Assembly (NCBI RefSeq): GCF_000697965.2
Contig: NZ_CP015880.1
Span: forward strand, 3,615,001 to 3,679,000
Origin: Ensifer adhaerens
GTDB lineage: Bacteria; Pseudomonadota; Alphaproteobacteria; Rhizobiales; Rhizobiaceae
Length of the DNA: 64,000 nt
Direction of reading: 5' to 3'
Each line of letters opens with the position of its first letter. Position 1 is the stretch's first letter. The notes beneath the pieces were generated by a model. That model saw only the letters and a list, made by a program, of their open reading frames with translations, did not search any database and was not told the origin of the DNA. Shown piece after piece: positions 1 through 64,000 of the stretch. Both the position numbers and the translations under genes were made by a program.

Positions 1-1335
<1,335 letters not shown>

Positions 1336-1375
1336 AGCATCCTCCCGAATTCTTCTGCCTGCTTTCTTCTTTCAT

Positions 1376-1393
1376 AATTGGAACGTTCCAATT
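1376..1393. promoter_or_regulatory. Probable LacI-family operator (autoregulatory)
   Basis: AATTGGAACGTTCCAATT is a perfect 18-bp palindrome with the central CG typical of LacI/GalR operators. It sits just upstream of the regulator gene, so autoregulation is likely. The half-site TTGGAAC recurs at 1578-1593 and 5125-5141. Confidence 0.7.
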
Positions 1394-1577
1394 TCGTCAA
1401 GAGTTGGCTGATCACTTTTTTCACGTCCGGCCGCGTTCGGTGCAGACAAAAGGCACCTCGAGAAGCGTAGCGACCTGCGGTTTGACGGATTATTTAATTG
1501 AATTTAAATGACATTATCGGAGATCCGCAATCGTCTGGAGGAGGATCGCCTCGCCTGAAAAACATTGCCGCTTGCCA

Positions 1578-1593
1578 TTTGGAACGATCCAAA
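1578..1593. promoter_or_regulatory. Probable second operator for the LacI-type regulator
   Basis: TTTGGAACGATCCAAA matches the perfect palindrome at 1376-1393 in its core, with one base breaking symmetry (GAT for GTT). It lies 40 bp upstream of the DUF993 gene start, the same spacing as the other operator has to the repressor gene. I infer joint control of both divergent units. Confidence 0.6.
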
Positions 1594-1632
1594 GTATTCC
1601 AAGGCAAACGTCCGCGGAGGAGACCAACCCCA

Positions 1633-2805
1633 ATGACAAGCCTGACGCTGCCGCGCCAAGACGGCTCGCTTGAACAGTATCGCCTGACCGGAACGCCGAT
1701 TGAACGGCCCAACACGCCGCCGACCTTCAACCGCATCGCCTATGCGGCCGCCCATGTGGTCTCGGATCCGCTCAAGGATCTCGATCCCTGGGGCAACCCG
1801 GCGATCGACTGGGATGCGACGATGGCGTTTCGCCATCACCTCTGGAGCCTGGGTTTCAAAATCGCCGAGGCGATGGACACCGCCCAACGCGGCATGGGCC
1901 TTGCCTGGCCGGGCGCGCAGGAGTTGATCCGCCGCTCGCTCAGCGATGCGCGGCAGGTAGCGGGCGCCGATCTTGCCTGTGGCGCCGGCACCGACCATCT
2001 TGCGCCCACCGATGCGCGCTCGCTTGACGATGTGATTGCCGCCTATGAGGAACAGGTCGGCTTCGTCGAAGGCGAGGGGGGCAGGGCGATCATGATGGCA
2101 AGCCGGGCGCTCGCCCGCGTAGCGCAATCGGCCGACGACTATCGCTTCGTCTATGGCCGCATCCTCGGCCAGACCAGGCACAAGGTGGTGTTGCATTGGC
2201 TCGGCGACATGTTCGATCCGCAACTTCGGGGCTATTGGGGTTCGGAGAATTTCGACCAGGCGCTCGATACGGTGCTCTCGATCATCGAAGCCAACCGCGA
2301 CAAGGTCGAAGGCATCAAGATTTCGCTGCTCGAAAACGCCAAGGAAGTGGCACTGCGCAATCGCCTGCCCGAAGGCGTGCTCTGCTTTACCGGCGACGAC
2401 TTCAACTATGCCGAACTGATCGAGGGCGACGGCACGAAGTACAGCCACGCGTTGCTCGGCATCTTCGATGCGGTGGCGCCCTCCGCCTCCAAGGCACTCG
2501 CGGCGCTGGCGAAGGACGATCTCGCCACCTTCCGCGGCGTGATCGAGCCGACCGTGCCCCTGTCCCGCAAGATCTTCGAGGCACCGACACAGTATTACAA
2601 GGCCGGCGTCGTTCTCCTCGCCTGGCTGAACGGCCACCAGCGCCACTTCACCATGCCCGCCGGCATGCAGTCCGCCCGCGGGGTGCTGCACTACGCCGAT
2701 ATCTTCCGCCTCGCCGACCGCGCCAATGTGCTCGACCGGCCGGAACTGGCGCTCCAGAGAATGAAAAGCCTGCTATCGACCCTCGGCGTGGACCAAAGCG
2801 CCTGA
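1633..2805 (+). CDS. Dihydrodipicolinate synthase-like family protein (DUF993)
   Basis: A 390-residue protein beginning MTSLTLPRQDG. I recognise it as a DUF993 protein, annotated in rhizobia as a dihydrodipicolinate-synthase family (TIM-barrel aldolase/lyase) protein; that rests on overall resemblance, not on a catalytic lysine I could assign. The frame is open further upstream to 1498, but the start at 1633 has a GGAGG-type ribosome site at 1615-1622 and lies downstream of the operator. Co-regulation with a Gfo/Idh/MocA dehydrogenase suggests a two-step catabolic route for a sugar derivative (oxidation then aldol cleavage). The substrate is unknown. Confidence 0.8.
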   Translation: MTSLTLPRQDGSLEQYRLTGTPIERPNTPPTFNRIAYAAAHVVSDPLKDLDPWGNPAIDWDATMAFRHHLWSLGFKIAEAMDTAQRGMGLAWPGAQELIRRSLSDARQVAGADLACGAGTDHLAPTDARSLDDVIAAYEEQVGFVEGEGGRAIMMASRALARVAQSADDYRFVYGRILGQTRHKVVLHWLGDMFDPQLRGYWGSENFDQALDTVLSIIEANRDKVEGIKISLLENAKEVALRNRLPEGVLCFTGDDFNYAELIEGDGTKYSHALLGIFDAVAPSASKALAALAKDDLATFRGVIEPTVPLSRKIFEAPTQYYKAGVVLLAWLNGHQRHFTMPAGMQSARGVLHYADIFRLADRANVLDRPELALQRMKSLLSTLGVDQSA

Positions 2806-2830
2806 GAAAGAGCGGCGCTTGAGAAATGAC

Positions 2831-2860
2831 AGACGGCGCCTTCCGGGCGCCGTCTGTTTT
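2831..2860 (+). terminator. Rho-independent terminator after the DUF993 gene
   Basis: A perfect 10-bp stem (AGACGGCGCC / GGCGCCGTCT) with a TTCCG loop is followed by GTTTTC on the plus strand, 26 bp after the stop codon. Confidence 0.8.
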
Positions 2861-2893
2861 CGATCGGGAGCCGGGCAGGGACCGGCCGGACGA

Positions 2894-5088
2894 TCAGAAT
2901 GTTGCCGTTAGGCTCATCCAGAAGCGGCGGCCTTCCATAACCGTGTTGAAATCGGTCTGCTCGACTTCCTTGTCGAAGAGATTGTAGACCGCAGCGTTCA
3001 GCGTCAGGCCCTCGCCGACATCATATTTCGTGCCGATATCGACCGTCGTATAGGCGTCGTACTTGCGGCCTTGCTGGCCGTTGATCGTCACCGGCTTGCC
3101 GTTGGTGCCGATGCGCGGACCGGCGGCGATCTCTTCGCCGTGATAGTTGACGGAAGCCCAAGCTTCTAGCCCTTCGACCGGCGTGTACCAATCAGCCCTG
3201 AGATTGGCCATGTGTTCCGGCGTGCGCGCCAGCGGGAAGCCGGCAAAGGTACCGGTCTTCTGTTCGGACTGCGTGTAGGTGTAGCTCGCGCGAAGTGTCA
3301 GATCCGGCGTCGCATTCCAGGTCGCGGTCAGCTCGACGCCCTGAATGATCGCGTCGTCGATATTGTAGTTGTACCAGAGGCGGTAGTTCGGGTCCTCGCT
3401 CCAGCGCACCGGATTGCCGGCCGAATCCAGCACCATCGAGTTGGAGATCTTGTCCCGGAAATCCGTATAGAAATAGGTACCGCCGAGAATGACGTCGCCA
3501 TTGTCCCAAACCGCGCCGATTTCATAGCTCGTGCTCGATTCGGCCTTCAGGTTCGGGTCGGCGATGATCACGCCGCAGGTGCCGGTCGGACCATAGGAGC
3601 AACCGCCACCGCCGGTCGTATAGGCATAACCCGGCGCGATGCTGCGGATATCGGGCGCACGGAAGCCGGTGGAAATGCCGCCCTTTACCGTCAGCATGTC
3701 GGTCGCGTTCCAGACGCCGTAGATGCGCGGGCTCAAGTGGTAGCCATATTCCTCATGATGATCGAGACGCAAGCCCGTAGTCAGCGCGAAGTCATCGACC
3801 ATGCGCCATTCGTCTTCGGCAAACAGCGCCCATTGCGTCGCCGAGAAGGTCTCGTTCAAGCCCGTGCGTCGACCCGGGTTCTGTCGGAAAGCCGCGCCTC
3901 GAAATATTGCCCGCCAGTCACCAGCGTGTGGCTGCCGCCGAGATCGAAGGGAGTGGTGAACTTGCCGTCGATGACGGTGTTGCGCACCTCGGGCGCGCGC
4001 GGCTGCTTGACGAAGCGACCGTCTGCGTGGCTGTAGTTGTAGGTCCGGCGCTCCGCCCATTCCTGCAGGATGGAGAAGTCAGACGTCGTCGGTCCCCAGC
4101 GCCCCGTATGGGAGAACGACCAGTGATCGCGGTCGTTGTCGTTGTAGGTGCTGACCGCGCGCGGTCCAGGCTCGATCGTCTTGCCGACATTGGCATCGCG
4201 GCGAAGCCGTGCGGTCCCGCCTTCGAGGAAGAAGTCATGATCCTCGTTCGGCGTATAGGAAAGCCGCGCCGTCAGATCGTGTTCCTTCGAACCGGTGATG
4301 CCGGAAAGGAACCTGTCCTCACTGCGCTTCAGGCCGCGGCCCCAGATCTGTACGCCGAGCGTGTCTTTCAGGATCGGCCCGCTGGTATAGAACGACATTT
4401 GGCCCGAATTGCCGAACTGCTTGTGCTGCTGCATCGTGCCGTCGGTGGTAAACGAGCCGGTCCAGCTGTCGGCGACCTTGCGGGTGATGATGTTGATGAC
4501 CCCACCCATGGCATCGGAACCGTAGAGCGACGACATCGGCCCACGGACGATCTCGATACGCTCGATGGCGGCGGCCGGCGGAATGAAGCTCTGCTCGAAA
4601 CCGGAGTTGCCATTGGTGCGCGCGTCACGCGTGCTCTGGCGCTTTCCGTCGACAAGAATCAGCGTGTAGGAGCCGGGCAGGCCGCGGATGAAGATGTCGC
4701 GCTCGTTGGCGACACCGGTCACCGCAACCCCTTGCGCGTCGCGAAGCGCATCGGTGAGATCGCGGAACGACCGCTTTTGCAGGTCTTCGCCCGAGATCAC
4801 CGTGATGCTCGCCGGCGCATCCTTGACGTTTTGCTCGAACCCGGTCGCCGTCACCACAATCTGCTCGAGTTCGGTCGCCTTCTCCTTTTCCTTGGCCTTC
4901 TGTGCCAAGGCTTCCGTCGGCACCGTCAGCGCCGTGCCGGCGAGGCAGGCGCAGACGAAACGATGTGACCATCCGGCCGAGCCGCACCGGTTCCAGCGGT
5001 CCCCTTGCCGCTGCTCCTCGGTTTCGGTCTCAGGCCCCATCCGCTTCATCATCTTCGCCCCGCATATATCTTGAGTAATGAACTCCAC
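2894..5088 (-). pseudogene. TonB-dependent outer-membrane receptor, frameshifted (CirA/FepA-like)
   Basis: Two leftward frames together make one receptor of ~730 residues. The first (5088 down to ~3870) has a signal-like stretch, a TonB-box-like EQIVVTATG, the plug domain and GPMSSLYGSDAMGGVINI. It then runs into a stop after SDRTRVDARA. The second frame resumes at TGLNETFSATQWALFAEDEW and carries the rest of the beta-barrel to a terminal phenylalanine (SLTATF), as expected for an outer-membrane protein. The switch lies at about 3860-3890 and equals the loss of one base (or gain of two). Both halves look well conserved, so the break is recent or a sequencing error. The family takes up ferric siderophores (catecholates by resemblance to CirA/FepA) or colicins. 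Alternative starts exist at 5052 and 5049. Confidence 0.8.
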
Positions 5089-5124
5089 TTAGTTATTGGC
5101 GAGGGAGACGGTCAACGACGCTGT

Positions 5125-5141
5125 TTTGGAACCGTTCCAAA
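5125..5141. promoter_or_regulatory. 17-bp palindrome between the TonB receptor and the HTH-TrpD2 gene
   Basis: TTTGGAACCGTTCCAAA is a perfect inverted repeat around a single central base. It resembles the LacI operators nearby but with one extra base at the centre, and it also resembles the Irr iron-control box (TTTAGAA, three bases, TTCTAAA) with one substitution per arm. It lies 37 bp upstream of the receptor start and 65 bp upstream of the divergent gene. A site controlling an iron receptor is the more natural reading. Confidence 0.5.
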
Positions 5142-5205
5142 TACGAAACGACGCAAAACAGCGCCCGCGAATATGCCGGATGAGACAGAAAGGCGGGACG
5201 GAACC

Positions 5206-6681
5206 ATGGCGAAAGCAACGGCGAGCGTGACAGGAGGCGCGTCGGCCTCCAACGAACGTCAGACGGATCTGAGCAAGCTGCGCCTGCTCCTGGCGCTGGA
5301 CGCACTGCTACGCGAAAACAGCGTCAGCCGTGCCGCTTCAAGCGTCGGTCTGCAGCCCTCGGCAATGAGCCGCTTGCTCGGTCAATTGCGTGAGGACTAT
5401 GCCGATCCGCTGTTCCTGCGCACAGGTCATGGCCTGCGCCCGACCCCGCTTGCCGAGTCTCTGCGGCTACGCGTGCGCGCTCTTGCCGCAGAGACCGAAG
5501 CCCTGCTTGACGCACGCGCCGCTGGCTCCGCGTCCGCACCCACACAGACAGGTCACGCCGGCTGGGAAGGGCAGGCACTGACCGACGCACCACCGCTGGC
5601 GGTCCGGCCAAGCCGCCTGCTTGAGGGGGAGCCGGCACCGGAACAGTTCGCCGCAAAGCTGGCCGAAATCGGCGACGATGCCGCCCCTGAACGACGATTG
5701 GCTCGCTGCATCGCGACTGTCGGCACCGGCGCCGGCCGCAGCCGCCCCTTGAGCAAAGAGGAGGCCGAGGACGCGCTGGCGATCATCCTTGCCGGCGAAG
5801 CGGACCCGGTGCAGATCGGTGCGCTGATGACGGTGCTGCATTATCGCGGACCGACGGCGGTGGAGGTGGCCGGTTTCGTGCGCGCCATGCGCCGCCATAT
5901 CGGCGCAATTGAACCGGGAAACGGCATCGCCGACCTCGATTGGCCCTGCTACCTCTCGCCCAAATTGAAGACTGCGCCCTGGTTCCTGCATGCGGCACGG
6001 CTTGTCGTCGATGCCGGGCATCGCGTCGTGCTGCATGGAAGCTACGGTGAAGAGGGTACGGATCGGCACAAGCTGGAGGTGGCCGCTTCCGCAGCCGGCA
6101 TCCCGGTTTGCACGTCGATCACGGCCGCCAAGACAGCGCTTCGGTCGGCAGGCATCGCCTATCTGCCGCTCTCGGCCTTTGCGCCGCAGGTCTATCGCTT
6201 GCTGGGGCTCTATCGGCTGATGGAGATGCGCATGCCGCTAAACGCCGCCATACACCTCATCAATCCGATGGGCGGACGGACAAGCCTGCTCGGCGTCGCC
6301 AATCCCTCGAGCCGCACGCTCAGCCGCGACATCGCCATGCTGCTCGGCACGAGAGAGTTGACGATCCTCGGCAACACCCGCGACCACGCTGAGTTCACGC
6401 CCTACCGCCAGACGCCCCTTTTCCGCCTTGTCGGCGGCGAAGCCTCCGACGTCATCATTCCCGCGAAAATCGCGCCGCCGGCCGAACCGCGCACCGGCTT
6501 GAGCAGCCGCGAATACTGGCAGGCGGTTTGGACTGGTGCTGCCCGCGACGAGCGCGCGGAAACCACCATCATTACGACGGCGGCTGCCGCCCTTGTCAGT
6601 CTGCGCAATTACGACGACTTCGAGGCTGCTTGCGAGACAGTGCGGGGACTTTGGAACAACCGATCACGCCGGATGGCGTGA
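5206..6681 (+). CDS. LysR-type HTH fused to TrpD2-like glycosyltransferase/phosphoribosyltransferase
   Basis: A 491-residue protein. Residues ~23-85 look like a LysR-type winged helix (LALDALLRENSVSRAAS, then SAMSRLLGQLR and DPLFLRTGHGLRPTPLA). From ~150 to the end it resembles the anthranilate phosphoribosyltransferase superfamily, closest to the TrpD2/YbiB group (LSKEEAEDALAIILAG, VVLHGSYGEEGTDRHKLE). The LysR effector domain is absent, so the TrpD2 part takes its place. TrpD2 proteins studied elsewhere bind nucleic acid rather than make tryptophan. I chose the ATG at 5206 after AGGCGGGACGG; 5173 is an alternative. It is divergent from the iron-type receptor and shares its control region. 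Confidence 0.8.
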   Translation: MAKATASVTGGASASNERQTDLSKLRLLLALDALLRENSVSRAASSVGLQPSAMSRLLGQLREDYADPLFLRTGHGLRPTPLAESLRLRVRALAAETEALLDARAAGSASAPTQTGHAGWEGQALTDAPPLAVRPSRLLEGEPAPEQFAAKLAEIGDDAAPERRLARCIATVGTGAGRSRPLSKEEAEDALAIILAGEADPVQIGALMTVLHYRGPTAVEVAGFVRAMRRHIGAIEPGNGIADLDWPCYLSPKLKTAPWFLHAARLVVDAGHRVVLHGSYGEEGTDRHKLEVAASAAGIPVCTSITAAKTALRSAGIAYLPLSAFAPQVYRLLGLYRLMEMRMPLNAAIHLINPMGGRTSLLGVANPSSRTLSRDIAMLLGTRELTILGNTRDHAEFTPYRQTPLFRLVGGEASDVIIPAKIAPPAEPRTGLSSREYWQAVWTGAARDERAETTIITTAAAALVSLRNYDDFEAACETVRGLWNNRSRRMA

Positions 6682-6698
6682 TCGGAGTTCCGCGTGGC

Positions 6699-8762
6699 TC
6701 AGGCAGCCAGGCCCTTTTTCGCGAGCATCGCATCCGGGCTCGGCAGTTTGCCGCGAAAGGCCTTGTAGGCATCCTCCGGATCGATCGAGCCGCCGACCGA
6801 ATAGATGTTGTCCTTGAGGCGGGCGGCCATGGCCGGATCGAAGGCGTTGCCGGTTTCCTCGAAGGCGGCGAAGGCATCGGCGTCGAGCACTTCCGACCAC
6901 ATGTAGGAATAGTAGCCGGCCGAGTAGCCGTCGCCCGAGAAGACGTGCAGGAAGTGCGGGCTGCGATGGCGCATGACGATGGATTTCGGCATGCCGATCT
7001 CATCGAGCTTCTTGGCTTCGAGCGCCATCGGTTCCGCCGTCACCGCGGCCGTATGATAGGCCATATCGACCAGTGCGGACGACGTGAACTCGACTGTTGC
7101 GAAGCCCGAGTTGAAGGTTCGCGCCGCCAGCACCTTGTCGAGCAGCGCCTGCGGCATCGGCTCGCCGGTCTGGTAGTGCACCGCATAACGCTTCAGGATC
7201 TCCGGCACCGTCAGCCAATGTTCGTAAAGCTGCGACGGCAGCTCGACGAAGTCACGCGACACACCCGTGCCGGACACCGAAGGGTAGGTGACGTTGGATA
7301 GCATGCCATGCAATGCGTGCCCGAACTCGTGGAAGAGCGTTCGGGCATCATCGAGCGACAGCAGCGCCGGCTTGCCCTCGGCGGGCTTGGCGAAATTGCA
7401 GACGTTGTAGATGATCGGCAGCTCGCCTTCGGCGCCATTCTTCAGCTTGAGCTTGTGCTGCGACTGGAACGAACTCATCCACGCACCGGAGCGCTTCGAA
7501 GACCGGGCGAAGTAGTCGCCAAGGAACAATGCCACCAGCTTGCCGGATGCATCCTTGACCTCGAAGACGCGCACGTCGGGATGGTAGGCGGCAATGCCCT
7601 TCTTCTCCGCCGCGGTAATGCCGAACAGACGCTTGGCGACATCGAAGCAGGCCTCGATGATCTTTTCGAGCTGCAGGTAAGGCTTGAGTTCGCCTTCGGA
7701 GAAATTGAACTTCTCGGCGCGGAGCTTCTCGGCGTAATGGCGCCAGTCCCAGGGCATGACGTCGTGATTGCGGCCCTCGTCGGCAACGAGCCGGGCAAGC
7801 TCGGCCTCTTCCTCGCGGGCGCGGGCAACCGCCTTTTCCCAGACTTGCATCAGCAGGCCGTTCACGGCAGTGGGCGTCTTCGCCATGGTATCGTCGAGCT
7901 TCAGCGACGCGAAGTTATCATAGCCGAGCAGCTTCGCCTTTTCGGCCCGCAGCGCCAGCATCTCGGCGATCAGCCCGCGATTGTCGGTGTCGCCGCCATT
8001 TTCACCGCGCGCGATCCAGGCGCGGAAGGCCTGCTCGCGAAGCTCGCGATTGTCGGAGAAGGTCAGGAACGGTTCGATGATCGAGCGCGACAGGGTGACG
8101 GCATACTTGCCCTTCTGGCCGCGGTCTTCGGCAACCGCCGCCATGGCGTCGCGCAGGAAGTCCGGCAGGCCGGCGAGCTGTTCCTCGCTCTCTAGGAACA
8201 GAACCCAGCTCTTCTCATCGGCGAGCACGTTCTGCCCGAACCTGGCGCCGAGACCGGCGAGTTTCTCGTTGATCGCTGCCAGCCGCTCCTGCTCCGGCTT
8301 TGCGAGCTTGGCGCCGGATTTGACGAAACCCTTCCAGTGGCGCTCGAGTACGCGCGTCGCTTCAAGATCGAGGCCAAGCCCTGCGCGCCCTTCCCACAGC
8401 GTGTCGATGCGCTTGAACAGCGCCGCATTCATGCCAATTTTCGAATAGTGCCGGGACATCTTCGGCGCGATATCGCGCTCCAGCGCCTGGATCGTCTCGT
8501 TGGTGTCGGCGCCGGCCTTGTTCCAGAAGATCGAGGATACGCGCGACAGTTCGTCACCGGCGATCTCCAGCGCAATGATCGTGTTTTCGAAGGTCGGCGC
8601 CGCCGGGTTTTCGGCAATCGCGTCGATCTCCGCCTCATGTTCCCTGAAAGCCGCGTCGAACGCCGGAGCAAAATCCTCGTCCTTCACCAGGTCGAAACGC
8701 GGCAGGCCTTCGTGGCCGGTCCATGCGGTGAGCGCGGGATTGAGCGGGGTGCTGGTGGTCAT
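6699..8762 (-). CDS. dcp: M3 family metallopeptidase (peptidyl-dipeptidase Dcp / oligopeptidase A type)
   Basis: A 687-residue zinc peptidase of normal M3 length. The HEFGH zinc motif starts at about residue 478 within TLFHEFGHALHGML, and the downstream part has the FNSGFATVEF and YSAGYYSYMWSEV stretches typical of the family. It cleaves short peptides, Dcp releasing C-terminal dipeptides; Dcp and OpdA are close relatives and I favour Dcp on overall resemblance only. No signal peptide is seen, so it is probably cytoplasmic. It is a monocistronic leftward gene converging on the HTH-TrpD2 gene, with only 17 bp between them. Confidence 0.85.
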   Translation of the reverse strand: MTTSTPLNPALTAWTGHEGLPRFDLVKDEDFAPAFDAAFREHEAEIDAIAENPAAPTFENTIIALEIAGDELSRVSSIFWNKAGADTNETIQALERDIAPKMSRHYSKIGMNAALFKRIDTLWEGRAGLGLDLEATRVLERHWKGFVKSGAKLAKPEQERLAAINEKLAGLGARFGQNVLADEKSWVLFLESEEQLAGLPDFLRDAMAAVAEDRGQKGKYAVTLSRSIIEPFLTFSDNRELREQAFRAWIARGENGGDTDNRGLIAEMLALRAEKAKLLGYDNFASLKLDDTMAKTPTAVNGLLMQVWEKAVARAREEEAELARLVADEGRNHDVMPWDWRHYAEKLRAEKFNFSEGELKPYLQLEKIIEACFDVAKRLFGITAAEKKGIAAYHPDVRVFEVKDASGKLVALFLGDYFARSSKRSGAWMSSFQSQHKLKLKNGAEGELPIIYNVCNFAKPAEGKPALLSLDDARTLFHEFGHALHGMLSNVTYPSVSGTGVSRDFVELPSQLYEHWLTVPEILKRYAVHYQTGEPMPQALLDKVLAARTFNSGFATVEFTSSALVDMAYHTAAVTAEPMALEAKKLDEIGMPKSIVMRHRSPHFLHVFSGDGYSAGYYSYMWSEVLDADAFAAFEETGNAFDPAMAARLKDNIYSVGGSIDPEDAYKAFRGKLPSPDAMLAKKGLAA

Positions 8763-8868
8763 CAGAAATCCTTTCGCATGCGGTCCGACGCGGGGCCGGG
8801 GAGGGGCGTCGCTTATCTATGACATCAGGACGCGGAGGCAATGGAGGTGGTCGTGAGGGGGCTTGCCG

Positions 8869-9510
8869 TCAAGGCCTGCGCAAACCGAGAAGCCCGGGGG
8901 CAGCGTGCCAGACCGCCTGAACGGCAAAGCCGATGAACAGGAGACCGGAGAGCCGGACGATCGCGAGTTCGTGGCGTCGGTAGAAACGCCGCACGACGGA
9001 GGTGCCGATGATGACGATCAGGATCAGATCGGCCACGAGAAATCCGATCAGCGAGACGCCGAGCAGCGCCGGCAGCGCATCGAACTCGAGCGCGTTGGCC
9101 GAGCTGGCAAGCAGCGCCGTGAAGGTTGCGAGCGCTACCGGATAGCCCTTGGGATTGGTGAGTCCAAAAATCAGTCCGCGCCTCAAAGGACGCTCGACTG
9201 TCACGAGCGCGCGGTTCTCGCCGGCGGGGCGTGCGCGCAATGCCGTCCAGCCGATCCAGCCGAGATAGGCGCCGCAGAAGAGACCGAGGATATCGAAAAT
9301 CGTCGTGCCGACGGAGCGCGCGCCGACGATTGCGACCAGCGCCAGGGTCGACCAGAGAACGTCACCGGCAAGGTGTCCGCCCATGAACAAGGCGCCTGCC
9401 TTGCGCCCCTGGCCGGCGCCGATGCCGAGCAGCGCCAGAAACGCCGGTCCGGGAATAAGGACGTAGGAGAGGGCGGCGAGAAAGGCTCCAATCAGCAGCG
9501 TCTCGGACAT
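8869..9510 (-). CDS. LysE/RhtB family amino-acid exporter
   Basis: A 213-residue membrane protein of standard LysE/RhtB size with about six hydrophobic segments. It opens with an N-terminal segment ending in VLIPGPAFLALLGIGAGQGR, the family's conserved PGP motif followed by G-x-G-R, and has FGLTNPKGYPVALATF near residue 130. Members export amino acids (lysine, threonine, homoserine) or related metabolites by proton exchange; the substrate here is not predictable. It stands alone. Confidence 0.85.
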   Translation of the reverse strand: MSETLLIGAFLAALSYVLIPGPAFLALLGIGAGQGRKAGALFMGGHLAGDVLWSTLALVAIVGARSVGTTIFDILGLFCGAYLGWIGWTALRARPAGENRALVTVERPLRRGLIFGLTNPKGYPVALATFTALLASSANALEFDALPALLGVSLIGFLVADLILIVIIGTSVVRRFYRRHELAIVRLSGLLFIGFAVQAVWHAAPGLLGLRRP

Positions 9511-9557
9511 GGCGGGTTCCCAGTTGTGTTACCCGCATTCGATCCGGAGGCACCGTT

Positions 9558-9680
9558 TCAGTCAAGAGGAAAGCTAAGCCAACTATAGGAAGACGCGGCT
9601 GAGCGCTTGCCGGAAGTAAAGGTCAGGTTCTTGGTCGTGGCGCAGATATGGGCGGCGACGGCGTGAACAAAATTGCGCAT
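9558..9680 (-). CDS. Candidate 40-residue small protein
   Basis: In the 367-bp gap between the LysE gene and leuB there is a leftward frame of 40 codons with a very good ribosome site (GAGGAGAAAAAC directly before ATG). The product starts [18 protein letters not shown] and ends WLSFPLD. It has no membrane segment or motif I know, and no leucine run that would suggest a leader peptide for leuB, which lies on the other strand. The remaining part of the gap (9681-9877) holds nothing I can name beyond the leuB upstream region. Only the ribosome site argues for this gene. Confidence 0.35.
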
Positions 9681-9877
9681 GTTTTTCTCCTCGAGGGATC
9701 GACGGCCAGGCAGGTACGCGGCTTCTGGGCCATGATCGCAGTGCCTCGACCGATCAGCTGTTCCGTAGGGAACGTTCCGCTCGCGGGCGCGCACAAATCT
9801 TTCGTTTCACCGATTTCCCTCGATACGAAGTTGCGCTAGAACGCGGCCGAGTTTTCCCCCCGCGAGAAGGACTATCC

Positions 9878-10990
9878 ATGACTGTGCGCAACCTCTTCCT
9901 TCTGCCCGGCGACGGCATCGGCCCGGAAGCCATGGCGGAAGTCCGCAAAATCATCGCCTACATGAATGCCGAGCTTGGTGCCGGCTTCGTGACGGACGAG
10001 GGCCTGGTTGGCGGTTCGGCCTATGACGCCCACGGTCAGGCGATCTCGGAAGAGGACATGGCAAAGGCGCTTGCCGCCGATGCGGTGCTGTTCGGCGCCG
10101 TCGGCGGTCCGAAGTGGGATGCGGTGCCCTACGAGGTTCGCCCGGAAGCCGGTCTGCTGCGCCTGCGCAAGGATCTCGAGCTCTTCGCCAACCTGCGCCC
10201 GGCGATCTGCTACCCGGCGCTTTCCGCCGCCTCGTCGCTCAAGCCGGAACTGGTCGAAGGCCTCGACATTCTGATCGTGCGCGAGCTGACCGGTGGCGTC
10301 TATTTCGGCGAACCGAAGGAGATCGTCGATCTCGGCAACGGCCAGAAGCGTGGCATCGACACCCAGGTCTATGACACCTACGAGATCGAGCGCATCGCCG
10401 GCGTCGCCTTCGAGCTGGCCCGCACCCGCAACAACCGCGTCTGCTCGATGGAAAAGCGCAACGTCATGAAGTCGGGCGTGTTGTGGAACCAGGTGGTGAC
10501 CGAGACGCACAAGGCGAAGTACTCCGACGTCCAGCTCGAGCACATGCTGGCGGACGCCGGCGGCATGCAGCTGGTGCGCCAGCCCAAGCAGTTCGACGTC
10601 ATCGTCACCGACAACCTGTTCGGCGACATGCTGTCGGACGTGGCGGCGATGCTCACCGGCTCGCTCGGCATGCTGCCCTCGGCCTCGCTCGGCGCACCGG
10701 ATGGTGTCAGCGGCAAGCGCAAGGCGCTCTATGAGCCGGTGCATGGCTCGGCACCCGACATTGCCGGCCAGGGCATTGCCAACCCGATCGCGATGATCGC
10801 CTCCTTCGCCATGTGCCTGCGCTATTCCTTCAACCTGGTGACGGAAGCCGACAATCTGGAGAAGGCGATCGCCAACGTGCTCGACCAGGGCATCCGCACC
10901 GGCGACATCATGGCCGAAGGCGCACGGAAGGTCGGAACCGTCGAAATGGGCGAAGCCATCCTTGCCGAGTTCAAGGCGCTGTCGGCGTAA
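9878..10990 (+). CDS. leuB: 3-isopropylmalate dehydrogenase
   Basis: A 370-residue enzyme of the isocitrate/isopropylmalate dehydrogenase family, catalysing the NAD-dependent oxidative decarboxylation of 3-isopropylmalate in leucine synthesis. Visible signatures are [15 protein letters not shown] at the N-terminus, the [10 protein letters not shown] stretch near residue 135, the metal-binding [16 protein letters not shown] around residue 242, and [19 protein letters not shown] near residue 285. It starts at ATG 9878 and is followed by its own terminator; leuA, C and D are not nearby, as is usual in rhizobia. Confidence 0.97.
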
Positions 10991-11045
10991 GCGACAACCG
11001 ATCCCGGATCGGCGTCACGCCGACGCCAACAGGCCTACGAAAACC

Positions 11046-11076
11046 AACACCTCCGGAGCGCATCCGGAGGTGTTTT
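11046..11076 (+). terminator. Rho-independent terminator of leuB
   Basis: An 11-bp perfect stem (ACACCTCCGGA / TCCGGAGGTGT) with a GCGCA loop is followed by TTT, about 57 bp after the leuB stop. Confidence 0.8.
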
Positions 11077-11221
11077 GCATTCCACGGCCTTGAATTTGCC
11101 AAAAGAACCGACACATCGGAAAAAGACGGACCGGGGCCGCCTGGCGCGGGAAGCGCCCTGCATCGTGCCCCGACAGGAACAGACAATTGCCGCGCGATCT
11201 GGGTGGCAGGATGGGAGAACC

Positions 11222-11911
11222 ATGAACCGACCACTTGCGGCCACCGGATGGATCGTGCTGACAACAGCCATCCTCGTGTTCGCGCTCATCCCGCTCGATC
11301 CGTTCCTGTCACAGCGCGCGCAAGGCCTGCCGGACAACATCGTCACCTTCAATGAAAGGATCACCGATTTCGGTACCTTTGGCTGGATGATCTATCTTTC
11401 CGGTATCCTGCTTGCGGGGGCCTTCGTGCTGCGCCGGGCGGCAAGCCAGGGGCCGCTTCAAAACAAGGCGCGCACTGCCCGCGACCTCGCCGCCTATTTC
11501 CTTTTGACGATCGGCACCGCCAGCGCGTTGGTGCATACGCTGAAGCTCCTGATCGGCCGGGCACGACCGGAACTCTTTGCCGAGCTCGGCGCCTACAGCC
11601 TGACGCCGTTCGCCGCCAGTGATCTCTATGAGAGCTTTCCGTCCGGGCACTCGACTGCGGCCGGTGCGTTTTTCGGCGTCTTCGCCATGCTGCTGCCGAG
11701 ACTGAGGCCACTCTTTCTGGTCCTGGCGCTGACGATCGGTGTTTCCCGCGTCATCGTTGGCGCACACTATCCGAGCGACGTCGCCGCCGGGCTGCTGCTC
11801 GGCCTTTGGACATCGGTGATGATGGCGTTTGTCTTTGCCAAATACGGTCGCCTGTTTCGCCTCGGCCCGGGCGGTTGGCCGCTTGCCGGACGCAGCGAGC
11901 CGACCCAATAA
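11222..11911 (+). CDS. PAP2-family membrane phosphatase
   Basis: A 229-residue membrane protein with the full three-part PAP2 phosphatase signature: KLLIGRARP at residues 108-116, PSGH at 140-143, and SRVIVGAHYPSD with the catalytic His182 and Asp186. The hydrophobic segments fit five or six membrane spans. Relatives dephosphorylate lipid phosphates such as undecaprenyl pyrophosphate, phosphatidic acid or lipid A; the substrate cannot be chosen here. The start at 11222 follows GGGAGAACC; the frame stays open upstream to 11075, but that would add a polar tail. Confidence 0.85.
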   Translation: MNRPLAATGWIVLTTAILVFALIPLDPFLSQRAQGLPDNIVTFNERITDFGTFGWMIYLSGILLAGAFVLRRAASQGPLQNKARTARDLAAYFLLTIGTASALVHTLKLLIGRARPELFAELGAYSLTPFAASDLYESFPSGHSTAAGAFFGVFAMLLPRLRPLFLVLALTIGVSRVIVGAHYPSDVAAGLLLGLWTSVMMAFVFAKYGRLFRLGPGGWPLAGRSEPTQ

Positions 11912-11938
11912 AAAAGCCGGCGCGGAAGACCGCGCCGG
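11909..11938 (-). terminator. Terminator for the leftward MHS permease gene
   Basis: A perfect 9-bp GC stem (CCGGCGCGG / CCGCGCCGG, loop AAGA) is flanked on its left by a run of A, which reads as a T-tract on the minus strand. It lies ~75 bp past the stop of the leftward permease and directly after the PAP2 stop. Confidence 0.7.
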
Positions 11939-12012
11939 AGTCAGGAGAGCCATAATAGCTCGGGGAAGATTTGAGGTGCTCCCGGGATTTGTTCTCTCCG
12001 GGAGCGCCGGGC

Positions 12013-13902
12013 TTAATCCATCGCGTGGATGTCGCGATCCTTCGTTTCCGGCAGGAAGAGGAGGCCGATGACCAGCGTGATCCCTGCAAAGACGATCGGG
12101 TACCAGAGGCCGTAGTAGATATCGCCCTGGGCAGCACTCATCGCGAAGGCCGTTGCCGGAAGCAGACCGCCGAACCAGCCGTTGCCGATGTGGTAGGGCA
12201 GCGACATGCCGGTGTAGCGGATGCGGGTCGGGAAGAGTTCGACCAGCAGGGCTGCGATCGGGCCGTAGACCATCGTCACGTAGATGACGAGCACGGTGAG
12301 CACCGCGATGATCGTCGTCCAGTTGACGTTGGCAGGATCCGCGACCATCGCGTAGGTGCCGCCGCCGGCGATCGTGTAGACGGCCATTTCGGTGGCAGCG
12401 CCCACTTCATCCTTGGTCAGCAGCTTGTCGGCGATGAGCTTTTCGGCCGGAACCATGGTCTTTTCGCCGCCGCGGACAGCGGCTGCGTCAAGCGACAGTT
12501 CCGGGTTGGCGGTGACAAAACCGTCAAGCTTGGCGTCCGGAACCTTTGCCGCGCCACGAACCAGCGGGTAGCCGGCATTGTGGAGCGCCATGTTGGTCTG
12601 CTTTTCGAAGGCGGCGTTGGCGGCCTTGGCACCATCGCCAGCAGCGACTGCGTCGTAGCTGTTGATCGTGGTGTCGCCGACCTTGACCGTCGCCGCCGTG
12701 CCCGCTGCTGCCGTCGTGACGACGTCGTAGGGAACGGAGTTCTTGGTGAGGAACGCGGTTGCGATGTCGCACGAGGTGGTGAACTTCGCCGTGCCCGTCG
12801 GGTTGAACTGGAATTTGCAGTCGCCGGGAGCCGCGGTCACCGTTGCGCGAACGGTTGCCTGGGCTTCAGCGAGTGCAGGGTTACCGGCCCAGGTCAGCGC
12901 CTTGAACAGCGGGAAGTAGGTGAGCATCGCAAGCAGCAGACCGGCCATGATGATCGGCTTGCGGCCGATCTTGTCGGAGAGCCAGCCGAAGAGCACGAAG
13001 AAGCCGGTGCCAATCAAAAGCGAGGCGGCGACCATGATGTTGGCCGACTGACCGTCTACTTTCAGGACACCGGTCAGGAAGAACAGCGCGTAGAACTGAC
13101 CGGAGTACCAGACCACGGCTTGTCCGACGACGGCACCGAACAGCGCCAGAAGCGCGATCTTGGCGTTCTTCCACTGGCCGAAGGCTTCCCGAAGCGGCGC
13201 CTTGGAGCCCTTGCCCTCTTCCTTCATCTTCTTGAAGGCCGGGGATTCGTTCATCTTCAGACGGATCCAGACGGAAATGCCGAGAAGCACGCAGGACAGC
13301 AGGAACGGAATGCGCCAGCCCCAGGCGGCGAAGGCTTCCTTGCCGAGCGCGAACTGCACGAGCAGGATCACCACCAGCGACAGGAACAGACCGAGCGTCG
13401 CCGTGGTCTGGATCCAGGACGTGAAGTAGCCGCGACGCCCATGCGGCGCGTGTTCGGCCACGTAGGTTGCCGCACCGCCATATTCGCCGCCGAGCGCCAG
13501 GCCCTGCAGCATGCGCAGCACGATGAGCAGGATCGGCGCGGCAATGCCGATCGAGGCAGCGCCGGGCAGGATGCCGACCAGGAAGGTCGACAGACCCATG
13601 ATCAGGATCGTCACGAGGAAGGTGTATTTGCGGCCGACGAGGTCACCCAGGCGACCGAAGACGAGCGCGCCGAACGGGCGAACCAGGAAGCCCGCGGCAA
13701 AGGCCAGAAGCGCGAAGATGTTACGCGTCGTTTCCGGGTAGGAACTGAAGAAGGTCGCGCCGATGTAGACGGCGAGCGAACCGTAGAGATAGAAATCGTA
13801 CCATTCGAAGACGGTACCGAGCGACGAGGCGAAGATGACCTTCTTCTCCTCGCCGGTCATCGGACGCGTTTTTGCGTCGTCCGCTGTCGCGACATTTGCC
13901 AT
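12013..13902 (-). CDS. MFS permease of the metabolite:H+ symporter (MHS) family with a large extra periplasmic domain
   Basis: A 629-residue transporter, about 190 longer than usual for this family (~440). Family marks are GTVFEWYDFYLYG in the first span, FLVRPFGALVFGRLGDLVGRK, and LQGLALGGEYGGAATYVAEHAP. Nine spans precede residue ~337; three follow from ~527. Between them lies a polar, alanine/threonine-rich insertion with cysteines at 362 and 378. By the topology of the family that loop faces the periplasm, where the two cysteines could form a disulfide. The substrate is probably an organic acid or compatible solute (ProP/KgtP relatives). The start at 13902 has GGAGG in front. The gene stands alone. 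Confidence 0.88.
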   Translation of the reverse strand: MANVATADDAKTRPMTGEEKKVIFASSLGTVFEWYDFYLYGSLAVYIGATFFSSYPETTRNIFALLAFAAGFLVRPFGALVFGRLGDLVGRKYTFLVTILIMGLSTFLVGILPGAASIGIAAPILLIVLRMLQGLALGGEYGGAATYVAEHAPHGRRGYFTSWIQTTATLGLFLSLVVILLVQFALGKEAFAAWGWRIPFLLSCVLLGISVWIRLKMNESPAFKKMKEEGKGSKAPLREAFGQWKNAKIALLALFGAVVGQAVVWYSGQFYALFFLTGVLKVDGQSANIMVAASLLIGTGFFVLFGWLSDKIGRKPIIMAGLLLAMLTYFPLFKALTWAGNPALAEAQATVRATVTAAPGDCKFQFNPTGTAKFTTSCDIATAFLTKNSVPYDVVTTAAAGTAATVKVGDTTINSYDAVAAGDGAKAANAAFEKQTNMALHNAGYPLVRGAAKVPDAKLDGFVTANPELSLDAAAVRGGEKTMVPAEKLIADKLLTKDEVGAATEMAVYTIAGGGTYAMVADPANVNWTTIIAVLTVLVIYVTMVYGPIAALLVELFPTRIRYTGMSLPYHIGNGWFGGLLPATAFAMSAAQGDIYYGLWYPIVFAGITLVIGLLFLPETKDRDIHAMD

Positions 13903-14154
13903 TTTGATAATCCTCCACTCCAAAGGAGCGCCCATTGGCTGGTCCAGCATTCCTCCCTCGAACGTCCGGACGTGGTGCGCCTGAAATGAGGATGTCAGAA
14001 AAGTGTCATCACAGGCAGAGATGCTTTCGGCTTATGACTTTCGTCTAATGCGGCGATCGATCGCGGGCAGGGCGGGGGCGTGCCGGCGCGCGGCAATGTC
14101 TTGACTCTTCCCCAAAACCGCGTAAGAGCAGCGACGAACGAGGAAATCACCACC

Positions 14155-14274
14155 ATGCGACCGATCGGTCCAGCCATCGCTGCTTTGATCCTGCCGGCTC
14201 TTGCCGCGGGGCAGGATGTCGATTTTTCGTTCGCTTGCAAAACAACGGCCAAAACGACGACGAAAACCGTCTGA
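14155..14274 (+). CDS. Candidate 39-residue secreted or membrane peptide
   Basis: Within the 485-bp gap between the permease and asd, a short frame starts MRPIGPAIAALILPALAAGQ, which looks like a signal peptide or a single membrane span, and ends in a threonine/lysine-rich tail. A GAGGA stretch lies 12-16 bases upstream of the ATG, a little far. No family is recognised. It could equally be chance. Elsewhere in the gap (13903-14387) there is a GC hairpin CCCCGG/CCGGGG at 14297-14313 without a T-tract, and the asd leader. Confidence 0.25.
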   Translation: MRPIGPAIAALILPALAAGQDVDFSFACKTTAKTTTKTV

Positions 14275-14387
14275 CGTCTCTGGCCCTCCGCTCTCTCCCC
14301 GGTTTGGCCGGGGACAGGAACCCTCGCGGCAGGTCGCGCGGTTTCCCCCTCACCCGACGAGGAGAGACAGAAAAGAGAGCTTAGATC

Positions 14388-15422
14388 ATGGGTTTCAAGA
14401 TTGCAGTCGCAGGCGCCACCGGCAATGTCGGCCGGGAGATGCTGAACATCCTTTCCGAACGCGGCTTTCCCGCGGATGAAGTGGTCGCCCTCGCTTCCGC
14501 CCGCTCCCAGGGCACCGAAGTTTCCTTCGGCGACAAGACCCTCAAGGTCAAGAACCTCGAAAACTACGACTTCTCCGACACCGATATCTGCCTGATGTCG
14601 GCTGGCGGCGCCGTATCGCTGAAGTATTCGCCGAAGATCGGCCAGCAGGGCTGCGTCGTCATCGACAACTCCTCGGCCTGGCGCTACGACGCCGAAGTGC
14701 CGCTGATCGTTCCGGAAGTGAACCCGGACGCGATCGCGCAGTTCACCAAGAAGAACATCATCGCCAATCCGAATTGCTCGACCGCCCAGCTCGTCGTCGC
14801 GCTGAAGCCGCTGCACGACCACGCCAAGATCAAGCGCGTCGTCGTCTCGACCTACCAGTCGGTTTCCGGCGCCGGCAAGGACGGCATGGACGAACTCTTC
14901 AACCAGACCCGCGCCGTCTTCGTTGCCGATCCGATCGAATCGAAGAAGTTCACCAAGCGCATCGCCTTCAACGTCATTCCGCACATCGACGTGTTCATGG
15001 AAGACGGCTACACGAAGGAAGAGTGGAAGGTTCTCGCCGAGACCAAGAAGATGCTCGACCCGAAGATCAAGGTGACCTGCACTGCCGTGCGCGTTCCCGT
15101 CTTCATCGGCCATTCGGAATCGGTGAACATCGAGTTCGAAAACGAGATCACCGCTGACGAAGCGCGCGACATCCTGCGCGAAGCGCCGGGTTGCCTCGTC
15201 GTCGACAAGCACGAGAACGGCGGCTACGTCACGCCTTATGAGTGCGCCGGCGAAGATGCGACCTACATCTCGCGCATCCGCGAAGACGCAACCGTCGAGA
15301 ACGGCCTCAACCTGTGGGTCGTTTCCGACAACCTGCGCAAGGGTGCCGCTCTGAACGCGATCCAGATTGCCGAGCTGCTGGTCAATCGTGGCCTCATCAA
15401 GCCGCGCAAGCAGGCTGCCTGA
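14388..15422 (+). CDS. asd: Aspartate-semialdehyde dehydrogenase
   Basis: A 344-residue NADPH-dependent enzyme that reduces aspartyl phosphate to aspartate semialdehyde, the branch-point precursor of lysine/diaminopimelate, threonine and methionine. The nucleotide-binding start MGFKIAVAGATGNVGREML and the catalytic cysteine Cys130 in ANPNCSTAQL are clear, as is IPHIDVFMEDGYTKEEWK later on. The ATG at 14388 follows GGAGAG/AGAGAG ribosome-site-like purines. It is monocistronic with a strong terminator. The essential diaminopimelate role links it to the peptidoglycan gene downstream only loosely. Confidence 0.97.
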   Translation: MGFKIAVAGATGNVGREMLNILSERGFPADEVVALASARSQGTEVSFGDKTLKVKNLENYDFSDTDICLMSAGGAVSLKYSPKIGQQGCVVIDNSSAWRYDAEVPLIVPEVNPDAIAQFTKKNIIANPNCSTAQLVVALKPLHDHAKIKRVVVSTYQSVSGAGKDGMDELFNQTRAVFVADPIESKKFTKRIAFNVIPHIDVFMEDGYTKEEWKVLAETKKMLDPKIKVTCTAVRVPVFIGHSESVNIEFENEITADEARDILREAPGCLVVDKHENGGYVTPYECAGEDATYISRIREDATVENGLNLWVVSDNLRKGAALNAIQIAELLVNRGLIKPRKQAA

Positions 15423-15445
15423 AAACGGCATTAGAACCATTCACT

Positions 15446-15480
15446 CCCGCCAGGCTCTTTCGAGCCTGGCGGGTTTCCTG
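15446..15480 (+). terminator. Rho-independent terminator of asd
   Basis: A perfect 12-bp stem (CCCGCCAGGCTC / GAGCCTGGCGGG) with a TTTC loop is followed by TTTCCTGTTTC. Confidence 0.88.
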
Positions 15481-15504
15481 TTTCACGAGGGGCCGATCCT
15501 TCCC

Positions 15505-15520
15505 GGATTCACGTGAAACC
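15505..15520. other. parS-like site (ParB binding), GANTC variant
   Basis: GGATTCACGTGAAACC matches the parS palindrome TGTTTCACGTGAAACA in the core TTCACGTGAAAC. The left arm reads GATTC, a GANTC methylation motif. It is intergenic, between asd and the transglycosylase gene, ~37 kb from the proposed oriC. Confidence 0.65.
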
Positions 15521-15600
15521 ACGATAAAGTTACCTGCCGCTTGCGGTAGGTGACACGGCCGGCGAAGGCTGGCATTTTTAAGAGCAACGAGATTCGGGCT

Positions 15601-16437
15601 ATGACGGGGTATTTCATGCACAGGGCGAAGTGCGCAGCAGTGGGGCTTGCCGCCCTGATTTCGACTGCAGTTTTTCCGGCGGTGGCATCTGCCGCCCAAT
15701 GCGGCAATGACGGAAGCGGCTTTGAAGCCTGGGTGCAGAACTTCAAGCAGCAGGCCTCCGGCAACGGCATCAGCCCGCAGGTGCTCGACCGTGCACTCTC
15801 CGGCGTCTCCTACAACAAGGCGACGATCCGCGCCGACCGCGGCCAGAAGAGCTTCAAGCTGTCGCTCGAGCAGTTCATGCAGAAGCGCGGCGGCCAGGTG
15901 ATCATTTCCCGCGGCAAGAAGATGAAGCAGCAGAACGCCGCACTCTTTACCAGCATCGAGCGGCGCTACGGCGTGCCGGCTGGCCCGCTGATTGCCATCT
16001 GGGGCATGGAAACCGGCTTCGGCGGTTTCATGGGCAAGGAGCACACGCTCTCGGCCGTTTCGACGCTGGCCTATGACTGCCGTCGCTCGGACTACTTCAC
16101 CAACCAGCTCTATGCGGCCCTGCAGCTCGTGCAGCGCGGCGATCTGAGCCCGGATGCGCGTGGCGCCGCCCACGGCGAGATCGGCCAGACCCAGTTCCTG
16201 CCCGCCAACGTCCTGAAATACGGCGTCGATGGCGATGGCAACGGCCATGTCGACATGGTTCGCTCCAAGGCCGACGCGCTGGCATCCACCGCCAATTTCC
16301 TGCGCGGCCATGGCTGGCAGCCGGGCGCCGGCTATCAGCAGGGTCAGGCGAACTTCGCTGCGATCCAGGGCTGGAACGCCGCAAGCGTCTACCAGCAGGC
16401 GATCGCCATCATCGGCGCCGAGATCGACGGTCTCTAG
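15601..16437 (+). CDS. Lytic murein transglycosylase (MltB-like, GH103)
   Basis: A 278-residue exported enzyme. Residues 1-31 form a signal peptide (AAVGLAALISTAVFPAVASAA). The catalytic glutamate is Glu137 in AIWGMETGFGGFMG, and ARGAAHGEIGQTQFLPANVLKYGVD is the typical substrate-groove stretch. It cleaves peptidoglycan glycan strands to 1,6-anhydro ends in the periplasm. It lacks a lipobox, so unlike E. coli MltB it should be soluble, and it ends soon after the catalytic domain with no peptidoglycan-binding module. I chose the ATG at 15601 since the frame upstream is polar; 15616 is possible. Confidence 0.88.
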   Translation: MTGYFMHRAKCAAVGLAALISTAVFPAVASAAQCGNDGSGFEAWVQNFKQQASGNGISPQVLDRALSGVSYNKATIRADRGQKSFKLSLEQFMQKRGGQVIISRGKKMKQQNAALFTSIERRYGVPAGPLIAIWGMETGFGGFMGKEHTLSAVSTLAYDCRRSDYFTNQLYAALQLVQRGDLSPDARGAAHGEIGQTQFLPANVLKYGVDGDGNGHVDMVRSKADALASTANFLRGHGWQPGAGYQQGQANFAAIQGWNAASVYQQAIAIIGAEIDGL

Positions 16438-16472
16438 GATTTTCGTCCTTCGGAACGCATAACCAACCAGAC

Positions 16473-16507
16473 AAAGGGCCCGGTTCGAAAGAGCCGGGCC
16501 TTTTTTT
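16473..16507. terminator. Terminator shared by the convergent transglycosylase and carbonic anhydrase genes
   Basis: GGCCCGG / CCGGGCC stem (loop TTCGAAAGAG) with seven T on the plus strand and AAA on the other side; it lies between two converging stops. Confidence 0.85.
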
Positions 16508-16516
16508 GCTGACCGA

Positions 16517-17170
16517 TTACATTCCCGGGCGGGAGAAGTCGCCCGTCACCGGGTCCATCACCCAGAGTTCGCCGGTCGAGATGTCGAACCAGGCGCCGTG
16601 CAGGTGGAGCTTGCCCTTGGCCTCGAGGATCTGGACGCACGGGAAAGTGCGCAGATTGGCAAGCGAGTTGCGGATCGAAACCCGCTCGAGCGCACGCTGG
16701 CGCTCCGCCTGCGTCATCACGTCGTTGCTCTGGATCTGCTCAGCCGCGGGCCTCAGCAGATGCATCCAGCGACCGATGAAATCGCCCGGTGACAGAGGCT
16801 CCGCATCGGGATCGAGTGCCGCTTTGATACCACCGCAGCGGCCATGGCCCATGACGACGATGTCGCTGACGCGCAGTGACTGCACGGCGAACTCGAGGGC
16901 TGCCGAAGTGGAGTGGTAGTGACCATCCGGCTCGTAGGGCGGCATGAGATTGGCGACGTTGCGCACGACGAAGAGTTCGCCCGGGCCGCTGTCGAAGATC
17001 GTTTCCGGCGCAGCGCGCGAGTCGCAACAGGCAATCACCATCGTCTTCGGCTTTTGACCGGTTTCCGCCAGCGCCTTGTAGCGTTTCTGCTGCTCGCTGA
17101 AGCGACCGTTCATGAAGTTGTGGTAGCCGTTCAGAAGATAGTCCGGAAAACGCTGCTGCTGCTTGTCCAT
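16517..17170 (-). CDS. Beta-class carbonic anhydrase
   Basis: A 217-residue zinc enzyme interconverting CO2 and bicarbonate. The zinc ligands are visible: Cys49 in ACCDSR, with His109 and Cys112 in GHGRCGG; Asp50 and Arg52 form the usual catalytic dyad. Length and order fit the bacterial beta class (CynT/Can type). The start at 17170 (MDKQQQRFPDYLL) has a GGAG ribosome site; the frame is open 21 codons further up without a better signal. It is monocistronic and likely cytosolic, serving bicarbonate-dependent carboxylases. Confidence 0.93.
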   Translation of the reverse strand: MDKQQQRFPDYLLNGYHNFMNGRFSEQQKRYKALAETGQKPKTMVIACCDSRAAPETIFDSGPGELFVVRNVANLMPPYEPDGHYHSTSAALEFAVQSLRVSDIVVMGHGRCGGIKAALDPDAEPLSPGDFIGRWMHLLRPAAEQIQSNDVMTQAERQRALERVSIRNSLANLRTFPCVQILEAKGKLHLHGAWFDISTGELWVMDPVTGDFSRPGM

Positions 17171-17299
17171 CGATTGCTCCGCTCGTGCTTCAAGGCGGCA
17201 TGGCCGGCTTTCGCCCACCTGCGCCTCCGTCATGAAAATGATCGCGATCTAAAATTCAATCCACGATGCCATAGGGGTGGCGGTCCGTGAACAGCTTCT

Positions 17300-18193
17300 T
17301 CACTTGCGCCGCATCTGATTCGGATGAACCAGTCGGCGCATCTGCACCATCGCCATTGGCGTCGATAGGCTCGACGCGTCCTGCTCGATGGTCAGTTCAT
17401 CCGCGCCGCGCTTGACGCTCCGCGCGATGATCTCAAATACGCTCGCAGTCGCCATCTGCAAGGCACGTTCCTCTGAAAGTCCTTCAAGGATCCGGGCGAG
17501 AAACACCGCCGCCAACAGGTCGCCCGTACCATTCGGCGGGTTTTCGACCAAACGATGTTCGGCAAGCAGGGCGTGGTTGCCCGAGAGAAAGAGATTACCG
17601 GTCCCGCCGCTCATCATCGGCACGGCAGACGTCACCAAGACGCGGGCCGGACCGAGGCCGAGCGCTGCGTCAAGGATCGCCGTGTTCGTCTCCAACGTCG
17701 CCCCGGCAAGCCAGGCAAGCTCGTAACGGTTCGGGGTCGCGAGATTTGCAAGCGGCAGCAACCGGTCGCGAATGGCAACCGCCGTGACTTCCGGCACATA
17801 GAGACCGCCAGCATCGCCGATCACGGGGTCGCAGGCGTAGATCAGTTTGGGATTGCGCTCCTTCAGCGCCGTCACCAGCCGGGCCACGCTTTCGGCCTGT
17901 CCGGCCGAGCCGAGGTAGCCCGAAAGCACGGCACGCACCTCTCCGGCCCAGGGTGCTGCCATGAGGTCATCGATCACCGACCCGAAATCCTGATCGGAAA
18001 TGGTGACCCGCGTCGAGCGGCCGTGGCCCGGATGCCAGGGGAGGATGACGGTCGGGAGGGCCCAGACTGGATGCCCCAGAGTTTCAAGCGCGAAGACCAC
18101 GGCCCTGTTGCCCACCTTGCCGCGCACGACATGGCTAGAGATGACGATGACGGCGCCGGGCAGGGAAGGCATTTCGGGCATCGACCAGTCCAA
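17300..18193 (-). CDS. pdxY: Pyridoxal kinase
   Basis: A 297-residue ribokinase-superfamily enzyme that phosphorylates pyridoxal to PLP (vitamin B6 salvage). Evidence: VIVISSHVVRGKVGNRAVVFALETLGHPVWALPTV near the N-terminus (shown here in part) is typical of PdxY/PdxK, CDPVIGDAGGLYVP follows at ~121, and the catalytic aspartate is Asp225 in PNGTGDLLAAVF. The start at 18193 is the first in frame; MPEMPSLPG, six codons on, is an alternative. The C-terminal ~25 residues past the kinase fold are poorly conserved. It stands alone; a B6-related YggS protein is encoded 20 kb to the right. Confidence 0.9.
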   Translation of the reverse strand: MDWSMPEMPSLPGAVIVISSHVVRGKVGNRAVVFALETLGHPVWALPTVILPWHPGHGRSTRVTISDQDFGSVIDDLMAAPWAGEVRAVLSGYLGSAGQAESVARLVTALKERNPKLIYACDPVIGDAGGLYVPEVTAVAIRDRLLPLANLATPNRYELAWLAGATLETNTAILDAALGLGPARVLVTSAVPMMSGGTGNLFLSGNHALLAEHRLVENPPNGTGDLLAAVFLARILEGLSEERALQMATASVFEIIARSVKRGADELTIEQDASSLSTPMAMVQMRRLVHPNQMRRK

Positions 18194-18349
18194 TCCTACG
18201 ATCTCGAAACTCTGTTCACCCGACTGTCACCCCCCTGTCAACAGCCGATGGCAGATAGGCTCCGGAGAAGCCTCTGGCGTTTTCGTGCTTTTTCTTCGAT
18301 TTTCGAGCAATTTTCGCGAAATTACCTTCGATTTAAATGGATTTAAGCT

Positions 18350-18365
18350 GTTTTCACGTGAAATT
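18350..18365. other. parS-like site, degenerate outer bases
   Basis: GTTTTCACGTGAAATT retains the 12-bp core TTTCACGTGAAA but differs from the consensus in the outer two bases on each side. It lies between pdxY and gdh in an AT-rich stretch. The weakest of the eight with an intact CACGTG core. Confidence 0.45.
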
Positions 18366-18466
18366 CTCCGATTTTGGGCTCGATTTTGCCGAAATCAGCG
18401 TAAAAAGCGGTCGCCATTAGCCATGGTTCTGATAGGGTTTGGCCTATCATGAATGGGAGAGACTTC

Positions 18467-21400
18467 ATGGGCGTGAAATACAATCCGAAGCGGGACAGAC
18501 ACATCGACGCAGCGAAGGCGGCCGCCATCAAACTGGGCGTCGAGGCGCTGGCGCCGGAGATCCTCTTCGGTGGGGCCAGCAACGATGACCTCGATCTCTA
18601 TTCGGCGGACATGCTGGCGCTGACGGCCGCCCATGCCTATCAGGAACTCGCCCGCTGGGATGGCGGCAAGCCGCAGGTTTCCGTCGAATCCGTCGCCGGT
18701 GTAGCACCTGGCGGCACCGAGGTGTCGATCATCGCGGTCACCGAACGCAACATGCCGTTCCTCTATGATTCGGTCATGGGGGAAATCACCAGCACGCACC
18801 GTGACATTCACCTCGCGATCCACCCCATCCTGGTCAAGGAACCGGGCAAGCCGGCAAAGCTCTTCGATCCCGAAGAGGAAAGCGATCCGTCGCACCGCGT
18901 CAGCCATATCCAGATCCATCTGACGAAGCTCGCGCCGGTCGAGGCCGAACAGCTCAGCAACCGCATTCGCGACGTGCTGGAGCAGGTGCACCAGGCTGTG
19001 CACGACTGGCCAGCGATGACCGCGCTGCTCGATCATGCGATGCAGGAGCTGGAGGCCTATAACGCCTCGCGCAAGAAGAGCGACCGCGACGAGGCGCTCG
19101 CCTTCCTCCGCTGGCTGCGTGACAACAACTTCACCTTCCTCGGCATGCGCGAATACACCTATTCCGGCAAGGGCGGAAAGGCGATGGTCGAGCGCGGCAA
19201 GGGCAGGGGCCTCGGCATGCTCTCCAATCCCGATGTGCGCGTGCTGCGCCAGGGCAAGGACGCGGTGCTGACTACGCCTGAAATTCTCGCCTTCCTCGAA
19301 AGCCCGGATTTCCTGATCGTCACCAAGGCCAACGTCAAATCGGTCGTCCATCGCCGCGCCTATATGGATTATATCGGTGTCAAGCGCTTCGACGCCGACG
19401 GCAATGTCGCCGGAGAACTGCGCATCGTCGGCCTCTTCACCTCCTCGGCCTATACCCGCCAGGCGGCCGAGATCCCGCTGCTGCGCCACAAGATCGAAAA
19501 GATCGTCGATCACTTCGGCTACGATCCGCAGAGCCATTCCGGCAAGATGCTCGACAACACGCTCGAATCCTATCCGCGCGACGATCTCTTCCAGATCGAT
19601 GTCGGCCTGCTCGCCGCTTTCTGCGAACAGATCAACGAACTCGGCGACCGGCCGCGCATCCGCGTGCTGCCACGCATCGACCATTTCGACCGCTTCGTCT
19701 CGGTGATCGTCTTCGTGCCGCGCGAACAGTACGATTCGGATGTGCGCGAAAAGATCGGCGACTACCTGAAGACGGTCTATGACGGTCGCGTCTCCGCCTA
19801 CTACCCGGCCTTCCCGGAAGGGGGCCTTGCCCGCGTCCACTTCATCATCGGCCGCTCCGCCGGCAAGACGCCGCGCATTCCGCAGGCCAAGCTCGAAGAA
19901 GCCGTTCGCGGCATCGTCACCCGCTGGATCGACCGGTTCGACCTGCTTGCCCGCAAGGACGGCATCGAGCTCGATGTCGACAATGCCTACCAGTCGTTCT
20001 TCACGCCGGCTGAAGCCTATGCCGATCTGGCCGACATCGCCGCCTGCAAGGGCCCGGATCCGATCCGCATCGAGTTCTACCACTATCCCCGCGCCGTCTC
20101 GCGGCCGGACACGGCCGAGCTCAAGATCTTCCACGCCAGCGAACCAGTGTCGCTTTCGCGCCGCGTACCTTTGCTTGAAAACCTGGGCTTCCGGGTCATC
20201 AGCGAACAGACCTACGACATCGGCGTCAATGCCCATGGCGAAGAGAAGCGCAAGGTCGTGCTGCACGACATGGAGCTGATCCATCGCGATGGCCTTGCGC
20301 TGAATCTCGAAAAATCCGGCCCGGCGCTGGAAGAGGCGTTCCTGGCCGCCTGGAACGGCGCGATCGAGGACGACAACTTCAACCGGCTGATCCTGCTTGC
20401 GGGCCTCAACGCCCGCGAAGTGACGGTGCTGCGCGCCTATGCCCGCTATCTGCGACAGGCCGGCATCACCTACTCTCAGGGCTATATCGCCGACACGCTG
20501 AACAAGTATCCGGCGATTGCCGCCGATATCTTCAAGCTGTTCGTGACCCGCATGGATCCGAAGCTCGAGGAAAAGCCGCGCGCCAAGAAGTGCAACGCGC
20601 TGCTGTCGGCGATCGAGGACGCGCTCTCGGCCGTTCCGAGCCTCGACGAGGACCGGATTCTGCGACGCTACGTCAACGCGATCGAAGCGACGCTCCGGAC
20701 CAACTACTTCCAGCATGACGCCGACGGAAAACCGCGCGCAGTCCTCGCCTTCAAGCTGGACCCGAAGCAGCTCGACGGTCTGCCGGAACCGCATCCGTTC
20801 CGCGAAATCTTCGTCTACGGCACCGAGGTCGAAGGCGTGCACCTGCGCTTCGGCAAGGTCGCCCGCGGCGGCCTTCGCTGGTCGGACCGCGCCCAGGACT
20901 ACCGCACGGAAGTGCTCGGTCTGGTGAAGGCGCAGCAGGTCAAGAACGCCGTTATCGTGCCCGTCGGCGCCAAGGGCGGCTTCTATCCGAAGCTGCTTCC
21001 GGTGGGCGGCACCCGCGACGAAATCTTCAAGGCCGGCACCGAAGCTTACAAGACCTTCATCCGCACGCTGCTGTCGGTCACCGACAACATCGTCGGCCAG
21101 GATGTCGTACCGCCGGCCGACACGCAGCGCCATGACGGCGACGACCCTTACTTCGTCGTTGCTGCCGACAAGGGCACCGCGACCTTCTCCGACACGGCCA
21201 ACGGCCTTGCACAGGAAGCGGGCTTCTGGCTCGACGACGCCTTCGCATCGGGCGGTTCCGCCGGCTACGACCACAAGAAGATGGGCATCACCGCCCGCGG
21301 CGCCTGGGAGACCGTCAAGCGGCACTTCCGTGAGATGGACACCGACATCCAGACGACGCCCTTCACCGTTGCTGGCGTTGGCGACATGTCGGGCGACGTC

Positions 21401-23260
21401 TTCGGCAACGGCATGCTTCTGTCCGAGAAGATCCGCCTCATCGCAGCCTTCGATCATCGCGATATCTTCATCGATCCGAATCCGGATATCGATGGGTCCT
21501 TTGCCGAGCGCAAGCGCATGTTCGACCTGCCGCGTTCGAGCTGGCAGGACTATGACCGCAAGACGCTTTCGAACGGCGCGATGATCATCTCGCGTGCCGA
21601 GAAGTCGGTGACGTTGACGCCTGAGGCGATGGCCGCCATCGGCCTCGACAAGCAGAAGGCAACGCCCTTCGAGATCATGAACGCGATCCTGAAGAGCCAG
21701 GTCGACCTGCTCTGGTTCGGCGGTATCGGCACCTATGTGCGCGGCAGCAACGAAACGGACGCCGAAGTTGGCGATCGCGCCAACGACGCCATTCGCGTGG
21801 CAGCCGAAGAGGTCCGCGCCCGCGTCATCGGCGAGGGCGCCAACCTCGGCGTCACCCAGAAGGGCCGCATCGGCTTCGGCCTCAATGGCGGCCGCTGCAA
21901 CTCGGATGCCATCGACAATTCGGCGGGCGTCAACTCCTCCGACGTCGAGGTCAACATCAAGATCGCGCTGGCTTCCGCCATGCGCGATGGTCGCCTGACC
22001 CGTCCGAAGCGCAACACGCTGCTCGCCTCGATGACCGAGGAAGTGGGCCACCTAGTGCTGCGCAACAACTACGAGCAGTCGCTGGCGATCTCTCTGACCG
22101 CCATGCAAGGGCTCGGCAACCGCACGACGCTCGGCCGGCTCATGACCCGGCTGGAGGCCGACGGCCATCTCAACCGCAAGGTCGAGACGCTGCCGACCGA
22201 CCAGGCCATGACCGAGCGTTACCAGGCGGGCAAGCCATTGACCCGCCCGGAGATCGGCGTGCTGCTCTCCTACTCCAAGCTCGTTCTCTTCGATGAGCTG
22301 ATTGCGAGCGAGCTGCCCGACGATCCGTACTTCACGGCGACGCTCGAGCGTTACTTCCCGGGCAAGATGCGCAAGGCCTATGCCGGCGATATCCACGGTC
22401 ACCGCCTGCGCCGCGAAATCATCGCGACGATCCTCGCCAACGAGGTCATCAACCGCGGTGGTCCGGCCTTTGTCTCGACCCTGACGGACGCCACCGGCTT
22501 CCTCTCGGCCGACGTCGTCAAGGCGGCGGTGCTGGCGCTCGACGGCTTCGACCTGCCGCGGATCTATGACGAGATCGACGCGCTCGACAACAAGATCAGC
22601 GGCGGCCTGCAGAACATCCTCTACCAGGAAGTCGGCCGCATCTTCACGCTCGTCACCGAGCGGGCGCTGCGCACCCATGCGGCGACCGGCTCGGTCTCCG
22701 AGGCCGTATCGCGCCTCGGCGACGGCCTGCAGAAGCTGCGTGCGACCATGCGCACTGCAGTGTCCGGCGAGAGCGCCGAAGAAGCCCGGTTGAAGACGGC
22801 AGCCTTCGTCGAGGGTGGCGTTCCCGCCAAGCTCGCCGAGGAAATCTCGGAACTGGCGCTGATGACGCTGGTGCCCGAGATCATGCAGATTGCCGCAGAA
22901 ACCGGCGAGACGCTGAGCCGCACGGCGCAAGGTTATTTCGCCGTCACCGACACGCTTCGCATCAACCGTCTGCTGGCGGCATCCGATCGCGTTCCGGCAA
23001 CCGAGCAGTTCGAGGCCATGGCTCTGTCACGCGCCGTATCCGATATCGCGGCGGCACGCCGGGATATCACCGCGGCAGCCCTGCGCGAGCAGAAGAAGGA
23101 GCGCAACCCGGTTGCGGCCTGGGAAGAAAGCGAGCGCGTCCGTGTCGCCCAGGCGACTGGCCAGCTGCGCCTTCTGACCGAGAAGGGTGAAACGACGCTT
23201 GCCAAGATCACCGTCGCTGCAGGTCTCCTCAACGACCTGGCACGCGGAAGGGCCAAGTAA
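18467..23260 (+). CDS. gdhA: NAD-dependent glutamate dehydrogenase, large (~1,600-residue) type
   Basis: A 1,597-residue protein of the giant NAD-GDH class found in alphaproteobacteria, with a long N-terminal regulatory region, the catalytic core around residues 780-1200 (RFGKVARGGLRWSDR, NAVIVPVGAKGGFYPK, GGIGTYVRGSNE, GEGANLGVTQKGR) and a C-terminal helical extension. It deaminates glutamate to 2-oxoglutarate and ammonia, a catabolic role. A start 18 bases upstream (18449) is possible, but only 18467 has a GGGAGAG ribosome site at proper spacing. It has its own upstream region with a parS-like site. The gene symbol follows Sinorhizobium use and is less certain than the function. Confidence 0.95.
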   Translation: MGVKYNPKRDRHIDAAKAAAIKLGVEALAPEILFGGASNDDLDLYSADMLALTAAHAYQELARWDGGKPQVSVESVAGVAPGGTEVSIIAVTERNMPFLYDSVMGEITSTHRDIHLAIHPILVKEPGKPAKLFDPEEESDPSHRVSHIQIHLTKLAPVEAEQLSNRIRDVLEQVHQAVHDWPAMTALLDHAMQELEAYNASRKKSDRDEALAFLRWLRDNNFTFLGMREYTYSGKGGKAMVERGKGRGLGMLSNPDVRVLRQGKDAVLTTPEILAFLESPDFLIVTKANVKSVVHRRAYMDYIGVKRFDADGNVAGELRIVGLFTSSAYTRQAAEIPLLRHKIEKIVDHFGYDPQSHSGKMLDNTLESYPRDDLFQIDVGLLAAFCEQINELGDRPRIRVLPRIDHFDRFVSVIVFVPREQYDSDVREKIGDYLKTVYDGRVSAYYPAFPEGGLARVHFIIGRSAGKTPRIPQAKLEEAVRGIVTRWIDRFDLLARKDGIELDVDNAYQSFFTPAEAYADLADIAACKGPDPIRIEFYHYPRAVSRPDTAELKIFHASEPVSLSRRVPLLENLGFRVISEQTYDIGVNAHGEEKRKVVLHDMELIHRDGLALNLEKSGPALEEAFLAAWNGAIEDDNFNRLILLAGLNAREVTVLRAYARYLRQAGITYSQGYIADTLNKYPAIAADIFKLFVTRMDPKLEEKPRAKKCNALLSAIEDALSAVPSLDEDRILRRYVNAIEATLRTNYFQHDADGKPRAVLAFKLDPKQLDGLPEPHPFREIFVYGTEVEGVHLRFGKVARGGLRWSDRAQDYRTEVLGLVKAQQVKNAVIVPVGAKGGFYPKLLPVGGTRDEIFKAGTEAYKTFIRTLLSVTDNIVGQDVVPPADTQRHDGDDPYFVVAADKGTATFSDTANGLAQEAGFWLDDAFASGGSAGYDHKKMGITARGAWETVKRHFREMDTDIQTTPFTVAGVGDMSGDVFGNGMLLSEKIRLIAAFDHRDIFIDPNPDIDGSFAERKRMFDLPRSSWQDYDRKTLSNGAMIISRAEKSVTLTPEAMAAIGLDKQKATPFEIMNAILKSQVDLLWFGGIGTYVRGSNETDAEVGDRANDAIRVAAEEVRARVIGEGANLGVTQKGRIGFGLNGGRCNSDAIDNSAGVNSSDVEVNIKIALASAMRDGRLTRPKRNTLLASMTEEVGHLVLRNNYEQSLAISLTAMQGLGNRTTLGRLMTRLEADGHLNRKVETLPTDQAMTERYQAGKPLTRPEIGVLLSYSKLVLFDELIASELPDDPYFTATLERYFPGKMRKAYAGDIHGHRLRREIIATILANEVINRGGPAFVSTLTDATGFLSADVVKAAVLALDGFDLPRIYDEIDALDNKISGGLQNILYQEVGRIFTLVTERALRTHAATGSVSEAVSRLGDGLQKLRATMRTAVSGESAEEARLKTAAFVEGGVPAKLAEEISELALMTLVPEIMQIAAETGETLSRTAQGYFAVTDTLRINRLLAASDRVPATEQFEAMALSRAVSDIAAARRDITAAALREQKKERNPVAAWEESERVRVAQATGQLRLLTEKGETTLAKITVAAGLLNDLARGRAK

Positions 23261-23392
23261 CGGTACCAAAGAGGATGCGGGCAGTTTTTTCGCCCGCGTC
23301 CGGTTCCAGACCTTTTGGAATCGGTTCAATTGAAGATAGGCTGCGCCGCGCGTTCGAGGGGACGCGTGGCGCAGTCGTTTCGGGAGGGGACT

Positions 23393-24820
23393 TTGCAGAT
23401 TTCGGCCGGGGGGACTGAAGACCAGCCACGCACGTCCCGTGCGGGCATCGGCGGCTGGATGCTGTTCGACTGGGCCGCGCAGCCCTTCTTCACCGTCATC
23501 ACGACCTTCATCTTCGGCCCCTATTTCGTATCGCGGCTGACGGAGGACCATGCGGTCGGCCAGGCGATGTGGGGCTACACGCTCACGGTTTCGGGCATCA
23601 TCATCGCGGTTCTTTCGCCGGTGCTCGGCTCGATCGCCGACGCCACCGGGCCGCGCAAACCCTGGATCGCCTTCTTCGCCGTCATCAAGATCGCATCGCT
23701 GGCTATGCTCTGGTTCGCAGCCCCCGGCTCGCCGATCCTCTATCCGGCGATCTTCATGATCCTCGCGACGGTCGCGGCCGAGTTCTCGATCGTCTTCAAC
23801 GATTCGATGATGCCCCGTCTGGCGCCGGAGAAGGACGTGGGGCGCATTTCCAACATCGCCTGGGGGCTCGGCTATCTCGGCGGCATGATCGTGCTGGTCG
23901 CCGTCGTGGCCTTGCTTGCCGGAAGTCCTGAGACCGGCAAGACGGCGCTTGGCATCGACCCTCTGTTTGGCCTGGATCCGGCAAAGGGGGAGGATGCACG
24001 CATCACCGGCCCGATCTCCGCCGTCTGGTACCTCGTCTTTATCCTGCCGATGTTCCTGTTCACGCCCGATGCCACCAAGGCGGCAATGTCGCTCGGCAAG
24101 GCAACCGTCACTGGCCTCAGGGAGCTCAAGGGCACGCTCGTCGAGCTTCGGGAAAGGCGTGGGATCCTGCGCTTCCTGATCGCGCGCATGGTCTTCCAGG
24201 ACGGCGTCAATGGTCTGCTGGCACTCGGCGGCACCTTCGCGGCCGCGATGTTCGCCTGGCAGACCCTGGAGCTCGGCGTCTACGGCATCATTCTCAACGT
24301 CGTCGCGATCGGCGGCTGCCTCTGCGCCAGCTGGCTGGATGCGCACCTTGGCTCCAAGGTGATCGTCACCGCCAGCCTGATCTGCCTGACGATTGCCACG
24401 ATCGGCATCGTCTCGACAGGCCCCGGCTTCACGCTGTTCGGGCTGCTGCCGCTGTCGATGGAAGATACCGGCGGCCTGTTCGGCACGGCCGCCGAAAAGG
24501 CCTACATTCTCTACGGCCTGCTCGTCGGTGTCGCCTTCGGCCCCGTTCAGGCCTCGTCGCGCTCCTACCTCGCCCGCAGCGTCAGCCTCGACGAGGCCGG
24601 TCGCTACTTCGGCCTCTATGCGCTGTCCGGCCGGGCCACCTCGTTCCTCGCCCCCGCATCCGTTGCCACGATCACGCTTGCCACCGGCTCGGCACGGATC
24701 GGCATGATGGCGCTGATTGCTTTTCTGGTGATCGGCCTGCTGATCCTTCTGCGCACGCCCTATCCGGCCGATGACGGTCGCAAAAAAGCCGCCGCATCCT
24801 GGGGAAGCGACGGCTTCTGA
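23393..24820 (+). CDS. UMF1/Atg22-like MFS transporter
   Basis: A 475-residue membrane protein with about 12 hydrophobic segments. The start region GGWMLFDWAAQPFFTVITTF and GSIADATGPRKPW are hallmarks of the UMF1 (unknown major facilitator 1) family, related to the yeast vacuolar amino-acid exporter Atg22. Substrate unknown. The frame opens with an ATG at 23315, but a TTG at 23393 is preceded by GGGAGGGGA at ideal distance and gives a protein that matches the family start, so I prefer TTG. It ends 55 bp before the converging purH stop. Confidence 0.83.
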   Translation: MQISAGGTEDQPRTSRAGIGGWMLFDWAAQPFFTVITTFIFGPYFVSRLTEDHAVGQAMWGYTLTVSGIIIAVLSPVLGSIADATGPRKPWIAFFAVIKIASLAMLWFAAPGSPILYPAIFMILATVAAEFSIVFNDSMMPRLAPEKDVGRISNIAWGLGYLGGMIVLVAVVALLAGSPETGKTALGIDPLFGLDPAKGEDARITGPISAVWYLVFILPMFLFTPDATKAAMSLGKATVTGLRELKGTLVELRERRGILRFLIARMVFQDGVNGLLALGGTFAAAMFAWQTLELGVYGIILNVVAIGGCLCASWLDAHLGSKVIVTASLICLTIATIGIVSTGPGFTLFGLLPLSMEDTGGLFGTAAEKAYILYGLLVGVAFGPVQASSRSYLARSVSLDEAGRYFGLYALSGRATSFLAPASVATITLATGSARIGMMALIAFLVIGLLILLRTPYPADDGRKKAAASWGSDGF

Positions 24821-24875
24821 CTGTTGGGCCTTAGCGGCCAATTCCGGACAGACGCCCAGCGCCCGCCCGACGATC

Positions 24876-26492
24876 TTAGTGGCGGAAGTGGCGCATGCCA
24901 GTGAAGACCATGGCGACGCCATGCTCGTTCGCAGCCGCAATCACCTCTTCGTCACGCATGGAGCCGCCCGGCTGGATGACGGCCGTAGCACCCGCGGCGA
25001 TCGCCGAGAGCAGGCCGTCGGCAAACGGCAGGAAGGCTTCGGAGGCAACGGCCGAACCCTTGGTGAGCGGCGTTGCAAGGCCCAGCGCTTTTGCGGCTTC
25101 TTCGGCCTTGATCGCGGCGATGCGGGCGGAATCGACACGGCTCATCTGGCCGGCGCCGATGCCGGCCGTCTGGCCGTCCTTGGCATAAACGATCGCATTC
25201 GACTTCACGTGCTTGGCCACCTTGAAGGCGAACTTCATGTCTTCGAGTTCCTGGGGCGTCGGCGCGCGCTTGGTGACGACCTTGAGTTCGAGATCCTCCA
25301 CCATGCCGTTGTCGCGCGTCTGCACGAGCAGGCCGCCCGAGACGGTCTTTGCGGCAAGACCCGGAATGCGCGGATCCGGCAGGCCACCGGTCGCAAGCAG
25401 ACGCAGGTTCGGCTTGCGGGCAATCACGGCCTTGGCCGCATCGCTGACCGAAGGCGCGATGATCACTTCGGTGAAGAGCTTGACGATCTCTTCGGCCGTC
25501 TCCGCATCGAGCTCCTGGTTGAGCGCGATGATGCCGCCGAAAGCCGAGGTGGAATCGCAGGCAAGCGCCCGGCGATAGGCTTCGGCAAGCGTTGGCGCGG
25601 TCGCGACGCCGCAAGGGTTGGCATGCTTGATGATCGCGACCGCCGGTGCCTTCTCCGGCAGGAACTCGGCCACCAGCTCGAAGGCGGCATCCGTGTCGTT
25701 GATGTTGTTGTAGGAGAGCTGCTTGCCTTGCAGCAGCGTCGCCGTGGCGACACCCGGGCGGTTCTCGCCCGTCAGGTAGAAGCCTGCCTTCTGGTGCGGG
25801 TTCTCGCCGTAGCGCATCTCTTCCTTGAGTACGCCGCCGATCACCCGGTGACGCGGCATCGGGGTGTCGAGCGCTTCGGCAAACCAGTTGGAAATGGCCG
25901 CGTCATAGGCGGCAGTCCGGGCATAGGCCTTGGCGGCCATCTTCTGGCGGAAGGCATAGGTCGTCTTGCCGGAAGCAAGCTCTTCGAGCAGCACCGGATA
26001 GTCGGCCGGATCGGTGACGATCGTCACATAGGCATGGTTCTTGGCCGAGGCGCGGATCATGGCCGGGCCGCCGATATCGATGTTTTCGACCGTCGTCGGG
26101 TAGTCGCCGCCCTTGGCCCTGACCTCTTCGAAGGGATAGAGGTTGATGATCGCGAGGTCGATGGCGGTGATGCCGTGCGTCGACATGGCCGCAACGTGAT
26201 CGGCATCGTCACGGATCGCCAAGAGGCCACCGTGAACGCCCGGATGCAGCGTCTTCACGCGGCCGTCCATGACCTCGGGAAAGCCGGTTAGCTCGGAAAC
26301 GTCGCTCACCGGCAGGCCAGCCTCGGAGAGTGCCTTGTGGGTCCCGCCCGTCGAAACGAGCCGAATGCCCTTTTCGTTAAGGGCGCGCGCGAGTTCGACG
26401 ACGCCCGTCTTGTCGGAGACGGAGAGGAGGGCGGTGCGGACCGTAACCTCGTTCGGGGCGGGGATTTTCTTGGAGGCGACAGCCACAACCAT
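24876..26492 (-). CDS. purH: Bifunctional AICAR formyltransferase / IMP cyclohydrolase
   Basis: A 538-residue protein carrying both final steps of purine synthesis. The N-terminal cyclohydrolase domain (~residues 15-215) shows [27 protein letters not shown] and [14 protein letters not shown]. The C-terminal formyltransferase domain has the catalytic KHANPCGVA near residue 290 and FLPFADGLL later. It transfers formyl from 10-formyl-THF to AICAR, then closes the ring to IMP. It follows rsmB and a heparinase-like gene on the same strand with a 217-bp gap, and so may have its own promoter; a strong inverted repeat lies 109 bp upstream. Confidence 0.97.
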
Positions 26493-26600
26493 GCTCCTTT
26501 GGCGGCGCCGGACGCCCCGGGAGGAAGCTCCGGCGGTTGAGATGGCTGCCCGTTAGCATAGCTTGCCGGGCGAAGGAACCTCGCCGGGCCTGAAGATCGC

Positions 26601-26633
26601 GATGAATCTGGATCGGATCGATCCAAATTCATC
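26601..26633. repeat. 14-bp inverted repeat upstream of purH
   Basis: GATGAATCTGGATC and GATCCAAATTCATC pair over 14 positions with a single mismatch and a 5-base loop (GGATC). No T-tract follows on either strand, so it is unlikely to be a simple terminator. It lies between the heparinase-like gene and purH, both leftward. Confidence 0.6.
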
Positions 26634-26709
26634 AATGCGATCGCTCCTGAAACGCGAACGGAAAACTTGAGGCGCTTTCTTGGGCGTGCCTGTCGTCAAG
26701 ACAGAAGGC

Positions 26710-28398
26710 TCAGTTCGCGCGTGAAAACGTCCACTGGATCTCCGGCTGCTGCGCAATTGCAAAGGTCACCGTCAGCTGCTGCGAGGCCCGGATACCCGAA
26801 GGATCGGCAAAGAAGATATCCTCCTCGACGGCAAGGTCACCATCCTGGCAGGCAAACAGCCAGATCTCGCCATCGGGCGCCGTCAGGAAGATCTCGCGGG
26901 CGCTGTTCTGGCGAATGGCGACCGCCGGGTGAATGTGGAACCGCGCCACGGCAATCGCGGTATCGCTTGCCTCCGGGTCGCTGCCGTCGGCGTGCGACAG
27001 CCGGTCGCGACCGCGGACCATGCGACCGCCGTTCAAAACACCAATGCCACGCTCGTGGACCAGGCCGAAGGCGGCAAGATAGCCATCGTGGCTTGCGGTC
27101 ACCGATTCGAGCCCGCCCGCTTCGTCCTTGCGGGCCGCCGTCACGTGCTTGACGCCCGACGTCATGATCGGTCCGAGAAAGCGCGATTGCGAGAAGCGCG
27201 ACGACGACGTGTCGTTGACCGTCACGGTCGAATGGGCAGCCGTCATCCGCGCCATCTGGCGGAATCGCTCCCCGGCAAACTTCGGGGCGCCGGAATTGAC
27301 GACGAAGCGCGTCTTGCCCGAGGACATTTCGAAGGACAGGCAGCCGGCATGGGCACTGCGCGACAGGTCTACGGAAAGCGGCCGGCCGGTGTCCATGATG
27401 ACAACGGTGTTTTCCATGGCCATACGTTCGTAGTGGGCGTGCGGCAGCGAGCGGAAGGGTTCGCCGGCCGTCTCGTCATAGCGCAGCACCGACGCCAGTT
27501 CATGCGCCAGAACCGAGGTAGCACCATTAAACAGCGCGAGTTCGCCGCCCTGGTGCCGGAAGAAGCGCAGGGCAGGGTACATCCGGTCGATGCAGGGAAT
27601 GAGGCGCGACGGCACGTCATGCCCGAGATTAACGTAGGTCTGGCGGAGTGGCAGCAGATCCAGCAACAGCTCTAGGCCCGCGCGCGGACTACGCGAGAAG
27701 TGGCTGCCGTCGGGCAGGATCTGGCGGTCGAGTTCGAGATCGAGATGGCGCGATGCCTTGCGGATGGCGCTCGGCGATGCCGGCATGGAAACCGACGCCA
27801 TGGCAAGCGCAAGCCGCACCCGAAGCCTCTGCTCGCCGTCGCGCACGGTATCGGCGATATGCCTGAGATAGCGTACCTGCAGCGCCAGGCTCTTCAGGAA
27901 ACGGCGGTAGAAGCCATGCTCGGCATTGCGCAGCACCACCGGCGAATGGGACAGCCAGGCGATGATGCGCTGCGCCATGATATCCGCATCCCAGGCGATG
28001 CCGCCGAGATCGCGTCCATGGGTGCCGATCCAGTCGTCGACGATCTGCCGCAGCCGGACGAAACCCGCATCCTCGCGGATCGCCCGCAGGTGCCGCAGCC
28101 AGCCGAAGGAATGCAGCCGGGCCGCAAATTCGCGCGACGGCAGATCGATCTCGAACGGCGACTCGCCCTCCGTGTCGAGCACGCGGCCGGCAAGAGGGAA
28201 GCGCCCGGCAAGAATTTCTTCCGCGACAAAGGGATCGACGGCCCTCAGATCCGTCGGCGCAACGATCAGGCGATTGGGGGTGGAGCCGGTAAAGCGCAGA
28301 GTGGAGACGCGCCCGATCGACAGGCGACGCGACACGCGGCGCCAGCCTTCACGCACATACAGGTAAGAAAGCCTTCGCCTGCCGGAAAACAACATCAA
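26710..28398 (-). CDS. Heparinase II/III-like protein
   Basis: A 562-residue protein of the heparinase II/III family (PF07940 type): an alpha-helical N-terminal half and, from about residue 330, a beta-rich half with the AHSTVTVNDTSSS stretch and HDGYLAAFGLVHERG. Families of this kind cleave acidic polysaccharides by elimination; in rhizobia the gene sits between rsmB and purH and its substrate is unknown to me. I see no convincing signal peptide. The start at 28398 (MMLFSGRRRLSYLYVREGW) is the first in frame. The 210-bp gap to rsmB holds no other gene. Confidence 0.8.
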   Translation of the reverse strand: MMLFSGRRRLSYLYVREGWRRVSRRLSIGRVSTLRFTGSTPNRLIVAPTDLRAVDPFVAEEILAGRFPLAGRVLDTEGESPFEIDLPSREFAARLHSFGWLRHLRAIREDAGFVRLRQIVDDWIGTHGRDLGGIAWDADIMAQRIIAWLSHSPVVLRNAEHGFYRRFLKSLALQVRYLRHIADTVRDGEQRLRVRLALAMASVSMPASPSAIRKASRHLDLELDRQILPDGSHFSRSPRAGLELLLDLLPLRQTYVNLGHDVPSRLIPCIDRMYPALRFFRHQGGELALFNGATSVLAHELASVLRYDETAGEPFRSLPHAHYERMAMENTVVIMDTGRPLSVDLSRSAHAGCLSFEMSSGKTRFVVNSGAPKFAGERFRQMARMTAAHSTVTVNDTSSSRFSQSRFLGPIMTSGVKHVTAARKDEAGGLESVTASHDGYLAAFGLVHERGIGVLNGGRMVRGRDRLSHADGSDPEASDTAIAVARFHIHPAVAIRQNSAREIFLTAPDGEIWLFACQDGDLAVEEDIFFADPSGIRASQQLTVTFAIAQQPEIQWTFSRAN

Positions 28399-28608
28399 CG
28401 CCGCCGGTTACCTCATTTCTGGCACGATCACTCACATCATCGGAGCGCGCCAGGACCTCGCGCCAGCGTCCGCATGGTGCCGCGAAGACCATTAAACTTT
28501 TATCAATCCTGCCATCTTTGATAGGCTTCCCGGTCGAAAGCGTCAAATGATGCGGTGAAACAGGGCCTTGAGGCCCGGTTCGAGCTGCTGAAAGCTCAGT
28601 TTGCGCTG

Positions 28609-30021
28609 TTATTTGCGCCGAATCACTGCCGCGTAGAAACCATCGAGGCCACTCGAAAACGGTGCATCGAGCGGCAGCATGGCCGGCGTCGTCCGCATTT
28701 CGCCGACCGGCGTGATCGCGTCCTCGAGCCCCGGCCAATCCGCTGCGGAAATAGGAACGCGCTCACAGTTATCGCCCGAACCGATAACCCGGGCAACGAC
28801 CTCTTCGCCTTCACGCGGGTCGAGGGAGCAATTCGAGAAGACGACGGTGCCACCGGGGTTGACCACCGTCAGCGCATGACGAAGCAGCCGCTCCTGCAGG
28901 TCGGCAAGCTTTTCGATGTCTTCCGGTCCCTTGGTCCACAACACATCAGGGTGACGTCGTGTCGTGCCGGTCGAGGAGCAGGGAGCGTCGAGAAGCGCCG
29001 CATCGAACAGGGCTTCCGGCTGGAAGTCCGCCATGTTGACTTCCTTGGTCTCGGCCTCGAGCCCCAGCCGCTTGAGATTGCCCTTCAGCCGGCGCAAGCG
29101 GCTGCCGGACTGGTCCAGCGCCGTCACTTCGGCGCCGGCAAGAATGAGTTGGGCCGTCTTGCCGCCCGGTGCGGCGCAGAGATCGACGGTCCGCTTGCCC
29201 TTGAGGTCGCCAAACAGTCGAGCAGGGATCGATGCAGCCGCGTCCTGGACCCACCAGCCGCCATCATCGAATCCGGCTAAGGAAGGGATGGAGCCGGAGA
29301 ATGCGCCGAGCCGCACAGAGCCGGTCGGCAGGACGGTGCCACCAAGCCGCTCGGCCCAAGCCGCAGGCTCGGATTTGACGGAAAGATCGATTGCCGCCGG
29401 CGTCAACTGCGCCTCGGCGATCTTCTCGGCCGCCGCTGCGCCGTAGTGGGCAATGAGGCGCTCGAAGAACCATTCCGGCATCGCCGGAATATGGCGCGTG
29501 CTTTCGAGAACGGCTTCCTTTTCGCGCGACAGGCGCCGCAGCACGGCGTTCACGAGATTGGCGAAGCGGCGGTTGCGCGGATCGTTCTGCGCCTGTTCGA
29601 CGGCGAGATCGACGGCGGAATGATCGGGCACGTCGAGATAGAGGATCTGTGCCGCTGCCACGGCAAGCACATGCTCCAGCGCCCGCGCTCCCTCCGGCAG
29701 AGGCGTCTGCAGCAGCGAATTGATCGCAGCCTGCACGCGCGGGAGATGGCGAAGGGCGGAATTGAGTATTGCCCGGACCAGAGCGCGGTCGGCTTCGTTA
29801 AGCTCGCGATAGGCCGGGTTGCCGTGCTCGCTGTCGAGCATGCCGTCGAGCGACGTCTTGCGATCGATGACTGCTGCCAAGATCTTCGCGGCGGCCTGAC
29901 GAGCCCTCAACCCCGGCTTCTCCGGACCACGCGGCGCCGGAGCGGGCTTCTTCGACTTCGCTGCGCCGCCGTTGCGGTGCGATCGTTTCGGACGTGAATC
30001 GTTGTTGTTTTCTGCAGACAT
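28609..30021 (-). CDS. rsmB: 16S rRNA m5C methyltransferase (RsmB/Sun)
   Basis: A 470-residue protein with a basic N-terminal tail, a NusB-like RNA-binding domain (~residues 40-170) and a SAM-dependent methyltransferase domain. The SAM site VDLCAAPGGKTAQL is clear; the two catalytic cysteines lie in DAPCSSTGTTRRHPD (about residue 347) and FSNCSLDPREGEE (about 396). It methylates a cytosine of 16S rRNA. The start ATG shares one base with the stop of htpX (TGATG), so the two genes are coupled. A longer frame reading into htpX is rejected as the start. Confidence 0.94.
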   Translation of the reverse strand: MSAENNNDSRPKRSHRNGGAAKSKKPAPAPRGPEKPGLRARQAAAKILAAVIDRKTSLDGMLDSEHGNPAYRELNEADRALVRAILNSALRHLPRVQAAINSLLQTPLPEGARALEHVLAVAAAQILYLDVPDHSAVDLAVEQAQNDPRNRRFANLVNAVLRRLSREKEAVLESTRHIPAMPEWFFERLIAHYGAAAAEKIAEAQLTPAAIDLSVKSEPAAWAERLGGTVLPTGSVRLGAFSGSIPSLAGFDDGGWWVQDAAASIPARLFGDLKGKRTVDLCAAPGGKTAQLILAGAEVTALDQSGSRLRRLKGNLKRLGLEAETKEVNMADFQPEALFDAALLDAPCSSTGTTRRHPDVLWTKGPEDIEKLADLQERLLRHALTVVNPGGTVVFSNCSLDPREGEEVVARVIGSGDNCERVPISAADWPGLEDAITPVGEMRTTPAMLPLDAPFSSGLDGFYAAVIRRK

Positions 30022-30980
30022 CAGGACCAGGGACCTTTGGGCGGTTCGGAACCACCGCGACCCCATCCGGTAGAGGGCACAGAGCGCGATTTGCGCACGG
30101 GATTATCAGCACGAACCGGCGGCGTCGAGACCGAAGACATCTCCTGCGCCATCTGCTGCAGGGCCGCGATGCGGTTTTCGGTGTTCGGATGGGTCGAGAA
30201 CAGGTTGTCCATGCGCTCGCCGGAGAGCGGATTGATGATGAACATATGCGCCGTTGCCGGGTTGCGCTCGGCATCGTCATTGTGGATCTGATGGGCGGCG
30301 CCTGCGATCTTCTGCAGCGCCGAAGCGAGCGCCAGGGGCTTGCCGCAAATCTCGGCGCCGCGACGGTCGGCCGAGTATTCGCGCGTTCGGCTGATCGCCA
30401 TCTGCACCAGCATTGCCGCCATCGGCGCCACGATCATCGCGACAAGCGTGCCGATGAAGCCGAGCGGATTGTTGTTTTCACGGTTGCCGCTGAAGAAGAA
30501 GGCAAAGTTGCCGAGCATCGAGATCGCGCCGGCAAGGGTTGCCGTCAGCGTCATCGTCAGCGTATCGCGGTTCTGCACGTGCGCGAGTTCATGCGCCATC
30601 ACGCCGGCGACCTCGTCATAGTCGAGAGCGTGAAGCAGCCCGGTCGACGCGGCGACCGCGGCATTCTCCGGATTGCGACCGGTGGCAAACGCGTTCGGCT
30701 GCGGGCTATCGATCACATAGACGCGCGGCATCGGCAGGCCGGCATTGCGAGCGAGGTCACGCACGATGCCGTAATATTCCGGGGCACTGCGCTCATCGAC
30801 CTCCTGCGCGCGGTACATGCGCAGCACCATCTTGTCCGAGTTCCAGTAGGAGAAGAAGTTCATGCCTGCGGCCATGACGAAGGCGATCATCATGCCGCCC
30901 CGTCCGCCAATGGCGAAGCCTACCGCCATGAACAGGGCGGTCATGACTGCAAGCAGCATGGCGGTGCGGACAAGGTTCAT
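30021..30980 (-). CDS. htpX: Membrane zinc metalloprotease HtpX
   Basis: A 319-residue M48 protease. Two hydrophobic segments lie at residues ~5-40, then the HELAH zinc motif at 130-134, two more spans at ~145-200 and the third ligand region [14 protein letters not shown]. HtpX works at the inner membrane in quality control of membrane proteins, with FtsH. The C-terminal ~25 residues are a proline/serine-rich tail not needed for catalysis. It heads the leftward htpX-rsmB unit; a parS-like site is 22 bp upstream of the start. Confidence 0.95.
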
Positions 30981-31001
30981 CAGGAGGCTCCGGGTCGTCT
31001 A

Positions 31002-31017
31002 CGTTTCACGTGAATCA
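31002..31017. other. parS-like site, GANTC variant
   Basis: CGTTTCACGTGAATCA; the right arm reads GAATC (31012-31016), a GANTC motif, while the left arm and CACGTG core match parS. It lies in the divergent htpX / sdhAF4 upstream region. Confidence 0.7.
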
Positions 31018-31105
31018 GGGTTCCCGTCCGGGGAACGGCATCCTATATGATGGGTGCAAACACCCAATTCTTCAATATTGATGCTCGAATCCGGATACCG
31101 TTCAG

Positions 31106-31306
31106 ATGCAGAACGACAATGACAACGCCGCCGACCGCCCGAAGAAGCCGCTGCCGCCCGCCGCTGTGCGGGCGCTGAAGGAAGCGGAAGAACGGCGTCA
31201 GGCGGAGATCAAGAAGGAACTGCCGCAGGAGATCGGCGGGCGCGGAGGTGAAGATCCAGCCCGTTACGGCGACTGGGAGATCAAGGGTCGGGCGATCGAC
31301 TTCTAA
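31106..31306 (+). CDS. DUF1674 protein, succinate dehydrogenase assembly factor 4 type
   Basis: A 66-residue protein with a charged N-terminal half and the invariant C-terminal block GGRGGEDPARYGDWEIKGRA ending in DF. That block is the signature of DUF1674, the family of mitochondrial SDHAF4/Sdh8, which holds the flavinated SdhA subunit before complex II assembly. The bacterial role is inferred from the eukaryotic one. It is divergent from htpX and followed by a terminator. Confidence 0.85.
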   Translation: MQNDNDNAADRPKKPLPPAAVRALKEAEERRQAEIKKELPQEIGGRGGEDPARYGDWEIKGRAIDF

Positions 31307-31390
31307 GTTCGGGTCGGGCGCCCGCGCCTGCAACCGCGATCTGAATCCGGCTCACGAAATGGTTCGACGGCCACCTGGCGACGAGAGGAG

Positions 31391-31425
31391 AACCGCCGCA
31401 CGTCCAAGAGACGCGCGGCGGTTTT
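31391..31425. terminator. Hairpin terminator between the SdhAF4-like gene and acs
   Basis: AACCGCCGC / GCGGCGGTT form a 9-bp stem around an inner CGTC...GACG stem, followed by TTTTC on the plus strand. It lies between two converging stops. Confidence 0.7.
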
Positions 31426-31430
31426 CAACG

Positions 31431-33380
<1,950 letters not shown>

Positions 33381-33607
33381 ATTTTCCTCCCTACGCATTC
33401 CTAGTGCGGTTCGCCCCTCCTAGGGCTCCCCCGTTTCGCGCACATTCATAGCAGGTCAAATGCCCGCCGCAATTAGACAAAAGGACATTTGGAACTGAAG
33501 AATTGCAATTTCGCGACAACGACGGTATAGAGGCCCACATTTCCCGGAAATCAGTGGTAGACTCCACGGCCCGCGACACCGGCGCGGCGGACAAAAGGAC
33601 TATATCC

Positions 33608-34309
33608 ATGGCTCAGCAACTGCTTATGCCCAAGGCGACCGCCGTCTGGCTGGTTGACAATACCGCGCTGTCCTTCGACCAGATCGCGCAGTTCTGCAAG
33701 CTGCACCCGCTCGAAGTGAAGGCGATCGCCGACGGTGAATCCGCGCAGGGCATCAAGGGCCTCGACCCGATTGCGACCGGTCAGCTTTCGCGCGACGAGA
33801 TCGCCCGCGCCGAAGGCAACCCCAACCACAAGCTGAAGCTGTCCGAGCCGAAGGTTCGCGTACCTGATAGCAAGCGCAAGGGCCCGCGCTACACCCCGGT
33901 TTCCAAGCGCCAGGATCGCCCGAACGCCATTCTGTGGCTGGTTCGCAACCATCCGGAACTCAAGGACGCGCAGATCTCGCGCCTCGTCGGTACGACCAAG
34001 TCGACGATCGAGCAGATCCGTGAGCGCACCCACTGGAACTCCGCCAACCTGACGCCGATGGATCCGGTAACCCTCGGCCTCTGCTCGCAGATCGACCTCG
34101 ACCTCGAAGTCGAACGCGCTTCCAAGGGCCGTCCGCTGCCGACGGCTGCCGAACTCGGCCAGACACTGGAATCGGCCCAGGAAACCGAAAAGCTGGGCTT
34201 CAGCTACGAGCGCGAGGAAGAGAAGGAAATCGACGCCGATGCCGTCTTCGCCAAGCTCAAGTCGCTGAAGTCGGACCGCAAGGACGAGGACGAAGACGAT
34301 CAGTACTGA
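33608..34309 (+). CDS. trcR: TrcR-type cell-cycle transcriptional regulator (DUF1013)
   Basis: A 233-residue alphaproteobacterial protein. The N-terminal part MAQQLLMPKATAVWLVDNT and TALSFDQIAQFCKLHPLEVK resembles a helix-turn-helix, and a second such element lies at NAILWLVRNHPELKDAQISR with LVGTTKSTIEQIRERTHW. The acidic C-terminal tail ends DEDEDDQY. The family (DUF1013) is named cell-cycle regulator TrcR in recent annotation; the name is from memory of the family and direct targets here are unknown. The start at 33608 was chosen over an upstream ATG since the conserved region begins here. Strong bidirectional terminator downstream. Confidence 0.85.
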   Translation: MAQQLLMPKATAVWLVDNTALSFDQIAQFCKLHPLEVKAIADGESAQGIKGLDPIATGQLSRDEIARAEGNPNHKLKLSEPKVRVPDSKRKGPRYTPVSKRQDRPNAILWLVRNHPELKDAQISRLVGTTKSTIEQIRERTHWNSANLTPMDPVTLGLCSQIDLDLEVERASKGRPLPTAAELGQTLESAQETEKLGFSYEREEEKEIDADAVFAKLKSLKSDRKDEDEDDQY

Positions 34310-34327
34310 TCGCCGTCCAGCCCAATG

Positions 34328-34360
34328 AAAAAAGCCCGGATCGACGATCCGGGCTTTTTT
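34328..34360. terminator. Bidirectional terminator between trcR and ectC
   Basis: GCCCGGATC / GATCCGGGC with a GAC loop, flanked by A6 on the left and T6 on the right; it can end transcription from both converging genes. Confidence 0.92.
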
Positions 34361-34384
34361 GTTGATCAGTGCTCAGCAACGTGC

Positions 34385-34771
34385 TCAGTAGGCCGAACCG
34401 GACGGGTCATCGAGGTTGTGGCGCTCGGTCCCCTTGAGCGGCGGATTGAAGACGCTGACGAGGACCAGATCTTCGTCCTTGCCGCCGCGCAAGAAATGCT
34501 TGTCGTGCTGGTCCAGCACGTAGATATCACCCTTGTTGATCGGGAAGACCTTGCCCTGCATGTCCTCGACCTCGCCGTGCCCGGCGATGCAATAGCAGGC
34601 CTCGAGATGGTTGCGGTACTCGAGCAGCGATACCGTTCCGGCGCGCACCACCGTGTGGCAGACGGTGAAACCCATACCGTCCCTCTCGGTGAGCAGGCGG
34701 TGGCTAGTACCGCTGCCCCACTCGACGAAATGATCAGTTGCTTCGATTTGCTGCAGGCTGCGGACGAACAT
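34385..34771 (-). CDS. ectC: Solitary ectoine synthase (EctC) homologue
   Basis: A 128-residue cupin protein resembling ectoine synthase: [35 protein letters not shown] and [14 protein letters not shown] carry the metal and substrate positions of EctC, which cyclises N-acetyl-diaminobutyrate to ectoine. The length fits. No ectA, ectB, ectD or ask gene is nearby, so it is a solitary EctC; such proteins are known in bacteria that do not make ectoine from scratch and may act on imported precursors or related compounds. A GGAGGGG ribosome site favours the start at 34771 over 34783. The adjacent divergent LysR gene probably controls it. Confidence 0.85.
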
Positions 34772-34911
34772 GGGCCCCTCCATCTGTAAATATTCCTAAT
34801 ATCCGCCAACTGAAAAGCTCTCTCCCGCCTCGGTTGGAAGCCCAGTATCCGTTGACATCGACAGCCGATCAAACGACGATTCCTCAAGGATTTGATGAGG
34901 AAAACTTACAG

Positions 34912-35781
34912 ATGATATTGCCCCCACTCGGCATGCTGCGTGCCTTCGAAGCCGCAGCGCGTCTGGCGAGCTTCTCCCGCGCCGGTGACGAACTGCATGT
35001 GACGCACGCCGCCATCAGTCACCAGATCCGGCTGCTGGAGGCGTGGTTCGGCCGGCCGCTCTTCATGCGCGAGAAGCGTGGGGTCAGTCTGGCGCCCGAG
35101 GCGGAGAACCTATCCGCCGTGTTGACATCGTCATTCGAGCGCATCGCCGCGGAAACGGAGTTGCTGCGGCTGAACGCCAAGGCGCAGTTGAGCGTTGCCT
35201 GCATACCCTCGATCGCCACGCGCTGGCTGATCCCGGCACTCGGCGAATTCCTGCAGCGTCACCCCGAGGTGGACGTCAAGGTCGTCTACGCGATGGCCGA
35301 GCAGCAATTGCGGGAAACCGGCTGCGACGTCCTCATCACGCTCGGCGCCGACAAGAGCGAGGGGACCCGCTCCGATCGGCTGTTCTCCCGCATCAATCGA
35401 CCGGTTGCGAGCCCCCGTTATCTCGAGCGGAAAGGCGCGTTGAGGACACCAGAGGCAATCGCGTCTGCCGATCTGCTGCACGACGAAACGACGTCACGCT
35501 GGCGCGATTGGCTGGCAAGAGCAGGGCAGGAGACCACGCAGACGTTGCGTGGCCCGGTTTTCCAGGATTTCAATCTTCTGGCGACGGCGGTCATTGCCGG
35601 CCATGGCGTGGCGCTTTGCCCGGTCGAAGTCTTCCGCCGCGAAATCGAAAACGGTGACCTGGTGATCCTGTCCGATGTCGCCACCCTGGAGGACGAGAGC
35701 TACTTCCTGATCACCAAAGTCACACGCTCGAAGGCGGCAGCCAGTTTCGCCGATTGGTTCGCGGCCGTTGTGCACGCCTAA
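34912..35781 (+). CDS. LysR-family transcriptional regulator (GcvA-like)
   Basis: A 289-residue regulator with a winged helix at residues ~5-65 (LGMLRAFEAAARLASFSRAG, HAAISHQIRLLEAWFGRPLF) and an effector-binding domain from ~90 (LSVACIPSIATRWLIPALGEF, then AVIAGHGVALCP near 225). It resembles GcvA-type LysR proteins. It is divergent from the solitary ectC with 140 bp between starts, the usual layout of a LysR regulator and its target. A 9-bp inverted repeat (CATCTGTAA at 34781, TTACAGATG at 34906) brackets that gap. The start at 34912 matches the family start; the frame is open further upstream. Confidence 0.9.
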   Translation: MILPPLGMLRAFEAAARLASFSRAGDELHVTHAAISHQIRLLEAWFGRPLFMREKRGVSLAPEAENLSAVLTSSFERIAAETELLRLNAKAQLSVACIPSIATRWLIPALGEFLQRHPEVDVKVVYAMAEQQLRETGCDVLITLGADKSEGTRSDRLFSRINRPVASPRYLERKGALRTPEAIASADLLHDETTSRWRDWLARAGQETTQTLRGPVFQDFNLLATAVIAGHGVALCPVEVFRREIENGDLVILSDVATLEDESYFLITKVTRSKAAASFADWFAAVVHA

Positions 35782-35824
35782 TACGGAATGCACCTCGCAG
35801 ATTCATGAGCCGGCTTAGCAATCG

Positions 35825-37732
35825 TTATACACCGATGCCGCGCCCTTGCAGCGCAACGGTGATTTCGTCGAGGATGACTGGATCGTCGATCGTCGCGGGC
35901 ATCTTCCAGGGCTGGCGGTCAGCGATCTTCTGGATCGTGGCGCGCAGGATCTTGCCCGACCGCGTCTTCGGCAGCCGCTTGACGCAGATCGCCAGGCGGA
36001 AGGCGGCAACAGGTCCGATGCGTTCGCGCACGAGGCTGATGACCTCGCGCTCGATCTCCGACGTTTCACGGGAAACATTGGAGTTTATGACGAGGAAGCC
36101 GGCCGGGACCTGGCCTTTCAGGTCGTCGGCAATGCCGATCACGGCGCATTCGGCCACATCGGGGTGGCTGGCGCAGACCTCCTCCATCGCTCCGGTGGAG
36201 AGGCGATGGCCAGCCACGTTGATGATGTCGTCCGTCCGCGCCATGATGAAGATGTAACCATCCTCATCGAGGTAGCCGGCATCGGCAGTCTTGTAGTAGC
36301 CGGGAAACTCGTCGAGATAGGCCGCACGGAACCGATGGTCAGCATTCCAAAGCGTCGGCAGGCAGCCTGGCGGCAGCGGCAGCTTTACCACCACATTGCC
36401 GAGCGTACCGGCGCCAACCGGATGTCCGGCATCGTCGAGAATCTGGACGTCGTATCCCGGCAGCGGAACCGCCGGAGAACCGTACTTTACCGGCAGGAGC
36501 CCGAGCCCCATCGGATTTCCCGCCACGGGCCATCCCGTTTCCGTCTGCCACCAATGGTCGATGACGGGCACGCCGAGCGCGTTTTCTGCCCATTGGATCG
36601 TGTCGGGATCCGCCCGTTCTCCGGCAAGAAACAACGCGCGGAATTTCGACAGGTCGTACCGGCGAACGTGGGAAGCCTCCGGATCTTCCTTGCGGATCGC
36701 TCTCAGCGCCGTCGGCGCGGTGAACATCACCACGACGCCGTGTTCGGCAATGATGCGCCAATAGGTGCCTGGATCCGGCGTGCCGACCGGCTTGCCTTCG
36801 AACAGGATCGAGGTGCTGCCGTTGAGGAGCGGACCGTACACGATATAGGAGTGGCCAACGACCCAGCCGATATCGGACGCAGCCCAGAACACTTCGCCCG
36901 GCTGCACGCCGAAGAAATTCTCCATCGACCATTTGAGCGCGACCATGTGGCCGCCATTGTCGCGCACCACGCCCTTGGGCTGGCCGGTCGTGCCCGACGT
37001 GTAGAGCACATAGAGCGGATCGGTCGAGGCGACCGGAGTACAGCCGACCTCTTCTCCCGCCTGCTTGGCCGCCGCCAAAGCCGCAGCGAAATCGAGGTCG
37101 CGTCCCTCGGTCATGGCGGCTTCCGCCATCTCGCGTTGGAAGACGAGGCAATGGGCCGGCTTGTGGGTCGCGATGTCGAGCGCCGCATCCAGCAGCGGCT
37201 TGTAGGCCACGGTGCGCCCAGGTTCGATGCCGCAGCTTGCGGACACAATGAGCTTGGCCTGGCAATCGTCGATGCGTACGGCGAGCTCGTTGGCGGCAAA
37301 ACCGCCGAAAACCACGGAATGCACGGCGCCGATGCGCGCAGCCGCCAGCATAGCAACCGCCGCCTGCGGGATCATCGGCATATAGATAATGATCCGGTCG
37401 CCCTTGCCAACGCCGAGTTTCCGGTAGACGGCGGCAAGCGCTGCTACATCGCCGAGCAGAGACGCATAGGAGATGCGCTCGACCCGCCCGGTGACGGGAC
37501 TGTCATAGATGAAGGCGATTTGCTCGCCACGGCCCGCGGCCACATGGCGATCCAGGCAATTGTAGCAGGTATTGGTGATGCCTTCGGCGAACCAGTGCCC
37601 ATAGATGCCAGCGTCCGCATCAAATGCACGTGCCGGTCTTTCAAACCAGTCGATCGCATTGGCGGCATTTGACCAGAAACTCTGCGGGTCCGATTTCCAG
37701 CCCGCGTACACGTCGGCATAGCGACTCGCCAT
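35825..37732 (-). CDS. prpE: Propionyl-CoA synthetase (PrpE type)
   Basis: A 635-residue AMP-forming acyl-CoA synthetase. YTSGTTGQPKGVVRDNGGH is the ATP loop, IDHWWQTETGWP the core motif, and [20 protein letters not shown] the C-terminal acylation site. RYADVYAGWKSDPQSFW at the start and GVVRDNGGH favour PrpE over acetyl-CoA synthetase. It would feed propionate into the methylmalonyl route. The stretch NVSRETSE near residue 553 is encoded by a near-parS palindrome. The start at 37732 (MASRYADVY) follows GGGAGGAA. Converges on the LysR gene with 43 bp between. Confidence 0.9.
   Translation of the reverse strand: MASRYADVYAGWKSDPQSFWSNAANAIDWFERPARAFDADAGIYGHWFAEGITNTCYNCLDRHVAAGRGEQIAFIYDSPVTGRVERISYASLLGDVAALAAVYRKLGVGKGDRIIIYMPMIPQAAVAMLAAARIGAVHSVVFGGFAANELAVRIDDCQAKLIVSASCGIEPGRTVAYKPLLDAALDIATHKPAHCLVFQREMAEAAMTEGRDLDFAAALAAAKQAGEEVGCTPVASTDPLYVLYTSGTTGQPKGVVRDNGGHMVALKWSMENFFGVQPGEVFWAASDIGWVVGHSYIVYGPLLNGSTSILFEGKPVGTPDPGTYWRIIAEHGVVVMFTAPTALRAIRKEDPEASHVRRYDLSKFRALFLAGERADPDTIQWAENALGVPVIDHWWQTETGWPVAGNPMGLGLLPVKYGSPAVPLPGYDVQILDDAGHPVGAGTLGNVVVKLPLPPGCLPTLWNADHRFRAAYLDEFPGYYKTADAGYLDEDGYIFIMARTDDIINVAGHRLSTGAMEEVCASHPDVAECAVIGIADDLKGQVPAGFLVINSNVSRETSEIEREVISLVRERIGPVAAFRLAICVKRLPKTRSGKILRATIQKIADRQPWKMPATIDDPVILDEITVALQGRGIGV
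36062..36077. other. Near-parS palindrome inside prpE, centre mutated
   Basis: CGTTTCACGGGAAACA differs from the perfect site at 45444 at one position, in the centre (CACGGG for CACGTG). It encodes Val-Ser-Arg-Glu-Thr of PrpE in the same register as the parS sites in rsmG and aroE. It probably no longer binds ParB well. Confidence 0.35.
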
Positions 37733-37844
37733 GTCCGTTCCTCCCTGCGCATATTGCCGGACATGTCCGGCCTCCTCGTGCACAAGGATAGGCTAATGAG
37801 AGACGAGGGGAACCCCGACGAAAGCGGTATGTGACGAACGGACC

Positions 37845-38504
37845 TCAGCGCGCGCCGAAAATGGCCGAACCGACGCGAACGCCGGTGGCGCCGAACTGGA
37901 CGGCCGTCTCGAAGTCGCCTGACATGCCCATCGACAGCTTCTCGAGCTTGCAGGCAGCAGCCAGCTTCGCGAGCAGGGCAAAATGCGGGCCGGGATTTTC
38001 TTCCACCGGCGGAATGCACATCAGTCCCTCGATCGAAAGACCCAGCTCGTTGCGGCAGAGATCCACGAAGGCAACGGTCTCCTCCGGCGCGATGCCGGCC
38101 TTCTGCGGCTCCAGCCCGGTGTTGACCTGGACGTAGAGCCTAAGCGCCCGGCCCTGCCTCTGCATTTCGGCCGCAAGCGCGCGGGCGATCTTCTCGCGAT
38201 CGACCGTCTCGATGACATCGAACAGCGCGACGGCTTCCGCCGCCTTGTTCGACTGCAGCGGGCCGATCAGGTGCAGTTCGAGACCGGATGTCTCGGCCTT
38301 CAGCTCCGGCCACTTGCCCTGCGCTTCCTGCACGCGGTTCTCGCCGAAGACCCGCTGCCCGGCGGCAATCACCGGGCGGATGGCGTCGGCGTCGAAGGTC
38401 TTGGAAACAGCGACCAGCGTGACGGCACCCTTGGCGCGACCGGCAGACTTCTCCGCTGCCTGAACCCGGCTCACGACATCCTGCAACCGCTCTTGAACTT
38501 CCAT
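37845..38504 (-). CDS. YggS-type PLP homeostasis protein
   Basis: A 219-residue PLP-binding protein of the YggS/PROSC (COG0325) family, a single TIM-like barrel. The PLP lysine is Lys35 in TLVAVSKTFDADAIRP; FGENRVQEAQGKWPEL, LHLIGPLQSNKAAEAV, IEGLMCIPP and SMGMSGDFETAVQFGATGVR are all family motifs. It buffers free PLP and affects amino-acid pools; it has no known enzyme activity. The start at 38504 (MEVQERLQDVV) fits the family; the frame extends 43 codons up without support. It is divergent from leuS. Confidence 0.93.
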   Translation of the reverse strand: MEVQERLQDVVSRVQAAEKSAGRAKGAVTLVAVSKTFDADAIRPVIAAGQRVFGENRVQEAQGKWPELKAETSGLELHLIGPLQSNKAAEAVALFDVIETVDREKIARALAAEMQRQGRALRLYVQVNTGLEPQKAGIAPEETVAFVDLCRNELGLSIEGLMCIPPVEENPGPHFALLAKLAAACKLEKLSMGMSGDFETAVQFGATGVRVGSAIFGAR

Positions 38505-38727
38505 GGACCTGCTCTCCGACACGGGATTTCCAAACCACTGACCGAGCGGCTTAGGCAAAGTTGAGCCGATTGCCAAGGCCGCTCCGCCATGGACAGGCTC
38601 AAATCCGCCAAAGTGTCGCGGCAAACCCTTCAAAAACTTGACCGTCAGGCGGTTTCGTGGTGAAGGTCACCCCAATTATCATGAGGCGCCACTATGCGCC
38701 GCAGAACTTCCGGAACATCGAAAAGAC

Positions 38728-41341
<2,614 letters not shown>

Positions 41342-41355
<14 letters not shown>

Positions 41356-41866
41356 TAGAGCTGGTTTCCGTATCCGGTCGATTCCGGTTCTGGCTGGCGC
41401 GCTCATGTTGACCGCGCTCGCCGGCTGCCAGGTCCGGCCGCTCTATTCCGACCCGGTCGGCACCTCGACGGCACTGGCGGCGATCGAGATTTCCGAAGCC
41501 ACCGACCGTGTCGAGCAGGAAGTGCGTAACGCGCTGATCTTCCTGGCCGCAGGTGGTCAGGGCGAGCCCGTGAATCCGCAGTATCACCTGGCGCTCACCG
41601 TCACCCACCGGTCGATGGGCGTGCTCTACGATCAGGCCAAGGACCGCGCCGGCGCCGGCCGTATCGTCGTCAAGGCGGACTACAATCTGACGAAGATCGG
41701 TACGGGCGAGACCATCAAGTCCGGCAACCGCACCGCCGTTGCTCTCGTTGACTTCCCGGTCCAGGAATTTGCCAAGGTGCGCGCCGTTCGTGACGGTGAA
41801 AACCGCGCAGCCAAGGAACTCGCCGAGCTGATCCGGGCCGACATCGCCGCGGCTCTCAGCCGCTAA
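41342..41866 (+). CDS. lptE: LPS-assembly lipoprotein LptE
   Basis: A 174-residue lipoprotein: a basic N-terminus, a hydrophobic stretch and the lipobox LTALAGCQ with the acylated cysteine near residue 29, followed by VRPLYSDP, a common start of mature LptE. The rest has the beta-sheet/helix pattern of LptE (COG2980) and ends in the conserved helix with [17 protein letters not shown]. LptE plugs the LptD barrel that inserts LPS in the outer membrane. It overlaps leuS by 14 bases and is 11 bases ahead of holA, the order conserved across proteobacteria, which supports the call. Confidence 0.9.
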
Positions 41867-41877
41867 CGGGTGTCGGC

Positions 41878-42912
41878 ATGAGCGAGGTCAAGTCGCACGA
41901 GTTCGACTCCTTTCTCCAGAAGTCAGCCGGAATCTACCGGCTTTTCATCCTCTACGGGCCCGACCGCGGGCTCGTCTCCGAGCGTGCCACTGCAATCGCC
42001 GCCCGTTGCGGCGTGCCGCTCGACGATCCGTTTTCCCTGTTGAAGCTCGATGTCAGCGAACTGACGCAATCGCCCGGGCGGCTGCTCGATGAAGTAAACT
42101 CGATCGGCCTCTTCGGTGGAGAGAAGCTCGTCTGGGTCCGTGGCGCAGCCAATGAAAAGCCGCTGGTCGATGCGTTGCAGATCCTTTCGTCCGAGCCACC
42201 GACCGGAAGCTATGTGATCGTCGAAGCCGGCGACCTCAAGAAGGGCTCCGCACTTCGAAAGATCGGCGAGAGCGCGCGTTCGGTCGCCTGTATCGCCTGC
42301 TACAGTGACGACGCGCGCAGCCTGCAGGCGCTGATCGACAAGGAACTCGGCGACGAGAAGCTGGGCATCAGCACCGCAGCACGGCAACGGTTGCTGGAGG
42401 CGCTCGGTGGCGACCGCCTGGCCTCACGAAACGAGCTGCGCAAGCTTGCGCTCTACTGCCGTGGCAAGTCCACGGTGGACGAAGAAGACGTGCTCGATAT
42501 CGTTGGGGATGCCAGCGCCATCTCCGTCGACGATGCCGTCGATGCCGTGCTGAAGGGCGACCTCGATGGATTGCTGCATGCGATGCAGAAGATCACCACA
42601 TCCAAGACGCCGGCCTTTCTGGTGCTGCAGGCGTGCCTGCGCCAGTTTCAGCAGCTCGATGTGATGCGCGCCGAGATGGATGCAAGCCGCCAGCAGGCGG
42701 GGCAAGTGATCGCGACGCTGGGGCGTGGGCTGCACTTTCGCCGCAAGCCGATCGTCGAGGCAGCCTTGAAGCATTGGTCGAGCCCGGCCATCCGCCGCGA
42801 GCTCAATCGCCTGCAGACGACCATCTTTCAGAGCCGCAGCCGTGCGAGCCTGGAGGAAAGCCTGGTGCTGCAGAACCTGATGGCGATCGCGGTGCAATCG
42901 GCGCGACGCTGA
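41878..42912 (+). CDS. holA: DNA polymerase III delta subunit
   Basis: A 344-residue protein of HolA length. FILYGPDRGLVSERA is the degenerate nucleotide-binding start, followed by the LFGGEKLVWVRGA and RNELRKLALYCRGK stretches found in delta subunits. HolA opens the beta sliding clamp as part of the clamp loader. It completes the leuS-lptE-holA unit. The 208-bp stretch after it, up to the converging parB stop, has a GGCGCG/CGCGCC inverted repeat at 43058-43085 but no clear terminator. Confidence 0.92.
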   Translation: MSEVKSHEFDSFLQKSAGIYRLFILYGPDRGLVSERATAIAARCGVPLDDPFSLLKLDVSELTQSPGRLLDEVNSIGLFGGEKLVWVRGAANEKPLVDALQILSSEPPTGSYVIVEAGDLKKGSALRKIGESARSVACIACYSDDARSLQALIDKELGDEKLGISTAARQRLLEALGGDRLASRNELRKLALYCRGKSTVDEEDVLDIVGDASAISVDDAVDAVLKGDLDGLLHAMQKITTSKTPAFLVLQACLRQFQQLDVMRAEMDASRQQAGQVIATLGRGLHFRRKPIVEAALKHWSSPAIRRELNRLQTTIFQSRSRASLEESLVLQNLMAIAVQSARR

Positions 42913-43120
42913 CCTGCCTCTGTCGACCCAGTCCCGTTACCGCAGCCTAGTGCTCGAATTTCGCCAACAGGTCTTCAGGCTGCATGAGGGAGATGGGTGG
43001 ACCTCGCCGTCCGAAATTCAACTGGACGCCAAAAGATCTCATCATATCAAATAATTAGGCGCGCCGCTCGTTGGAGAGACGCGCCATCAATACGCCTAAG
43101 CAAAAATACGCACGAGTGGC

Positions 43121-44011
43121 TTATCGCCGCTCGAGCAGCCGGCAGATTTCTTCCAGTTGATCCAGCGTCTTGTAGGCGATGCGCAAATGACCACCGGATG
43201 CCTTGTGGTTCACGGTAACCTCAAGCCCGAGGCTATCCGACAACGTGCGCTCGAGCGCTAGCGTATCGGCATCCTTCTCGTCGCGACGGACGGTCTTGCC
43301 GTAATTCGGATCGTTCTGCGCGCGAATATCGTTCTGCGCGATGCGCTCGGCGTCACGCACCGAGAGCCCCTTGGCAATGATCGTCCGGGCGAGGGTAGCC
43401 GGATCCGAGGTCGGAATGAGTGCACGGGCATGTCCAGCCGAAAGCGCGCCTTCCGACAACATGTCCCGAACAGGTTCCGGCAGTTTCAAAAGACGCAGGC
43501 TATTGGCGACATGGCTTCGGCTCTTGCCGATGATCTCGCCGAGATCGTTCTGCGTATAGCCGTGCTCTGCGATCAACTGCTCGTAGCCAAGCGCTTCGTC
43601 GAGCGGATTGAGATCCGAGCGCTGGACGTTTTCGACGATAGCGATTTCAAGCGCCGTGCGATCGTCGACGTCGCGAATGATAACCGGGATTTCGGTGAAC
43701 CCGGCCAGTTGTGCGGCACGCCAGCGGCGCTCGCCGGCGATGATCTCGTAGCGATCGACGCCGATGGTGCGAGCAACGACAGGCTGGACAATACCATGCT
43801 GACGGATCGAATTGGCGAGATCCTGGAGTTCGGCTTCGTCGAACTGACGACGCGGGTTGCGCGGGTTGCGCGATACGAACTCGATCGGCACGCGCCGATC
43901 CGGATTGACCGGGGCAGGGGCAGCTGCCCCTGTTTGCAACGGCTGATCCATCTCGCCGATCAACGCGGCCAGTCCGCGACCAAGCCGCCTCTTCGAGCTA
44001 TCGTCGTTCAT
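43121..44011 (-). CDS. parB: Chromosome-partitioning protein ParB
   Basis: A 296-residue ParB/Spo0J. The N-terminal tail KRRLGRGLAALIGE (ParA contact) is followed by the ParB nuclease-like CTP-binding domain with NPRRQFDEAELQDLANSIRQHG and the GERRWRAAQLAG motif near residue 95. The HTH region with GYTQNDLGEIIGKSRSHVAN binds parS, and a C-terminal dimerisation domain ends LLERR. It loads at parS sites and slides along DNA. Eight parS-like sites are visible in this window. It is 35 bp behind parA in the same unit. Confidence 0.97.
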   Translation of the reverse strand: MNDDSSKRRLGRGLAALIGEMDQPLQTGAAAPAPVNPDRRVPIEFVSRNPRNPRRQFDEAELQDLANSIRQHGIVQPVVARTIGVDRYEIIAGERRWRAAQLAGFTEIPVIIRDVDDRTALEIAIVENVQRSDLNPLDEALGYEQLIAEHGYTQNDLGEIIGKSRSHVANSLRLLKLPEPVRDMLSEGALSAGHARALIPTSDPATLARTIIAKGLSVRDAERIAQNDIRAQNDPNYGKTVRRDEKDADTLALERTLSDSLGLEVTVNHKASGGHLRIAYKTLDQLEEICRLLERR

Positions 44012-44046
44012 ATCGTCACCCGAGTTAAATTACGCTACCGAAATGA

Positions 44047-44841
44047 TTATGCCGCTTTGCGCTGGCGCTCGCGTTGAATGACTTCGGAGGCCAGTTGCAG
44101 ATAGGCCTGACTGCCAGCGCACTTCAGATCATAAAGAATGGCCGGCTTGCCATAGGAAGGCGCTTCCGAGACGCGAACATTGCGCGGGATCAGGGTGTGG
44201 TAGACCTTGTCGCCGAGATGCGTCCGCACATCGCTAACAACCTGCTGTGCCAGGTTGTTGCGCGAATCGAACATGGTCAGGACGATGCCCTGGATATCCA
44301 GGCTCGGATTCACGGTTCGGCGAATCTGATCCACTGTCTCCAGCAGCTGGCTCAGACCCTCGAGCGCGAAGAACTCGCACTGCAGAGGGACAAGCACCGA
44401 ATGGGCGGCCGCCATCGCGTTCATCGTCAGCAAGTTGAACGATGGTGGGCAATCGACGAGCACGTAGGAATATTCCATCGCGGCGGGGCTAACCAAGGCC
44501 TTGCGTAAACGGAAGACACGATCCGGTTCCTGCGAAATTTCCATCTCGACGCCGAGAAGGTCCATGGTCGATGGAATGATCGAGAGGTTCGGAACGGCTG
44601 TCTGTTGAGCGATCTCGCCGATCCCGTGCGATCCCATCATCAGCTCATAGGATGACAGGTTCCGATCGCGGCGTTGAATGCCGAGCCCGGTGCTGGCGTT
44701 GCCCTGCGGGTCCAGATCAACGATCAGAACGTGTTCGCCGATAGCCGCCAATGCGGTCGCCAAATTGATGGCGGTCGTGGTTTTGCCGACGCCGCCTTTC
44801 TGATTTGCGATTGTGATGATCCGGTTTTTGCGACCAAACAT
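44047..44841 (-). CDS. parA: Chromosome-partitioning ATPase ParA
   Basis: A 264-residue Walker ATPase. The deviant Walker A motif KGGVGKTT is at residues 15-22, the A' motif IVDLDPQGNAS at ~45, and YVLVDCPPSFNLLTMNA at ~125. ParA binds DNA as an ATP dimer and is moved by ParB. I chose the ATG at 44841 (MFGRKNRIITIANQ). A GTG at 44859 overlaps the rsmG stop and could also be used. It is part of the mnmE-mnmG-rsmG-parA-parB cluster, an arrangement found next to many origins. Confidence 0.96.
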   Translation of the reverse strand: MFGRKNRIITIANQKGGVGKTTTAINLATALAAIGEHVLIVDLDPQGNASTGLGIQRRDRNLSSYELMMGSHGIGEIAQQTAVPNLSIIPSTMDLLGVEMEISQEPDRVFRLRKALVSPAAMEYSYVLVDCPPSFNLLTMNAMAAAHSVLVPLQCEFFALEGLSQLLETVDQIRRTVNPSLDIQGIVLTMFDSRNNLAQQVVSDVRTHLGDKVYHTLIPRNVRVSEAPSYGKPAILYDLKCAGSQAYLQLASEVIQRERQRKAA

Positions 44842-44855
44842 GTTTCCGCTCGCGA

Positions 44856-45497
44856 TCACTGGGCCCTGCGCGCCAGATTTGCGATCTCGAGCACGACAGA
44901 ATCCGGCTCGACCACGCTTGGATGTTTTACCAGATCAAACTGATAGCGGCCAACGGCTTTGTCGATTTCGCGCTGGTAATCCCGCCCTTTGTGGAAGTAG
45001 GCGACCGCTTTCTGCTCCTTCGCCGTCATCCATGGCGCAGAATAGTCGAGCAGCAAGGTCAAATCCGCGAGCGCGCGCGCCGAAACCGCGTCCGCGCGGG
45101 GAATCAATGCGCCTGCTTCTTCGATTCGAACCGGGTGAACCGAGCCGCGCGCACCCGTCTCGGCCAGAGCTACACGCAGAAAGGCAGCCTTCTTGTTGTT
45201 GCTTTCAACGAGATGGACCCAACCGTCGCCAAGTTCGGCGAGATAGATCGCCGTGATGACACCTGGAAAGCCGCCACCGCTGCCGAGATCGACCCAGGTC
45301 TTCGGACCGGGCGACAACTGCGCGAGCTGCAAGCTATCGACAATGTGCCGACGCCAAAGATCCTCGATAGTGGACGGCGCAACAAGATTGATCGACTTCG
45401 CCCACTTCTGAAAGAGCTTGGCAAAATGCTCCAGCCGTTCATTCGTTTCACGTGAAACACGCAGTCCGTTCAACACATCGATTGGACTCGCCTTCAT
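44856..45497 (-). CDS. rsmG: 16S rRNA m7G527 methyltransferase (RsmG/GidB)
   Basis: A 213-residue SAM-dependent methyltransferase that makes m7G527 in 16S rRNA. The SAM site [18 protein letters not shown] is near residue 68, and [16 protein letters not shown] near 135. Its start overlaps the mnmG stop by four bases (ATGA). Codons 14-18 (Val-Ser-Arg-Glu-Thr) are a full-core parS site, so this stretch of coding DNA has a second function. Loss of RsmG gives streptomycin resistance in several bacteria. Confidence 0.95.
45444..45459. other. parS site within rsmG
   Basis: CGTTTCACGTGAAACA matches the parS consensus at 15 of 16 bases, with a perfect 14-bp palindromic core GTTTCACGTGAAAC. It lies in codons 13-18 of rsmG, ~7 kb from the proposed oriC. 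Confidence 0.88.
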
Positions 45498-47377
45498 TGT
45501 ACGCCGGCCTTTTCTTCACGTTCTACGGTTCGGTTCTGACGCTTCACCCACGCCAGGATCAGCGATGCTGCTGCCGGCGTCATACCGTCGACCTTCATCA
45601 CGTGAGCCAGATTGCGGGGCGCCTGCTGCTTCAGCTTCTGCTTCAGCTCGTTGGAGAGGCCCGAGAGCATATCGAAGTCGAAGCCATCGGGTATGGCAAG
45701 ATTTTCCTCGCGCTGAATGCCGGCGATATCCGCTGCCTGCCGATCCATATAGACCGCATAGACCGCATCGATCTCAAGCGCCTCAACGACGCGCGGACCA
45801 ATCGACAACAGCTCGGGCCAGATGGGCTGCAAGCCGGCAATCGACTGATCGGGATAGGACAGGATCTCGAAAGCAGTGCGCCGTTGGCCATCCTGGTTGA
45901 GCTTAAGGCCATGACGGTTACCTTCAGCCGGGGTTACCGAGAGGCCTTTCAACAGGGCACGTCCTTCGTCGAAACGCGCGCGCCAATCGACAAAGCGTTC
46001 GCGCCGCGCAGCCGAGATGCAGCCGACCTCCATTGCAAGCGGTGTCAGGCGCGCATCGGCATTGTCGGCCCGCAGCGACAATCGATACTCCGCGCGGGAG
46101 GTGAACATGCGATAGGGCTCGGTGATCCCGCGCGACGTCAGGTCGTCGATCATGACACCAATATAGGACTGCGTTCGGCTGAACACGATTTCGTGACGGT
46201 TGGTCGCGGCCAAGGCGGCGTTCAAGCCGGCAACAAGACCTTGCGCGCCGGCTTCCTCATAGCCGGTCGTACCGTTGATTTGACCGGCGAGGAAAAGCCC
46301 TGGCATCTTGCGGACGGCAAGGGTCGCGTTCAGTTCACGCGGGTCGACGTGATCGTACTCGATGGCATAACCAGGCTGCAGTATCGCGACATTCTCCAAT
46401 CCCGGGATCGTCTTGATAAAGGCTTCCTGGATGTCAGCCGGCAGCGACGTCGAAATGCCGTTCGGGTAGATCGTATCGTCGTCGAGACCCTCCGGTTCCA
46501 GGAAGATCTGGTGGCCATCACGCTCGCCGAATCGTACGATCTTGTCCTCGATGGACGGACAATAGCGCGGTCCGACACCCTCGATCTGTCCCGAGTACAT
46601 CGCCGACTTGCCGATATTGTCGGTAATAATCTTGTGCGTCTCTTCCGTCGTCCGCGTCACACCGCAATCGATCTGGCGATTCACGATCCCGTCGGTCATG
46701 AACGAGAAGGGCACGGGATCTTCGTCTGGACCTTGCCGGCCAACACGCGCCCAGTCAATGGTGCGTCCATCCAGGCGGGCGGGCGTTCCGGTCTTCAGGC
46801 GGCCGAGCCGCAACCCAAAACGCAGCAAGGTTCCCGAGAGCCCGACGGACGGTTCCTCACCGACGCGACCGGCCGGTATCTTCTGATCGCCAATATGGAT
46901 GAGGCCCTTCAAGAACGTGCCCGTCGTCAGAACAACGGAGTTCGCTTGAAAGCTGCGGCCGTCCTTCATGACGACACCGTGGATGCGGCCTTGCTCTTCC
47001 AGAAGGTCGAAGGCATCGCCCTCGATAACGGTCAGATTCTCGATGGCAGCGATCTCCCGCTGCATGGCTTCGCGATAGAGGCGGCGATCGGCTTGCGTAC
47101 GCGGTCCGCGCACTGCCGGACCCTTACGGCGGTTGAGCAAACGAAACTGAATACCGCCGGCATCAGCGACGCGCCCCATCAAGCCGTCCATCGCGTCGAT
47201 CTCGCGGACCAGATGTCCTTTTCCCAAGCCGCCGATCGCCGGGTTGCAGGACATAACGCCGATCGTGGATGCCTTGTGCGTGATCAACGCTGTGTTGGAG
47301 CCCAGACGCGCAGCCGCAGCCGCGGCTTCGCAGCCGGCATGGCCACCGCCAATGACGATTACGTCAAATTGCATCAT
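45494..47377 (-). CDS. mnmG: tRNA uridine-5-carboxymethylaminomethyl synthesis enzyme MnmG (GidA)
   Basis: A 627-residue FAD protein of standard length. The dinucleotide site [20 protein letters not shown] is at the very N-terminus; [15 protein letters not shown] and the cysteine-bearing signatures [12 protein letters not shown] and [18 protein letters not shown] are MnmG marks. With MnmE it modifies the wobble uridine of several tRNAs. Two adjacent ATG codons can start it. It is followed by rsmG with a four-base overlap. A parS site lies between its start and the mnmE stop. Confidence 0.97.
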
Positions 47378-47409
47378 TGCCTCTTCTCCGGGGTTGACCC
47401 GGCACGAAT

Positions 47410-47425
47410 CGTTTCACGTGAAACA
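47410..47425. other. parS site between mnmE and mnmG
   Basis: CGTTTCACGTGAAACA, identical to the site at 45444 (15 of 16 consensus bases). A GAATC (GANTC) motif abuts it at 47406-47410, sharing the outermost base. Confidence 0.88.
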
Positions 47426-47467
47426 CAACGAAGGACTCGCACACGTTGTATTGCACTGGCCTACTGG

Positions 47468-48796
47468 TTATTTCCCGATACAGAATTCAGAAAATATCAC
47501 ATCGAGAAGGTTCTCAACATCCACGCGGCCGGTTATCCGTCCAATTGCGTCGCCAGCAAGGCGCAACAGTTCCGCGCGTATATCCAGCCCCAAGTCCTGA
47601 CTTGCCAAGCTGTCGTCGATCGACCGCTGCGCCTGCCGGAGACTATCGACATGGCGCCGCCGCGAAGGCAGCGACAGCGAGGTCCGCCCACTGAGATCCG
47701 GCAGGTGCGCCGCGATCGCGTCCAGCAGTCGCTCCATGCCTTCGCCGGTTCTCGTCGAGACCAACACATCCACGGCCCCCTCGCGCCAGCCATCACTGCC
47801 GCGATCAAGTTTGGTTCCAACCCGTAGCACGGGCGTCGTGTCGGATGGGAAGTCGGACATGACATCAAAACCGTCCGGCGCATCGGCCAACAGCAAGATC
47901 AGATCTGCTCTCTCGATAATTTCTCGTGCGCGACGAATACCTTCTTGCTCTACTCTCTCGTCGGTTTCCCGCAGCCCCGCCGTATCGTAGAGCTTAACGG
48001 AGAATCCGGCTAAGGAAACGTCCACGGAAAGAACGTCGCGGGTCGTACCAGCAATCTCGGTGACGATTGCAATGTCACGCTGGGCCAGTGCATTGAGCAA
48101 GCTCGACTTGCCGGCGTTCGGCGCACCGGCGATGACGATCTTCAGGCCGTCGCGGATGATCTCCGCGATCGGCGCATCGGCAATATGTGCTGCTATCTCT
48201 TGCGACAGCATGGACATATCCTGCCAGATGCGCTCGCTGACCGAGCCCGGCACATCGTCTTCATCGGCAAAATCGAGCTCGGCCTCGATCATCGCCCGCG
48301 CATGGGTCAAGCGCTTCGCCCAGCCGGCATAGATCTTTGATTGTCCACCGCCGGAGTGTTCGATCGCGAGCCGGCGCTGCATCTCGGTTTCCGCAGCAAT
48401 CAGGTCGGCGAGACCCTCCACCTCGACCAGGTCAAGCTTGCCGTTCTGGAAGGCGCGGCGCGAAAACTCACCGGCTTCCGCATGGCGCAAACCCTCGAGC
48501 TTCGAGAGTTCCTCAAGCAAGGCGTTTACTGCCGCCCGACCACCATGGATCTGAAGCTCGGCGCAGTCTTCTCCTGTAAAGGAGGCAGGTCCGCGAAAAT
48601 AGAGAACAAGGCCGCTGTCGATGACATCGCCGTTACGGGACCGAATCGATCTAAATGTCGCCGACCGAGGTGTTGGCACACCACCACACAACGCCTGCAA
48701 CACCGCTTCGGTGCGCCCGCCGCTGATACGCACGACTGCGACGCCGGCGGGCAGAGATCCGCTGGAAAGCGCATAAATCGTGTGCGTCGCTGTCAT
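47468..48796 (-). CDS. mnmE: tRNA modification GTPase MnmE (TrmE)
   Basis: A 442-residue GTPase partner of MnmG. The N-terminal folate-binding domain starts [21 protein letters not shown]; the G domain lies at about 210-370 with the P-loop [14 protein letters not shown], switch-region [13 protein letters not shown] and [10 protein letters not shown]. The C-terminal CIGK is the catalytic CxGK end. The start ATG at 48796 is preferred over one nine codons upstream, since [13 protein letters not shown] matches the family start. Confidence 0.96.
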
Positions 48797-49001
48797 GGGC
48801 TCACCTGAAAAGACCGCGGACACGCAGGGCGCGTCGATGGTCGATGCAATGGGGATCGTCGAAGTTCCGGACCGGATCGTTCCGCTTCGCGGAGCGCGCT
48901 CACGCGGGGCAAACGCTATCTCAATGGGTCGGCGTGCTTATGCCGAAAGAATGCCGAAATTTCAAGGCCTCGCCGTATCCTCGTATTTCACGGTGCGCAC
49001 G

Positions 49002-49017
49002 TGTTTCACGTGAATCA
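49002..49017. other. parS site, GANTC variant
   Basis: TGTTTCACGTGAATCA has a perfect left half and core; the right arm reads GAATC (49012-49016), a GANTC motif. Intergenic, ~3.2 kb from the proposed oriC. Confidence 0.8.
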
Positions 49018-49110
49018 GCAGAAACGGTGTCTGTCTGATTGCGGGCCTAGTCGGAGATTGTTGCGAAACCGAATCGAATGACCGGAGAATCCGGCTAAGG
49101 TTTCGAAACG

Positions 49111-49140
49111 AGAAAACCGGCCGACGCGTGGTCGACCGGT
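49111..49140 (-). terminator. Terminator of rho
   Basis: On the minus strand ACCGGTCGAC and GTCGGCCGGT form a 10-bp stem (one G-U pair) with a 5-base loop, followed by TTTTC, 26 bp past the rho stop. Confidence 0.75.
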
Positions 49141-49165
49141 CCCAAAGTCGGATGATGAACGCGTC

Positions 49166-50431
<1,266 letters not shown>

Positions 50432-50552
50432 GAAGGATCCATGTTTGGTATGGGTAGTGGGGAGATGGCGAGTATTCGTTAGGGAGCTGCAGCAGGAAGG
50501 GGCAGGCTCTTGTCTTTGTCACAAGCCATGAAGAGGAGATGGCAGAAAATAG

Positions 50553-50568
50553 CGATTCACGTGAAACC
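50553..50568. other. parS-like site, GANTC variant
   Basis: CGATTCACGTGAAACC; the left arm reads GATTC (50554-50558), a GANTC motif, and the core TTCACGTGAAAC is intact. It lies in the rho upstream region, ~1.6 kb from the proposed oriC. Confidence 0.72.
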
Positions 50569-50625
50569 CTGCAAGGGGCTGTCGCAAATTAGAAACGCCT
50601 ATGACAGGCCGCAAATCGATTAAAT

Positions 50626-51165
50626 TCAGAATGGCTTCACGACGACCATGATGACGATGAGGATCATCAAGACGGTAGGCGCCTCGTTCATCAACCGCCA
50701 ATAGCGCGCATCGTGCCTGTTCTCGTCGCGCTGAAAGGCGCGCACAGCACGGCTGAAACGCATGTGGACACCGGTCAGCAGCACCACGAACAGAAGCTTG
50801 GCATGCAGCCACCCACCCTGGAAGCCATAAATGCTCCAGGCCAGATAAAGCCCGAGCACCCAGGAAATCATCATGGCCGGGTTCATGATGACTTTCAGGA
50901 GCCGCAACTCCATCATCTTGAAGGTTTCCGACTGGGCGGAGCCGGGCTCCGCATCCGTGTGGTAGATGAACAGCCTGGGCATGTAGAGCAACGCCGCCAT
51001 CCAGGACATCACGGCGATAACATGCAGCGCCTTGATCCAGAGATAGAGATCATCCGGGCGCCAGACGAACAGACCGACGAGAAGCGCCACGAACGCACCA
51101 AGCGCGATCGCTGCCCTGAGCCGCGCCCTGTTGCCCGGCGCCCGGTCGGTCTGCTTCTCCGCCAT
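50626..51165 (-). CDS. hemJ: Protoporphyrinogen IX oxidase HemJ
   Basis: A 179-residue membrane protein with about four spans. The stretches LYLWIKALHVIAVMSWMAAL, LYMPRLFIYH and WLHAKLLFVVLLTGVHM carry the conserved histidines of HemJ, the heme-dependent oxidase that turns protoporphyrinogen IX into protoporphyrin in bacteria without HemY or HemG. The ATG at 51165 shares one base with the hemE stop (TGATG), so hemE and hemJ, two steps of heme synthesis, are coupled. A GTG three bases upstream is an alternative start. Confidence 0.94.
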   Translation of the reverse strand: MAEKQTDRAPGNRARLRAAIALGAFVALLVGLFVWRPDDLYLWIKALHVIAVMSWMAALLYMPRLFIYHTDAEPGSAQSETFKMMELRLLKVIMNPAMMISWVLGLYLAWSIYGFQGGWLHAKLLFVVLLTGVHMRFSRAVRAFQRDENRHDARYWRLMNEAPTVLMILIVIMVVVKPF

Positions 51166-52196
51166 CACCGCGCTCCACGAACCCGGGCAACCAGCGCCGA
51201 GACATGATCGGGATCGGCCTGCGGCGTTATGCCATGGCCGAGATTGAAGATCAGCGGACCGTGACCGAGTGCGTCGAGAATGCGGTCAATGCCTTCCTCA
51301 AGCGCCACGCCGCCGGCAACGACCCGCATCGGATCGAGATTGCCCTGTATCGGCCCTTCCTTCTGCAGATCCTTCGCAAAGGAAAGCGGAACGGTCCAGT
51401 CGAGACCGATCGCGTCAGCACCGGTCGCCTGCCGATATCCGTTCAACAGCTGCCCCGCGCCCTTCGCAAAGGCGATGATCCTTGCCTGCGGCCGCTGCGC
51501 CCGAACGGAGGCGATGATCCGCTGCACCGGCTTGACGGCGTAGCGGGCGAATTCCTCCTCACCGAGAACACCTGCCCAGGAATCGAAGATCTGCACGGCA
51601 TCGGCGCCGGCATCGATCTGTCGCACGAGATATTCAGCCGATACATCCGCCAGAAAGCCGAGCAGATGATCGAAGGCTTCGGGATTGCGATACGCGAAGA
51701 GACGGGCAGGGGCCTGGTCCGGCGTCCCCTGGCCGGCGATCATATAGGTCGCAACCGTCCAGGGAGCGCCACAGAAGCCGAGCAGGGTCGTTTCCGAGGG
51801 AAGCTCTGCGCGCAACCGCGAAACCGTCTCAAAGACCGGCTGGAGGTGTTCAGAGATGCCCTCAGGCTTCAGGAGACGGATACCATCAGCATCGATCGGG
51901 TCCATTCGTGGCCCATGGCCTTCCTCGAAGCGCACGTTGCGTTTCAGCGCATCGGGAATGACCAGGATGTCGGAGAAGAGAATGGCGGCATCGAAAGCGT
52001 AGCGACGGATCGGCTGCAATGTGACCTCGACTGCGAGATCGGGCGTGTAGCAAAGATCGAGGAAGCTTCCGGCTACGGCGCGCGTTGCCCTGTACTCGGG
52101 CAGGTAGCGTCCCGCCTGGCGCATGAGCCAGATCGGAGGAGGTGACACCGTCTTCCCTACCAAAACCTCCAGAACCTTTCTGCGTGTTTCGGTCAC
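51165..52196 (-). CDS. hemE: Uroporphyrinogen decarboxylase
   Basis: A 343-residue enzyme removing four carboxyl groups from uroporphyrinogen III to give coproporphyrinogen III. The hallmark [17 protein letters not shown] is near residue 20, the catalytic aspartate region [11 protein letters not shown] near 78, and [13 protein letters not shown] near 140. I prefer a GTG start at 52196 with GGGAGAG eight bases ahead; a TTG nine codons upstream (52223) keeps the frame open. In Caulobacter hemE borders the chromosome origin, and the same seems true here. Confidence 0.95.
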
Positions 52197-52603
52197 GGAT
52201 CGTCTCTCCCAATTAAAAATCAAAGATATTTAGAAGGTTTCTATTTCTTAGAGTCGGTGGGTATCAAGGATTAAAACAACGCACTGACTTGTCCACGACC
52301 GGCGATCACGACGCTCAGCGAAGGGACAATGAGTTCGATCTCTGGAAAAACAGCGTGGTCAATCTCAGAAAGGCATTTTGAATCAGTTCTTTAAGTCGCG
52401 TTCGATTTTTGACGCGCCTGTGGAAAAGCAGTTGATATCCGTGACACTTTGTCCGCGCCGTGAGTCTTGTCCACATCCGCCACGAAACAATGTCCGCCGC
52501 AGCCCCAATTGTGAATAACTCGGCTGTTTTCCACTTGCCTGGATCCAGGCCCCGTCGTTAGCTGTGTTTCATCCCGGCTTATCAACAGCACCAGGAGAAT
52601 TGC
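52197..52603. other. Probable chromosomal origin of replication (oriC)
   Basis: This 407-bp gap between the divergent hemE and ppsR genes holds six 9-mers matching TTWTNCACA with at most two mismatches: 52289-52297 (TTGTCCACG), 52419-52427 (reverse of TTTTCCACA), 52467-52475 (TTGTCCACA), 52510-52518 (reverse of TTATTCACA), 52527-52535 (TTTTCCACT) and 52579-52587 (TTATCAACA). The hemE side (52210-52280) is clearly AT-rich and could be the unwinding element. GANTC sites lie at 52251, 52380 and 52462. No full TTAA-N7-TTAA CtrA site was found. Caulobacter also has its origin beside hemE, and parAB and gyrB flank the region here. Confidence 0.85.
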
Positions 52604-53425
52604 GTGGAGAACAAGAAAAACTACTTCCACCTTCACCTGATTTCGGACTCAACGGGCGAGACTCTGATTGCCGCCGGGCGCGCCGCCGCGGCCCAATTTC
52701 AAAGCTCGCATGCGCTCGAGCACGTCTATCCGCTGATCCGGAACCGCAAACAGCTGCTGCAGGTTCTCGACGCGATCGACGGCGCACCGGGCATCGTTCT
52801 CTATACAATCGTCGACCGCGAACTCGCCGATATCATCGATCGCCGTTGCCGCGAGATGGGCGTCCCTTGCGTCTCCGTGCTGGATCCCATCATCGACCTC
52901 TTTCAGTCCTATCTGGGATCCCCGTCGCGGCGGAGATCCGGTGCTCAGCATGTGATGGATGCGGAATATTTCGCGCGCATCGACGCGCTCAATTTCACCA
53001 TGGACCATGACGACGGTCAGCTGCCGGCGGATTTCGACGACGCGGATGTCGTCCTCATCGGCATCAGCCGGACGTCGAAGACGCCGACCAGCATCTATCT
53101 CGCCAACCGTGGCATCAAGACAGCGAACATCCCGATTGTCCCCGGCGTACCGTTGCCTGAAAGATTGATGGAAGCGACGAAGCCGCTCGTCGTCGGGTTG
53201 ATCGCGACGGCCGACCGTATCTCGCAAGTGCGCCAGCACCGGGTGCTCGGAACGACGCAAGGCTTTCACGGCGATGAGTACACCGACAAGGCCTCGATCA
53301 CCGAGGAACTGAAATATGCCCGGTCGCTCTGTGCGCGCAACAATTGGCCCGTCATCGATGTCACCCGCCGTTCGATAGAGGAAACGGCAGCGGCAATCGT
53401 TGCCCTGCGTCCACGTCTGCGTTAG
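52604..53425 (+). CDS. ppsR: Pyruvate,phosphate dikinase regulatory protein (DUF299)
   Basis: A 273-residue bifunctional kinase/pyrophosphorylase of the DUF299 family, which inactivates PPDK or PEP synthase by ADP-dependent phosphorylation of a threonine and reverses it with phosphate. Visible are [14 protein letters not shown] at the start and [23 protein letters not shown], the P-loop-like site, at ~150. It starts with GTG at 52604 behind CAGGAGAAT. It is the first gene rightward from oriC and heads the ppsR-maf-aroE-coaE-dnaQ series. Confidence 0.93.
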
Positions 53426-53456
53426 AGCGGATTCGAACAATTCGGGAACTTGAATG

Positions 53457-54056
53457 ATGACATCTTCGCTCGTCCTGGCTTCGGCCAGCCCGTTTCGCCG
53501 GGCGCTCCTGGAGAATGCCGGCCTGGTCTTTGAAGCGAAGGCAGCCGAGATCGATGAGCGCGCGCTGGAAAAGCCGCTTGAGGATAAGGGCGCTGCGCCC
53601 GAAACCGTTGCTCTGGAACTGGCGGAAGCAAAGGCGCGCGATGTCGCCAGGTATTTCGCAGACGCGCTGGTGATCGGTTCCGATCAGACAATGTCATTGG
53701 GGCCGCGGGTCTACCACAAGCCGAAGACCATGGCGGAAGCCGCCGCACATCTGCTTTCGCTCTCCGGCCAGACGCACCGCCTGAACAGTGCCGTCGTCCT
53801 TTTGTGTGGCCAAGACGTCATCTGGCGCCATGTGTCTTCCGCCCACATGACCGTGCGCCCGCTGACGGCAGATTTCGTCGAGCGTCATCTAGAGCGTGTC
53901 GGCGAAAAGGCGCTTTCGAGCGTCGGCGCCTACCAGCTGGAAGGCGAGGGCATCCAGCTCTTCGAAAAGATCGAGGGTGACTACTTCACCATCCTCGGTC
54001 TCCCGATGTTGCCGCTGCTTGCCAAACTCCGTGAACTGGGAACGATCGATGCGTGA
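53457..54056 (+). CDS. maf: Maf-family nucleotide pyrophosphatase
   Basis: A 199-residue protein of the Maf/YhdE fold, a house-cleaning pyrophosphatase for non-canonical or nucleoside triphosphates. The start [18 protein letters not shown] is the family's phosphate-binding motif, and [11 protein letters not shown] near residue 73 carries the catalytic aspartate, though the usual SDT is SDQ here, which marks the YceF-like/alphaproteobacterial subgroup. An ATG three bases earlier (53454) is equally possible. The end overlaps the aroE start by eight bases. Confidence 0.9.
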
Positions 54057-54906
54057 TTCACGTGAAACATTTGTTAACCACGCCTTCGTCACCGGCTATC
54101 CGATCAAGCATTCCCGGTCGCCGCTGATCCATGGCTATTGGCTGAAACAGCTCGGTCTGCCCGGCAGCTATCGAGCGCACGAGGTCAAGCCGGAAGAATT
54201 CGCCGCCTTCATTGCCAGCCTCAAGGACGGGACATCCGGTTTCTGCGGTGGCAATGTGACCATCCCCCACAAGGAAGTGGCCTGTCGGCTGGTGGATCAG
54301 CCGGATGAGCTCAGCCAGGAACTCGGCGCCGCCAACACGCTGTGGGTTCAGGACGGAAAGGTGCATGCCACCAATACCGACGGCCGCGGCTTCGTTGCCA
54401 ATCTCGACGAGCGGGCGGCCGGCTGGGACCGGACGTCGACGGCAGTCATTCTCGGCGCCGGCGGCGCAAGCCGGGCGATCATCCAGGCTGTTCGTGATCG
54501 CGGCATCAAGACGATCCATGTCGTCAATCGCACCGTCGAACGGGCGCAGGAACTTGCCGACCGGTTCGGTCCGGCGGTGGAAGCCCATCCGATGGGCGCA
54601 CTCAAGGACGTGATGACCGGCGCAGGCCTGTTCATCAATACCACCTCGCTCGGCATGGACGGCAGCGAAGCACCGGCGATCGACTTCGGCGTTATGGCTT
54701 CGAGCGCAGTCGTCACGGATATTGTCTATGTTCCGTTGAAGACGCCGATCCTGGCGCAGGCAGAGGTGCAGGGCTTTGCGATCGTCGACGGTTTGGGCAT
54801 GCTTCTGCACCAGGCGGTGCCCGGCTTCGAACTCTGGTTCGGCTGTCGGCCGACGGTGGACGCCGACCTTCGACAATTGATTATCGACGACATGGACAGG
54901 CACTGA
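54049..54906 (+). CDS. aroE: Shikimate dehydrogenase
   Basis: A 285-residue NADPH enzyme reducing 3-dehydroshikimate in aromatic amino-acid synthesis. [16 protein letters not shown] is the substrate site, [10 protein letters not shown] holds the catalytic lysine, and [17 protein letters not shown] the nucleotide site near residue 135. It overlaps maf by eight bases and its stop shares a base with the coaE start (TGATG). Codons 3-7 (Asp-Ser-Arg-Glu-Thr) are made by a parS-like palindrome. The N-terminal extension before GYPIKHS is thus partly dictated by that DNA site. Confidence 0.95.
54054..54069. other. parS site at the 5' end of aroE, GANTC variant
   Basis: TGATTCACGTGAAACA; matches consensus at 15 of 16 bases. 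The left arm reads GATTC (54055-54059), a GANTC motif. It lies in aroE codons 2-7 and is the only site found on the right side of the proposed oriC. Confidence 0.82.
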
Positions 54907-55508
54907 TGATTATCCTTGGGCTCACCGGATCGATTGCCATGGGCAAGTCGACGACCGCCCAGATGTTTCGCGACTTCGGCGTGCCGGTGAACGATGCCGA
55001 CGAGGTCGTGCATCAACTTTATAGCGCCGAGGCGGTGGCGCCGGTGGAAGCGGCGTTTCCCGGAAGCACGAAAGATGGAAAAGTCGATCGCGCCGAACTC
55101 TCGCGCCAGCTCATGCAGGCGCCGGAACGGCTGCGCGAGCTTGAGGCGATCGTCCATCCGCTGGTGCGCCGCAAGGAGCAGGAGTTCCTCGCGGAAAACC
55201 AGGCCGCCAGCGCGCCCTTCGTCGTCCTCGACATTCCTCTCCTTTTTGAAACGGGTGCGGACAAGCGGGTCGATCGCGTCGTCGTCGTGACCTGTTCGGC
55301 CGAGCTGCAGCGCCAAAGGGCGCTGAAGCGCCCAGGAATGACCGAGGAAAAACTTGCGATGATCCTTGCGCGTCAGGTGCCGGACAGCGAAAAGCGTAAA
55401 CGCGCCGACTACATCATCGATACCAGCGACAGTTTCGACGTCACCCGGGCCCAGGTGAAGGCCGTCGTCGACCAACTCGCAGCCAGAAACGGAGACGCGG
55501 ATGCGTGA
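54906..55508 (+). CDS. coaE: Dephospho-CoA kinase
   Basis: A 200-residue P-loop kinase performing the last step of coenzyme A synthesis, phosphorylating the 3'-hydroxyl of dephospho-CoA. The Walker A loop GLTGSIAMGKST lies at residues 5-16, NDADEVVHQLY at ~30 and LDIPLLFETG at ~107 are the further family motifs. It starts within the aroE stop (TGATG) and overlaps dnaQ by eight bases, so it is tightly packed in this operon. Confidence 0.95.
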   Translation: MIILGLTGSIAMGKSTTAQMFRDFGVPVNDADEVVHQLYSAEAVAPVEAAFPGSTKDGKVDRAELSRQLMQAPERLRELEAIVHPLVRRKEQEFLAENQAASAPFVVLDIPLLFETGADKRVDRVVVVTCSAELQRQRALKRPGMTEEKLAMILARQVPDSEKRKRADYIIDTSDSFDVTRAQVKAVVDQLAARNGDADA

Positions 55509-56205
55509 GATCATCTTCGATACGGAAACGACAGGCCTCGACAATCGCGAGGACCGGGTGATCGAAATCGGCGGTGTCGAGCTCGAGAACCAATTTCCGA
55601 CCGGCCGCACGCTGCACATCTTCATCAATCCCGGCAACCGCAAGGTTCACCCGGATGCGCTCGCCATCCACGGGATCACCGACGAGTCCCTGAAGGACAA
55701 GCCGCCATTTGCCGATGTGGTCGACCAGATCCTCGAGTTTTTCGGCGACGCCCGTTGGGTCGCTCACAACGCCACCTTCGACATGGGCTTTATCAACGCC
55801 GAGTTTGCGCGTCTGGGCATGCCGCCGATCGCCATCGAGCGCGTGACCGACACGCTGGCGCTTGCCCGCCGCAAACACCCGATGGGGCCGAACTCGCTGG
55901 ACGCGCTTTGCCGTCGCTACGGTATCGACAACTCGCACCGCGCCAAGCACGGCGCGCTTCTCGACTCCGAACTGCTGGCGGAAGTCTACATCGAGATGAT
56001 CGGCGGCCGTCAGGCAGCACTCGGCCTTGTGTCCAGCAGATCGACCGATCAGGCAATCGAACTCGACGACGCGCCGATCCTTATCGGCCAGCGGCCGCGT
56101 CCCTTGCCGAACCGGCTCTCGGAGGCGGACCTGGCCGCCCACGCGGCGTTGATCGCGAAGATCGGCGCCAAGGCGATCTGGGCAAAATACGACCCCCAGG
56201 ACTAA
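55501..56205 (+). CDS. dnaQ: DNA polymerase III epsilon subunit (proofreading exonuclease)
   Basis: A 234-residue DEDDh 3'-5' exonuclease. Exo I is IFDTETTGLD with Asp7 and Glu9, Exo II is VAHNATFDMGF near residue 88, and Exo III is HGALLDSELLAEVY with its histidine near 147. The C-terminal tail reaches the polymerase alpha subunit in E. coli. It closes the operon starting at ppsR and has a terminator just behind it. Confidence 0.95.
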   Translation: MREIIFDTETTGLDNREDRVIEIGGVELENQFPTGRTLHIFINPGNRKVHPDALAIHGITDESLKDKPPFADVVDQILEFFGDARWVAHNATFDMGFINAEFARLGMPPIAIERVTDTLALARRKHPMGPNSLDALCRRYGIDNSHRAKHGALLDSELLAEVYIEMIGGRQAALGLVSSRSTDQAIELDDAPILIGQRPRPLPNRLSEADLAAHAALIAKIGAKAIWAKYDPQD

Positions 56206-56215
56206 GGCAGATACG

Positions 56216-56245
56216 AAAAAGCCCGGCACATTGGCCGGGCCTTTC
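56216..56245. terminator. Terminator between dnaQ and secB
   Basis: GCCCGGC / GCCGGGC stem with an ACATTG loop, flanked by A5 on the left and CTTTCG on the right; it serves converging genes. Confidence 0.8.
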
Positions 56246-56267
56246 GTTTCAGCAATCTGAAATTCGA

Positions 56268-56765
56268 TCAGTTTGCGGTTTCGTTCGAAACCTGGGCGCG
56301 GACCTTTTCTTCGGCCATGCGCTGAGCGAACATCTGCGCGAAATCGATCGGATCGATCATCAGCGGCGGGAAGCCGCCGTTGCGGGTTGCGTCGGCAACG
56401 ATCTGACGGGCGAACGGGAACAGCAGGCGCGGGCACTCGATGAAGAGCAGCGGCAGCATGTGCTCCTGCGGGAAGCCGGCAACGCGGAAGACGCCGCCAT
56501 AGGCGAGCTCGACGTTGAACAGGACGCGGTCGCCGTCCTTGGCTTCTGCGTTCAGCGAGAGCACGACGTCGAAATCGTTCTCTGCGAGCGGGTTGGCATT
56601 GACGTTGACGTTGATATTGATCGACGGCGCCTTGTCACGGGCCTGCAGCGAACGCGGCGCGCCCGGGTTTTCGAAGGAAAGGTCCTTGATATACTGGGCG
56701 AGGATGTTCAGCGTCGGGCTCTGCAGCGCGCTGCCGTTGCCGTTGGATGCGGTATCAGTCGTCAT
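56268..56765 (-). CDS. secB: Export chaperone SecB
   Basis: A 165-residue tetrameric chaperone that keeps preproteins unfolded and hands them to Sec[20 protein letters not shown], the [11 protein letters not shown] strand and the C-terminal [20 protein letters not shown] with [10 protein letters not shown] are conserved SecB signatures. The start at 56765 ([11 protein letters not shown]) was preferred over an ATG 13 codons upstream, which would add an atypical tail. Leftward and alone. Confidence 0.96.
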
Positions 56766-56946
56766 AAGGGTTCCTCGACAAAAATAGGTGAGGCCATCTA
56801 GCATTTCGGCCTAGGGCTTACAACCCTGCGGGCCCGGCGCTTTCCAGCGGGCGCTGGGTTTCTGCTCCAAGCGGAAAGCGGAAAGCATGCTCCGGAATAT
56901 GGGCGATAGAGTGCCGTTCGCGCATTCTGTCACCGTGGCCTCTTGG

Positions 56947-57444
56947 CTAGGGCTGGCGGCGATCGCCGACCTGCGGCGGATCCTCGTCGTCCGTTCGCGA
57001 GAATTCGCCCTCATCGAGATCGATGACGCGCGGCGAGGGGCGCGGTTCGTGCGGCCGTGTCCAGCCGGCACCGGATGCCGCGGTCACGATCGTCATTCGC
57101 TTGCGCAGGAAACCGGCAACCGCATTTCGAACGAAAGGCAGAAACAGCAGGAGGCCGATCACGTCGCTGACGAAGCCCGGCACCACCAGCAGGATCGCCG
57201 CGACGAACAGCAATGCGCCGCCAAGCACCTCCCGGCCCGGGTCGCTACCGTTGCGCGTGGCGTCCTGCATTCGCCGAATGACGGTAAATCCCTGGACTCT
57301 CAGCAGGATAACGCCGACAAATGCACTGGCAAGAACCAGCAGCAACGTCATCAGGAGGCCGATCTCTCGGCCAACGACAACGAAACCGGCGATCTCGGCC
57401 AGCGGAAGCCCGAGGATGGCAAGGGGGATAAGAAATGAACGCAT
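56947..57444 (-). CDS. fxsA: FxsA-family membrane protein
   Basis: A 165-residue membrane protein. LAILGLPLAEIAGFVVVGREIG, the first two spans, and GGALLFVAAILLVVPGFVSD with VIGLLLFLPFVRN are hallmarks of FxsA (DUF/PF04186), which in E. coli suppresses F-exclusion of phage T7 when overproduced; its normal role is unknown. The acidic C-terminal tail (ca. residues 125-165) is not conserved. It is divergent from the Tim44-like gene. Confidence 0.9.
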   Translation of the reverse strand: MRSFLIPLAILGLPLAEIAGFVVVGREIGLLMTLLLVLASAFVGVILLRVQGFTVIRRMQDATRNGSDPGREVLGGALLFVAAILLVVPGFVSDVIGLLLFLPFVRNAVAGFLRKRMTIVTAASGAGWTRPHEPRPSPRVIDLDEGEFSRTDDEDPPQVGDRRQP

Positions 57445-57574
57445 CGATGCTGCCCGAAAATGAAACCTGGTGTCACATCCCCGTCTAAGGGTGCGACATC
57501 GCCATTTGAATGATCTATCCTTGCGGACTATATGGAATAGCCACGAGAAATTCTAACAGCGGTTCCGGGTGGAA

Positions 57575-58279
57575 ATGGGCTCTTTTGACTTCATCACGTT
57601 TTTTTTCCTGATCGCCGCGGTGGTCATTTTCCTGCAACTGCGCAGCGTCTTGGGCCGCCGGACCGGGAGCGAGCGGCCGCCGTTTGATCCGTATTCGCCA
57701 CGCGACATGAGCCAGGGGCCGGAAAACGGCGACAAGGGCAAGGTCGTGCAGCTGCCGCGCCGCGAAAATGCGGACGAAGAAGCAAACCGCTACGAAATGA
57801 TCGACGCTTTCGCCAAGACCGGAACGACGCTCAACACCCAGCTGCGGGCGCTGAGCGACGCGGATCAGGGTTTCGATCCCAAGGAATTCGTCAACGGCGC
57901 CAAGATGGCCTACGAGATGATCGTCATGGCTTTCGCGGACGGCGACCGAAAGACGCTGAAGAATCTGCTGTCCCGCGAGGTCTATGAAGGCTTCGACGCC
58001 GCGATCACCGATCGCGAGCGAAAGGGCGAAGTCGTCAAGTCCACCTTCGTCGGCATCGACAAGGCAGATATCATTCACGCCGAAGTGAAGGACAGCGAAG
58101 AGAACATCACCGTTCGCATCGTCAGCCAGCTGATTTCGGCGACCTATGACAAGCAGGGCGGTTTGATCGACGGCGACGCCGAGTCGGTTGCGGAGGTCAA
58201 CGATCTCTGGACCTTCGCGCGCGACATTCGTTCGCGGGATCCGAACTGGAAGCTGATCGCCACCGAATCCGAAAACTGA
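57575..58279 (+). CDS. Tim44/TimA-like membrane-anchored protein
   Basis: A 234-residue protein. Residues 1-22 (GSFDFITFFFLIAAVVIFLQL) form one N-terminal membrane anchor, followed by a polar linker and from ~90 the Tim44-like domain (FVNGAKMAYEMIVMAFADGD, LISATYDKQ). Alphaproteobacterial relatives (TimA) are distant kin of the mitochondrial import motor subunit Tim44 and are thought to sit at the inner membrane facing the cytoplasm; function in bacteria is not settled. A GTG six bases upstream (57569) is a possible start. It heads the series to gyrB. Confidence 0.88.
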   Translation: MGSFDFITFFFLIAAVVIFLQLRSVLGRRTGSERPPFDPYSPRDMSQGPENGDKGKVVQLPRRENADEEANRYEMIDAFAKTGTTLNTQLRALSDADQGFDPKEFVNGAKMAYEMIVMAFADGDRKTLKNLLSREVYEGFDAAITDRERKGEVVKSTFVGIDKADIIHAEVKDSEENITVRIVSQLISATYDKQGGLIDGDAESVAEVNDLWTFARDIRSRDPNWKLIATESEN

Positions 58280-58294
58280 GCGGACGCGGTACCG

Positions 58295-59398
58295 ATGTCC
58301 TATCGATTTGAGCCAGCCCGTTTCGCCGAGCTTCCGGGCTGGCAGCATGATGATCCGACCGCGGTGATCGAGGCGATGCGTCGCTGTCACCAGCATGTCT
58401 CGACGGCCAAACCCTATCGCACGGGTTCTCTCGGGATTTCAGTCGACGATCTTTTGCCGGCCTTCTCCGCCTCGCGGCAGCAGGTTGGTAGCGGAGAGAA
58501 CGCACGGGCGTTTTTCGAAGCGCATTTCGTCCCCTTCCGGATCGTGCCCGAAACGGGTTCCGGTTTTGTCACGGCCTTTTACGAGCCCGAGATCGATGTC
58601 CGCGCCGAAGCGGACGAGACCTATCGTTATCCGCTCTACCGCCGACCGGACGATCTGGTCGATGTTCACGATGGCAACCGGCCGGAGGGGATGGATCCCT
58701 ACTTCGCCTTCGGTCTCTCCGAGGGTGGCCGGATCAGCGAGTATCCGGACAGGCAAGCGATCGAGCAGGGCCATCTGGCCGGCCGCGGCCTGGAGATCGC
58801 CTATGCGAAGTCCAAGGTCGAGGTCTTCTTCGTTCATGTGCAGGGTGCCGCACGGCTCCGGTTTCCGGATGGTTCGCGCCGCCGCGTCACTTATTCGGCC
58901 AAGACCGGGCACTATTTCTCAGCCGTTGGCAAATTGCTGATCGAGCGCGGCAAGATCGATGCCGCCACGGTTTCGATGATGAGTATTCGCGACTGGCTGG
59001 AAGCGCATCCCGAAGAGGTCGATGAGGTTCTCTGGCACAACCGGTCATTCATCTTCTTCCGCGAGGCAGACGTCGAGGACGAGCGGCTGGGGCCGATTGC
59101 CGCCGCCAAGGTCTCGCTCGAACCGAACCGCTCATTGGCAGTTGATCGGCTGATCCACACCTTTGGCGTTCCTTTCTTTATCGCGAGCGAGAGCCTGACG
59201 CGGCTCGATGACGGAAAACCTTTCCAGCGTCTGATGCTGGCGCTCGATACCGGCTCGGCGATCGTTGGCCCGGCTCGCGGCGATATCTTTACCGGATCCG
59301 GTTTCGAGGCCGGTGAGCGGGCCGGAGCGGTTCGCAACGCAGCCGACTTTTACGTCTTCGTTCCCAAGGCGGCCGCGGCCCGTTACGGCCATGGCTAA
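58295..59398 (+). CDS. mltA: Lytic transglycosylase MltA, without a visible signal peptide
   Basis: A 367-residue murein transglycosylase with the MltA domain (TGSGFVTAFYEPEIDVRAEAD, FFVHVQGAARLRFPDG) and the C-terminal 3D domain with its catalytic aspartate in LALDTGSAIVGPARGDIF. It cleaves peptidoglycan. The product starts MSYRFEPARFAELPGW with no hydrophobic stretch or lipobox, so export is unexplained; upstream the frame offers no signal sequence. It overlaps the Smr-domain gene by eight bases and follows the Tim44-like gene by 15. Confidence 0.9.
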   Translation: MSYRFEPARFAELPGWQHDDPTAVIEAMRRCHQHVSTAKPYRTGSLGISVDDLLPAFSASRQQVGSGENARAFFEAHFVPFRIVPETGSGFVTAFYEPEIDVRAEADETYRYPLYRRPDDLVDVHDGNRPEGMDPYFAFGLSEGGRISEYPDRQAIEQGHLAGRGLEIAYAKSKVEVFFVHVQGAARLRFPDGSRRRVTYSAKTGHYFSAVGKLLIERGKIDAATVSMMSIRDWLEAHPEEVDEVLWHNRSFIFFREADVEDERLGPIAAAKVSLEPNRSLAVDRLIHTFGVPFFIASESLTRLDDGKPFQRLMLALDTGSAIVGPARGDIFTGSGFEAGERAGAVRNAADFYVFVPKAAAARYGHG

Positions 59399-59960
59399 GG
59401 ACAAGAAACTTTCGGCCGAGGATCGCATTCTCTGGGGCAAGGTTGCTCGTTCGGCGAGACCGATGGCCGGCCGGCTCGCCGACCTGATGGAGATTCTGGC
59501 CGAGGACGAACAGGCAAAACCTCCGGAAGAGGCGAAGGGCAAGCAGCGGCCGCAACAGCCGGCAACAGCTCTCGAGCAGCCGGGCATAGCGCTGACGAAG
59601 AAGCTCGGCGAAAAAGTGCATCATCCACTGGAGCGGCCGGTCAAGCGCAAGCTGGCAAAGGGGCACCTGGTGCTTGAGGGCCGGATCGACCTGCACGGCA
59701 TGATCCAGAGCGAAGCGCACGGACTTCTTCTGCAGTTTCTGCTGCGGGCGCACGAGCGGGGGCTGCGACATGTGCTTGTCATTACCGGCAAGGGCACCTC
59801 GTTCGGCAGCGACGGCGCCTTGAAGCGGGCGGTGCCACTCTGGTTCTCGCTTCCCGAATTCCGGCCGCTGATTTCGTCCTATGAGCCGGCCGCCCGTAAT
59901 CATGGCGGCGACGGCGCGCTCTACGTCCGCCTGGCGCGGGTGAGAGGCAGCGCGCTATGA
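59391..59960 (+). CDS. Smr-domain protein
   Basis: A 189-residue protein. A charged N-terminal half (~1-95) precedes an Smr domain with RIDLHGMIQSEAHGLL near residue 105 and VLVITGKGTSFGSDGALK near 130; the DLHG and TGKG motifs are those of Smr nicking-type nucleases seen alone or at the end of MutS2. It overlaps mltA by eight and the next gene by four bases, so it is co-translated. Its substrate is unknown. Confidence 0.9.
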   Translation: MAKDKKLSAEDRILWGKVARSARPMAGRLADLMEILAEDEQAKPPEEAKGKQRPQQPATALEQPGIALTKKLGEKVHHPLERPVKRKLAKGHLVLEGRIDLHGMIQSEAHGLLLQFLLRAHERGLRHVLVITGKGTSFGSDGALKRAVPLWFSLPEFRPLISSYEPAARNHGGDGALYVRLARVRGSAL

Positions 59961-60334
59961 CGCCCTTCGGCCAGGCTCTGCGCGACCTCAGGCGCCGCAA
60001 GGGCGTGTCGCAGAAGGAGATGGCAAAGGCGATCGGCGTCTCGGCCGCTTATCTCTCGGCGCTCGAGCATGGAAAGCGCGGTGCGCCGAGCTTCGACTTC
60101 CTCCAGCGCGTCACCGGTTACTTCAACGTGATCTGGGACGAGGCGGAGGATCTGTTCCGCATTGCCAACGTCTCCTCGCCAAAAACGGTGCTCGACACGT
60201 CGGGTCTGACGCCGGAGCACACGGCCTTTGCCAACCGATTGAGCGAACAAATTCGCGCTTTGTCTCCGGAGACGATCCGCAAGCTGCAAGATGTTTTGGA
60301 AAAAGCCACATTTCCTGATAATGACAGGGGATGA
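59957..60334 (+). CDS. XRE-family helix-turn-helix regulator
   Basis: A 125-residue protein with an N-terminal HTH of the Cro/C1 type (FGQALRDLRRRKGVSQKEMA, AYLSALEHGKRGAPS). Residues 70-125 are helical with LTPEHTAFANRLSEQIRALS and have no known sensor domain. It overlaps the Smr gene by four bases and precedes gyrB by 135 bp. Operator unknown; control of its own operon or gyrB is a guess from position only. Confidence 0.88.
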   Translation: MTPFGQALRDLRRRKGVSQKEMAKAIGVSAAYLSALEHGKRGAPSFDFLQRVTGYFNVIWDEAEDLFRIANVSSPKTVLDTSGLTPEHTAFANRLSEQIRALSPETIRKLQDVLEKATFPDNDRG

Positions 60335-60469
60335 ATGCTTGTTTCCGGCCGCCGCGCGGCGGTCCGGGATTTGGAACCCTGGACAAATTTTCTATAGTCC
60401 AAGAGGCGTCCGAGACGTGATTCGCAACGAATCACCATGTCCGAAGAACCTGGAAAGACCCGTAGCTGA

Positions 60470-62905
<2,436 letters not shown>

Positions 62906-62928
62906 TCGAGGCCTATGCAGAGACATAA

Positions 62929-62960
62929 AGAAAATCCCGGCCTCAGAGCCGGGATTTTTC
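62929..62960. terminator. Terminator between gyrB and the nitroreductase gene
   Basis: AAAATCCCGGC / GCCGGGATTTT, an 11-bp stem with a CTCAGA loop, works in both directions between converging genes. Confidence 0.9.
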
Positions 62961-62969
62961 GTTGGCGCT

Positions 62970-63566
62970 TCATTCGCCCTTGAACTGGCCCTCGAAGGCG
63001 AATTCGCCGACTGGGTTGCGTTGGCTCGGGATTTCGCGTGCGCGCAGATCGTCCGGCAACGTCGAGGAATCGGCAAGCCGGCCGATCGCAACGGCGGCTT
63101 CGACCCGGTAGTGCTCGGGAACGTTCAGGGCGTGCATCGCCTTGTCGCGATCGATACCGGCCATGCCATGGGTGTGCCAGCCCGCGAGCGAGGCCTGCAA
63201 AGCGAGGCTGTACCAGGCCGCCCCAGTGTCGAAGGCGTGGGTATAGGCGTGCCGCATCTCGCCGTTCTGTGCTGCATTATGCGTTCTTGAAATCACGATC
63301 AGAAGTGCTGCCGCGTTCTTCGCCCAGCGCTGGTTTCCCTCATCGAGCGTGTCGAGCAGCACCGGGAAGCGATCTGTGCCGCGGCGCGCATAGACGAAGC
63401 GCCAGGGTTGCCGGTTGCTGGCAGACGGCGCCCAACGCGCCGCTTCGAAGAAGGAAAGCAGGGTTTTTTCGTCGATTTCCTCATTGGTGAAGGCGCGGGG
63501 CGACCAGCGCTCGATGAACATGGCATCGATCGGATGGTCAGCTTTTCTGTTGTCGGTCGCCGTCAT
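62970..63566 (-). CDS. Nitroreductase-family protein
   Basis: A 198-residue FMN-dependent oxidoreductase. IDAMFIERWSPRAFTNEEID with ARWAPSASNRQPWRFVYARR is the FMN-binding start, and FDTGAAWYSLALQASLAGWH with HTHGMAGIDRD the later motif. Such enzymes reduce nitro groups, quinones or enones; the physiological substrate is open. The start at 63566 (MTATDNRKADH) was chosen over an upstream frame whose 67 extra residues are basic and unlike the family. Confidence 0.9.
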   Translation of the reverse strand: MTATDNRKADHPIDAMFIERWSPRAFTNEEIDEKTLLSFFEAARWAPSASNRQPWRFVYARRGTDRFPVLLDTLDEGNQRWAKNAAALLIVISRTHNAAQNGEMRHAYTHAFDTGAAWYSLALQASLAGWHTHGMAGIDRDKAMHALNVPEHYRVEAAVAIGRLADSSTLPDDLRAREIPSQRNPVGEFAFEGQFKGE

Positions 63567-63812
63567 GGACAAGCCTCTTCTCGGTGTCGCGTGAACCTGG
63601 GAACGCCGCTGGACCGACTGGCGGCCCATGGTTTGATTCGTTTCGAACGCTACATGAGGACGGATGGCGAAGAAACGGGTTGGATGCATGGAAACGTGAG
63701 CGCCCGCGCGCCTTGTGCGCCTCAGGAAATTGCATAAACGGCGACTCGAGGTCATTGCCGTTTCCAAGAAAAAAGTTGTATAAGTTCTGTAGGATTTGAG
63801 AGAGGACGGATC

Positions 63813-64000
63813 ATGTCGTTTAAAGACCCATCATTGTTTCGCCAGGCAGCCCTCGTTGGCGGCGCGTGGATCGAGGCGGACGCGGCAAACGCGATCGAGG
63901 TGAACAACCCGGCGACGGGCGAGATCATCGGCCGGGTGCCGAAGCTCGGCGCCAAGGAAACCAGGGCTGCGATCGAGGCCGCGCGCGTCGCCCAGAAGAC
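63813..64000 (+). CDS. gabD: Succinate-semialdehyde dehydrogenase-like aldehyde dehydrogenase (N-terminal part)
   Basis: The first 62 codons of a rightward gene cut by the window end. The product reads MSFKDPSLFRQAALVGGAWI, then VNNPATGEIIGRVPKLGAKE, typical of GabD-type NAD(P)-dependent succinate-semialdehyde dehydrogenases (4-aminobutyrate breakdown). A GAGAGGACGG ribosome site precedes the ATG. The catalytic cysteine and glutamate lie outside the window, so a related aldehyde dehydrogenase is possible. Confidence 0.8.
   Translation, partial: MSFKDPSLFRQAALVGGAWIEADAANAIEVNNPATGEIIGRVPKLGAKETRAAIEAARVAQK

Follow-up and report, generated by a model that had tools for sequence, protein, structure and literature searches.

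Chromosomal ParABS systems, as described in Caulobacter, Bacillus and Agrobacterium (parS1), have 14–16 bp parS palindromes centred on CACGTG and lying near parAB and oriC. These are described as a single consensus, and according to PMC9239152 the parS1 consensus of A. tumefaciens matches the B. subtilis one exactly. The array analysed here has the same kind of palindrome in the same setting and, within this order, a common ParB recognition segment, but outside rsmG its copies mostly lack symmetry and contain a single GANTC, the CcrM target motif. CcrM/GANTC control, known from GcrA promoters and from repABC GANTCs, shares with our locus the motif, an encoded CcrM and, presumably, hemimethylation after replication; according to PMC8725594, Ensifer GANTCs pass from full to hemi-methylation as replication proceeds and the extended GcrA promoter motif is YGAKTCK. 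Here, however, the GANTC lies inside a ParB site and not in a promoter, and the parS GANTCs do not fit YGAKTCK (GATTCAC has A in the last place, and on the other strand GAATC has A at the first K). The MucR-shielded GANTCs of Caulobacter and S. meliloti, as described in PMC5172544, are likewise places where a DNA-binding protein and CcrM meet, although the protein is a transcription regulator there and would be the centromere protein here. The 3parS region of Paracoccus pAMI4 has parS sites on the same replicon as a GANTC-rich region, but in PMC9040568 its GANTCs lie ~500 bp from the nearest parS, on a repABC megaplasmid with RepB. Our literature search found no report of a GANTC embedded in one parS arm.

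The window, that is, the whole 64,000 nt stretch analysed (Ensifer adhaerens contig NZ_CP015880.1, positions 3,615,001 to 3,679,000), holds a probable ParB loading array, close to oriC, on an Ensifer/Sinorhizobium chromosome. On its reverse strand lie parB (43121..44011; TIGR00180, 180 bits, above cut-off), parA (44047..44859; assigned from placement and ParA-type matches, no listed model scoring above cut-off), rsmG (gidB, 44856..45497; TIGR00138) with a parS in its 5' end, mnmG (gidA, 45494..47377; TIGR00136), mnmE (47468..48823; NF003661), rho (49166..50431; TIGR00767) and hemE (51165..52223; TIGR01464). The last of these adjoins a probable oriC (52419..52587, unstranded), where four DnaA-box-like sequences fall in 170 bp, each one mismatch from the consensus; the minimum of the cumulative GC skew is at ~46–56 kb of the window. 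The genome encodes CcrM, a 378 aa ORF with N6_N4_Mtase and RAMA domains.

Re-scanning the window recovered all eight TTCACGTGAA palindromes at the positions given in a first-pass annotation, which had assigned a parS core to every one. That assignment appears right for seven, which are GTTTCACGTGAAAC-like palindromes near parAB and oriC, and probably fails for the eighth, at 18350. Genome-wide, 10 of the 11 copies of TTCACGTGAA lie within 101 kb near parAB and oriC, 18350 counted; outside the window, contig positions 3719248 and 3731333 each hold a further site with one GATTC arm, the opposite arm at 3731333 being GC. Five of the seven window parS, all located by sequence scan and given on the forward strand, have GANTC in one arm, read as GATTC or GAATC: GGATTCACGTGAAACC at 15505..15520 (GANTC 15506–15510, left arm), CGTTTCACGTGAATCA at 31002..31017 (31012–31016, right arm), TGTTTCACGTGAATCA at 49002..49017 in the mnmE-rho spacer (49012–49016, right arm), CGATTCACGTGAAACC at 50553..50568 in the rho-hemJ spacer (50554–50558, left arm) and TGATTCACGTGAAACA at 54054..54069 (54055–54059, left arm). 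The first three bases of the last site are the maf stop codon, and because the GA of its arm belongs to this TGA it is a poor witness. The remaining two sites read GTTTCACGTGAAAC and are symmetric, as the annotation had stated: one at 45444..45459, without GANTC and within the rsmG coding sequence, the other at 47410..47425 in the mnmG-mnmE spacer. The scan of the same strand placed one GANTC (GAATC, 47406..47410) flush with the latter, also as annotated, and a second (47434..47438) 9 bp away on the opposite side. GANTC is depleted in the window (96 copies against 368 expected from shuffles); since 1.5% of the window's 14-mers contain one, its presence in five of seven parS has P ~1.6e-8.

The palindrome GTTTTCACGTGAAATT (18350..18365, forward strand) is probably not a parS, because it lacks the outer G/C, forms part of a conserved leader that precedes an NAD-glutamate dehydrogenase gene and is not always kept within the genus. 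A scan of eight same-genus regions, which required CACGTG and allowed at most one core mismatch, found it intact in four and with one core change in two, and did not find it in two.

Among 160 genomes of the host's order, the variant base opposite an intact arm is A at 186 sites, C at 18 and G at 4, so that 186 one-arm GATTC sites stand against 22 with C or G. The same base dominates in 80 loci with 375 sites (A in 232 arms, C in 2, G in 1), where 224 sites are GA/GT and one is GA/GA. No site in the 160 genomes had GANTC in both arms, and none was GA/GA, where ~25 would be expected within GA-carrying families if the arms were independent. Outside rsmG and the mnmG-mnmE spacer 148 of 149 sites have a GANTC arm, against 0 of 70 rsmG-internal copies, these counts omitting sites with arms other than GA/GT (9 of them non-Bradyrhizobium); in Bradyrhizobium none of 36 sites (9 loci) has one. 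Genomes and loci share ancestry and are not independent samples, so Fisher values on the 160-genome counts are too strong, and family counts were used as well: GATTC parS occur in 23 of the 48 sampled families of the order, patchily distributed. The bacteria that bear them form a large group, living in soil and in the sea.

Two simple accounts of the pattern were rejected. Avoidance of a perfect palindrome accounts for the missing GA/GA sites, but not for A over C or G, nor for the abundant GT/GT sites. A consistent strand mark distinguishing sisters does not agree with arm orientation, which is mixed in the window and across the 80 loci (139 vs 93).

Individual sites are also kept among relatives. 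At the mnmE-rho site (49002) all 19 loci have an identical 14-mer, arm and orientation included, while the flanks are not conserved (major-base fractions 0.53 and 0.41, from an ungapped comparison that scores indels as change). At the rho-hemJ site (50553) GA is present in all 17 loci having the site, two of the 19 having no such core. The GANTC arm of 15505 is retained in seven of eight same-genus regions, the orthologue in G005 reading GGCTTC, and a one-arm GA site is found at 31002 in eight of eight. The first-pass annotation had offered a merely tolerated base change as its alternative, and had named an even spread of arm variants and free loss of GANTC between close species as observations that would refute its methylation reading. 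The spread is far from even; free loss is largely contradicted by GA in 19/19, 17/17 and 19/19 loci at three sites, with the single loss in G005. Tolerated change is unlikely because the variants are uneven and GANTC is largely kept between close species. Neutral variation or lineage drift more generally could draw on that one in-genus loss and on the patchy family distribution, but base specificity, the one-arm rule and conservation amid unconserved flanks largely refute it and leave it very improbable. On the sequence evidence, a one-arm GANTC across relatives is a rule and not a tolerated change.

Of 19 Ensifer/Sinorhizobium loci, 10 have a GANTC flush with the symmetric mnmG-mnmE spacer site and six more have one within 14 bp of it. 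As a general compensation at symmetric sites flanking GANTC was rejected, being clear for this one orthologous spacer site and sporadic elsewhere.

The third base of the motif varies mostly in arms that have the A. The 160 genomes contain 13 GACTC arms, in five families, against 3 GTCTC arms, in one (odds ratio 12.6 relative to GATTC and GTTTC arms), and the ratio is 34 to 10 in 397 genomes and 8 to 0 in the 80 loci. Of the 13 GACTC sites, 12 have a further parS or a gene of the par cluster nearby, the exception, in G227, having neither in the 19 kb retrieved. From the 397 genomes, further examples lie in the par cluster in G500, G445, G429, G484, G444 (three) and G412 (one of two, the other being ~14 kb away), while no par gene was found within the stretches retrieved around those in G437 (two), G458 and G561. 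All ten GTCTC sites from the 397 genomes were retrieved. Two lie within rsmG, one within mnmE and two (G301, G270) 240–250 nt past parB; those in G353 and G484 share their stretch with another GATTC site and no par gene, that in G599 with a glutamate dehydrogenase homologue and that in G594 with an acetate-CoA ligase homologue, and in G517 the retrieved stretch held none of these. Genes for glutamate dehydrogenase and acetate-CoA ligase are both situated near the window's array. Several GTCTC sites are thus real parS, which speaks against GANTC as a strict requirement. Hardly any arms read GAATC or GAGTC (1 match), so that N is limited to T or C, a restriction that also fits a ParB preference. 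The comparisons establish the existence of the GANTC arm, its single-base specificity, the one-arm rule, the relaxed N and conservation per site; the two strongest facts, both absent from the first-pass annotation, are the confinement of GANTC to a single arm and the relaxed N.

The T-or-C restriction is one of several observations consistent with a close rival to methylation, namely that GAYTCAC is an alternative half-site read by ParB itself, the GANTC match being coincidental and methylation irrelevant. A GA/GT site would then have intermediate affinity or faster release, suiting CTP-clamp loading and turnover, and a site with GA in both arms would be too weak, in keeping with the absence of GA/GA from the 160 genomes. 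CcrM does not predict the GATTC form: it is encoded in 159 of the 160 genomes (the exception being a 91% complete assembly) and GATTC parS occur in 73, so that CcrM is not sufficient, and its presence or absence offers no contrast as a cause. Outside the order, four genomes have one GATTC parS each; these class-level matches are at true par loci and not chance hits. Columns of the ParB DNA-binding domain partly split lineages with GA arms from those without (Q in YEQL, 69/77 vs 2/21; D in PVRDM, 62/77 vs 2/21). On account of this split we place methylation tuning below an even chance, though shared ancestry alone could produce it. The recognition segment, however, does not separate them (GKSRSHVAN in 74/77 and 15/21, GHAR in 76/77 and 19/21), which weakens a switch of recognition residues, and an alternative half-site alone explains neither the near-constant presence of such an arm outside rsmG and the spacer (148 of 149 sites) nor the agreement of the double change with the CcrM target. 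We regard it as a real possibility, at distinctly less than an even chance.

Methylation-tuned ParB loading at one-arm GANTC parS is the leading mechanism suggested by these sequences, although we put it just short of an even chance. In this lineage, as in the 23 families, parS are of two kinds. One is symmetric and blind to methylation, and in the examined loci the rsmG-internal copy is always of this kind; the other is asymmetric and has a CcrM site, GATTC or sometimes GACTC, in exactly one arm. CcrM would methylate the A of GATTC and, on the opposite strand, the A of GAATC; the two N6-methyladenines would share one ParB half-site, and restriction to one arm would leave the other half-site intact for ParB. 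Fork passage would leave the asymmetric site hemimethylated until late in the cycle, when CcrM acts, and ParB nucleation at GANTC parS would thereby differ between unreplicated and replicated origins, with the rsmG copy as a constant loading baseline. Our guess as to direction is that full methylation weakens loading and replication relieves this. In the extended form, CcrM would mark half of most parS, the ParB platform would read replication state and the rsmG parS would be a fixed reference; we hold this methylation-gated centromere tentatively, as somewhat under evenly probable. ParB might instead shield the embedded GANTC from CcrM, creating a hypomethylated mark for origin or promoter control and not for segregation. 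There is precedent in the MucR-bound GANTCs of Caulobacter and S. meliloti, shielded according to PMC5172544, but the parS GANTCs do not match the YGAKTCK motif as given in PMC8725594 and the sites occur in varied contexts, and we consider shielding improbable.

How bacteria time chromosome segregation relative to replication is an open question, and methylation-tuned loading, if true, would provide a direct biochemical link from replication fork passage to the start of segregation. The sequences suggest that a mark in one half of parS may tell the segregation machinery which DNA is newly copied, and a one-arm CcrM site present in many families and kept per site offers a concrete and cheap test of methylation and ParB loading. 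Should methylation turn out to play no part, the one-arm rule would still indicate selection for asymmetric parS, which the symmetric-consensus view does not predict.

The first-pass annotation described eight palindromes centred on CACGTG and their arm variants, all of which are present in the window (starting at 15505, 18350, 31002, 45444, 47410, 49002, 50553 and 54054), but its eight-site parS array is reduced to seven. At 18350 the palindrome is without the outer G/C and is poorly kept among eight same-genus regions (intact in four, altered in two, not found in two); it is not counted here among the parS. This copy (TTCACGTGAA, 18350–18365) belongs to the leader of the gene for NAD-glutamate dehydrogenase and may represent a promoter or operator. 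The leader is strongly conserved, with 96–98% identity over the 260 bp surrounding the palindrome in the four closest of the eight genus relatives. Separately, GTTTCACGGGAAAC at 36063–36076 is a parS with a single core change, one half being NBS-like; GTTTCCCGTGAAAC was found, in both orientations, in 18 of 80 loci, where its distance from mnmG is about the corresponding one.

The contig holding the window comprises 4.07 Mb of a 7.27 Mb genome, whose nearest named relatives are Ensifer/Sinorhizobium. Gene order is parB, parA (assigned by position and sub-threshold matches), rsmG, mnmG, mnmE, rho, hemJ, hemE, a PpsR-like gene and maf. Four DnaA-box-like sequences at 52419–52587, between hemE and the PpsR-like gene, together with a cumulative GC skew minimum around 46–56 kb of the window, indicate that oriC probably lies there. 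Genome-wide there are 11 copies of TTCACGTGAA, ten of them inside 101 kb around the parAB/oriC region; the eleventh, GCGTTCACGTGAACGC, is distant from the others and not parS-like.

GANTC occurs in 1.5% of window 14-mers and is itself depleted about fourfold (96 occurrences against 368 from dinucleotide shuffles), so its presence in an arm of five of the seven window parS is not chance. Stronger evidence comes from comparative data. Among 375 TTCACGTGAA sites in 80 loci around mnmG, classed by the start of each arm (GA for the GANTC-containing GATTC/GAATC, GT for GTTTC), 224 were GA/GT, 141 GT/GT, one GA/GA and nine others. The single-base variants facing an intact half-site were GATTCAC (224), GTTTCCC (18, all at one place ~9.5 kb beyond mnmG), GCTTCAC (2), GTTCCAC (2) and ATTTCAC (1). 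In 160 genomes sampled evenly from the order, with reversed patterns as control, GTTTCACGTGAAAC gave 270 matches across 141 genomes and GATTCACGTGAAAC 186 in 73 genomes (control 1), compared with 18 and 4 for the C and G versions of the variant arm (control 3), which bears out the enrichment of GATTC over other single-base arm variants. The double-arm site GATTCACGTGAATC was found in none of these 160 genomes, about 19 being expected overall if the arms were independent, and 25 within GATTC-using families. A class-wide sample of 192 genomes contained GATTC parS in six: the source genome, one other of its order, and four outside the order with one each, at a true par locus. GATTC parS can thus arise outside the order, but is common only within it; Bradyrhizobium loci have a GANTC arm in 0 of 36 sites.

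The use of the variant differs by place. When only GA- or GT-armed sites are counted in the 71 loci from outside Bradyrhizobium, the parS in the 5' coding sequence of rsmG (45444 in the window; VSRE in RsmG) is symmetric and never of the GANTC type (70/70), mnmG-mnmE spacer sites have one GANTC arm in 85 of 119, and sites elsewhere have one in 147 of 149, with two arms in one and none in one. For the most part GANTC is not lost freely between close species, the outcome that the first-pass annotation had set against its own proposal. The 14-mer at 49002, which lies upstream of mnmE, kept the GA arm and its orientation in 19/19 Ensifer/Sinorhizobium loci while its flanks, as mean major-base fraction in an ungapped comparison, were at 0.53 (10 bases each side) and 0.41 (next 15). 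GA was also kept at the rho-hemJ site (50553) in all 17 loci having it, two of the 19 being without such a core, and at the maf site (54054) in 19/19, although these are less informative since their immediate flanks vary little as well (0.95 and 0.997); at maf, GA belongs in the window to the stop codon and is also found in 13/13 listed Rhizobium/Agrobacterium/Neorhizobium-type loci. The only loss seen in the genus is at the 15505 orthologue in one sampled genome, G005. The symmetric spacer site (47410) stays symmetric in 19/19 loci (flanks 0.61 and 0.59). In the window it is bracketed by two GANTCs (47406–47438), one flush and one 9 bp off; both are kept in 10/19 loci, another six contain one or two GANTCs inside the 14-bp flanks at partly shifted positions, and three have none.

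The N position bears on whether GANTC or only its A is retained. In the 160 genomes, GNVTCACGTGAAAC gave 23 matches (GACTC 13, GTCTC 3, GAATC 1, six others), of which those other than GACTC are near background, as the reversed control gave 15 over all twelve sequences. In 397 genomes GACTC outnumbered GTCTC by 34 to 10 (control 1), although it is two changes from consensus rather than one. The 13 GACTC sites of the 160 genomes come from five families, and 12 of them have another parS or a par-cluster gene close by. Yet GTCTC also occurs at par-linked places: of the ten, all inspected, three lie within rsmG or mnmE coding sequence, two just past parB, two not far from a GATTC site and two next to homologues of genes in the window, and one has no such neighbour. 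N is therefore relaxed chiefly, though not exclusively, when the arm is GANTC. Tandem sites also occur: one same-family mnmG-mnmE spacer (locus L145, 9316–9398) holds three GACTC-armed parS at ~35 bp spacing, and Pannonibacter and Roseibium loci likewise have tandem one-arm sites there.

A or G at N is practically absent; to judge from these site counts, ParB must still favour a pyrimidine there, which counts against a pure GANTC reading. A serious alternative, in which GAYTC is nothing more than another ParB half-site, needs no methylation and accounts for the missing GA/GA sites and GARTC arms. In 98 aligned ParB sequences (77 from GA-arm loci, 21 from the others), the recognition segment fails to split the groups, since GKSRSHVAN (74/77 and 15/21) and GHAR (76/77 and 19/21) are common to both; other columns of the DNA-binding domain separate them partially, so that ParB preference may have shifted. 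The base varying here is half-site base 2, unlike bases 1 and 6, which discriminate parS from Noc sites in Caulobacter ParB-parS according to the accessible part of PMC7383237. As to CcrM, the source genome has a single protein combining N6_N4_Mtase and RAMA domains, and RAMA is present in 159/160 genomes of the order (among 14 control genomes, in Caulobacter alone), so within the order CcrM accompanies the variant almost everywhere, but is also encoded in genomes lacking it.

We found no report of GANTC within chromosomal parS in open papers on parS/ParB, CcrM, adenine methylation and rhizobia, whose main text was in part accessible; the string GATTCACGTGAA stood in none of the five papers listed for it. 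The accessible portions of PMC11514494, PMC9040568, PMC5172544, PMC3973325, PMC3708114, PMC5815017, PMC7383237, PMC9239152, PMC8725594 and PMC11711589 do not describe it, and a term search of the available text of PMC7987155 gave no match.

Under the leading, still tentative proposal that methylation tunes ParB loading, motif geometry implies that CcrM would place two methyl groups within one ParB half-site. Because fully methylated GANTCs in Ensifer become hemimethylated in the course of replication, and CcrM is cell-cycle regulated (both from the accessible part of PMC8725594), GANTC parS adjoining oriC should be the first to change state and stay hemimethylated longest. ParB nucleation at these sites would then differ between the fully and hemimethylated states, while the rsmG copy would remain constant.
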